From Chitinophagales bacterium (GTDB lineage: Bacteria; Bacteroidota; Bacteroidia; Chitinophagales; Chitinophagaceae): a stretch of DNA of 37,926 bases. The stretch covers positions 1-37,926 of the forward strand of contig JAATGJ010000019.1 in the NCBI GenBank assembly GCA_015654695.1, read 5' to 3'. Below the pieces are notes generated by a model, which saw nothing but the letters and a program-made list of their open reading frames with translations, searched no databases and was not told the DNA's origin. Shown piece after piece: positions 1 to 37,926 of this stretch. A program made the translations under genes and the position numbers. How positions within the stretch are numbered: the first letter of the stretch is position 1; every line of letters begins with the position of its first letter.

Positions 1-2
1 AT

Positions 3-428
3 ACCAATGTAGATGTAACGACGGGTTTGCGTCACCATCCCGGAGACAGTTTATTGCGGGGAATATTTTATCTGATGCTGATTTTTATTTCCGGTGCCCC
101 TATGTACAGTGTTATGATTTATCAAACCCTGGTTGTTCTTTCTACTGCATTTACGCATGCCAATATTCGTCTGCCACAAAAACTGGATAAGGCTCTCAGC
201 TATATTCTTATTTCTCCCAATATGCACAAAGTGCATCACCACTGGAAACAACCCTACACAGACAGTAATTATGGCGCTGTGTTTTCCTTCTGGGATCGCC
301 TGCTTGGAACTTTTATGAAGCTTGATACGAAAGAGATCCGTTACGGTCTTGACCGTTATTACCCCAATGAGAAGGATGAAGATTTTATCGCGTTGATGAA
401 AAAGCCTTTTCAGAAATTAGACAATTGA
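3..428 (+). CDS. Sterol desaturase / fatty acid hydroxylase family protein (3' part)
   Basis: This is the C-terminal part of an integral-membrane di-iron hydroxylase; the frame is open to the left edge, so the start lies outside the window. The visible 141 residues begin TNVDVTTGLRHHPGDS and include two of the family's histidine motifs: RHHPGD near the start and HKVHHHWKQP about 60 residues later. The typical closing stretch SNYGAVFSFWDRLLGTF follows. A hydrophobic segment (LLRGIFYLMLIFISGAP) lies between them. In this family the clustered histidines bind two irons that activate O2 to hydroxylate or desaturate a lipid. The substrate cannot be told from this fragment. A hairpin terminator follows at 453-492. 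Confidence 0.85.
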   Translation, partial: TNVDVTTGLRHHPGDSLLRGIFYLMLIFISGAPMYSVMIYQTLVVLSTAFTHANIRLPQKLDKALSYILISPNMHKVHHHWKQPYTDSNYGAVFSFWDRLLGTFMKLDTKEIRYGLDRYYPNEKDEDFIALMKKPFQKLDN

Positions 429-452
429 TCTTCCCTGTTGCTGACCGCTTAT

Positions 453-492
453 AAAAACCTGCTGTTTACTCATTTCTTCCGGCGGTGTTTTT
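453..492 (+). terminator. Rho-independent terminator-like hairpin after the desaturase gene
   Basis: AAAAACCTGCTG (453-464) can pair with CGGCGGTGTTTTT (480-492), allowing G-U pairs and one bulge. The arm ends in a T run (488-492) followed by ATT. It lies 25 bases after the desaturase stop codon and 50 bases before the next ORF. The loop is about 15 bases and the stem imperfect, so support is moderate. Confidence 0.45.
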
Positions 493-541
493 ATTGTTAC
501 TGTAGCTTTACTGTCATTTCTTTAAACAACCCTTCCAGGTA

Positions 542-1285
542 ATGAAAAAATTGTTTATTTCGATAGCACTATTATATGCAATAAATAGCATAGCACAGGA
601 AAATGCATGGTTCGTGGCGGCTAAAACCGGGTTGAACATCCGGGAAAAACCCGATGTCAATGCTAAAGTGCTGGATAAAATTCCTTATGCTGCAAAAATT
701 ATATTACAGGAAAACGCTGAAGAATTAAAAAAGATCAGCACAGAAGGCCTCACAGGTTACTGGAGAAAAGTAACGTACAATAACAAAACAGGTTATATCA
801 TAGATTCCTATCTTTTTCCTTTTGCACCACCAAAAGCAGGTGTAAAGACGATGCAAGAATATTTAACTCAATTATCAGCTCCTTTTGGATCAAAGCTGGT
901 AGTTAAAACCGGTAGTGAAGAAATGGGAACCGAAACACACAAGCAATTATATAAGAATGGCTCCGAGTGGCATGAGTTCCAGGGGTACGAATATGGCTCA
1001 ACTACGTATTTTCTTCCTGAGTTTACCCTGCAGCAAGGTTTCTTATTGGTTCGCATGATCGCTGAATTCAGCGAAGCCATTGATGAAAAAGATGAGTTCC
1101 CCGTAAAAGATAAAATGTATAAAAAAGAAAACCGGGAATACAGTATTAAGATAGAGAAAGAAATGATCACGGATACCCCATGGATTAAAAAGATCTCCCT
1201 TGAATTTGAATCCGGCGCTATTTATAATTTTGAAATGTATCAAATAGATAACCAGCTGGTGATTTTTTATGGTTCGGGGGTGTAG
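542..1285 (+). CDS. Exported SH3-domain (SH3b) protein
   Basis: A 247-residue protein with a signal peptide (MKKLFISIALLYAINSIAQ, cleavage probably after the AQ near residue 19). A bacterial SH3 domain follows at about residues 22-92: WFVAAKTGLNIREKP, then a conserved YWRKVTYNNKTGYIIDSYL ending. Such domains usually bind cell-wall or protein ligands in the periplasm. The remaining 150 residues (charged, with WHEFQGYEYGSTTYFLPEF) match no family I recognise. The gene ends 9 bases before kdsB, so they may be cotranscribed. The start is the first ATG in the frame and gives an intact signal peptide. Confidence 0.75.
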   Translation: MKKLFISIALLYAINSIAQENAWFVAAKTGLNIREKPDVNAKVLDKIPYAAKIILQENAEELKKISTEGLTGYWRKVTYNNKTGYIIDSYLFPFAPPKAGVKTMQEYLTQLSAPFGSKLVVKTGSEEMGTETHKQLYKNGSEWHEFQGYEYGSTTYFLPEFTLQQGFLLVRMIAEFSEAIDEKDEFPVKDKMYKKENREYSIKIEKEMITDTPWIKKISLEFESGAIYNFEMYQIDNQLVIFYGSGV

Positions 1286-1294
1286 TTTTGTGAC

Positions 1295-2023
1295 ATGATA
1301 AAGGTCGCCATGATACCGGCACGGTATGCCGCTACAAGATTTCCCGCTAAACTGATGCAATTGCTCGGTGATAAAACAGTGATCCGGCAAACTTATGATG
1401 CAACGGTGGCAACAGCATTATTTGATGACGTGATAGTTGTCACGGACAGTGATATTATTTATCATGAAATAACTTCCCATGGCGGCAAAGCCATGATGAG
1501 TAAAAAGGAACATGAAAGTGGCAGCGACCGGATAGCTGAAGCCGCTGAAGGAATGAATGTTGATATTATTGTAAATGTGCAGGGTGATACTCCGTTTGTA
1601 AAGAGAGAACCGCTGGAAAAATTATTAAGGCAGTTCGATGACCCCTCTGTACAGGTAGCTTCGATGATGCAGGTACTGACAAAACAATGGGAGATTGATG
1701 ATCCGAATTTTGTAAAGGTGGCCGTTGATAAAAATATGAATTCACTTTTCTTCAGTCGCTCGGTGATTCCTTACCTGCGTGACAAAAATATTCCGGTTAC
1801 TTATTATGAGCATATTGGCGTTTATGCTTTTCGTAAAAAAGCATTGATTGATTTTACACAATGGCCGGTAACACCGTTAGAAGCGGCAGAAAAAGTAGAA
1901 TGCCTCCGATACCTCGAAAACGGTATTTCCCTCCGCATGATAGTAGTTGACTATATGGGTGTAGAGATTGATACACCGGAAGATCTGCAAAAAGCAAGTA
2001 AGCTGCTATCTCCTGGTCTATAA
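1295..2023 (+). CDS. kdsB: 3-deoxy-manno-octulosonate cytidylyltransferase (CMP-Kdo or CMP-8-amino-Kdo synthetase)
   Basis: A 242-residue cytosolic nucleotidyltransferase, the usual KdsB length. It activates Kdo with CTP so the sugar can be added to lipid A. The N-terminal CTP-binding loop IPARYAATRFPAKLM, the HESGSDRIAEAAE segment and the metal site NVQGDTPFV are visible. The C-terminal GVEIDTPEDLQKA is also typical. One oddity: well-studied Kdo enzymes such as the E. coli one read NVQGDEP, while this one has T for that E. Because kdnB and kdnA lie 4.6 kb downstream, the natural substrate may be 8-amino-Kdo, as described for the Shewanella KdsB. That substrate assignment is inference. Confidence 0.9.
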   Translation: MIKVAMIPARYAATRFPAKLMQLLGDKTVIRQTYDATVATALFDDVIVVTDSDIIYHEITSHGGKAMMSKKEHESGSDRIAEAAEGMNVDIIVNVQGDTPFVKREPLEKLLRQFDDPSVQVASMMQVLTKQWEIDDPNFVKVAVDKNMNSLFFSRSVIPYLRDKNIPVTYYEHIGVYAFRKKALIDFTQWPVTPLEAAEKVECLRYLENGISLRMIVVDYMGVEIDTPEDLQKASKLLSPGL

Positions 2024-2138
2024 TAACAACCTTTTGCTATTATTTCACTGGTTGAACAAGTAATAAATCATGCGGGATTTATTTCTGTACAAGTCCGGAA
2101 CATCTTTTCGTAACTTCCTGCCTCAAACGATACTTGCT

Positions 2139-3488
2139 ATGAATCAAAATAAATTGCTGCGCTATTCAGTAGTGGCGGCGCTGGCCGGCTTCATTTTTGG
2201 TTTTGATACCGTTGTTATTTCCGGCGCCAATCAGCCGATAAAAGATCTGTGGCATACTTCAGAATTATTTCATGGCCTGTTTATCATGTCAATGGCTTTA
2301 TGGGGAACAGTAGTGGGGGCTTTGTTCGGTGGTATCCCGGCTGAGAAATACGGAAGAAAAAAAGTATTGATCTGGATCGGCGTGCTGTTCGCTGTTTCCG
2401 CCATAGGCTCCGCATTGGCACAGGACCCTTATACTTTTTCTATTTTCCGGTTCATGGGTGGTATTGGTATCGGTGTTTCATCAGTAGTAGCTCCTGCTTA
2501 TATTTCCGAAATTTCTGCACCAGGTACAAGGGGCAGGCTGGGAGCGATGTACCAATTCAATATTGTATTTGGCATTTTGATCGCCTTCCTTTCCAATTAT
2601 TTTTTACAGGGTGCGGGTGGCGACAATGACTGGCGGTGGATGCTGGGTGTACTGGTAGTGCCATCTGTAATATACACGTTAATGGTGCTCGGTGTGCCCG
2701 AAAGCCCGCGCTGGTTAATTACTAAAAGGAATGATCTGTCCGCTGCAAAAAAAGTTTTATCTGAAATAGGTGTTGCCGATGTGGATACAGAAGTTTCCTC
2801 TATTATTGCCAGCAACCAGCATGAAACATTAACCGGAAATACTTCAGGTTTTTTTAGTTCGAAACATAAGACAATTATCTGGCTGGCTTTTATGATCGCA
2901 TTTTTTAACCAGCTTTCCGGTATCAATTTCATTCTTTATTATGCCCCCGAAATACTTTCTCTGAGCGGTTTGGGAGCAAAAGAATCTTTGTTGAATTCCA
3001 TTGCTATTGGCGGTACCAACCTGGTCTTTACATTCGTCGGTCTTTATCTTATTGACAGGCTGGGACGAAAAACATTACTTATCATTGGTTCACTGGGTTA
3101 TATCTTCAGCCTTGCCATGGTAGCCTGGTGTTTTTCTTCACATGCAAGCCCTGTCCTTTTAATGACTTTCTTATTGCTGTTTATCGCTTCCCATGCTATT
3201 GGCCAGGGAGCAGTGATCTGGGTCTTTCTTTCTGAAATTTTTCCCAATAAAATACGGGCGATGGGTCAATCATTTGGGGCCAGTGTCCATTGGATATTCG
3301 CCGGTATCATTACACTTATCACACCGGTTTTTCTTGATAAAGATCATGGGATTTTTAAAGATAATCCCTGGCCCATATTTGCATTTTTTGCTTTTATGAT
3401 GGTATTGCAACTGATATGGGTATTGACAAAAGTTCCTGAAACAAAAGGTGTATCACTGGAAGAACTGGAAAAGAAACTGGCCGGGTAA
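2139..3488 (+). CDS. MFS sugar porter (hexose/disaccharide:H+ symporter family)
   Basis: A 12-TM major facilitator of the sugar-porter family, 449 residues from the chosen ATG. Family signatures are all present: FGFDTVVISGA in TM1, AEKYGRKKV after TM2, PESPRWL before the central loop, FFNQLSGINFILYYAPEI in TM7, DRLGRKTLL after TM8, and PETKG near the C-terminus. The frame is open from 2070, but the extra 23 residues are polar and unlike the family N-terminus, so the ATG at 2139 is preferred. A GH32 fructan hydrolase starts 39 bases after the stop. The pair probably hydrolyses fructan or sucrose outside the cytoplasm and imports the released sugar. Confidence 0.9.
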   Translation: MNQNKLLRYSVVAALAGFIFGFDTVVISGANQPIKDLWHTSELFHGLFIMSMALWGTVVGALFGGIPAEKYGRKKVLIWIGVLFAVSAIGSALAQDPYTFSIFRFMGGIGIGVSSVVAPAYISEISAPGTRGRLGAMYQFNIVFGILIAFLSNYFLQGAGGDNDWRWMLGVLVVPSVIYTLMVLGVPESPRWLITKRNDLSAAKKVLSEIGVADVDTEVSSIIASNQHETLTGNTSGFFSSKHKTIIWLAFMIAFFNQLSGINFILYYAPEILSLSGLGAKESLLNSIAIGGTNLVFTFVGLYLIDRLGRKTLLIIGSLGYIFSLAMVAWCFSSHASPVLLMTFLLLFIASHAIGQGAVIWVFLSEIFPNKIRAMGQSFGASVHWIFAGIITLITPVFLDKDHGIFKDNPWPIFAFFAFMMVLQLIWVLTKVPETKGVSLEELEKKLAG

Positions 3489-3527
3489 TTATATTCCCCG
3501 TTGTATGATTATTTAAAAAGTATTACC

Positions 3528-5024
3528 ATGAGGTCTTTCTTTGTTTTATTGCTGATTATATGTACAGCATCAGTGAATGCACAACCTTTTTCTTTTTACA
3601 AAGAAAAATACAGGCCGCAATTTCATTTTACCCCGGCTATTCACTGGATGAATGATCCGAATGGATTGGTATATCACAGGGGAGAGTATCATTTATTTTA
3701 CCAGTTCAATCCGTTTGGTAACCGATGGGGGCACATGAGCTGGGGACATGCAATAAGCAAAGACCTGGTTCGCTGGCAGCACTTACCACTCGCTATCCCG
3801 GAAGAAAAAGACACTATGATCTTTTCCGGCACCTGCATTTCCGATATCAATAATACATCCGGCTTTGCTGATCAACCGGGAACTCTACCACTAGTAGCTA
3901 TTTATACAGCACATATTGAAAATGTGAGCCAGTCGCAACACCTCGCTTACAGCCTTGATGATGGAAGAACATGGACAAAATATAATAAGAACCCCATACT
4001 GGATATTGGTTCAAAAGAATTCCGCGACCCGCAGGTGTTCTGGTATGCACCCCAAAAGAAATGGGTAATGAGTGTGGTGCTGGCAACAAACAAAAAAATA
4101 CGTTTCTACAGCTCATATAATTTAAAGCAGTGGGAACAGATGAGTGAATTCGGTCCCGCTGGTGACATAAGCGGTATATGGGAGTGCCCTGATCTGTTTG
4201 AAGTTCCTGTTATTGGTGAACCAGGAAAAACCAAATGGGTACTGATGCATTCTCCTGCACCCTATATGCAATATTTTATTGGTGACTTTGATGGAACTAC
4301 ATTCAGGAATGAAAACCCGGCTGATAAAATTTTCCGCCCGGATTATGGACCGGATTATTATGCAGCGATCACTTATAGGAATCTTCCGGCTAATTCTTCC
4401 CCTGTCAGCATTGGCTGGATCAATAACTGGAATTATGCTAACGATATTCCCACCACGCCGTGGAAAAGCGCTATGTCGCTGCCAAGAAAATTAGCGATAA
4501 GGAAAATTAACAATGAATGGATATTGTTGCAGCAACCCGCTGATGTTGTAAAATCACTTCGTCAGAAGGTATTGCTGATGTTAAAAAACGAAACGATTGA
4601 TAAAACAAAAAAATTATCCATAAAAACACAACAATGTGAAATAGAAATAGTGCTTCAGCCATCGGTGGTAACTGTCAGTGGTGTGAGGCTGGCTGCAGGT
4701 AATGGCCATGAGATCGAAATAGGATACAATGCGAAAACGCAAATACTATATATTGACAGAAGTAAAACTTCAAACCGCTCATTCAATGAAAATTTTGAAA
4801 AACTATCTCACTATGAAACAAAGCTGGTTTTGTCCAACAAATTACTTCGTCTGAATATTTTCTTTGACAACAGTATTGTGGAGGTATTTGCCAATAATGG
4901 CGAAGCGGCTTTAACCGCACAGTTTTTCCCGGATGAAAAAGATAATGGGATTGAATTGTTCAGCATTAACGGAGTTACTAAATTAGCGTCGTTAAATATA
5001 TGGAAGATGGGATCAGCCTGGTAA
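3528..5024 (+). CDS. Glycoside hydrolase family 32 (levanase/inulinase/invertase-type) exported enzyme
   Basis: A 498-residue exported enzyme starting at ATG 3528, which gives a clean signal peptide (MRSFFVLLLIICTASVNAQ); the frame is also open from a TTG at 3501. The five-bladed propeller carries all three GH32 acidic motifs: WMNDPNG (nucleophile Asp43), FRDPQVFW (Asp167, transition-state stabiliser) and WECPDLF (acid/base Glu219). The C-terminal beta-sandwich ends with RLNIFFDNSIVEVFANNGE, typical of the family. It should cleave beta-fructosides (levan, inulin or sucrose). It sits behind a sugar porter, and no fructokinase is in the window. Its stop codon is 9 bases from the convergent rhomboid gene. 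Confidence 0.92.
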   Translation: MRSFFVLLLIICTASVNAQPFSFYKEKYRPQFHFTPAIHWMNDPNGLVYHRGEYHLFYQFNPFGNRWGHMSWGHAISKDLVRWQHLPLAIPEEKDTMIFSGTCISDINNTSGFADQPGTLPLVAIYTAHIENVSQSQHLAYSLDDGRTWTKYNKNPILDIGSKEFRDPQVFWYAPQKKWVMSVVLATNKKIRFYSSYNLKQWEQMSEFGPAGDISGIWECPDLFEVPVIGEPGKTKWVLMHSPAPYMQYFIGDFDGTTFRNENPADKIFRPDYGPDYYAAITYRNLPANSSPVSIGWINNWNYANDIPTTPWKSAMSLPRKLAIRKINNEWILLQQPADVVKSLRQKVLLMLKNETIDKTKKLSIKTQQCEIEIVLQPSVVTVSGVRLAAGNGHEIEIGYNAKTQILYIDRSKTSNRSFNENFEKLSHYETKLVLSNKLLRLNIFFDNSIVEVFANNGEAALTAQFFPDEKDNGIELFSINGVTKLASLNIWKMGSAW

Positions 5025-5033
5025 GTTCTATAC

Positions 5034-6536
5034 TTATAACCGATCCAGTTCTTCAACCGTTTCGTTTAACTTAATGACCAGTTTACTTATTTCAGCATTT
5101 ATACTTTCGTCTTTTTCTACGATCAGTCGCCGAATAAGCAGGGCCTGTTCTTTTCTCAGATCAATATACCGTTGCATTACCTCTGCCTTTTGCTTTGCCT
5201 TATCCGAAACGTTATATGCTTTTAATTCTTTTACCGCCAGATCCGCCTTTTCCCATTCCGGCAACGTGATGCTTTCGATTTTTTCCAGCAACTGGTCATC
5301 AGTGAGTGTGGTATCATTAAGCGGGACTGTTGCCCTGTCCTGCATTTCAATAATGCTATTGTATTTGCTATTGAATTTGTCCGCATCTTTATAATTGTAT
5401 TGTTCTATTTCGTTCTTTGCCTTATTCCTTGCCCCAACGGTTTCTTTCTTCTTGTCCAAATAAAAAATGGTAATCAGAACTGTCAGGAGAGCTACAGCGA
5501 TCGTAATAATGCTCTTTTTCCTTTCAGCATTCTCCTCCTTCATCCCAAACAGGTAATACAAATAACCAATTACAAACCCGCTCAGTAATCCACCCACATG
5601 CGCTGCATTGTCCACGCCGGACTTCATACCGTATATAAGATTATACACTATAAAAACACCGATACTTTGCAGTAATCCATTTCTTATTTGTTTGGGAATA
5701 AGATTGGTACTAAGCAATGCTAAAAAGACCCCATACATGCCAAAAATAGCTCCGGACGCCCCGGCACTGGCTGTAGGATTATTATGCCACCACAAACTGG
5801 CAAGACTGGCAAACACACCCGTACAGAGATATGCTACCATATATCTTGCCTTTCCCAATAAGGGTTCCAGGTAAACACCCGCCATGTACAACGCATACAT
5901 ATTAAAAAGAAGATGGATGATGCCTATATGCACAAATACACAGGAGATCAGCCGCCACCAATCACCGGATAAAGTAAGCGGGCCATAATTGGCACCCCAG
6001 CGTATGATATCAATACCAGTTGGTTGCATAAAATCAGCACCACCTGCTACCATCAGGATGAAGACAAGCAGGTTGAGACCAATGATACCGTATGTCAGGT
6101 ATAAATTACTCTTTGAAAAATTCATCACCTTATCAATCTCTTCAGCGTGTTTTATCTCCTGTTCGGCCACTTTAACGGTATCTTCTTTTAGCAAATTGAT
6201 TTTTTCAGCCCACTCCCCGGTGTTAAGGTCAGTTGCTTTTGCTTTCACCATTTCAAATGCGGCTAAAAATTCAGTGATATGTTTTTTATTCCGTCCCATC
6301 AGGTCAGCCAGCTCGTTATGTATCATCTTACTTGTAACGGTAAGCCGGTTGTCCTCTGTCTGGATGGTTATTTCGTCTTCATACTTTTTCCAGTTCCGGG
6401 GTGTATAGGCTACAAGTGTATTTTCGCCTGCGTATTTAATGGTCCAGCCAAGCTGTTCGAGCGTTCCATGAGCAATGGCCTGAAGTTTAACGCTGTCATA
6501 TCCAGAAACAGCAATGGTTTGTGATTTTTCCGGCAT
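5034..6536 (-). CDS. Rhomboid-family intramembrane serine protease with large soluble ends
   Basis: A 500-residue protein. Residues 1-140 form a soluble charged domain, and the membrane part runs from about 145 to 332. Rhomboid motifs are clear: GDWWRLISCVFVHIG, HLLFNMYAL (His208, Asn212), GASGAIFG with catalytic Ser261, and NAAHVGGLLSG with catalytic His313. The C-terminal 165 residues are hydrophilic and helical, after one more TM segment (IITIAVALLTVLITIFYL). Rhomboids cut other membrane proteins within or near their TM helices; the substrate here is unknown. The N-terminal domain (WTIKYAGENTLVAYTPRNW) resembles the soluble modules that precede rhomboid domains in other Bacteroidota proteins. 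Confidence 0.9.
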   Translation of the reverse strand: MPEKSQTIAVSGYDSVKLQAIAHGTLEQLGWTIKYAGENTLVAYTPRNWKKYEDEITIQTEDNRLTVTSKMIHNELADLMGRNKKHITEFLAAFEMVKAKATDLNTGEWAEKINLLKEDTVKVAEQEIKHAEEIDKVMNFSKSNLYLTYGIIGLNLLVFILMVAGGADFMQPTGIDIIRWGANYGPLTLSGDWWRLISCVFVHIGIIHLLFNMYALYMAGVYLEPLLGKARYMVAYLCTGVFASLASLWWHNNPTASAGASGAIFGMYGVFLALLSTNLIPKQIRNGLLQSIGVFIVYNLIYGMKSGVDNAAHVGGLLSGFVIGYLYYLFGMKEENAERKKSIITIAVALLTVLITIFYLDKKKETVGARNKAKNEIEQYNYKDADKFNSKYNSIIEMQDRATVPLNDTTLTDDQLLEKIESITLPEWEKADLAVKELKAYNVSDKAKQKAEVMQRYIDLRKEQALLIRRLIVEKDESINAEISKLVIKLNETVEELDRL

Positions 6537-6678
6537 GTAAATTTTTTACCAAGATGAAACAAATATTTTACTTGTCCGATACCTTTTTTCGCTGATCTTT
6601 TGTGATGGAAGCCGCTTCCATTACTATGTATTCCGGGTTTTGTATTGTTAGTATCTTCGCAGCTCAATTAACAGGTAC

Positions 6679-7752
6679 ATGAAGTTCAGAAATTTTAAGA
6701 TGGTGGATTACGTGGTGTATGGAAGGGGTGCATTTAATCAACTGGATGAGATCATCACTCCGCACAGAAAAAACGGGAAGCCAATGGTTTTTTTGGTGGA
6801 TCATTTTTTTGACAGAAAGCCATTGGTCAGCCGTGTACCTGCAAAAGGAAATGATACCATCATTTTTGCGGATGTCACTTATGAACCCAAAACCACTTAC
6901 GTGGATAAACTGGCACAGCAACTGAAAGATGAGTTCGGTTCAGTCAGCGGTGTTATCGGTATTGGCGGCGGCAGTACGATGGATCTAGCCAAAGCTGTTT
7001 CGCTAATTATGAACAATCCGGGTTCTTCCGCAGATTACCAGGGATGGGACCTGGTAAAAAATCCAGGTGTATATAAAGTCGGTATCCCGACATTAAGCGG
7101 AACAGGTGCAGAAGTTTCCAGAACCACGGTATTGACCGGGCCCACTAAAAAGCTCGGAATGAATTCTGACTTCACTCCTTTTGACCAGATCGTTCTTGAT
7201 CCTGAATTAACAACCAACGCACCTGCCAACCAGCGCTTTTATACCGGCATGGACTGTTATATACATTGCATTGAAAGCCTGGAAGGCACTTATCTGAACG
7301 AATTCAGCAAGAGTTATGGTGAAAAAGCCTTACAACTTTGCCAGAAAGTATTTGTACAAAAAGATACATGGGATGATGAATGTGATGATATGCTCATGAT
7401 GGCATCTTATGCCGGGGGTATGAGTATTGCGTATTCACAGGTGGGTGTTGCACATGCGGTGAGTTATGGATTGAGCTACCTACTCGGTACCAAACATGGA
7501 ATTGGCAATTGTATTGTGATGAACCACCTGGAAGAATATTATCCTGCCGGTGTGAAAGAATTCAAATACATGGTGGAAAAAAATAAAATCGAGATCCCTG
7601 CTGGTATTTGTAAAGGATTAAGTGATGAAGATTTTGAAAAGATGATTAATGTATCCATGGGTATGAAGCCGCTCTGGGAAAATGCGCTTGGAAAAGACTG
7701 GGAGAAGATAATGACAAGAGAAAAGCTGAGGACTTTGTTTGAAAAATTGTGA
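6679..7752 (+). CDS. kdnB: 3-deoxy-alpha-D-manno-octulosonate 8-oxidase (iron-containing alcohol dehydrogenase family)
   Basis: A 357-residue group III iron-dependent alcohol dehydrogenase. The NAD-binding motif GIGGGSTMD (94-102) is visible, as are likely metal ligands Asp192 and His196 (MDCYIHCIES), His259 (GVAHAVSYGL) and His273 (TKHGIGN). Length and sequence resemble KdnB, which oxidises the C8 hydroxyl of Kdo to an aldehyde in 8-amino-Kdo synthesis. The call rests strongly on the adjacent KdnA-type aminotransferase 118 bases downstream. A generic alcohol dehydrogenase is the alternative. Start ATG 6679 directly precedes the conserved first strand (KFRNFKMVDYVVYGRG). Confidence 0.85.
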   Translation: MKFRNFKMVDYVVYGRGAFNQLDEIITPHRKNGKPMVFLVDHFFDRKPLVSRVPAKGNDTIIFADVTYEPKTTYVDKLAQQLKDEFGSVSGVIGIGGGSTMDLAKAVSLIMNNPGSSADYQGWDLVKNPGVYKVGIPTLSGTGAEVSRTTVLTGPTKKLGMNSDFTPFDQIVLDPELTTNAPANQRFYTGMDCYIHCIESLEGTYLNEFSKSYGEKALQLCQKVFVQKDTWDDECDDMLMMASYAGGMSIAYSQVGVAHAVSYGLSYLLGTKHGIGNCIVMNHLEEYYPAGVKEFKYMVEKNKIEIPAGICKGLSDEDFEKMINVSMGMKPLWENALGKDWEKIMTREKLRTLFEKL

Positions 7753-7870
7753 AGGAGGACAGAAGTATGATGTCCGAAGTCAGAAAGAGTTTTCATATGG
7801 AGAATTCTTTCCGATTTCTGCCATCCGGCCTCAGCTTTTGATAAAAATTTGTAACAATAAACTTTTATTT

Positions 7871-9088
7871 ATGCCTGGTTTTGAATTCTGGGGAGCCGAA
7901 GAAAAAAAAGAAGTGAACGATGTGCTGGAAACAGGTATCCTGATGCGGTATGGTTTTGATGGACCACGCAAGGGTATCTGGAAATCCAAAGAACTGGAAG
8001 ATGCTATTTGCAAAACATTTGGCAGTAAGTATGCACAACTTACTTCCAGCGGCACGGCGGCGCTTACTACCGCGATGGCCGCATTGGGTATTGGTGCGGG
8101 TGATGAAGTGATCCTGCCTGCCTTCACATTTGTGGCCAGCTTTGAAGCGGTATTAAGTGTGGGAGCTGTTCCCGTACTGGTAGATGTAGATGAAACGCTG
8201 ACATTAAACCCGGAAGCGGTTAAAAATGCCGTTACGTCAAAAACAAAATGCGTGATGCCTGTCCATATGTGCGGCAGCATGGCTGATATGGATGCATTAC
8301 TGGTTATCTGCAAAGAACACGATCTTATTTTACTGGAAGACGCTTGTCAAAGTATCGGCGGAACCTATAAAGGAAAAGCATTGGGAACCATCGGTCATGC
8401 CGGTACTTATTCTTTTGATTTTGTAAAAACAATTACCTGTGCGGAAGGCGGTGTGGTAATGACCAATAATGAAGAAGTGTATACAAAATGTGATGGCTAT
8501 ACGGATCATGGGCATGATCACAAAGGCGTTGACCGCGGTGCCGACCTGCATCCTTTTATTGGATACAACTATCGTATCTCTGAATTACATGCTGCAGTGG
8601 GGCTGGCGCAGATAAGAAAACTGAATACGTTTTTAGAAATTCAGAAACGCAATCATTCTCATTTAAAAAATATTTTATCGCAGGTGCCGGAAGTTTCTTT
8701 CCGGAAAATTCCTGACCCGGATGGTGACAGTTGTACTTTCTTAAGTTGGTTCCTCCCAACAGAAGAAATCACACACGCTGTGGTGAACGAATTGAAAGCA
8801 CAGGGGATTTTAGGCGGCAACTTTTACTGGTATGATAATAACTGGCATTATATCCGCAAATGGGATCATTTAAAGAACAGGGTGACACTTCATGCTATCA
8901 GCGACACGCAGCGATCTGCCCTGAATGATCTGCAAACAAAAGACTTTTCCGCCTGTGATGCGGTAATGAGCCGTTGTATTTCTACTGCTATCAGTTTATT
9001 GTGGAGTGAAGAACAAATCAGGGAAAAGGGAGAGAAGATAGTGGGTGTTGTCAGAAAAGTTTTGAATGAAAAGGTTATACCTGTTTAA
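7871..9088 (+). CDS. kdnA: 8-amino-3,8-dideoxy-manno-octulosonate transaminase (DegT/DnrJ/EryC1 family)
   Basis: A 405-residue PLP enzyme of the sugar-aminotransferase class. Visible are the SSGTAAL phosphate-binding loop (59-65), LLEDACQSIGG with the pyridine-binding Asp157, and SFDFVKTITCAEGG with the PLP lysine Lys186. The start MPGFEFWGAEEKKEVNDVLE and the MRYGFDGPRKGIWKSKELE stretch are characteristic of KdnA. It would aminate the KdnB product to give 8-amino-Kdo. The frame is open from 7739, overlapping the end of kdnB, but those 44 residues are low-quality and unlike the family, so ATG 7871 is chosen. A small lipoprotein gene follows 10 bases later. Confidence 0.88.
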   Translation: MPGFEFWGAEEKKEVNDVLETGILMRYGFDGPRKGIWKSKELEDAICKTFGSKYAQLTSSGTAALTTAMAALGIGAGDEVILPAFTFVASFEAVLSVGAVPVLVDVDETLTLNPEAVKNAVTSKTKCVMPVHMCGSMADMDALLVICKEHDLILLEDACQSIGGTYKGKALGTIGHAGTYSFDFVKTITCAEGGVVMTNNEEVYTKCDGYTDHGHDHKGVDRGADLHPFIGYNYRISELHAAVGLAQIRKLNTFLEIQKRNHSHLKNILSQVPEVSFRKIPDPDGDSCTFLSWFLPTEEITHAVVNELKAQGILGGNFYWYDNNWHYIRKWDHLKNRVTLHAISDTQRSALNDLQTKDFSACDAVMSRCISTAISLLWSEEQIREKGEKIVGVVRKVLNEKVIPV

Positions 9089-9098
9089 TAATTAAACT

Positions 9099-9656
9099 TT
9101 GAAATTTTTCCTGCTCCTCATATTTTTTGTCTCCTGCCAGGCGGCTGATACTACTAAGAAAGCAGAAGAGGAAATTGATCTTGCCTTAAAGAACAATGAC
9201 ACAGCCCTGGCTAAAAAATTAGCCAAACAGGAACTAGACCGGCTGAGGTCAACTGTTACAGACTCTGCTTTTGCTGTTATCCTAGATGCAGGTTTACAAA
9301 TTCAGGCGCTGGAATTGGCGCTCCAAAAAGCCGATAGCTCAAAAAAAGTAGCTGATGCGATTATTGTCAATCACGCAGATGGTAAAAGACTTTATGATTT
9401 AATGATGAAAGCATATAAACTGGCTATTCAAAACACCTCAAGAAGTTCTGATATCGCTCTTTATTCTAAAGAGCTTTCTATGAGTTCACAAATCTGGCTG
9501 GAAAAAAAATTTACAGGCAAAACAAATTACCAGGTAAAAAAAGCCCTCCGCTGGTTGCAAAAAGATATCGCCATTATCAGTGCCATAGTCAATCATATGG
9601 ATAATGACCTTGTGCGAAAGGAAACAGAAGATTCATACAAAGATTTAATTGAATAA
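9099..9656 (+). CDS. Small predicted lipoprotein, unknown function
   Basis: A 185-residue protein read from a TTG start 10 bases after kdnA. The N-terminus MKFFLLLIFFVSC is a short lipoprotein signal peptide with the lipidated cysteine at position 13. The rest is mostly helical and rich in Lys, Asp and Ala, with no aromatic core motif I recognise. Its position right behind kdnA may mean cotranscription, but nothing in the protein itself links it to LPS sugar synthesis. The alternative start codons in frame lie inside the mature part, so TTG is preferred. Confidence 0.6.
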   Translation: MKFFLLLIFFVSCQAADTTKKAEEEIDLALKNNDTALAKKLAKQELDRLRSTVTDSAFAVILDAGLQIQALELALQKADSSKKVADAIIVNHADGKRLYDLMMKAYKLAIQNTSRSSDIALYSKELSMSSQIWLEKKFTGKTNYQVKKALRWLQKDIAIISAIVNHMDNDLVRKETEDSYKDLIE

Positions 9657-9699
9657 TTCATTGCTTTGTCCTTTCTTTTATTGATGAAATAAAAACTCC

Positions 9700-11487
9700 A
9701 TGCGCCGGATCAAACAATTGTACCAGTTCATTATTACTTACCTGCGCACCAAACTAAGCCGGGTGCAATATATAATGATCGTAGCGACAATGGTTGGCCT
9801 GTTCTCCGGATTAACAGCCGTATTGCTGAAAACGCTGGTGCATTATTTACAACACTGGATAAAAGAAATTGATGTCAGCCGTTTTGCTTATTTATTATTT
9901 CCCGCTCTTGGTTTGGTTGTTACCGTATTTATTGTCCGTCATTTTTTCGGCACACAGGTAGAAAAAGGAATTGCCATGGTATTAAAAGCCATTGCCCGGA
10001 GGTCTTCATTCATTCCGCTTAGTCACACGTATCAGCATGTCATTACCAGCTCCATTACCGTAGGCCTTGGCGGCTCTGCTGGTTTGGAGGCGCCGATAGT
10101 AGCTACAGGTTCCGCTATCGGTTCTAATACAGCACGCATCAGTGATCTGAATTACGGTGAAAGAACATTGCTGATCGCATGTGGCGCGGCAGCGGGTATT
10201 GCGGCAGTATTCAATGCCCCGATAGCGGGCGTCATCTTTGCTATTGAAGTTTTATTGACAGAAACGGTGGTCAGCTATTTTATACCATTGATCATTTCAT
10301 CAGTTGTTGGTGCCCTGTGTTCCAAAATAATTTTAGCCGAATCCTCCTTGTTTAATTTTGTATTGCGGGAGCACTTTGATTATAAAAATGTTCCCGCTTA
10401 TCTTTTCTTAGGTATCCTGTCGGGTTTTATTTGTTTGTATTATGCAAAAGTGTTTAAAGGCACTGAAACAAAACTTCATCACTGGAAAATTAATCCGTAT
10501 AGCAAAGCAGTAATGAGTGGCTTGCTGTTAATGGCTTTGTTTTTTATTTTTCCCCCGTTATTCGGTGAGGGATATGAAAGTGTAAAGCTGGTGGCTAACG
10601 GTACACAGGAAAGAATCAATGATAACACTTCTTTATTTTCATTGATGGATGAAAATATCTCCCTGATCATTTTTGCCGGACTTATTGTTTTATTAAAGCC
10701 TGTTGCTACCGCCATTACGATCGGTAGCGGTGGTAATGGAGGAAATTTCGCCCCCTCATTATTTACCGGCGCCTATTTAGGTTTCTTTTTCTCCAGGTCA
10801 TTGAACAGCACCGGCTGGCTAAAAATCCCGGAAGGTAATTTCAGCCTGGTGGGTATGGCCGGTGTATTAAGTGGTGTGATGTATTGCCCGCTGACAGCAA
10901 TCTTTTTAATTGCCGAAATAACAAACGGCTACGAGCTGTTCATTCCGCTGATGATTGTTTCCTCTATTTCCTTCTTTATTGTAAAGAGTTACGAACCTTA
11001 TTCCATGGAAACAAAAAAGCTGGCGATGGAAGGGCAGATATTTACCCATAAAAAGGAAAAGAACATTCTTACTTCGATCAGCCTGCAGGATATGCTGCAG
11101 GATAAATATGAAATCATCAGCATAGAAAAAAAGCTGAAGGACCTGGTAGAGATCATCAAGCGAACGGATAAGAATATTTTCGCCATTCAGGATGCAAAAG
11201 GGCGGTTTGCCGGCATTATTGAATTGAACGATATCAAGCAGCAATTATTCCTTCCCGAATTATTTGATAAAACACCGCTGCAATCCATTATGAAAAAACC
11301 AGCTGCTATTTTATATGACGACCAGGATATGTATACCGTGATGGAAAAATTTGATATCACCCAAAGCTGGTACCTGCCGGTTCTCAGCAAGGATAAAAAA
11401 TTCATTGGCTTTATTTCCAAAACGAAGCTCTTTAATAAATACCGGGAGATCCTTTCATCGCAGGTTGACCTGTACGATGAATCTTAA
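9700..11487 (+). CDS. CLC-family anion transporter/channel with C-terminal CBS pair
   Basis: A 595-residue membrane protein with about 10-12 hydrophobic segments to residue 435, then a two-CBS cytoplasmic domain (about 465-585). CLC motifs visible: GGSAGLEAPIVA with the external gating Glu130, GIAAVFNAPIAGVIFAIEVL, and GSGGNGGNFAPSLFTGAYLG (the GIFAP-like site). Two departures from the E. coli antiporter: no GSGIP appears in the first half (HFFGTQVEKGIA is at that place), and the residue aligned with the internal proton glutamate (second E of IEEM) is Val184. That could mean channel-like rather than H+-coupled transport. The last four bases are shared with the convergent YihY gene. Confidence 0.9.
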   Translation: MRRIKQLYQFIITYLRTKLSRVQYIMIVATMVGLFSGLTAVLLKTLVHYLQHWIKEIDVSRFAYLLFPALGLVVTVFIVRHFFGTQVEKGIAMVLKAIARRSSFIPLSHTYQHVITSSITVGLGGSAGLEAPIVATGSAIGSNTARISDLNYGERTLLIACGAAAGIAAVFNAPIAGVIFAIEVLLTETVVSYFIPLIISSVVGALCSKIILAESSLFNFVLREHFDYKNVPAYLFLGILSGFICLYYAKVFKGTETKLHHWKINPYSKAVMSGLLLMALFFIFPPLFGEGYESVKLVANGTQERINDNTSLFSLMDENISLIIFAGLIVLLKPVATAITIGSGGNGGNFAPSLFTGAYLGFFFSRSLNSTGWLKIPEGNFSLVGMAGVLSGVMYCPLTAIFLIAEITNGYELFIPLMIVSSISFFIVKSYEPYSMETKKLAMEGQIFTHKKEKNILTSISLQDMLQDKYEIISIEKKLKDLVEIIKRTDKNIFAIQDAKGRFAGIIELNDIKQQLFLPELFDKTPLQSIMKKPAAILYDDQDMYTVMEKFDITQSWYLPVLSKDKKFIGFISKTKLFNKYREILSSQVDLYDES

Positions 11488-12407
11488 TGTACTTCCTCAA
11501 GGCGATAACGATACGCTTTATCAACCGGTTCGATTGGCTTACCAATTGCATCCGAATACACTTTGATGAAACTTGCCCCGAAGTATAATATAAAAGAAGA
11601 GTAAAATACAAATAACAGGATAAGTACAATGGATGCGGATGCACCATAAATGTTTCCGATATTGCTACTTTTCATGAGGAAGGACAATAGCGTTTTTCCT
11701 ATCGAAAATAAAAGTCCCGTTAATAAACCACCTGCTATCACTGCCTTCCACACCGGGCGTCCATCGGCAAGAAAACGGAACAGAACGATGAACCAGGTAG
11801 TCACGATAACGACCCCAACGATTTCGTTTAAAATTCCTTTGAAAAAACCACCGCCACCGTGCCAGATTTTTTCTATGTTGTTACCCACCAGTATCTCAAA
11901 TCCATCCATAACTATCCCGGCAAGAAATAAAATACCCGCTGCCAGGATGATCCCTATAGACCGTGCACGCAATCTTAAGTTGAATAAGATGCCCGGCTTC
12001 TCTTTTAACTTTATATTCCAGATATCATCCAGCGTATTCTTAATAACGGTAAATAATGTTGTGGCCACGAATAACAGGAATAAAAACCCGGGAATGGCGG
12101 TATACCAGTGCTGTACCAATGTGCGAAATCCCCTTGTTGTTTGACGTATTTGTGCAGCCACATCGCTTCCAAGTGTATCAGATAATACCCTGCCCAACCC
12201 GGAGCCCACCAGTTTTTGATTAAGAAAGAGGCCAAACACCTGGAAGAGTATAATGAGAATAGGCGGCAGGGCAAAGGTTGTAAAAAAAGCAGTAGCCCCC
12301 GCCATTCGTAAAGGATCGTTCTTTTTGATCTCACTGAATGACTGGACCAGCAATCGCAAAATGATCAAAACCCTGTTTCCTGCAGGCTTTTTTGTTGGTG
12401 ACGGCAT
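11484..12407 (-). CDS. YihY/BrkB-family inner membrane protein
   Basis: A 307-residue polytopic protein of the YihY/virulence factor BrkB family, once mislabelled ribonuclease BN. Family features: SFSEIKKNDPLRMAGATAFFTTFALPP at the N-terminus, about six TM helices, the ATTLFTVIKNTLDDIWNIK stretch (about 117-136) and the closing GASASIVLILLFVFYSSFILYFGASFIKVY. The molecular function of the family is not established. Its stop overlaps the CLC gene by four bases (TTAA serves both stops). No terminator is visible between the two convergent genes. Confidence 0.88.
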   Translation of the reverse strand: MPSPTKKPAGNRVLIILRLLVQSFSEIKKNDPLRMAGATAFFTTFALPPILIILFQVFGLFLNQKLVGSGLGRVLSDTLGSDVAAQIRQTTRGFRTLVQHWYTAIPGFLFLLFVATTLFTVIKNTLDDIWNIKLKEKPGILFNLRLRARSIGIILAAGILFLAGIVMDGFEILVGNNIEKIWHGGGGFFKGILNEIVGVVIVTTWFIVLFRFLADGRPVWKAVIAGGLLTGLLFSIGKTLLSFLMKSSNIGNIYGASASIVLILLFVFYSSFILYFGASFIKVYSDAIGKPIEPVDKAYRYRLEEVH

Positions 12408-12601
12408 TTTTTACTTCGGTTATATATTTCCTCAATGTAGTCTTTACTATTTAAATACCATATGACGGGTATTGTCCTGGAACCTTTCATGAATGATCTT
12501 GCACCGGGTACCAAAACAGCAGACAAGTAATTAGCGGAAATGGACCTGTTTTTGCTAGCAGGCCAATACATAGTTTTTAGTCCCTTCTCTTTAGACCTGG
12601 G

Positions 12602-12633
12602 CGGTCCCGGTTTTCCGGGACTGTTCCTTTTTT
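12602..12633 (+). terminator. Strong hairpin with T tract in the corA leader region
   Basis: GTCCCGG (12604-12610) and CCGGGAC (12615-12621) pair perfectly around a TTTT loop. The outer bases C12602-G12623 and G12603-T12622 extend the stem. A T-rich tract (TGTTCCTTTTTT) follows on the + strand only. It lies 58-90 bases before the corA start. No + strand gene is visible just upstream, so it may be an attenuator in the corA leader or end an unseen transcript. The rest of the 283-base gap between yihY and corA holds nothing I recognise. Confidence 0.6.
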
Positions 12634-12690
12634 ATTCTCAGCACAATTCTTGCATCGCTGTATTTCATGTTCTTTTACTAACTTTCTTTT

Positions 12691-13803
12691 ATGAACGTAA
12701 AGAAGCTACGACCTGAAAAATATCTTAAGTACCTGTACCTGCCTAACCTGTTTGGCACGCAACGGACCAAAGAGATATTATCTGTCAACCCAACTATCAT
12801 ACCACAGCGGGAAGAAGCCAAAGAAGTGGTGGTGTATGTTTTTGACTATGATAGTACCAGCCTGGAAGAAAAAAGATTATCATCCGTTGAAGCCTGTTTT
12901 CCTTATAAAAGCAGCCAGCGTATCAGCTGGATAAACATTGATGGACTGCGAAAAGCCGATGTAGACCGGGTTTGTGAACATTATGCTATTCACCCGCTGA
13001 TTGTAGAAGATATTCTCAGCATCAACCAGCGGCCCAAGATGGATGAGGTTGAAGGTATTCTCTTCTGCCTCCTCAATATGCTTTATTACAATACGGAAAA
13101 ACAAACCGTAGAACAAGAACAGATCAGCATTGTGCTCGGAATAGATTTTGTGGTCAGCTTCCAGGAAGATGCCAGCCGGGATGTTTTCAATCCTTTGCGT
13201 GAACGGTTGAAGATGGCGAATGGTAAAGCCAGGCAAAGGGGGGCTGACTATCTGTGTTATTCCATGCTTGACCTGATCGTGGATAATTATTACCTGGTAA
13301 TGGAAAAACTGGGGGACCGGATAGAAATGCTGGAAGAAGAAGTGATCCGGAACAGCAACAAAAGATCACTGGCCAGAATCAACCAATTGCGAAAAGAGCT
13401 GATCGTACTAAAAAGAAATATTGTGCCTGTCAGAGACCTGGTAAGCGGGATATTGCGCAGCGAAAGTGAATTGCTGGATGACCGTACCACCAAATATTTT
13501 AAAGATATATATGATCACATTATGCAGGCCATTGACCTGACAGAAAACTACCGCGATATGATGATGAGCATGCAGGATCTTTACATCAATAACGTCAACC
13601 TCCGCATGAACGAGGTAATGAAGGTAATGGCGATTGTTACCTGTTTGCTGGCACCGGCTACTGTTATCGGCGGCATTTTCGGGATGAATTTTGAGGAGAT
13701 CCCTTATTTGCATAATCAGTATGGCTTTTGGATCGCTGTCTCTGTCATGCTGATTATTCCTGTATGGATGGTGGTGATGTTCCGGCGCAGGGGTTGGTTT
13801 TAG
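12691..13803 (+). CDS. corA: CorA-family Mg2+/Co2+ transporter
   Basis: A 370-residue divalent cation channel of the inner membrane, working as a pentamer. The large cytoplasmic part includes HPLIVEDILSINQRPKMDEV (101-120), typical of the family. The long helix (190-310) leads to the pore. Two TM helices close the protein, with the ion-selectivity loop GMN at 331-333 (VIGGIFGMNFEEIPYL) and a basic C-terminus (FRRRGWF). Length is slightly above the usual 316-350. A terminator-like hairpin stands in its leader. The gene converges on cydB with 12 bases between them. Confidence 0.93.
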   Translation: MNVKKLRPEKYLKYLYLPNLFGTQRTKEILSVNPTIIPQREEAKEVVVYVFDYDSTSLEEKRLSSVEACFPYKSSQRISWINIDGLRKADVDRVCEHYAIHPLIVEDILSINQRPKMDEVEGILFCLLNMLYYNTEKQTVEQEQISIVLGIDFVVSFQEDASRDVFNPLRERLKMANGKARQRGADYLCYSMLDLIVDNYYLVMEKLGDRIEMLEEEVIRNSNKRSLARINQLRKELIVLKRNIVPVRDLVSGILRSESELLDDRTTKYFKDIYDHIMQAIDLTENYRDMMMSMQDLYINNVNLRMNEVMKVMAIVTCLLAPATVIGGIFGMNFEEIPYLHNQYGFWIAVSVMLIIPVWMVVMFRRRGWF

Positions 13804-13815
13804 TTTATCCGTCTT

Positions 13816-14850
13816 TTAATAACTCGTTTCGTCAAGTTGTACTTTCCCTTTAAAGGTCCAGAATACAAATGCAGTGTAAACACCCACCAGCGGTGTTCCT
13901 ATCAATGCAATAATAAGCAATATTTTCATCGTCTTTCCCGATGAAGAAGCATTGTGAACCGTGATGCTGTTTTGCGGGTCTCCTGTTGAATACAACAAAT
14001 AGGGAAAGACTTCTATGGCTACCATGATCAGTAACAATGCAATGGTAGTTGCAGAACTGATAAACGCATACCGGTATTTACCCGCTTTGATCTGGCGGGG
14101 GATATTAGCAATAGCCAGTACCATTAACAGGGGTATAATAAACCAGGCAGGGTGGCTTTTGAAATAATCGCTGAGATGGGGAATATATAACAAAGTATAA
14201 AACGTAGTAATCACAAAACTCAGCACAAAAAAAACAGTGAAGCTATTAGCCAGCAGGTGAAGTTTGGTATAAAGCCTGTTCTCTGTTTTCATGGTAAGAT
14301 AGATGGCCCCGTGCATCATAAATAAAGCCAGTGTAGTAACCGCCACCATAATGGAGAAGGGATTAAAAAAAGAATACCCGCTCCCGGCAAATTCCTTTTC
14401 CGCATTTAAAGGAATGCCATACGCTACATTACCAAGCATCAATCCTAATGATAAAGCGATAACGACAGAGGATACGCAATAGACAACATCCCAGGTTTTT
14501 CGCCATAACACCCCGGGTTCTTTACTTCTGAATTCTATGGCGACTCCGCGGAAAATTATTCCCATTAAAAAGATCATGAACGGAATATAGAAAGCAGAAA
14601 AGATAGCCGCATAAGCAACGGGGAACCCTGCAAATAATACTCCGCCTCCAATTACCAGCCACACTTCATTACCATCCCATACGGGACCGATAGCATTCAA
14701 TGCAATTCTCCGGCTTTGTTCTTTTTTTAAAAACAAATGCAATGCGCCTGCACCGAGATCAAACCCGTCTAAAATAGCATACCCGCTGATCACCGCGCCA
14801 AAGACGAGAAACCACCAGACATTATATTCTATTCCAATAAAAGTTCCCAT
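13816..14850 (-). CDS. cydB: Cytochrome bd ubiquinol oxidase subunit II
   Basis: A 344-residue polytopic membrane protein that supports subunit I in the bd-type terminal oxidase. The N-terminal signature WWFLVFGAVISGYAILDGFDLGAGAL and the WDGNEVWLVIGGG motif are diagnostic. It ends FVFWTFKGKVQLDETSY. It begins on the base next to the end of cydA, so the two are surely one operon. No small CydX-type ORF is evident after it within the 12 bases before corA. Confidence 0.95.
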   Translation of the reverse strand: MGTFIGIEYNVWWFLVFGAVISGYAILDGFDLGAGALHLFLKKEQSRRIALNAIGPVWDGNEVWLVIGGGVLFAGFPVAYAAIFSAFYIPFMIFLMGIIFRGVAIEFRSKEPGVLWRKTWDVVYCVSSVVIALSLGLMLGNVAYGIPLNAEKEFAGSGYSFFNPFSIMVAVTTLALFMMHGAIYLTMKTENRLYTKLHLLANSFTVFFVLSFVITTFYTLLYIPHLSDYFKSHPAWFIIPLLMVLAIANIPRQIKAGKYRYAFISSATTIALLLIMVAIEVFPYLLYSTGDPQNSITVHNASSSGKTMKILLIIALIGTPLVGVYTAFVFWTFKGKVQLDETSY

Positions 14851-16236
14851 TTAGTTTTTTTGTTGTATCACAGGATTGTTTCTTCTCGTTCCTTCGTCAA
14901 TATTTTCTTTCGCCCCGTATTCTGCCGGGCCGTGTTTTATTTTTTTATTGAGTAAATACAGGAACAACACAAACAGCAGCGCATACACCAGCATAAATAA
15001 TATCAAAGAAAACAATACCTGGTTGGCTGAAACTGTTTTGGATAAGGCGTCTGATGTTTTCAGCAATCCATACACTACCCAGGGTTGCCTTCCCATTTCC
15101 GCTGTGAACCACCCGGCCTGGTTAGCCACCTGCGGTAATAATACACTCCATACAAAAACTATCATTAACCATCGCTGATCAAACAGTTTTTTTCTTTTCC
15201 ATTGGATACAGGCATATAGTGTCAATGCTATCAGCGCCATACCGATAGCGATCATCAAATGATATAACTGGAAAACAGCATTTACCTGTTTGGGTCTCTC
15301 ATCTTCCCTGAAGGCGTTCAATCCTTTTACCGGTTCATTAAAGTTTCCATGTAATAAAAAAGAAAGTCCGCCCGGTATTTTAATACCCGTTGTTTTTTGT
15401 TCTTTATTATTGACGAAGCCAAATAAATACATATCCGCTTTTGATGAGGAATCATAATGCCCTTCCATCGTAGCTAATTTAGCGGGTTGATTTTTTGCCA
15501 CACCTTCTGCGCTGCGGCTGCCTGCCAGTAATTGCAATAAAGAAAAAAGGGTAGCGGTCACCAATGCTATTTTAAAAGAAGGTATTGCAATTTCCAGGTG
15601 CCGTTTCTTTAAAATATAAAATGCATTTACACTCAGTACCAAAAAAGTGCCGGCCAGAAATGCACCGATCCATACATGAATCAGCCGATCAACGCTGGAA
15701 GGATTAAATACCATTGCCCAGAAATCAGTGATCTCTGCTCTTGCATTCATTCCCTCGCCAACAATATGATAACCGGCTGGTGTTTGCTGCCAGGAGTTCG
15801 CTACTACAATCCATATTGCCGAGAACATAGCACCAAGAAAAACCATCAGTGCGGAAAAGAAATGAACCTTTGGGCTAACCCTGTTCCACCCAAAGATGAG
15901 GATACCTAGAAAACCGGCTTCCAGTGCAAAAGCAAAAATTCCCTCTGCCGCTAATGCGCTGCCAAAGATATCTCCCACATACTTTGAATAGGTTGCCCAG
16001 TTGGTGCCGAATTCAAACTCCATGATAATGCCGGTAGCCACGCCGATACCGAATATGAGTGAGAATATCTTTATCCAGAAACGGGTGATCTGTTCATAGA
16101 CCTTATTGCCTGTTTTTAAATACATGCCTTCAAAAACAACCAATAATAAACCGAGCCCAATACTTAATGGAGGATAGATATAATGAAAGGAAATAGTAAA
16201 AGCGAACTGAATGCGGGACAATATTTCTGCATCCAT
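14851..16236 (-). CDS. cydA: Cytochrome bd ubiquinol oxidase subunit I
   Basis: A 461-residue subunit that binds hemes b558, b595 and d, and reduces O2 with quinol electrons at high affinity. Visible: SRIQFAFTISFHYIYPP with the N-terminal heme-ligand histidine, GTNWATYSKYVGDIFG, ALEAGFLGILIFGW with the conserved glutamate, and EMGRQPWVVYGLL. It is shorter than the 522-residue E. coli protein, consistent with a short Q-loop type. The frame is open to a TTG at 16266, but ATG at 16236 (MDAEILSRIQ) fits the family N-terminus and is chosen. The 168 bases upstream show no clear promoter. Confidence 0.95.
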   Translation of the reverse strand: MDAEILSRIQFAFTISFHYIYPPLSIGLGLLLVVFEGMYLKTGNKVYEQITRFWIKIFSLIFGIGVATGIIMEFEFGTNWATYSKYVGDIFGSALAAEGIFAFALEAGFLGILIFGWNRVSPKVHFFSALMVFLGAMFSAIWIVVANSWQQTPAGYHIVGEGMNARAEITDFWAMVFNPSSVDRLIHVWIGAFLAGTFLVLSVNAFYILKKRHLEIAIPSFKIALVTATLFSLLQLLAGSRSAEGVAKNQPAKLATMEGHYDSSSKADMYLFGFVNNKEQKTTGIKIPGGLSFLLHGNFNEPVKGLNAFREDERPKQVNAVFQLYHLMIAIGMALIALTLYACIQWKRKKLFDQRWLMIVFVWSVLLPQVANQAGWFTAEMGRQPWVVYGLLKTSDALSKTVSANQVLFSLILFMLVYALLFVLFLYLLNKKIKHGPAEYGAKENIDEGTRRNNPVIQQKN

Positions 16237-16404
16237 AAGCGAAAAATTTTGGCCGGTTATTATCAATAAAAGAAACTGTCAAAACTTGTCTCTTGCCGGG
16301 AAGATGGAAAGGCGGTGAGAAACTGGTACTATAATTTAATCCTTACCGTCTTATCACCTTACCGGCGAATATTCCGAATTGACTTTTTAAATACTTTCTG
16401 CGTA

Positions 16405-16911
16405 TTACTTTCTTTTATAAACAGGTACGGTGCTACAGGGTTCTCCGTACATAATACTTTTGGCGACAGGCCGCAGTAATTTGGTCAGTTCCATGTACAC
16501 AAAATCACCGATGGGTGTTTCGCCGCAACCTTTAATCACCACTCTTTTATCTGTGAATTCGTTTGTATCTATCTGTGAAAGATTTTTCAAAAAAATGGTT
16601 TTGTGCAATTCTTTTTCATCGCCCATTACCATGTCTTTTACTACAGGCTGCAGATAAGATGCAGCCAGCATATATGCCCATACAGGTATAACAGCATCGG
16701 CGGAACAGGTTACCGCTACGATCTTGTCCCTGTATTGTTCCCAGTCAAGAGATTTCAAGGCCTCGCGGTAATCTTTTTCTTTTAATATCAGCCCCATGAA
16801 TAAAAAATCCTTCAGGTCAAATACCGAAGTCTCTCCACGGGGATAATACTTTTCCGGGTCAAGTGTTATTAACCCGCTTTCGGCTACTTTATTGATGAAA
16901 GGATCACTCAT
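16405..16911 (-). CDS. DUF2480 family protein
   Basis: A 168-residue soluble protein of the DUF2480 family, found almost only in Bacteroidota. Typical stretches are FINKVAESGLITLDPEKYYP near the N-terminus, AVIPVWAYMLAASYLQP in the middle, and VVIKGCGETPIGDFVYMELT near the end. Function is unknown. It has no signal peptide or TM segment. Two cysteines in the last third (KGCGE, GEPCSTVP) might bind a ligand, but that is only a guess. It is transcribed in the same direction as cydAB but separated from it by 168 bases. Confidence 0.8.
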   Translation of the reverse strand: MSDPFINKVAESGLITLDPEKYYPRGETSVFDLKDFLFMGLILKEKDYREALKSLDWEQYRDKIVAVTCSADAVIPVWAYMLAASYLQPVVKDMVMGDEKELHKTIFLKNLSQIDTNEFTDKRVVIKGCGETPIGDFVYMELTKLLRPVAKSIMYGEPCSTVPVYKRK

Positions 16912-16999
16912 GAAAGAAATTAATCTCAGTTGTTGCTGAACAACTGTGTATTATACAAAAATAACAATTAAAAGAGGGTCTGGTTTACCATAACCGCAA

Positions 17000-17034
17000 A
17001 AATAAACAGCCGCCTCTTTTAAAGTGAGACGGCT
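17000..17034 (-). terminator. Rho-independent terminator of the SurA/PpiD-like gene
   Basis: On the - strand AGCCGTCTC (17034-17026) pairs with GAGGCGGCT (17016-17008), nine pairs with one G-U, around a nine-base loop. GTTTATTTTTGC follows. On the + strand the same position would be a C-A mismatch and no T run follows, so the - strand is the functional sense. It lies 37 bases past the stop codon of the 17071-19245 gene. Confidence 0.8.
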
Positions 17035-17070
17035 ATTCGGGCAGTAGGTTTCGATTCTTTGTTGCTATAG

Positions 17071-19245
17071 TTAAAAAAACTCGCTTCTGTTATCTTTTAT
17101 AGTCGCTATTTTTTTAAGCGTTTCTATTACTGATGTGCGGTACATAGCTTGCTGTTTAGCCTGCTGGTATTGCGTTTTTCGCTGCTCGGCTACGTTGGCG
17201 TCTCCAAGTGCAGTTGCCATTACATTATCAACACGCACCACATATATTCCGTTTGCTCCTTCCACAACAACGATCTTGCCTTTGTTAGCCGGATTAAATG
17301 CAGCACCCCGCACTTTGGGTTCAGTACTAACGATACTGGCAGAACCTGTTTGTACACTGGTCATACGAATGCTATCCGCTGTTTCAATGGGCTTGCCGCC
17401 TAATGTTGCCGCAGCGGCCTCAAGAGTAGCCGGGGCGCCCACTTTTTGTTTTAGTTTTTCTGCGATCTTCTTATTTCTCAAAAGAGGCTCTACCTGCATC
17501 CTTGCTTTAGCAACCGGTAAGGCTCCTTCCTCATTTATTTCTGTTACAATGGCCACTACATAATTATCGCCCACTTTTTCCGGATCAAGCACCTCTCCCA
17601 GTTTGGCTTTATAAATATTTTTTACAAACGTCCTTGATGCTCCCAGCGAAGAAACCTGGTTAGCCATTGGCGTTATATCGGTGGCTAAACTCTTATTGAT
17701 CCCTTTTGCTTTCAGCTTTTCAGCATTGGCATCAAATGATTTCTGGTCGCGGCTGTTTCCTGCAAATAAAGACGCCTCACCGTTGGCTGTATTATCTGTT
17801 TCGGAACTTATTTCTATTGGCTTTGATATATAAGCTATCTTATACGCAGCGGAACCACCTTTCTGGGAAAGTATCTCAATATAATGATATCCAAACTCCG
17901 TCTTTACAACACCTTTTGATCCAACAGGGTTTCCAAAAATAAAATCATTGAACTCTGACACCATGCGACCGGGTGATACGTTTTCATATACTCCGCCTTT
18001 GTCTTTGGTACCATCGTCTGATACCTTTGCGCAAACTGTATCGAAATTTGATCCGTTTCTGATAGCGGCTTGAACACTGTCAATTGTTTTCCTGGCGATA
18101 GCCGAATCCCTGACAGGATACATCTGCCCGCTCTGCGGATCACGCTGTGATGTAGCAACAAGAATATGACGGACGTTTACCGTATCCGGCTGGCGCCTTA
18201 CTCCCAGTAATTTTGCAATAGAATAACTGTTCCCATCTATATATGGTCCATATACAGCACCAACAGGTATTTTGAAAATAGAGTCCTTTACTGCTATTTG
18301 TATTGTTGACCCGTTGAGATAGCCGTCATAAAAATTTTGCACTCCCTGCATGGCAAGAAACCTGTTTATCTCTTTTGTGCTATCAAACCCAGGGATCAGT
18401 ACCAGCACCTTATCTCTTGCGGCGGCGGAATCGGCTGCAGATGGTAATGCGCTGAATGCTACATAGGCGATGCTGCGGCTTTCAGTTTGCTTGTATTCGT
18501 CCTTATGCTTACTGACATATTCCTCTATTTCTTTATCGCTTACTTTGATCGTGCTGTCCGCATTGCTGGCATAATTATCCCTTACCAATGATATTTTCGC
18601 TAACTGGCTGTTATCTGCATTTTGTTTTTCAATGAACCATTTAGGATAATTAATACTACTGCTGAACAGGGAATTATATTTATCCGTCAGCCTTGTATTT
18701 TCTAAATACTCGATATAGGTGATCAGTTGTTCCCGCTGCGCTAATTGTTGCGCTGTCCCCTTTCTATTTTTAAGGATCATATCAAGTTGCTGCTTCGCCA
18801 TCTGGGCGTTATAGGCGCCGGTGGCACTATCAGTAAATTGTTTTTTCAGATCCTCCGGTGGATTGGCGCCATATAAAATATCGCCCATTTCTTTTTTACC
18901 CACTTTGATACCAAGTTTATTCAGCTCCCCGGTTTGCAGGATCTGCGTTACTTCCTGGTTCCAGGCGTTATCAACAGCCTGTAGCTGCAGTCCTCCCGGA
19001 GGTGTGCCGCCATACTGAGCATATTGCGCTTCCAGGTTACGTTCCTGCTGATCTACTTTTTTAAGAAATTCGGAATAGCCTATTGACTTTCCATTTATCT
19101 TACCCACTGTTGTAGAATTACCCCCCTGAAAGAGGTTGCCCCCATTTTCAAAAGCAAGCATCACCACAAAAATGATCAACGCGAGGGCGATGATGACCGC
19201 CATTAGTTTCGCATACTTTTCCTGTATCTGCTGGATAACTGACAT
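17071..19245 (-). CDS. SurA/PpiD-type periplasmic chaperone and peptidyl-prolyl isomerase
   Basis: A 724-residue protein anchored by one N-terminal TM helix (MAVIIALALIIFVVMLAF, about 15-32), in the style of PpiD. It has a SurA-like N-terminal chaperone region (TVGKINGKSIGYSEFLKKVDQQ onward). A parvulin PpiC domain follows at about 355-465: VNVRHILVAT, then DKGGVYENVSPGRMVSEFNDFIF and TEFGYHYIEIL. It probably helps exported and outer-membrane proteins fold. A long C-terminal region (470-724) resembles a second, degenerate isomerase/SurA_N-type segment. A strong terminator follows at 17000-17034, so it is the end of its transcript. Confidence 0.88.
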   Translation of the reverse strand: MSVIQQIQEKYAKLMAVIIALALIIFVVMLAFENGGNLFQGGNSTTVGKINGKSIGYSEFLKKVDQQERNLEAQYAQYGGTPPGGLQLQAVDNAWNQEVTQILQTGELNKLGIKVGKKEMGDILYGANPPEDLKKQFTDSATGAYNAQMAKQQLDMILKNRKGTAQQLAQREQLITYIEYLENTRLTDKYNSLFSSSINYPKWFIEKQNADNSQLAKISLVRDNYASNADSTIKVSDKEIEEYVSKHKDEYKQTESRSIAYVAFSALPSAADSAAARDKVLVLIPGFDSTKEINRFLAMQGVQNFYDGYLNGSTIQIAVKDSIFKIPVGAVYGPYIDGNSYSIAKLLGVRRQPDTVNVRHILVATSQRDPQSGQMYPVRDSAIARKTIDSVQAAIRNGSNFDTVCAKVSDDGTKDKGGVYENVSPGRMVSEFNDFIFGNPVGSKGVVKTEFGYHYIEILSQKGGSAAYKIAYISKPIEISSETDNTANGEASLFAGNSRDQKSFDANAEKLKAKGINKSLATDITPMANQVSSLGASRTFVKNIYKAKLGEVLDPEKVGDNYVVAIVTEINEEGALPVAKARMQVEPLLRNKKIAEKLKQKVGAPATLEAAAATLGGKPIETADSIRMTSVQTGSASIVSTEPKVRGAAFNPANKGKIVVVEGANGIYVVRVDNVMATALGDANVAEQRKTQYQQAKQQAMYRTSVIETLKKIATIKDNRSEFF

Positions 19246-19405
19246 AATATATAAGTATATATGTAGGGTTTAAAAAACGGATGGCAAAAATAGGGTATTT
19301 GGGGATATGATGTGGAAAGACTCCCGAAAATAGCTCCCGGTTATTTATTGGTTAACTGATTGACAGGTAACCGGGTTCCGCCTTACCAGCCTGTAAGCTC
19401 CCCGG

Positions 19406-21598
19406 CTATTTTCCTTTCTTTGGGTGTACCAGCTTCATTTCCTTTACCAGGTAGCCGGCGCCGGCATATTTGTCCATGATAAATAACACATACCTGATAT
19501 CCACCATGATGTTCCGGCAAATAGAGGGGTCATAGCTGATGTCGCTCATAACTCCTTCCCAGGCCCGGTCAAAGTTTAAGCCCACCAGGTTACCATAAGC
19601 ATCTAATGCGGGACTACCGGAATTTCCTCCCGTGGTATGATTGGTGGCGATAAAACAAACAGGCATTTTTCCATTCTTACCATACTGGCCGTAATCTTTA
19701 GTCTTGTACAATGACCGTAGCTTTTCGGGCACATCGAACTCATAATCGCCGGGAATGTATTTTTCCACCAGGCCATCGAGATAGGTGATAAAATCGTATT
19801 TCACACCATCCCTTGCGTTGTATCCTTTTACATTGCCATAAGTTACCCGCAATGTACTGTTCGCATCAGGGTAAAAATTCCTTTCCTTCATTACTTCCAT
19901 CTGCGCCTGCATATATAACCGCTGCAGTTTGTTGATGCGGTTCTGTACCTCATTCAGCTTTGAGGCTACTTCCCTGTTATAAGTGGCCAGCATATCATCG
20001 TATAATACGCTTGCTTTACTGGTTTTCGTTCGTTCCAATAGTTCGGCGGGATTTTTTTCCAGAACGGGTACTATTTTGTTGGCGGCCGTATATTCAGCGC
20101 CCCCATATATATCATCAGCGAGTTTTGATACATCTTTATTAAACGCATTAATCTGCATAAGCAATAAGGGGGAAACCATCTTGCTGTCCTGGTCATTTAC
20201 ATACATTGATATCAGCACTTCAAACATTTTTTTATCCAGTACAGGGCTGTAATTTTTATAAAAATCCGGAAGTGTGTCTTTCAGCTTCGTCAACCCTTCC
20301 GCATAATCGTATTTGCCTCCATTATTCTTTGCATTTCGCAATGCGTTGATGCGGCGGGCAACGGTGAACAACTCTATCTTGCTGTTTATTTCAAAATAAT
20401 AATCTCTTGCTTTGCCCAAAGGTTTCAGCTCCGCATAAGCTGCTTCCAGTTCGCTTAATACATTACCATATTGTTCCTTCCATTGCGGATTAGCCCCTTG
20501 CCGGCCAGCAGGCAGGTTTATTCTTTTTTGAAATTCCGCTTCATATATTTTCTTCTTATTGATGGCGTCAGTTCTCGTAAGGCCAAGTATTTCACCTCTC
20601 CATTTTTTCCAGGGATTGGCTATCGTTGAATATTTTTTGGTGTACTGAATTTTTATCTGCTCGTCCTTGCGCATAAACTCATTCATTACCGCCAGCGCTT
20701 TGTCGCGGATGGCAATCTTAGCCGGGTTATTCACTTCCATGATCTGCTGCACCGCCACCGCAGGCAGGTACTCTGTTGTTTTGCCGGGGAAACCGAATAC
20801 CATGGTAAAATCTCCTTCCGCTACTCCATCCAGGGAAATGGAAAGTGATCTTTTGGGAATATAGGGAACATTCCCGGGAGCATATTCAGCCGGCTTATTG
20901 TCCTTACCCGCATATATCCTGAACATAGAGAAATCTCCTGTATGACGCGGCCACATCCAGTTGTCGGTGTCTTGCCCGAAATTGCCAATGGAAGAAGGTG
21001 GCGCTCCCACCAGCCTGACGTCCTTATATGTTTCTGTTACAAATAAATAATACTGGTTGGCTTCAAAAAACCCTTTTACCAATATTTCCTGGTAGGATTC
21101 TTTCTTTGCTGTCTTTTTTATTTCATTGATATTTTTGTCAACCGCAGACTGTCTCTCGCTTTCGGTCATGGATGGTGTAACACCCGTCAATATTTGTTTA
21201 CTTACATCTTCCATACGCGCTATAAATGTGACATAGAGTTTAGGATTGCTTAGTTCCTCGCCAAAGTTTTTTGCCCAAAAGCCATCTCGTATATAATTAT
21301 GATCAATCGTGGAGTGGCTCTGAACAGACTCAAGCCCGCAATGGTGATTGGTCAGCACAAGCCCTTTAGTAGAAATAACTTCTCCCGTGCAGAACCCTCC
21401 AAAACTTACAATAGCATCTTTCAGGCTGCCGCTGTTTACATTATATATATCCTTTGCACTGATCTTCATCCCCAGGCTTTTCATTTCTTTTTCATTCAGT
21501 TTTTCCAGCAGCAGTGGCAGCCACATACCATCATTAGCTATTGCCAACGATGACAGGAACACAAATAGCGTTATAAGTAATGATCGGAGAAAATTCAT
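19406..21598 (-). CDS. S46 family dipeptidyl-peptidase, DPP11-like (acidic specificity predicted)
   Basis: A 730-residue exported serine peptidase with a signal peptide (to about IANDG, residue 22). Trypsin-like residues: TNHHCGLE (His85/86), RHTGDFSMF (Asp222) and TGGNSGSP with catalytic Ser660. The family releases dipeptides from peptide N-termini in the periplasm. In Porphyromonas enzymes the residue 18 after the serine decides specificity: Gly in DPP7, Arg in DPP11 (Asp/Glu at P1). Here that residue is Arg678 (GLNFDRAWEG), so DPP11 type is inferred. A short repeat-encoded insert (LPAGRQG, 362-368) interrupts an otherwise family-like helical region. Confidence 0.9.
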   Translation of the reverse strand: MNFLRSLLITLFVFLSSLAIANDGMWLPLLLEKLNEKEMKSLGMKISAKDIYNVNSGSLKDAIVSFGGFCTGEVISTKGLVLTNHHCGLESVQSHSTIDHNYIRDGFWAKNFGEELSNPKLYVTFIARMEDVSKQILTGVTPSMTESERQSAVDKNINEIKKTAKKESYQEILVKGFFEANQYYLFVTETYKDVRLVGAPPSSIGNFGQDTDNWMWPRHTGDFSMFRIYAGKDNKPAEYAPGNVPYIPKRSLSISLDGVAEGDFTMVFGFPGKTTEYLPAVAVQQIMEVNNPAKIAIRDKALAVMNEFMRKDEQIKIQYTKKYSTIANPWKKWRGEILGLTRTDAINKKKIYEAEFQKRINLPAGRQGANPQWKEQYGNVLSELEAAYAELKPLGKARDYYFEINSKIELFTVARRINALRNAKNNGGKYDYAEGLTKLKDTLPDFYKNYSPVLDKKMFEVLISMYVNDQDSKMVSPLLLMQINAFNKDVSKLADDIYGGAEYTAANKIVPVLEKNPAELLERTKTSKASVLYDDMLATYNREVASKLNEVQNRINKLQRLYMQAQMEVMKERNFYPDANSTLRVTYGNVKGYNARDGVKYDFITYLDGLVEKYIPGDYEFDVPEKLRSLYKTKDYGQYGKNGKMPVCFIATNHTTGGNSGSPALDAYGNLVGLNFDRAWEGVMSDISYDPSICRNIMVDIRYVLFIMDKYAGAGYLVKEMKLVHPKKGK
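20496..20516. repeat. 21-bp imperfect palindromic repeat inside the S46 peptidase gene
   Basis: An imperfect palindrome with a GCCGGC core, flanked by CCTT and GGCAGG ends. On the coding strand it supplies residues LPAGRQG in the peptidase. It is the same length as, and clearly related to, the element at 27709-27729. Both share CTTGCCG and CAGGCAGG blocks. The reading frame is kept. Confidence 0.65.
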
Positions 21599-21854
21599 AT
21601 AAGAGATTTGAACCTTAAAATTAACGGATTTGAAATAAGCAGGGTAAGAGGCTTAACTCAAAAGCTATTTATCGCTGGTAAGACGGAAAGAAAATGGCAA
21701 TCGCCTTTTTAGTACATGCTCAAAAAACTATTTTGTTTACCGTTTAGCTACATCCTCTAAAACAAACAGACCTCATTTAATGAGCCTGATCAAAGTATTT
21801 CTTCACTATTGCTTGTGCAGAAATCATATTCTCTGTGTATAAGCCACTGTGAAA

Positions 21855-22235
21855 CGTGGATATGAAACTTCACTATTAGATATAAAATAGCACTTGAACC
21901 TGGATAACCCTGCAACCTGGCTCCCGGTGACGGGTTGTTCTTCCGGTATCCACAGGTTTACTCTAAAAAAACTTATTCATTCACTTAATCCTGGCTTCCG
22001 CACACCGCTGTTGAAAACCATCGCCAAAACCAGCAACAGCAACAAAACAATATGTGGATTTCCCTGTTTTAAATGTGGATAGCTGTTAATTACTAATTTT
22101 ACAAAAGGTATTAATTATAATTATCCACGAATCCACAGCTGTAATAATAATAAACTCTTTTTTATAAAAATGTATTAGTACTATTATTATAAAAGAAAAG
22201 TATAAAAAGAAAATGTTTTTGAAAAATCAAAATGC
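21855..22235. other. Candidate replication origin (DnaA-box cluster plus AT-rich segment)
   Basis: This lies in the 673-base gene-free gap between the S46 gene and nadA. Seven sequences match TTATCCACA at 7 or 8 of 9 positions. The 8/9 matches are GTATCCACA (21946-21954, +), CTATCCACA (22074-22082, -) and TTATCCACG (22121-22129, +). The 7/9 matches are at 21855-21863, 21899-21907, 22053-22061 and 22129-22137. From 22138 to 22220 the sequence is almost wholly A and T, as in an unwinding element. Genes diverge on both sides. The left 250 bases of the gap (21599-21854) show nothing. dnaA is not nearby. Confidence 0.5.
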
Positions 22236-22271
22236 TTGTTGGAATATTGCTCTCCCGATAAAAAAACTGAC

Positions 22272-23282
22272 ATGATCGCCGCCGAACTTACCACCGCAAA
22301 AAACGAAGTTTTCCAAAAAGGGTTTCTGGATATTGAACTGGATCCTACGCTGGACCTGTTTGCCGAAATAGAGCGGTTGAAAAAAGAAAAAAACGCCGTG
22401 GTGCTGGCGCACTACTACCAGGAACCGGACATCCAGGACGTGGCGGATTATATCGGCGACAGTCTTGGCCTGGCACAGCAAGCTGATAAAACAACTGCGG
22501 ATATGATCGTGTTTGCCGGTGTACACTTCATGGCGGAGACAGCGAAAATTCTTAATCCATCAAAAAAAGTGGTGATACCTGATCTGAAAGCCGGTTGTTC
22601 CCTCAGCGATAGTTGCCCGCCGCCATTGTTTAAAAAATTTAAAGATCAGCATCCGGATCATGTCGTTATCAGCTATATCAACTGCAGCGCCGGTATCAAA
22701 GCGCTGAGTGACGTGATAGTAACCAGCAGCAATGCGAAGATCATTGTAGAAAGTTTCCCTAAAGATCAACCCATCATTTTTGCACCGGATAAGAACCTGG
22801 GCGCTTATATCAACAAAGTAACGGGAAGAAACATGCTTCTCTGGAACGGAGCCTGCATGGTACACGAAATATTCAGCCTGGAAAAAATAACTAAACTAAA
22901 AATAAGGCATCCCAACGCCAAACTGATCTCGCACCCGGAATGCGAAGACCCGATACTGCGTGTATCGGATTATATAGGTTCTACTACAGGGTTATTGAAA
23001 TACACGCAATCAGATTCATCACAGGAATACATTGTAGCTACAGAGACCGGCATACTGCACCAGATGATGAAAGCGAACCCGCAAAAAACATTTATTCCAG
23101 CTCCTCCTACCAATAGTTGCGCCTGCAATGATTGCCCCCACATGAAACGTAATACACTGGAAAAAATTTATCTATGCATGGAGTATGAAACACCTGATAT
23201 CATTATGGATGAAGAGTTGAGACTGGCGGCAAAAAAACCCATTGACAGGATGCTGGAGATAAGTAAGAAGGCGGGGTTGTAA
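22272..23282 (+). CDS. nadA: Quinolinate synthase
   Basis: A 336-residue 4Fe-4S enzyme that condenses iminoaspartate with dihydroxyacetone phosphate to quinolinate in de novo NAD synthesis. Three homologous domains each supply a cluster cysteine: [17 protein letters not shown] and [35 protein letters not shown] and [14 protein letters not shown] are diagnostic substrate-site segments. The frame is open from a TTG at 22236, but ATG 22272 ([13 protein letters not shown]) fits family length and leaves the AT-rich segment outside the gene. No nadB or nadC lies in the window. Confidence 0.95.
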
Positions 23283-23312
23283 CTTTCTGTATTTTCTTTT
23301 CGTAAATTCTGA

Positions 23313-23516
23313 TATACAACAAGCCCTGAAACCACTATTGCAAATGAATGGATCGGGTTCCTTAATAAATTACAGTATCCTGTTCGTGAGCCCGAACATT
23401 ATAATTCGGCATTCAGTATGTGCCTGGCATGGAATTATGCCATTACCGTTAGAGATACCGCCTTGCAAAACTACATTTAAATACTCGCTTCCGGAGTTTA
23501 TGAAGGCGATCATTGA
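23313..23516 (+). pseudogene. Decayed fragment of a DUF2891 family gene
   Basis: In the frame starting 23313 the translation includes ANEWIGFLNKLQYPVREP, then EHYNSAFSMCLAWNYAITVRD, then stops at a TAA (23478). It continues ILASGVYEGDH before another stop. This matches an internal part of DUF2891 proteins (a pattern like L-x-KL-x-YP[IV]R, H-x-N[ST]AF, LA-x-xYA, then FY-x-xD). There is no start codon, no N-terminal half and no downstream PSGEDFLSP motif. The gene-free stretch 23283-23670 holds only this. Recognition is from memory of the family pattern. Confidence 0.5.
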
Positions 23517-23670
23517 CTTGCCACCGATGTCGTTTTAGCTCTTCGAAGTTTAGGCCGATAACTTTTTTTGAAAATTGAATAGAAAAACTGTCATAACATT
23601 GCTGGCAATATTAAACAGGCTTCACGAATTAAAACAAACATTATCTCACAAGTGACACAACGTAATTTAT

Positions 23671-24105
23671 ATGATAACTAAGATTAATTTCTTCCCGCTG
23701 ATCCTCGCCTTTATAGGTTTGATAAGTTGCAAAACCAGTCAATTGAAACACTCACCCGCTCCGGAAACCGGGATGTTTAAGGTAGCAATACTTTATCCAA
23801 ATGGGGAAGATAAAACCTTTGACATGGATTATTATGAAAAAAGACACATGCCAATGATAGCTGAATTTTTAGGCAAAAACTTAAAATTTTATGAAATTGA
23901 TAAGGGCGTAGCCGGCAGAACACCAAATGATAAAGTACCTTTTGTTGCCATCGGTTATTTTTATATTAATGATGTTGCTGAATATAATAAAGCGATAGTA
24001 CAAAACAGAGATGCAGTTATCAGTGACTTTAGAAATTATACCAATATTCAGCCTGTTGTACAGATAAGTGAAATTAAAAAATTGGTGTACAATAACATAA
24101 AATAA
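23671..24105 (+). CDS. EthD-domain lipoprotein
   Basis: A 144-residue predicted lipoprotein: the signal MITKINFFPLILAFIGLISC puts the lipidated cysteine at position 20. The mature part is one EthD/dimeric alpha-beta barrel domain: FKVAILYPNGEDKTFDMDYYEKRHMPMIAEFLG, where YYxxxHMP is the family hallmark. It ends with QPVVQISEIKKLV. EthD proteins are small dimeric proteins linked to degradation of organic compounds, with uncertain catalytic roles. Most are cytoplasmic, so the lipoprotein form is unusual but known in Bacteroidota. It stands alone before the first ArsR module. Confidence 0.75.
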   Translation: MITKINFFPLILAFIGLISCKTSQLKHSPAPETGMFKVAILYPNGEDKTFDMDYYEKRHMPMIAEFLGKNLKFYEIDKGVAGRTPNDKVPFVAIGYFYINDVAEYNKAIVQNRDAVISDFRNYTNIQPVVQISEIKKLVYNNIK

Positions 24106-24266
24106 AGAATAGAAAGAGGGCATTGACTCATCGGATGCTTTGAAAGACAATGTTGAATAAAAATAAACTACCACCAACAAGTTAGCTGCCACGCTATAGC
24201 GGCGTTCAACTACTTCAAACTTCCCGGCGTTTTCCTTCTAACAAAAAATAGTTCATAAAAACTTGT

Positions 24267-24308
24267 GCAATCAGATAGTTGCATTTATATTTGCAACCAT
24301 GTAGTAGC
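24267..24308 (+). promoter_or_regulatory. Promoter and tandem-dyad operator of ArsR module 1
   Basis: Two 16-bp dyads, GCAATCAGATAGTTGC (24267-24282; outer four bases pair) and GCAACCATGTAGTAGC (24293-24308; imperfect), are separated by a 10-bp spacer. The facing half-sites also form a perfect GTTGCA/TGCAAC palindrome (24278-24297). The -7 element TATATTTG is at 24286-24293. The same 16-10-16 layout precedes the other two ArsR genes. Repressor bound here would cover the -7 element, so autoregulation is likely. Confidence 0.65.
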
Positions 24309-24321
24309 AAATAATATAACA

Positions 24322-24648
24322 ATGGAAACAAGAAGAGACATTTTTCAGGCAATTGCCGATCCAACAAGACGGGCTATTCTTGCATTGATCGCTATACAGG
24401 CAATGACGCCCAATGCATTGGCGGAGCATTTTCACACAAGCAGGCAGGCGGTATCAAAGCATATAAAAATTTTAGCCGAATGCGAATTGGTAAAACAAGA
24501 ACTATCGGGCAGGGAGATTTACTACCAGCTTGAAATTAAAAAAATGAAAGAAATAGATAAATGGTTAGAGCAATTCCGGAAATTATGGGAAAACCGCTTT
24601 AACGAACTAGACAACATATTATCAACAATGAAAAAACAAAAAAAATGA
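24322..24648 (+). CDS. ArsR-family repressor (module 1)
   Basis: A 108-residue winged-helix protein starting [20 protein letters not shown], the N-terminus shared by all three ArsR proteins here. The recognition helix is in [19 protein letters not shown], and the wing [13 protein letters not shown] follows. It lacks the ELCVCDL metal site of classical ArsR/SmtB metal sensors, so it probably senses an organic ligand or acts through its partner. The frame is open from 24265, but ATG 24322 leaves the operator outside the gene. Its stop overlaps the following AHSA1 gene start (ATGA), showing tight coupling. Confidence 0.9.
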
Positions 24649-25142
24649 ACAACTTGCTATTTGATTTCACCGTTGACAAAGCAACAAAAACAGTAACCAT
24701 ACACAGGGAATTCGATGCCGAACTTTCACTGGTATGGGATGCATTTACCAAGGCAGAGATCCTTGACCAATGGGTGGCTCCCAAACCCTGGTCATCTAAA
24801 ACGAAATACCAGGATTTTAAAGTGGGTGGCAAAAGATTTTATGCAATGGTAAGCCCCGAAGGGCAAGAACGTTGGGCAATTCAGGAATACACTTCCATTA
24901 ACCCGAAAACCAATTTCAAAATGTTTAATGCTTTTGCAGACGAAAATGAAAACCCTCAATTGCCGGGTTCTGATTGGGATTACACATTTAGCGAACAAGA
25001 TGGAAAGACAACAGTGCATATCAGTATTTATAATGAATCGTTTGAACGTATGGAGAGAATGCTTGAAATGGGCTTCACAGAAGGATATAAAGCATCAATG
25101 ATCAATTTGGAAAATTTATTGGCGACTTTGTCGAAAAAATGA
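24645..25142 (+). CDS. AHSA1/SRPBCC-domain protein (module 1)
   Basis: A 165-residue single-domain START-like protein of the Aha1-C/activator of Hsp90 ATPase homologue family. Typical: [33 protein letters not shown] at the N-terminus and [22 protein letters not shown] at the C-terminal helix. The fold has a deep hydrophobic pocket for small lipophilic ligands; enzymatic function is not known. It overlaps the ArsR gene by four bases, so it is translationally coupled. The pair is a recurrent ArsR-AHSA1 module, with two more examples in the window. Confidence 0.88.
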
Positions 25143-25211
25143 TTTTCAATTTCAACGGCAGCCAAAATAAATAAAAGAGTAACGAATTAAATAAACTAAA
25201 CAATAAAAATT

Positions 25212-25640
25212 ATGGCACTTATCAATCCTCACGTTAACTTCAATGGAAATGCCGAAGAAGCATTTACTTTTTACAAATCAGTATTTGGCGGAGAGTTTGC
25301 AAAGATTGTTCGTTTCAAAGACCTTGCAAGTTCTGAATTCCCGGTAGCGGAAAAAGAAGAGAATAAAATTATGCATATTGCTTTGCCTGTCGGTAAGAGT
25401 ATGTTGATGGCAAATGATGTTCCGGAAATTATGGGAAGAACAAACGAAAATGAGAACAGAAGTAAAATTGTAATAACAGCGGAAAGTAAAGAAGAGGCAG
25501 ACAAATTATTTAATGGGCTTTCAGCGGGAGGACAAATAGAAGGCCCGATTGGTGATAGTCCCTGGGGTTCATATTTTGGTTGTTTCAGAGACAAATACGG
25601 TATTGAATGGATGGTGGAATTTGACCCCGAAAATAAATAA
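25212..25640 (+). CDS. VOC-superfamily PhnB-like protein
   Basis: A 142-residue protein of the PhnB/3-demethylubiquinone methyltransferase-like VOC group, usually a homodimer of paired beta-alpha-beta-beta-beta units. It begins INPHVNFNGNAEEAFTFYKSVFGGEF and ends GSYFGCFRDKYGIEWMVEFD. VOC proteins include metal-dependent glyoxalases, dioxygenases and resistance proteins; this subgroup has no assigned substrate. It follows the AHSA1 gene by 69 bases and is probably part of the same unit. A decayed near-copy lies about 1 kb downstream (26194). Confidence 0.88.
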   Translation: MALINPHVNFNGNAEEAFTFYKSVFGGEFAKIVRFKDLASSEFPVAEKEENKIMHIALPVGKSMLMANDVPEIMGRTNENENRSKIVITAESKEEADKLFNGLSAGGQIEGPIGDSPWGSYFGCFRDKYGIEWMVEFDPENK

Positions 25641-25707
25641 CAATTGTAACTGGAGAAAAAATGTGATTTGAAAAATCAAACCAGGCAACCCGTATTTTTA
25701 TATTCGT

Positions 25708-26142
25708 ATGAACGTGCAGGAACAAATAAAAGAGTATATAACCAGCCAGCCTGAACCAAAACGCAGTGACATGAAAGCGTTGCACAACATCATTCTGCAA
25801 ATAATGCCAAAATGTAAATTATGGTTCCTGGATGGAAAAGACGAAAAAGGAAAAATTGTTTCTAATCCAAACATCGGATACGGGCTTCAGATCATGAAGC
25901 TTGCCGGTGGAAAAACCAGGGAGTTTTACCAGGTTGGTTTGAGTGCAAACACAACAGGTATCTCTGTCTACATTCTTGGCATTGATGATAAAACATACTT
26001 ACTCAAAACGTACGGGAAAAAACTAGGCAAGGCCAGTGTGACCGGTTATTGTATTAAGTTCAAAACTATAAAAGACATAAACGTTGATATACTTCAAGCA
26101 GCCATACGATATAGGGTTGAGGTTCCGGATGAAAAAGGATGA
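25708..26142 (+). CDS. DUF1801 family protein
   Basis: A 144-residue cytoplasmic protein. It starts MNVQEQIKEYITSQPEPKRSDMKALHNIIL and carries CKLWFLDGKDEKGKIVSNPNIGYG and KTYGKKLGKASVTGYCIKFKTIKDIN, typical of the longer DUF1801 members. The fold is known from YdhG/Fra-type proteins (Fra has been described as an iron chaperone), but the biochemical role of this subgroup is not known. Two other DUF1801-like genes occur in the window (28286 and 33301), an unusual density. Confidence 0.8.
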   Translation: MNVQEQIKEYITSQPEPKRSDMKALHNIILQIMPKCKLWFLDGKDEKGKIVSNPNIGYGLQIMKLAGGKTREFYQVGLSANTTGISVYILGIDDKTYLLKTYGKKLGKASVTGYCIKFKTIKDINVDILQAAIRYRVEVPDEKG

Positions 26143-26193
26143 TCTGGCAAAATGATTAAAAAAATAATTACCTGGAATAAGAATTAAAAAATT

Positions 26194-26436
26194 ACGGCAC
26201 TTTTAAACCCTTACATTTATTTCAATGGAAATGCCCGGGAAGGGTTCATATTTTACAAATCAGTATTTGGCGGAAAGTTCGCAAAAATTATGCATTACAA
26301 AGACGTATCAAGCCCTGAGCATCCGAATATCTCACCATCAACTTTAACGGCACACTACTTCGCTGACAATCATTCGGACTTACAGGCAACGACCCACAAA
26401 ATATCCGCCAGGATAACCGGAGAAAAATTTACGTAG
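26194..26436 (+). pseudogene. Decayed PhnB-like VOC gene copy with start codon lost
   Basis: The frame reads (T)ALLNPYIYFNGNAREGF, then IFYKSVFGGKFAKIMHYKD, closely matching the intact gene at 25212 (ALINPHVNFNGNAEEAF, TFYKSVFGGEFAKIVRFKD). The start ATG has become ACG (26194-26196). Similarity ends near 26325, after which the frame drifts to a TAG at 26434 inside the next operator. A 24-base block (26251-26274) is identical to 25269-25292. The copy has lost its C-terminal half, so it is not functional as a VOC protein. Confidence 0.75.
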
Positions 26437-26474
26437 TTAAATAACTACACATACATTTGTAGCTAAATAGCTAC
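26433..26474 (+). promoter_or_regulatory. Promoter and tandem-dyad operator of ArsR module 2
   Basis: Two near-identical dyads: GTAGTTAAATAACTAC (26433-26448) and GTAGCTAAATAGCTAC (26459-26474). Each has perfect six-base arms around AAAT. They are separated by ten bases. The -7 element TACATTTG (26452-26459) lies between them at the same offset (19 bases) as in module 1. The ATG follows three bases after the second dyad. This is the clearest of the three operators. Confidence 0.8.
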
Positions 26475-26477
26475 ATA

Positions 26478-26798
26478 ATGAATTTAAGACGGGATGTATT
26501 TCAAGCCATAGCCGATCCGACAAGAAGGGGTATACTTCTGTTGGTGGCTTCGCAATCCATGACAGCGGGTGCAATAGCTTCAAACTTTGACACAGCGAGA
26601 CCGACAGTTTCAAAACACCTGCAAATACTCACCGAGTGCGAATTGCTTAAACAAGAGCAAAACGGCAGGGAGATTTCCTATCATACTAATGCAAAAAAAA
26701 TGAAAGAGGTAGCCGACTTTATTGAACCATTCCGCAAAATGTGGGATGACAGGTTTAATAAATTAGAAACCATAATGAGAAAATATAAAAGCCAATAA
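26478..26798 (+). CDS. ArsR-family repressor (module 2)
   Basis: A 106-residue winged-helix protein: [38 protein letters not shown], recognition helix within [19 protein letters not shown], wing [13 protein letters not shown]. The C-terminal [17 protein letters not shown] is the helix shared with the other two paralogues. No metal-binding cysteine motif is present. It probably represses its own promoter through the two dyads just upstream. The stop is one base before the GTG start of its AHSA1 partner. Confidence 0.9.
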
Positions 26799-26799
26799 C

Positions 26800-27267
26800 G
26801 TGGAGCGAAAAACAAAAATCAATGCCGGGGAAGGCAAACAGGATTTAGTGATTACAAGGGAATTTGATCTGCCATTGGAATTACTTTTTAAAGCATATGC
26901 AGAATCCGAAATTGTTGAGCAATGGATGGGAACGAAAGTATTGAAACTTGAAAATAAAAAGCATGGCGGTTACCAATTTGAAACGTCAGATGCTGAAGGA
27001 AATGTGGTGTTTCGGGCCAACGGAGTGGTCCATGAGTTTGTTCCGAACCAGAAAATCATACGGACATTTGAAATGGAGAATACGCCTTTTCCCGTGCAGC
27101 TTGAGTTCCTTGAGTTTGAACAACTCGCTGGCGACAGCAGTAAACTCACTATGCAAATAATATATAAATCAGTCGCAGACAGAGACCAAATGCTGCAGTT
27201 ACCTTTTGCCCAGGGCATAAATATGGCACATAACCGGTTGCAGGACATCGTACGCAAATTAAAATAG
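26800..27267 (+). CDS. AHSA1/SRPBCC-domain protein (module 2)
   Basis: A 155-residue START-like protein using a GTG start one base after the ArsR stop; the next in-frame ATG would remove the first beta-strand. Visible: LVITREFDLPLELLFKAYAESEIVEQWMGTKVL at the N-terminus and MLQLPFAQGINMAHNRLQDIVRKL at the end. It is clearly divergent from the module 1 partner (VAPKPW is absent), so the two probably bind different ligands. Ligand and function unknown. DoxX-like and DUF4256 genes follow with almost no gap. Confidence 0.88.
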   Translation: MERKTKINAGEGKQDLVITREFDLPLELLFKAYAESEIVEQWMGTKVLKLENKKHGGYQFETSDAEGNVVFRANGVVHEFVPNQKIIRTFEMENTPFPVQLEFLEFEQLAGDSSKLTMQIIYKSVADRDQMLQLPFAQGINMAHNRLQDIVRKLK

Positions 27268-27273
27268 CACAGT

Positions 27274-27672
27274 ATGACAAAGAGAAATAAAATTATCTAC
27301 TGGGTTGCTACTATCTGGCTTGCATTAGGAATGTTATCAAGTGGAATAGTACAGTTATTCAAAGTGAAATCGGAAACAGATTTTATTTTACACATGGGCT
27401 ATCCTGCCTATTTTCTGACAATACTGAGTAGTTGGAAAATTTTGGGAGTTGTAACAGTGCTTATTCCTAAATTCCCTTTACTAAAGGAATGGGCTTATGC
27501 GGGCTTTTTCTTTGCTATGTCGGGAGCGGTATTTTCACATATCGCAACGGGTAATTCCGTGAAGGAGATATTTCCCCCGTTGTTATTACTGATCCTGACT
27601 ATGGTGTCGTGGTATTCCAGGCCTGCTGGTAGAAAAATCATCCCGATAAATACCGGGACAATTAACCAATAA
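27274..27672 (+). CDS. DoxX-like membrane protein
   Basis: A 132-residue protein with four predicted TM helices: IIYWVATIWLALGMLSSGIVQLF, YPAYFLTILSSWKILGVVTVLIP, EWAYAGFFFAMSGAVFSHIA and IFPPLLLLILTMVSWY. The pattern GYPAYFLTILSSWKILG is characteristic of the DoxX-like family. Some members are quinol oxidase or respiratory accessory proteins; most have no assigned role. It sits 6 bases after the AHSA1 gene, and its stop (TAA) is directly followed by the ATG of the broken DUF4256 gene, so it is part of the module 2 transcript. Confidence 0.85.
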   Translation: MTKRNKIIYWVATIWLALGMLSSGIVQLFKVKSETDFILHMGYPAYFLTILSSWKILGVVTVLIPKFPLLKEWAYAGFFFAMSGAVFSHIATGNSVKEIFPPLLLLILTMVSWYSRPAGRKIIPINTGTINQ

Positions 27673-27708
27673 ATGAATAGAATGAAAAAGGAATTATCAT
27701 CAAAACAA

Positions 27709-27729
27709 CCTGCCTTGCCGACAGGCAGG
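27709..27729. repeat. 21-bp imperfect palindromic repeat in the DUF4256 frame
   Basis: It adds exactly seven codons (PALPTGR) between the conserved KQ and REELL of DUF4256. The ends CCTGCC and GGCAGG are inverted and the core is TTGCCGACA. It is related to the copy at 20496-20516. The reading frame is kept. Confidence 0.65.
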
Positions 27730-28086
27730 CGGGAAGAACTGCTCAACATATTAAAAGCCCGATTTGAGAAAAACAAGAGCCGCCACAAAGGTCTTGAATG
27801 GGCTAAAGTGCAAGCAAAGCTGGAAGCTAATACCCAAAAATTGTGGTAGCTCAATGAAATGGAAACATCCGGCGGTGAACCGGATGTAGTTGATCATGAT
27901 AAAAAGACGGGCGAATACATTTTTTATGATTGTTCAGCCGAAAGTACTAAAGGCCGCAGAAGTGTTTGTTACGACCACGAAGCGCTGGAGTCAAGGAAAG
28001 AGCATAAACCGGAAAATAGCGCGGTTGAGATGGCTGCTGATATGGGCATTGAACTTTTAACGGAAGAACAATACCGGGAGTTGCAG

Positions 28087-28104
28087 TCCCGCCATTTGGC
28101 GGGA
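28087..28104. repeat. 18-bp perfect palindrome in the DUF4256 frame
   Basis: TCCCGCCA (28087-28094) and TGGCGGGA (28097-28104) are perfect inverted repeats around TT. The extra residues it encodes (about SRHLAG) lie between ELQ and GNFDTKTSSW, which are usually nearly adjacent in DUF4256 proteins. It looks like a second insertion, of a different repeat type. Confidence 0.55.
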
Positions 28105-28285
28105 GGAAATTTCGATACGAAAACTTCGAGCTGGATAAAAACACCTGCTGATATCAGGAAACTCGGTGGTGCCATCTTTGCTGATTGGCGCTATGGTCAT
28201 GTCTTCGTTTACCACAACGGTGCGGAATCTTATTATGCCGCCAGGGGCTTTCGTGGTTCATTAAGGGTCTAACAAATAATATAGT

Positions 28286-28876
28286 ATGACAATGGGTGAA
28301 ATGAATCCTGCCGTTGATTTTTATTTTAGTAAAGCCAGGTGGAAGAAAGAACTGGAGCAATTGAGAACAATCGTTCTTGGCTGCGGGCTCGCCGAAGAAT
28401 TGAAATGGGGTGTTCCTTGTTACACGTTTCAGAAAAGTAACATAGTATTGATACATGTGTTTAAAGAATACTGTGCGCTTTTATTTTTCAAAGGCGCCCT
28501 GTTGAATGATTCTAATGGTATCGTGGTCCGGCAAACGAAGAATGTACAGGCGGCACGCCAGGTCAGGTTCACCAATGTTGGGGAAATTGTTAAAGTAAAA
28601 CCCATCCTGAAAGCCTATATCTATGAAGCTATTGAAGTGCAAAAAGCCGGTTTGAAAGTGAATTTAAAAAAGATTACAGAATTCACAATTCCTGTAGAAT
28701 TTCAAAAAAAATTAGATGAGACGCCTGCCTTGAAAAAAGCTTTTAAATCATTGACACCGGGACGGCAAAGAGGATATATACTGCATTTTTCCGCACCCAA
28801 ACAATCCAAAACACGGGAGTCAAGAGTTGAAAAATGCAGCCGGCAAATTATTAATGGAAAGGGATTAAATGATTAG
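28286..28876 (+). CDS. YdeI/OmpD-associated family protein (DUF1801-like plus C-terminal OmdA domain)
   Basis: A 196-residue cytoplasmic protein with an N-terminal DUF1801-like domain (NPAVDFYFSKARWKKELEQLRTIVL, EELKWGVPCYTFQKSNIVLIH, YCALLFFKGALL). A C-terminal OmdA-type segment (KKLDETPALKKAFKSLTPGRQRGYILHFSAPKQSKTRESR) is typical of YdeI. Family members have been linked to antimicrobial peptide tolerance, but the mechanism is unknown. Three Mets lie near the start; the family usually begins at MNPAVDF, so ATG 28301 is a good alternative. It starts 13 bases after the DUF4256 frame. Confidence 0.82.
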   Translation: MTMGEMNPAVDFYFSKARWKKELEQLRTIVLGCGLAEELKWGVPCYTFQKSNIVLIHVFKEYCALLFFKGALLNDSNGIVVRQTKNVQAARQVRFTNVGEIVKVKPILKAYIYEAIEVQKAGLKVNLKKITEFTIPVEFQKKLDETPALKKAFKSLTPGRQRGYILHFSAPKQSKTRESRVEKCSRQIINGKGLND

Positions 28877-28963
28877 TAGTTATTTCTAATTCTGATTTTG
28901 GTACTTCAAACCTGCGGATAAAACCCATCCGGATAAATAAAAACAAAAACAACCAACAGAAGA

Positions 28964-29764
28964 ATGAAGAAACCGATAGTATTATTTTTTCTATTCACAG
29001 GGTTGGTAGTGATTGCCTGTAAAAACTCATCAGCACAAAAAAATCAGGCGAAGGGTACAATAACCCTTGCTGCAAATGTTTTATTAAAAGACAGTATGAT
29101 CTTATATCAATCGGGTAATTTAATTATTCAAAAAATATCAAACCATGTTTATCAGCATATTTCTTTTTTGAATACAAAAGATTTTGGAAAAGTTGACTGT
29201 AATGGAATGATTGTCGTAAATGATGGCGAAGCAATTATTTTTGATACGCCCGCAGACGATGAAAGCTCCGGGGAATTGATAAACTACCTGTCTAAAGCGC
29301 ATAACTTTAAAATAAAAGGAATCATCCCTACTCATTTTCATGAAGACTGCGTGGGTGGCCTGGAAAAGTTTAATGAAAATGATATTTCCGCCTACGCGTC
29401 CAATAAAACAATAGCATTGCTAAAAGACAAAGGCAGGCTCTTTTCTAAGCCTATACACGGCTTTGACGACAGCCTTGTATTGAATATCGGCGCCAAAAAA
29501 GTTTATATCAACTATTTCGGAGAAGGGCATACAAAAGATAACGTTATTGGTTACTTCCCGGGAGATAAAGTGGTTTTCGGTGGTTGTTTAATTAAAGAAG
29601 CAGGTGCGAAGAAAGGCAACTTACAAGATGCGAATGTAGCCGCATGGTCTGAGACGGTCAGAAGGCTTAAACAACGTTATCCCGGAACTAAAACGGTAAT
29701 TCCCGGGCATGGAAAAAACGGGGGAACTGAATTGTTTGATTATACAATAAAGCTTTTCGAATAA
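28964..29764 (+). CDS. Subclass B1 metallo-beta-lactamase-like lipoprotein
   Basis: A 266-residue MBL-fold protein with the full B1 zinc set: HFHED (His124, His126, Asp128), GEGHTKDN (His189), GGCLIK (Cys208, plus the substrate-binding Lys211) and IPGHG (His249). GNLQDAN near 219-223 matches the conserved B1 Asn loop, and HEDCVGGL resembles the CcrA type. The signal MKKPIVLFFLFTGLVVIAC suggests a lipid anchor at Cys19, as in NDM-type enzymes. Predicted activity is hydrolysis of beta-lactams, possibly carbapenems; this is inferred from residues alone. It ends the run of + strand genes and is followed by the convergent GlxA-type gene. Confidence 0.85.
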   Translation: MKKPIVLFFLFTGLVVIACKNSSAQKNQAKGTITLAANVLLKDSMILYQSGNLIIQKISNHVYQHISFLNTKDFGKVDCNGMIVVNDGEAIIFDTPADDESSGELINYLSKAHNFKIKGIIPTHFHEDCVGGLEKFNENDISAYASNKTIALLKDKGRLFSKPIHGFDDSLVLNIGAKKVYINYFGEGHTKDNVIGYFPGDKVVFGGCLIKEAGAKKGNLQDANVAAWSETVRRLKQRYPGTKTVIPGHGKNGGTELFDYTIKLFE

Positions 29765-29871
29765 GTAAATGGCGTAAAGAGATATATACTTCAATGAGTA
29801 AAAGCAAACCGTGAATCCGCATAAAGAACTTTATAATGTAATTGGTTCCATGTTACAGGAGGCTATTAAAA

Positions 29872-30855
29872 TTATTGCATGACCGGTTCTTTATTATATT
29901 TATTCCTGTACTCCACCGGCGACAAGCCGGTTGTTCTTTTAAATACCGTACGAAAAGCTTTGGTATCAGAGTATCCTACTTCATACATCAGCTCACTTAC
30001 ATTTTTTCTCCCTGTTTCCAGTCCCTTTTTAGCGGCTTCTATTTTTACCCGCTGCATATATTCCACTACTGTATTGGAAGTAGCTTTTTTAAACCTGCGT
30101 TCAAAACTCCGCCTGCTCAGCGCCAGCATGGAGGTCAGTTGCTCTACCGTTATTTTATCATGATAATTCTTTTCAATAAACTCCTGCGCTTTTTTCACCG
30201 CTTCATCTTCATGTACTTTTTGTCCATGAAACATGGTAAAAGGAGACTGGCTGCTACGGTCAATTTCTATCTCGTAATACTTGGAAAAAAGAACGGCCAT
30301 TTCCCGGTCAGTGTATTTTTCCAGCAGGTAGAGCAGCAGGTTCCAGAAAGAATTGGCGCCACCACTTGAATAGATACCCTGTTCATCCGTAATAATCCTG
30401 TCGGAGACCAGGTCTATATCCGGGAACAGTTGCCTGAATTCATTGGCGGCTATCCAGTGAGTAGAACATTTTTTTCCCTTTAATAAACCAGTTGCCGCCA
30501 GCAGGAAAGTACCCACGCAAAGACCGGCTACTTCCGCCCCTTCATGATGCTGATGGATGATCCAGGGAAGAAATCCCTTATTGGTTTCAATGACTTGTTT
30601 CATATCACCATTCACGGCAGGTATAATAACAAGATCTGTTTTTGTAACATCAGCTATACCGGCATCCGGGCATACGGTAAAGAACCGGTCATATACCTGG
30701 GCTTTGTTGGTTAACCCGACCAGTTGCACAGTGAATAAAGCGGGCTTTCCCATACTTATTAAAAATTCATTCGCTTTGGTGAACAGGATAAAAGGCCCTT
30801 CAATACAGGACAGGGCGACTGCACCTGTGGGAACAAGAATAGATATGTGTTTCAT
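29872..30855 (-). CDS. GlxA-family transcription regulator (DJ-1/PfpI domain plus AraC HTH)
   Basis: A 327-residue protein. Residues 1-190 form a DJ-1/PfpI-like domain with AGLCVGTFLLAATGLLKGKKCSTHW at about 110-134 and the IYSSGGANSFWNLLLYLL segment. An AraC/XylS double helix-turn-helix ends the protein: DKITVEQLTSMLALSRRSFERRFKK and YMQRVKIEAAKKGLETGRKNVSELMYEVGYSDTKAFRTVFKRTTGLSPVEYR. Such proteins usually activate nearby genes in response to a small metabolite. It is divergent from the SDR gene across 118 bases, so it may control that gene. Confidence 0.9.
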   Translation of the reverse strand: MKHISILVPTGAVALSCIEGPFILFTKANEFLISMGKPALFTVQLVGLTNKAQVYDRFFTVCPDAGIADVTKTDLVIIPAVNGDMKQVIETNKGFLPWIIHQHHEGAEVAGLCVGTFLLAATGLLKGKKCSTHWIAANEFRQLFPDIDLVSDRIITDEQGIYSSGGANSFWNLLLYLLEKYTDREMAVLFSKYYEIEIDRSSQSPFTMFHGQKVHEDEAVKKAQEFIEKNYHDKITVEQLTSMLALSRRSFERRFKKATSNTVVEYMQRVKIEAAKKGLETGRKNVSELMYEVGYSDTKAFRTVFKRTTGLSPVEYRNKYNKEPVMQ

Positions 30856-30938
30856 GATTCTAAATTATGGAAAACCTTCGTCGCAATCAACCCCTCAGAT
30901 TGCCGTATTTGCACCCCGGCTATTTTGTTTGGTTAGTT

Positions 30939-30946
30939 TAGGTTTG
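30939..30946 (+). promoter_or_regulatory. Candidate -7 element of the SDR gene
   Basis: TAGGTTTG fits the Bacteroidota TAnnTTTG consensus and lies 27 bases before ATG 30974, in the gap between the divergent GlxA-type and SDR genes. No clear -33 TTG was found at the usual spacing, so confidence is low. Confidence 0.35.
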
Positions 30947-30973
30947 TCTTCTTCATATAAAAGGGAAAGGGAC

Positions 30974-31759
30974 ATGATGCTAAAAAATAAAAATGCAGTT
31001 ATCTATGGCGGCGGCGGAGCTATTGGCGGCGCCGTTGCAATGGCTTTTGCCCGGGAGGGAGCAAGCGTTTTTTTGGCTGGTCGCAGTCTTGACACATTAG
31101 AAGCAGTGGCTAAAAAAATTGCTGAGGAAGGTGGTATCGCTGAAACCGCACAGGCAGACGCCCTTAGCAAAGAATCCGTAGAGGCGCATCTCAGTGAGAT
31201 CATAAAAAAAGCCGGGAGGGTTGATATTTCTTTTAATGCAATTTCAATTAATGACACGCAGGGCTCTGCTCTTGTTGAAATGCAACAGGATCAATTCATG
31301 TCACCGGTCGTAAACGCAATGAACACGCATTTTATCACCGCCACCGCAGCAGCACGTTATATGACGAAACAGGGATCAGGAGTTATACTCGCTGTCACCG
31401 CCAATGCTGCCCGTAAACCCCATCTTAATGCAGGTGGATTTGGAGTGGCCTGTGCAGCTATCGAAGGCTTTTGCCGCCAGTTAGCGGTTGAAGAAGGTAA
31501 GCACGGCATCCGGGTGGTTTGTATCCGGTCGGCAGGTTCACCGGATGCTCCCGGTGTAGATGAAGTCTTTAACCTTCATGCAAAAAATGCAGGGATTTCG
31601 AGGGAAGCATTTGAAACTGAGTTTGCAGAAAGAACCATGCTGAAGCGGTTACCCAGGCTTGCAGAAATAGGTAATGCTGCAGTGCTGATAGCATCTGATA
31701 ATGCAAGTGCAATAACCGCAGCTGTAATAAACGTAACATGTGGTGAACTGGCGGATTAG
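30974..31759 (+). CDS. Short-chain dehydrogenase/reductase-like protein with altered active site
   Basis: A 261-residue Rossmann-fold protein. NAVIYGGGGAIGGAVAMAFAREGASVFLAGRS is the cofactor-binding start, and NAISIND and IRVVCIRSAGSPDAPG are SDR-like. At the place of the catalytic YxxxK the sequence reads GGFGVACAAIEGF: Tyr is Phe and Lys is Cys. The usual Ser position (ILAVTANAA) is also not clear. It may bind NAD(P) without classical SDR catalysis, or catalyse differently. The frame is open from 30557, but that part is antisense to the GlxA-type gene. ATG 30974 follows a purine-rich GGGAAAGGG; ATG 30977 is equally possible. Confidence 0.82.
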   Translation: MMLKNKNAVIYGGGGAIGGAVAMAFAREGASVFLAGRSLDTLEAVAKKIAEEGGIAETAQADALSKESVEAHLSEIIKKAGRVDISFNAISINDTQGSALVEMQQDQFMSPVVNAMNTHFITATAAARYMTKQGSGVILAVTANAARKPHLNAGGFGVACAAIEGFCRQLAVEEGKHGIRVVCIRSAGSPDAPGVDEVFNLHAKNAGISREAFETEFAERTMLKRLPRLAEIGNAAVLIASDNASAITAAVINVTCGELAD

Positions 31760-31779
31760 TAATCATAAAGTAAGTACCA

Positions 31780-32007
31780 ATGCCGGTGATTGAAGTGTTT
31801 AAAACAAATGTTACAGACAGGGAAAAAGCAAAGCGGCTGATTGAAGAGATACATAAAACCTTTGCGGGTTATAAAGCCAATTTTGACCTGGATGATTGTG
31901 ATAAAGTGCTTCGGATAGTGAGCAGCGGGGGCGATATAGAAAATGCCTGTTTTATTGACTGGTTAAAAAAACTGGGATGTAATGCTGAATCCTTACCCGA
32001 TAATTAA
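31780..32007 (+). CDS. Small conserved protein, function unknown
   Basis: A 75-residue protein: MPVIEVFKTNVTDREKAKRLIEEIHKTF, then NFDLDDCDKVLRIVSSGGDIENACFIDWLKKLG. The predicted beta-alpha-beta-beta-alpha pattern resembles a small ferredoxin-like fold such as heavy-metal-associated domains, but no CxxC is present. I do not recognise it beyond a type common in Bacteroidota accessory regions. It follows the SDR gene by 20 bases on the same strand and may be cotranscribed. Confidence 0.65.
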   Translation: MPVIEVFKTNVTDREKAKRLIEEIHKTFAGYKANFDLDDCDKVLRIVSSGGDIENACFIDWLKKLGCNAESLPDN

Positions 32008-32069
32008 AAAGAGTTACCATTAGAATTATGCAATGAAATAAAACTTCATTATAAACAATAGTACAGTCT

Positions 32070-32489
32070 ATGACACAGATCAATGCTTATTTAAATTTCA
32101 ATGGCAATTGCCGTGATGCCATGAACTTTTATAAAGAATGCCTTGGAGGGGAACTGGCCCTGCAGGCAGTGGAAGGTTCACCTATTGAAGCCCAGTGTCC
32201 ACCAGCTATAAAAAACCAGGTATTACATGCTTCATTAATGAAGGACGCCATATTACTGATGGGCTCCGATATGGTAGGACCCGATGGATTTATCAAAGGA
32301 AATACGATGTCGCTTTCACTGAATTGCAGCAGCGAAGAAGAAATTAATTCTTTCTTTTCCACTCTTTCCGCTGGCGGCAAAATAATACACCCGTTACGGG
32401 TAGAATTCTGGGGAGCCATATTTGGCGTATTTACAGATAAATTCGGAGTAAGATGGATGCTTAACTATGATAAAAATGCCAAACAATAA
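32070..32489 (+). CDS. VOC-superfamily PhnB-like protein
   Basis: A 139-residue protein of the PhnB VOC group: INAYLNFNGNCRDAMNFYKECLGGELALQ at the N-terminus, VLHASLMKDAILLMGSDM in the middle and WGAIFGVFTDKFGVRWMLNYD at the end. It is only distantly similar to the copy at 25212, so it is an older paralogue rather than a recent duplicate. Substrate unknown. The end overlaps the next small gene by 14-23 bases. Confidence 0.88.
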   Translation: MTQINAYLNFNGNCRDAMNFYKECLGGELALQAVEGSPIEAQCPPAIKNQVLHASLMKDAILLMGSDMVGPDGFIKGNTMSLSLNCSSEEEINSFFSTLSAGGKIIHPLRVEFWGAIFGVFTDKFGVRWMLNYDKNAKQ

Positions 32490-32706
32490 AACTAAGGAAA
32501 AGAATAGCGGCTTGCCGGTAAAATTAGCCCGGCCTGCCCGGCGGGCTTTAGCCCATGCAGGTATAAAAACGCTGAAACAACTATCAACATTCAGGGAAAA
32601 AGATATAACGGGGCTTCATCGTATTGCCAATCATGCAATGGTCATCAAACAGGCATTGATAGAAAAAGGGATGTCATTTTCGAAGGATACAAAACTCAAA
32701 AAATAA
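32467..32706 (+). CDS. Small RNA polymerase alpha-CTD/helix-hairpin-helix-like protein
   Basis: A 79-residue basic protein. LPVKLARPARRALAHAGIKTLKQLSTFREKDITGLHRIANHAMVIKQALIEKGMSF is a helix-hairpin-helix domain like that at the RNA polymerase alpha C-terminus, expected to bind DNA nonspecifically. It has no enzymatic residue. Start is ATG 32467 or 32476; both overlap the end of the VOC gene (32489), implying coupled translation. Role unknown. Confidence 0.7.
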   Translation: MIKMPNNKTKEKNSGLPVKLARPARRALAHAGIKTLKQLSTFREKDITGLHRIANHAMVIKQALIEKGMSFSKDTKLKK

Positions 32707-32739
32707 TTTAGCTTTAGCGGTAAACTAATATCAACCAAT

Positions 32740-33273
32740 ATGAACATCTTAATTACTATTTTAATTGTGCTGGGAAGTTTAATAGCCTTGCTGCTGATCA
32801 TTGCTTTACTTACTAAAAAGGAATTTAGTCTTGAAAAGCAAGTCGTCATTAATAAATCTAAACAGGAAGTATTTAACTACCTGAAGCTGATCAGGAACCA
32901 GGAGCATTACAGTGTGTGGGTGATGAAAGATCCCCATATAAAAATAATTTATACGGGAACAGATGGTACGGTAGGATTTACATCATCCTGGGAAAGTAAT
33001 GATAAGAATGTTGGTATCGGTGAGCAGGAAATAAAAAAGATAACTGAGGGAGAAAGTATGGAAGTGGTGATACGGTTCAAAAAACCTTTTGAAGCGACCA
33101 ATTATGCACTTACAACAGTAAGCGCTGCCGGGAATGACCAAACAAAAGTAACTAACCTGTTTTATGGCAAATCAAAATTCCCGATGAACATTATGAACCT
33201 GGTGATGGATAAAGTGGTAGGAAAGGATATGCAGCAAAACCTGGTGAATATGAAGTACAACCTCGAAAAATAG
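32740..33273 (+). CDS. Membrane-anchored SRPBCC (polyketide cyclase-like) protein
   Basis: A 177-residue protein with one N-terminal TM helix (ILITILIVLGSLIALLLIIALL, 3-24) followed by a START-like SRPBCC domain. Visible: FSLEKQVVINKSKQEVFNYLKLIRNQEHYSVWV and GTVGFTSSWESNDKNVGIGEQEI. The last helix is MNIMNLVMDKVVGKDMQQNLVNMK. The fold binds hydrophobic ligands; no function is assigned. It is unlike the three AHSA1 proteins in having a membrane anchor. It follows the HHH gene by 33 bases on the same strand. Confidence 0.82.
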   Translation: MNILITILIVLGSLIALLLIIALLTKKEFSLEKQVVINKSKQEVFNYLKLIRNQEHYSVWVMKDPHIKIIYTGTDGTVGFTSSWESNDKNVGIGEQEIKKITEGESMEVVIRFKKPFEATNYALTTVSAAGNDQTKVTNLFYGKSKFPMNIMNLVMDKVVGKDMQQNLVNMKYNLEK

Positions 33274-33300
33274 CAAGTTTTTTTATTTCAAAACAGTAGT

Positions 33301-33687
33301 ATGGCAATAACTGGTAAAAATATCCAGGAGGGAAGTATAGATAAATATATTGCAGGTTTTCCCAAACACATCCAGGAATTACTGCAAAAACTCAGGGCCA
33401 CTATCAGTAAGGCGGCGCCCGGAGCGGAAGAAACGATTAATTACGCCATACCTACTTTTATTTTAAAAGGCAACCTCGTCCATTTTGCCGCTTTCAAAAA
33501 TCATATCGGATTTTATCCGGCACCATCAGGGATTGAAGCATTCAAAAAAGAATTATCCGTGTATGAAGGAGCAAAGGGGTCAATAAAATTTCCCATTGAA
33601 CAGCCTCTTCCGTTGGCCCTCATAACCAAAATCGTAAAGTTCAGGGTGAAGGAAAATTTGGAACGGTCAAAAGCAAAAAAGAAATGA
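33301..33687 (+). CDS. DUF1801 family protein (YdhG/Fra-like)
   Basis: A 128-residue protein of the short DUF1801 type: IQEGSIDKYIAGFPKHIQELLQKLRATISKAAPGAEETINYAIPTF, then HFAAFKNHIGFYPAPSGIEAF and SIKFPIEQPLPLALITKIVKFR. YdhG/Fra of Bacillus has been described as an iron chaperone with this fold; whether this copy binds iron is not shown. It lies 27 bases behind the SRPBCC gene. Third DUF1801-type gene of the window. Confidence 0.85.
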   Translation: MAITGKNIQEGSIDKYIAGFPKHIQELLQKLRATISKAAPGAEETINYAIPTFILKGNLVHFAAFKNHIGFYPAPSGIEAFKKELSVYEGAKGSIKFPIEQPLPLALITKIVKFRVKENLERSKAKKK

Positions 33688-33773
33688 CAACCAAACTAAA
33701 GTGTAAACTAAAAGTAATGACAGAGAATACGCGTTATGAAGACAATCAATTAATAATAATTAAATCTTAGTGT

Positions 33774-34220
33774 ATGCAAAGAATTAATTTTTCCATCAGC
33801 ATCAATGCGCCTAAAGAAAAGGTATGGCAGGTTCTTTGGAACGATTCTTCTTACAGGCAATGGACAAGCGCTTTTAGTGAAGGCTCTTACGTGGTCACTG
33901 ACAATTGGAAAGAAGGAACTAAGATTTTATTTCTTTCACCCGGGGGAAGTGGTATGGTAAGTACTGTAGCCGCTAACCGGGCAAATGAATACATGTCCTT
34001 TAAACATCTTGGTGAAGTAAAGGATGGCGTAGAGGATACTACGAGTGAAAAAATAAAAGAGTGGGCTGGTTCTACCGAAAATTATACGCTTACAGAAACA
34101 GGCGGTGTCACGGAGTTGAGTATTGATATGGATATTACAGATGAGTTTAAAGATATGTTTATGGATATGTGGCCTAAAGCGTTGAAACTTGTAAAAGATT
34201 TATCAGAAAATAAAAACTAA
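33774..34220 (+). CDS. SRPBCC-domain protein
   Basis: A 148-residue single-domain START-like protein: INFSISINAPKEKVWQVLWNDSSYRQWTSAFSEGSY at the N-terminus, GTKILFLSPGGSGMVSTVAANRANEYMSFKHLG in the middle, and MFMDMWPKALKLVKDLSE as the C-terminal helix. No partner regulator adjoins it. Ligand and role unknown. Its stop is five bases before the next VOC gene, suggesting one transcript. Confidence 0.85.
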   Translation: MQRINFSISINAPKEKVWQVLWNDSSYRQWTSAFSEGSYVVTDNWKEGTKILFLSPGGSGMVSTVAANRANEYMSFKHLGEVKDGVEDTTSEKIKEWAGSTENYTLTETGGVTELSIDMDITDEFKDMFMDMWPKALKLVKDLSENKN

Positions 34221-34225
34221 AGATA

Positions 34226-34708
34226 ATGCCGGCAATTAATCAAAAACAAAAGATCACCCCATTCCTGTGGTTCGATGGTAAAGCGGAAGAAGCTATAAAA
34301 CTTTATACTTCTGTTTTTAAAAACTCCAGGATCGTAAACATTTCTTATTGGGGAGAAGGAAGCCCTTTCCCCAAAGACCAGGTAATGAACTGCACTTTTG
34401 AATTGGAGGGACAACGGTTTTATGCTTTTGATGCCGGCCCTATGTTCAAATTCACGGAAGCCATTTCATTGTATGTAAACTGCGATACCCAGGAGGAAAT
34501 AGATCATTTCTGGAATAGGCTTACTGCCGATGGCGGGCAGGAAAGTATGTGCGGCTGGTTGAAAGATAAATTTGGTTTGTCATGGCAGATTGTACCTCCT
34601 GTACTGGGCGAACTGCTGGGCGATAAGGACAGGGCAAAAGCAGGAAGAGTAATGCTGGCTATGATGAAAATGAAAAAAATAATTATTGAAGACCTGGTGA
34701 AGGCGTAG
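34226..34708 (+). CDS. VOC-superfamily protein (3-demethylubiquinone-9 3-methyltransferase-like PhnB)
   Basis: A 160-residue protein: KITPFLWFDGKAEEAIKLYTSVFKNSRIVNISYWGEGSP, then VMNCTFELEGQRFYAFDAGP and MCGWLKDKFGLSWQIVPPVLGELLGDKDRAKAGRVMLAMMKMKK. The C-terminal part is the hallmark of this VOC subgroup. The databases' methyltransferase name is historical; no SAM-binding motif exists here. Actual substrate unknown. It continues the closely spaced + strand run, 32 bases before the AlkD-like gene. Confidence 0.88.
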   Translation: MPAINQKQKITPFLWFDGKAEEAIKLYTSVFKNSRIVNISYWGEGSPFPKDQVMNCTFELEGQRFYAFDAGPMFKFTEAISLYVNCDTQEEIDHFWNRLTADGGQESMCGWLKDKFGLSWQIVPPVLGELLGDKDRAKAGRVMLAMMKMKKIIIEDLVKA

Positions 34709-34740
34709 TCATCTAAACAATTAGAAAGGTAACATTTTAA

Positions 34741-35538
34741 ATGGCTAAAAAGATAACAATAAAGAAATCACCCAACCCTGGCATAACGAAAGAGGCTGCT
34801 TCAGGTAAAAAGCTTACAGCAAAACAGTTTATTGAACGATTAAAAGCCCTGCAATCGGATGAAGAACTGAAAAAGATCCAACGCTACTTTAAATCCGGCG
34901 AGGGACAGTATGGTGAAGGTGATAAGTTCATGGGAGTAAAAATGGGACAGTTATTTGCACTCGCAATTGAGTTTGGTGAAATGCCTGTTGCTGAAATTGA
35001 AAAATTGCTGGAAAGCCCCATCCACGAAGCGAGAGCCGGGGCCGTCAGCATTATGGATAAAGCATCCCGCAACAAAAAAATCACAGGGAGCCGCAGAAAA
35101 GAATTTTATGATCTGTATATGAGGCGGCACGACAGGATCAACAACTGGGACCTGGTTGACCTGGGTTGTTTAAATATGACCGGAAGTTACCTGTTTGATA
35201 AACCACGTACTATATTATATAAACTGGCAAAATCTAAAAACCTGTGGGAGCGGCGTACTGCTATTCTCAGCACCTGCTATTTTATCCGCCAGGGTGATCT
35301 TGCTGATGCATTTAAGATCGCTGAGATACTACTTAATGACAAAGAGGATTTAGTTCATAAGGCAACCGGCTGGATGCTTCGTTTTGCCGGGGATAAAGAC
35401 CCTCAGAAGCTAAAGGATTTTTTAGATAAATATGCAGCGACGATACCCCGCACATTCTTACGGTATTCCATTGAGAAACTTGATAAGAAGAAACGCGAAT
35501 ATTATATGGGCATGGCAAAAGAGATAAATAATGTTTAG
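34741..35538 (+). CDS. AlkD-like DNA alkylation repair glycosylase
   Basis: A 265-residue all-helical HEAT-like repeat protein. After a basic N-terminus (1-25) comes LTAKQFIERLKALQSDEELKKIQRYF. NNWDLVDLG carries Trp136 and Asp140, matching the catalytic Trp/Asp spacing of AlkD; LWERRTAILSTCYFIRQG follows with the conserved Arg. AlkD enzymes remove positively charged alkylated bases such as 7-methylguanine and 3-methyladenine. The stop codon TAG lies inside the 14-base direct repeat of the adjacent insertion sequence, so the coding region remains intact. Confidence 0.88.
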   Translation: MAKKITIKKSPNPGITKEAASGKKLTAKQFIERLKALQSDEELKKIQRYFKSGEGQYGEGDKFMGVKMGQLFALAIEFGEMPVAEIEKLLESPIHEARAGAVSIMDKASRNKKITGSRRKEFYDLYMRRHDRINNWDLVDLGCLNMTGSYLFDKPRTILYKLAKSKNLWERRTAILSTCYFIRQGDLADAFKIAEILLNDKEDLVHKATGWMLRFAGDKDPQKLKDFLDKYAATIPRTFLRYSIEKLDKKKREYYMGMAKEINNV

Positions 35539-36859
35539 TAACCAGTAGTGTCTCGTTTAAACTAAAAGATTTTCAATTGATTATATAAAAGTTCTTTGAC
35601 ATCTTGATTGTTTTTTTTCTGAAGTAGTTGATTTATGGGAGTTTTATCTAAAAGCGATGTTCCTAAAATCTGTAAAATTTCATACGTGGAATAGGTTGAT
35701 TTAATCTGCTGTTTAATTATAGCAACCAATGTGTAGGTAATGACTGCTATATACACTTGTGTTTTTACAGCGTTTTGGGTTCTTCCCCAAAAGGTGGTGA
35801 TTTTCAGATGTTGCTTTATCCATTTAAAGAATAATTCAACTTTCCACCGGTGTTTGTAAAGGGCTGCAATTTCTTCGGGCTTCAAGTCCATATTATTGGT
35901 TAAAAAAATAAAGGTTCTGTTTTGCTCTTCATCATGGAATTTTACCCGCCTGATTTTTTCCGGGTATCCCTGCAAAGAATAGAATCCTTTCAGGTGACCG
36001 GTTTGGTCGCAGCGAACACCAGTGCTTTTGTTAACCGGAGAAGAGTATGACCGTTCAAATTGCAAATTGTTTTTTGCACGGATAACAAAGAATGATTTTG
36101 ATTGATGAATCATGTATAGTCTTTCAAAATCAAGATAGCCCCTGTCGAAAATGTAAAAGCTGCCGGGCTCGTAGGTTAAATTGTCCATCGCATTGACATC
36201 ATGTACTGATGCCGCTGAAACATGCACGAATACTGGTATGGAAGTGCGAACGTTATATTGTGTATGCAGTTTGACAGCACCTTTTGCTCTTCGAAAAGTA
36301 GCCCAGCAAAAAACGTTTAAACACAAATCAATGGTAGTAGAATCAAAAGCATACACAGCGTTGGAAAAGGAAAAGCCCGTTTCATCATCAGGCAAACAAT
36401 CTTTTCTTGCTATTCCAATCAGGTGATAAGCATAGTCCTGATAAATGTGCCAGTCTCTTTTTTCATTGGTTTTAGCGAGATTAGCTTTTGAAATACCTTT
36501 TCCAAACCCTAAATGATAAAACTTAGCAGGATGCGCATTGATGGTTAATACTAAATCACTAAGGCTATCCCTGTTGCTCAGTTGTCCAAACATCATACAC
36601 ATCATCTGGTTCCAACAGCTAAAATGCCTGATTTTATAATTGCCCCTATAGCTGGCTACTATCCGGTCAAAAATCCTTTGTGGCAAAAAGGAACTGATTT
36701 GAGTAAATACATATTTTCCCTGGTTCATGGCTCAAAGCAAGCCAAAAATGTCAGAGATGCGTTCAAATCGTCACCGCCGTAAAATCGCTTCAAATGCAGG
36801 CCAATCAAGAATTTCAAAGAACTTTATTTATTCTAAATGAGACGTTAATGTTTAGTAAC
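35529..36859. mobile_element. IS4-family insertion sequence with inverted repeats and 14-bp direct repeat
   Basis: GTCTCGTTTAAACTAAA (35550-35566) and the reverse complement of 36827-36843 (GTCTCATTTAGAATAAA) agree at 14 of 17 positions and bracket one transposase gene. TAATGTTTAGTAAC occurs directly at 35529-35542 and 36846-36859, as expected for a target duplication of IS4-type length. Seven bases separate the left inverted repeat from its direct repeat but only two on the right, so the exact element ends are uncertain. It inserted at the stop codon of the AlkD-like gene and separated it from the VOC gene at 36877. Confidence 0.85.
35562..36728 (-). CDS. IS4-family DDE transposase
   Basis: A 388-residue, apparently intact transposase. 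DDE residues: AFDSTTIDL (Asp129), IFDRGYLDF (Asp195) and KHRWKVELFFKWIKQHL with Glu298. The last is the YREK signature (Tyr291, Arg294, Glu298, Lys305) of the IS4 family. The N-terminus (FTQISSFLPQRIFDRIVASY) is the usual IS4-type domain. The stop codon lies within the left inverted repeat (35550-35566). The element may still be able to move. Confidence 0.92.
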   Translation of the reverse strand: MNQGKYVFTQISSFLPQRIFDRIVASYRGNYKIRHFSCWNQMMCMMFGQLSNRDSLSDLVLTINAHPAKFYHLGFGKGISKANLAKTNEKRDWHIYQDYAYHLIGIARKDCLPDDETGFSFSNAVYAFDSTTIDLCLNVFCWATFRRAKGAVKLHTQYNVRTSIPVFVHVSAASVHDVNAMDNLTYEPGSFYIFDRGYLDFERLYMIHQSKSFFVIRAKNNLQFERSYSSPVNKSTGVRCDQTGHLKGFYSLQGYPEKIRRVKFHDEEQNRTFIFLTNNMDLKPEEIAALYKHRWKVELFFKWIKQHLKITTFWGRTQNAVKTQVYIAVITYTLVAIIKQQIKSTYSTYEILQILGTSLLDKTPINQLLQKKNNQDVKELLYNQLKIF

Positions 36860-36876
36860 AACAAAATAATTAAAAA

Positions 36877-37290
36877 ATGGCAACAAAAATTTTCGTCAAC
36901 CTGCCGGTAAAAGACCTGAAAAGATCAATGGATTTTTTTACTCACCTTGGGTTCTCATTCAATACCCAGTTTACAGATGACAAAGCAGCTTGTCTTGTTA
37001 TCAATGATGGCAGCATCTACGCTATGCTTCTCACAGAAGCGATGTTTAAAACATTTACCAAAAAGGAAATTGCTGACGCCACCAGGACAACCGAAGTACT
37101 GATCGCCATAGATGCAGAAAGTAAAGAGAAGGTTGAAGAAATGGTGAACAAAGCAGTGGAAGCAGGCGGCTCCATCTATGCAGAGCCTGCCGATCATGGC
37201 TGGATGTACCAGCATAGTTTCGCAGATCCTGATGGGCACCAGTGGGAAGTACTGTATATGGATGAAAGTAAACTACCCCAGCCGTCATAA
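36877..37290 (+). CDS. VOC-superfamily glyoxalase/bleomycin-resistance-like protein
   Basis: A 137-residue protein: KIFVNLPVKDLKRSMDFFTHLGFSFNTQFTDDKAACLVI, then GWMYQHSFADPDGHQWEVLYMD. This is the single-domain VOC type common in Bacteroidota and distinct from the PhnB-like members in the window. QHSFADPDGHQWE contains the usual metal-ligand positions of the second half. Substrate unknown. It was probably next to the AlkD-like gene before the IS inserted; the sequence after the right direct repeat leads straight to its start. Confidence 0.88.
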   Translation: MATKIFVNLPVKDLKRSMDFFTHLGFSFNTQFTDDKAACLVINDGSIYAMLLTEAMFKTFTKKEIADATRTTEVLIAIDAESKEKVEEMVNKAVEAGGSIYAEPADHGWMYQHSFADPDGHQWEVLYMDESKLPQPS

Positions 37291-37357
37291 TTTCCCCGTT
37301 AATTACAAGTCAGAATAAATAGCTGGCTACAGGAAAAATTTTCCTGGAATATTTTGC

Positions 37358-37399
37358 GTAACCGAAAGGTTTCCTATATTCGTGTAACCAAACGGTTAC
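37358..37399 (+). promoter_or_regulatory. Promoter and tandem-dyad operator of ArsR module 3
   Basis: Dyads GTAACCGAAAGGTTTC (37358-37373; five of six arm pairs) and GTAACCAAACGGTTAC (37384-37399; perfect six-base arms) are separated by ten bases. A -7-like TATATTCG lies at 37375-37382, two bases further left relative to the dyads than in modules 1 and 2. The start codon follows 17 bases after the second dyad. Confidence 0.75.
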
Positions 37400-37416
37400 T
37401 CAAATAAATTATTTTA

Positions 37417-37773
37417 ATGAGAAGAGATGTATTCCAGGCAATAGCGGATCCTACCCGGAGGGCTATTATTAATATGATAGCTACACAATCGTTGAACTTA
37501 AATGCGGTGGCAGAAAATTTTGATGTCAGCCGCCCGGCTATTTCAAAGCACATTAAAATACTGACTGAATGCGGGTTGATCGTTATCAAACAGCAGGGAA
37601 GGGAAAGATATTGTGAAGCCCAATTGCAGAAGCTAAATGAAGTATCGGGCTGGGTAGAACAATACCGCCAGTTCTGGGAACAAAAACTGGATTCTTTAGA
37701 AACATACCTGCACGAATTGCAATCGAAAAAAAATGTTCAAAATAAAAAGAGAACAAATGCCAGGAGAAAATAG
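37417..37773 (+). CDS. ArsR-family repressor (module 3)
   Basis: A 118-residue winged-helix protein: [36 protein letters not shown], recognition helix within VSRPAISKHIKILTECGLI, wing GRERYCEAQLQKL. It has a lysine-rich C-terminal tail (QSKKNVQNKKRTNARRK) that the other two ArsR paralogues lack. No classical metal site is present. It probably represses its own promoter through the GTAACC dyads. It overlaps the AHSA1 gene start by 17 bases. Confidence 0.9.
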   Translation: MRRDVFQAIADPTRRAIINMIATQSLNLNAVAENFDVSRPAISKHIKILTECGLIVIKQQGRERYCEAQLQKLNEVSGWVEQYRQFWEQKLDSLETYLHELQSKKNVQNKKRTNARRK

Positions 37774-37926
37774 GTCACGTAGGGAAATAATCAGCACAAG
37801 AGTATTTGACTATCCCAGGGAGTCGGTATTCCATGCCTGGTCAAATCCTGTTTTGTTAGCAAAGTGGTGGGGCCCCAATGGGTTCTCGAATACATTTCAT
37901 GAATTTGATTTTACATGCGGTGGCAA
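37757..37926 (+). CDS. AHSA1/SRPBCC-domain protein (module 3), 5' part
   Basis: The reading frame from ATG 37757 runs off the right edge. The visible 56 residues (MPGENRSRREIISTRVFD, then VFHAWSNPVLLAKWWGPNGFSNTFHEFDF) are typical of the AHSA1 family with the WWGPNGFSNTF signature, which the other two AHSA1 proteins here lack. The gene overlaps the end of ArsR module 3 by 17 bases, so translation is coupled. The rest of the protein cannot be assessed. Confidence 0.85.
   Translation, partial: MPGENRSRREIISTRVFDYPRESVFHAWSNPVLLAKWWGPNGFSNTFHEFDFTCGG

Follow-up and report, generated by a model that had tools for sequence, protein, structure and literature searches.

ArsR genes and promoter blocks in the window

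We analysed a stretch of 37,926 nt (the window), taken from the forward strand of contig JAATGJ010000019.1 of a Chitinophagales bacterium (GCA_015654695.1). It contains three genes for ArsR regulators, each with a frame for an AHSA1-like protein on its 3' side, and the following genes and predicted elements were located.

24267..24308, + strand: predicted operator block 1; dyads 24267-24282 and 24293-24308, spacer 24283-24292
24286..24293, + strand: -7 promoter element TATATTTG, in the block 1 spacer
24322..24648, + strand: ArsR 1 (HTH_20/HTH_5); recognition helix TSRQAVSKH, codons 24436-24462
24645..25142, + strand: AHSA1/SRPBCC protein, 3' of ArsR 1; PF08327
26433..26474, + strand: predicted operator block 2; two dyads, 6/6 arm pairs
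26452..26459, + strand: -7 promoter element TACATTTG, in the block 2 spacer
26478..26798, + strand: ArsR 2; recognition helix TARPTVSKH, codons 26592-26618; helix 41-53 in the model
26800..27267, + strand: AHSA1/SRPBCC protein, 3' of ArsR 2; PF08327
27274-27672: DoxX-like gene, following the AHSA1/SRPBCC gene 3' of ArsR 2
37358..37399, + strand: predicted operator block 3; two dyads
37375..37382, + strand: -7 promoter element TATATTCG, in the block 3 spacer
37417..37773, + strand: ArsR 3; recognition helix VSRPAISKH, codons 37525-37551
37757..37926, + strand: start of an AHSA1-like protein, 3' of ArsR 3, judged by eye from the translation; the contig end cuts the frame

All three regulators passed the curated cut-off of 55 bits for the ArsR/SmtB profile NF033788 (75.2, 71.2 and 69.2 bits), and PF01022 and PF12840 were over cut-off in each of them. 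ArsR 2 was the only one of the three that was modelled well (pLDDT 92.7); a helix at residues 41-53 followed by two strands makes it a predicted winged helix-turn-helix protein, with alpha4, beginning at residue 41, as the putative recognition helix. When the model was compared with the PDB, the first nine matches were titled ArsR-like or related transcriptional regulators and NolR was found at rank 11.

Upstream of each ArsR gene lies a 42-bp block in which two 16-bp dyads are separated by a 10-bp spacer. An earlier note on this DNA had given the starts (24267, 26433 and 37358) and this layout, and both proved exact; the -7 boxes start at 24286, 26452 and 37375, at the offsets of 19, 19 and 17 that it had claimed, and its recognition helices were quoted correctly. 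Written as dyad-spacer-dyad, block 1 reads GCAATCAGATAGTTGC-ATTTATATTT-GCAACCATGTAGTAGC, block 2 GTAGTTAAATAACTAC-ACATACATTT-GTAGCTAAATAGCTAC and block 3 GTAACCGAAAGGTTTC-CTATATTCGT-GTAACCAAACGGTTAC. Possible -33 elements are TTG at 24263-24265 for block 1 and TTTG at 37353-37356 for block 3.

Blocks 2 and 3 each scored 22 and block 1 scored 18 (4/6 arm pairs per dyad). Each 100-bp upstream region was dinucleotide-shuffled 2,000 times; the shuffles reached the score of the block 5, 0 and 0 times for blocks 1, 2 and 3, respectively. A scan of the whole window at a score of at least 18 with a 10-bp spacer returned the three ArsR blocks and nothing else; five shuffled windows gave 1, 0, 0, 0 and 0 matches at that threshold, and in a second set of five the best score was 18 in two. 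Taken singly, blocks 2 and 3 exceed chance; block 1 becomes convincing only when its relatives with the same helix class are considered as well.

Paired dyads at Bacteroidota promoters

ArsR regulators of this group were found in 111 of the 147 genomes sampled in this family. An AHSA1-like match was located at most 1 kb away in 226/237 Bacteroidota loci, as detected with a search profile built from the two window proteins and widened once on the same loci.

The refuting condition named in the earlier note, orthologous promoters without tandem dyads, did not hold. Scored without a bonus for promoter elements, dyad pairs at exactly 26 bp were present in 170 of 238 Bacteroidota relatives, compared with 0.3 in shuffles, and in 165 of these 170 a -7 box TAnnTT lay within the spacer. 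With the promoter bonus included in the score, a second dyad at 24-28 bp was found in 215/238 loci (null 1.5%); at 199 of the 215, TTG ended one base 5' of dyad 1. The 16-10-16 paired-dyad promoter is the usual layout in Bacteroidota. The remaining 23 loci failed the tandem score; at some of them, promoters of the PA helix class (L196, L202 and L207), a single dyad was seen.

Other periods were scanned from 17 to 44 bp over the same 238 loci and rejected as the main spacing: 24 bp occurred in 10, 25 bp in 10 and 28 bp in 17, against 170 at 26 bp and at most 0.3 after shuffling. There was also a smaller excess at periods of 40-44 bp (8, 3, 10, 6 and 5 loci).

The two dyads had been described as lying in phase, which was not upheld: a spacing of 26 bp corresponds to about 2.5 turns, so the dyads are out of helical phase, and spacers of 8, 9 and 12 bp occur besides 10. 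The cooperative binding of two dimers that the note had suggested is conjectural.

Half-sites and residues of the recognition helix

The half-site varies with the opening turn of the recognition helix, and four residues, numbered here as in ArsR 1, largely predict the palindrome. The pairings are residue 41 and base 1 (R with G, Q with A, L with T), residue 42 and base 2 (P with T, Q with C or A), residue 43 and base 4 (A with A, T with G), and residue 46 and base 5 (K or R with C, T or A; Q or L with G); base 3 is mostly A. The three words in the window are GCAA for QA, GTAG for PT and GTAA for PA. For ArsR 1 (R41 Q42 A43 K46) the code gives G, C/A, -, A, C/T/A, and the half-sites of block 1 are GCAAT, GCAAC, GCAAC and GCTAC; for ArsR 2 (R41 P42 T43 K46) it gives G, T, -, G, C/T/A, and those of block 2 are GTAGT, GTAGT, GTAGC and GTAGC. 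The code for ArsR 3 (R, P, A, K) is G, T, -, A, C/T/A, with half-sites GTAAC, GAAAC, GTAAC and GTAAC, so that base 2 fits in three of four.

Across the 215 Bacteroidota loci, P42 was accompanied by T at base 2 in 371/388 half-sites and Q42 by C in 359, A in 95, G in 2 and T in none of 456. A43 went with A at base 4 in 442/444 half-sites and T43 with G in 373/380; K46 went with C or T at base 5 in 773/784, and Q or L at 46 with G in 35/36. R41 was present in all 238 Bacteroidota loci, and base 1 was G in 850 of 860 half-sites. By mutual information over 108 columns, column 42 ranked top for base 2 and column 43 for base 4; columns 30, 31 and 103 came near them. Clade-marker columns correlate almost as well. 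For base 5 the top column in Bacteroidota was 3 and not 46, where K or R was found in 205/215. The Bacteroidota tree held just 5, 2 and 5 changes at residues 42, 43 and 46, and supported branches gave only 2, 1 and 1 pairs. Since these were too few switches to decide the matter, other phyla were searched.

The rule was fixed in writing before both tests on other phyla, each with 2,000 permutations of the helices, which ignore relatedness among the sequences: in the first test 266/322 bases were right (permuted mean 187.3, maximum 222) and in the second 233/298 (mean 156.3, maximum 194), values that no permutation reached. The 20 perfect dyads of the second test gave 114/124. The code has predictive power outside Bacteroidota. 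In the first outside set, which preceded these two tests, column 42 taken alone was not significant (92/120 against a permuted mean of 90.0, reached in 506/2,000), nearly all rows having P there. Column 43 was the weakest in the two later tests, with 48/68 in the first of them (reached in 5/2,000; perfect dyads 16/22, reached in 206/2,000) and 45/68 in the second (30/2,000; paralogue set 14/22, 713/2,000).

A further test used contrasts among 332 rows, taken across every branch of a FastTree phylogeny from which the helix had been left out. On average 6.6, 8.1, 6.5 and 14.3 pairs went in the expected direction for residues 41, 42, 43 and 46 (sign p about 0.016, 0.008, 0.031 and 0.0001), none went the opposite way and 0.5-1.7 showed no difference; among the cross-position controls none fell below p 0.375.

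Some helix combinations were new. Two perfect dyads that came to light once the rule had been fixed fitted the code, ATAGCC for LSQPTISKH and ACAACC for MTQQAVSKH; in the set that had supplied the letters for position 41, VALPTIVQH had TTAGG in both halves and LSQPTISQH had ATAGG in one of two. There were also exceptions: RPAVAKH helices went with GAAACC (L325, L326, L332), S43 paired with A in some groups and with G in others, and QPG, QPQ, QPN and QPV helices had other bases at positions 3 and 4. A staphylococcal Q41 protein (L255) had T at base 1, and L254 and L256 did not fit. Single dyads were frequent in these other phyla.

Paralogues in the same genome shared a word in 17/127 pairs, rarer than the 38.6 expected by chance, and single genomes elsewhere held 14-15 matches to this ArsR group. 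The earlier note had seen in the three systems one architecture that duplicated and then split its DNA specificity, possibly to avoid crosstalk. The shared promoter architecture and an operator differing with the helix stood; a local, recent duplication was rejected as their source: these helix classes recur across Bacteroidota, and the split is no local event in the window. Regarding crosstalk, the direction agreed, as paralogues differ more than chance, although old orthologue groups with one member per genome would give the same pattern.

Proposed mechanism and known systems

We consider it highly probable that these elements form autorepressor operons whose paired dyads around the -7 box are read by a four-residue code, giving separable paralogous switches. 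Each ArsR would repress its own ArsR-AHSA1 operon, as the promoter overlap and the example of Rv2034 suggest, with a dimer on every 16-bp dyad and each half-site taking up one recognition helix. In the Bacteroidota promoters, dyad 1 would occupy the gap that separates the -33 element from the -7 element, and dyad 2 would cover the likely transcription start; with the -7 box between them, the dyads face nearly opposite sides of the DNA helix, so that two dimers bound at once would block the promoter. The first turn of alpha4 would set specificity, residue 41 reading base 1, 42 base 2, 43 base 4 and 46 base 5, presumably by direct contact at 42, 43 and 46. Joint change of these residues and the operator would separate paralogous switches and keep them free of crosstalk, as may be the case for QA/GCAA, PT/GTAG and PA/GTAA in the window.

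That helix and operator were simply inherited together in old clades, the named residues reading no bases, would agree with the few switches inside Bacteroidota and with columns 30, 31 and 103 nearly matching 42 and 43. We regard this as unlikely, because all contrasts go the predicted way with no cross-position control significant, the new helix combinations fit, and Gln56 of NolR reportedly contacts the base assigned by the code. It is also doubtful, if possible, that one dyad is the operator proper and the other a weaker auxiliary site or a tuner of promoter strength, with no occlusion by two dimers. The single-dyad promoters of some PA members in Bacteroidota, the many single dyads in other phyla and the one dyad in the reported Rv2034 footprint point that way, whereas retention of the second dyad at 24-28 bp (promoter bonus in the score) and its exact 26-bp placement without the bonus argue against it. 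The dyads lie close to start codons and could fold as RNA; nevertheless, leader hairpins or sites of another factor are very improbable, as each block follows, base for base, the helix of its neighbouring ArsR, folding needs no particular bases, and dyad 1, being 5' of the -7 box, is not in the likely transcript.

It is rather likely that four residues in one helical turn form a compact and transferable code for four bases, which makes the autoregulatory operator of an uncharacterised ArsR-AHSA1 regulator largely writable and which genomes use to keep up to about 15 paralogues of one switch apart, and that Bacteroidota add to it a promoter frame of fixed layout, in which dyads on opposite faces enclose the -7 box. 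Several copies of one switch may in this way work separately within a single genome. A working code would lead from protein sequence to predicted operator and so open regulons, inducers and crosstalk to direct tests. It also indicates which few joint mutations could make duplicated switches diverge, and hints at a natural set of repressor-operator pairs that differ from one another.

Transcription factors and their motifs have been analysed jointly across the LacI, MerR and IclR families (PMC4052901, PMC5045206, PMC8222616), the same type of analysis as here, in other families by their titles and none on ArsR. Among the matches listed in the open-licence literature, no operator code for ArsR proteins was found in titles and abstract openings, a scope that makes this weak evidence of novelty. 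The profile of the SdpR family of autorepressors, NF033789, ranked first or second by E-value among NCBIfam profiles for all three ArsRs, yet its scores of 72.6, 79.5 and 62.7 bits are under the curated cut-off of 100. The partner of SdpR is SdpI, and that of the window ArsRs is AHSA1.

NolR, an ArsR/SmtB protein of Sinorhizobium (PDB 4omy, 4omz and 4on0), shares the fold class and the register of the recognition helix, its Q56, S57, A58 and Q61 corresponding to code positions 41, 42, 43 and 46. Its reported consensus is (A/T)TTAG, and Gln56 is reported to contact A or T (PMC12445080, PMC8960804), in agreement with the bases accompanying Q41, S42, A43 and Q46 elsewhere. Unlike the window ArsRs, NolR is alphaproteobacterial and regulates symbiosis genes, and its site is degenerate, the consensus being quoted singly with no 26-bp pair.

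The polyketide_cyc2 domain has an SRPBCC-type fold. Such a domain occurs in Rv2035, the neighbour of the ArsR-like autorepressor Rv2034 of Mycobacterium tuberculosis, whose reported footprint contains GTAAGT-CTAA-ACTTAC (PMC3338718), a 16-bp core with a 4-bp centre like that of the window dyads, although one dyad instead of two. A relative in Mycobacterium colombiense with the helix VSRPAVSQH has the site GTAAGTCTAGACTTAC. We take the helix word of Rv2034 to be P-A-Q, and its operator then fits the code.

Predicted operator blocks of the three ArsR genes

The earlier note had described a 42-bp operator block before each of the three ArsR genes, and its block positions, 16-bp dyads, 10-bp spacers and -7 box offsets (19, 19 and 17) all proved exact:

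24267-24308: block 1, before ArsR 1
26433-26474: block 2, before ArsR 2
37358-37399: block 3, before ArsR 3

When the whole window was scanned for pairs of 16-bp dyads at a 26-bp period, these blocks were the only three matches with a score of at least 18. The same scan of shuffled windows gave 1, 0, 0, 0 and 0 matches in the first five, and two of five more peaked at 18. Block 1 is the weak one (score 18; blocks 2 and 3, 22), and the scores of blocks 1, 2 and 3 were equalled 5, 0 and 0 times in 2,000 shuffles of the upstream regions.

All three proteins passed the NCBIfam ArsR/SmtB cut-off and missed that of SdpR. AHSA1 genes lie directly 3' of ArsR 1 and ArsR 2; the frame 3' of ArsR 3 is cut by the contig end and its translation is AHSA1-like by eye. 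In the AlphaFold model of ArsR 2 (pLDDT 92.7), the recognition helix begins at residue 41. Further features were noticed by eye:

25212-25640: intact gene that the remains at 26190-26430 resemble
26190-26430: remains of a VOC/glyoxalase-like gene (from translation), reaching block 2
35562-36728, minus strand: 388-aa reading frame with the look of an insertion-sequence transposase, between the ArsR 2 and ArsR 3 systems

Tandem layout before ArsR relatives

Relatives were found at E <= 1e-12 in 111 of 147 genomes sampled in the family and at E <= 1e-25 in 96 of 395 genomes in the phylum. The Bacteroidota set comprised 239 loci from 148 genomes (238 without one duplicate), which were the best matches of longer lists and not a random draw. 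An AHSA1 profile was built from both AHSA1 proteins of the window and extended in one round with the Bacteroidota loci. It detected an AHSA1-like match no farther than 1 kb downstream in 226 of 237 Bacteroidota loci that had sufficient sequence, and in 92 of 137 outside loci, among which 8 places are counted twice.

The conserved 26-bp dyad spacing that the earlier note had suggested looking for was indeed present: a dyad pair at period 26 scoring at least 18, with no promoter term, occurred in 170 of 238 loci, against 0.3 in shuffles, and periods 24, 25 and 28 gave 10, 10 and 17 of the 238 (these sets may overlap). TAnnTT was found in the spacer of 165 of the 170 loci, against 31% with shuffled spacer letters, and TA stood at block offset 19 in 160. 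When spacers of 8-12 bp were allowed and a -7 box earned a bonus, 215 of 238 loci scored at least 20 (null 1.5%), with spacers of 10 bp in 184, 8 in 12, 9 in 10 and 12 in 9; among the 23 loci that missed this score are PA-class members in which a single dyad is visible (L196, L202, L207).

The Bacteroidota promoter consists of a -33 TTTG and a -7 TAnnTTTG element. A TTG ended one base 5' of dyad 1 in 199 of the 215 tandem loci. By their sequence, the blocks lie on such promoters, with one dyad between the -33 and -7 elements and the other just downstream. The earlier note had called the dyads in phase; this was wrong, since 26 bp is about 2.5 turns and the dyad centres thus lie on nearly opposite faces of the helix.

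The 16-10-16 layout was also seen outside Bacteroidota, at a Metabacillus plasmid locus (L258, ArsR helix MGRTAVSKH), where two identical dyads GACACCAATTAGTGTC stand exactly 26 bp apart, at most about 75 bp upstream of ArsR. Six other outside loci (L263, L264, L281, L298, L312, L403) have two dyads just 16-17 bp apart before ArsR, a different tandem layout of the same kind of predicted site.

Correspondence between recognition helix and half-site

Grouped by recognition helix, the operators sorted into words. Four half-sites were counted in each of the 215 Bacteroidota loci. Where residue 42 (ArsR 1 numbering) was Q, base 2 was C or A in 454/456 half-sites and T in none; where it was P, base 2 was T in 371/388. 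Residue 43 was matched at base 4 by A for alanine (442/444), by G for threonine (373/380), and by A in 25 and G in 11 half-sites for serine; residue 46 was matched at base 5 by C/T for K (773/784) and by G for Q or L (35/36). Residue 41 was R in all 238 loci, base 1 was G in 850/860 half-sites and base 3 was A in 847/860. Ranking all 108 columns, column 42 carried the most information on base 2 (near rival, column 30) and column 43 on base 4 (near rivals, columns 103 and 31); column 46 was not top-ranked for base 5. The square of P/Q by T/A was full, with 102 QA, 77 PT, 24 PA and 20 QT loci (residue 46 K or R; S taken as A) having half-sites GCAA, GTAG, GTAA and GCAG; the window holds three of the four words.

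Within Bacteroidota, parsimony gave only 5, 2 and 5 changes at residues 42, 43 and 46; on supported branches the independent pairs numbered 2, 1 and 1. Because these switches were too few to judge ancestry, the search was moved to other phyla. The first outside set combined eight plasmid loci (one of them Bacteroidota) with 80 found by scanning genomes, and included a Streptomyces protein (helix ISRPAISRH, operator GTAACCCATGGGTTAC), a Sinorhizobium protein (MSLPAVSKH, TTAACC), an archaeal protein (VSLSAISQH, TTAAGC) and a staphylococcal SdpR-family protein (MSQASVSQH, TTAAGT), the last with T at base 1, whereas Q41 goes mostly with A. Two loci, L254 and L256, gave no clear match to the code. 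A blind best-dyad pick found at least 5 of 6 arm pairs in 70 of 87 loci. The Bacteroidota rule for residues 42, 43 and 46 was correct in 305/396 predictions (permuted mean 252.8, maximum 286), column 46 contributing most of this success; column 42 alone was not significant in this set. Base 1 followed residue 41 (half-sites: R with G, 22/26; Q with A, 56/76; L with T, 19/28), these letters being fitted on the set's own rows.

The four-position rule was then written down and tested on 51 new loci, left from 59 after the removal of 8 repeats of earlier places; their dyad lists were seen before counting, the rule being left unchanged. In the 47 loci with a usable dyad, 266/322 predictions were correct (permuted mean 187.3, maximum 222 in 2,000 permutations), and columns 41, 42, 43 and 46 were each significant alone (61/78, 73/88, 48/68 and 84/88); column 43 lost its significance when just the 17 perfect dyads were counted (16/22, reached in 206 of 2,000 permutations). 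A further 60 loci came from two samples of 80 genomes, one from the phylum of a Polaromonas genome and one from that of an acidobacterial genome (match in 18/80 and 38/80), and were scored before their dyads were inspected. Of these, 56 were kept, and the 46 with a dyad gave 233/298 (permuted mean 156.3, maximum 194; columns 57/70, 65/84, 45/68 and 66/76; 114/124 on 20 perfect dyads). Twenty paralogues of two genomes, with dyads seen beforehand, gave 85/110 (permuted mean 50.1, maximum 75), column 43 not being significant (14/22). In GC-rich genomes this way of choosing the dyad is rough; 17/87, 4/51, 10/56 and 2/20 loci had no dyad and were left out of the counts.

Helix permutations ignore relatedness, which is taken into account by tree contrasts. 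The helix was excluded when a FastTree tree was made from 332 rows, and contrasts were counted on every branch irrespective of its support; mean contrasts in the predicted direction were 6.6 (41 R), 5.6 (41 Q vs L), 8.1 (42), 6.5 (43) and 14.3 (46), with none opposite. No cross-position control was significant on this tree, the strongest lean being residue 41 with base 5 (3.8 vs 0.8). Exceptions to the code are RPAVAKH (found with GAAACC), S43 (A in some groups, G in others) and the QPG/QPQ/QPN/QPV helices (other bases). H at position 46 (e.g. KPSISHH) was seen with A at base 5 (TTAGA) in L461, L462 (identical in helix and dyad), L465 and L472, and by eye in L013 of the window's genome; it may be an additional letter of the code.

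Paralogues and published regulators

In 68 Bacteroidota genomes, a part of whose paralogues was read (at least two loci each), 17 of 127 paralogue pairs had a common word, against 38.6 with shuffled words (minimum 20 in 5,000). The earlier note's proposal that specificity was split to avoid crosstalk is upheld insofar as sharing is rarer than chance, a rarity that would agree with selection against crosstalk; old orthologue groups, each present once per genome, would explain it equally well.

The window's genome contains a fourth close ArsR (L012, G000:C132:12697-13008, minus strand; helix SSRQAVSKH) with the QA word of ArsR 1, a similar 16-10-16 operator and an in-frame TAG. This sole close copy expected to have an operator word in common appears broken, unless the TAG is an assembly error. 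Outside Bacteroidota, three genomes (G530, G534, G536) had 15, 14 and 15 matches to the ArsR group at E <= 1e-10, and half-sites differed among several that were read. Of 14 paralogues in one Sphingomonas genome 13 were read; seven show ATTAG, TTAAG, GTAAG, TGAAC, GCAAC, ATAGC and ATAAC, and the others have another TTAAG, TTATC or lack a clear site.

Among published regulators, Rv2034 presumably carries P, A and Q at the code positions. Its relative in Mycobacterium colombiense (81% identity) has the helix VSRPAVSQH and the site GTAAGTCTAGACTTAC. Rv2034 itself protects CCGTAAGT-CTAA-ACTTACGG, according to PMC3338718. NolR has GLSQSALSQHL in its PDB entry, with Gln at chain position 56 falling on code column 41; PMC8960804 has this Gln56 contacting an A or a T. 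In the outside set the usual partner is A for Q41 (T second), T for S42 (11/12), A for A43 and G for Q46, and therefore (A/T)T-AG is predicted for NolR, to be compared with (A/T)TTAG-N9-A(T/A), the motif printed in PMC8960804 and PMC12445080.
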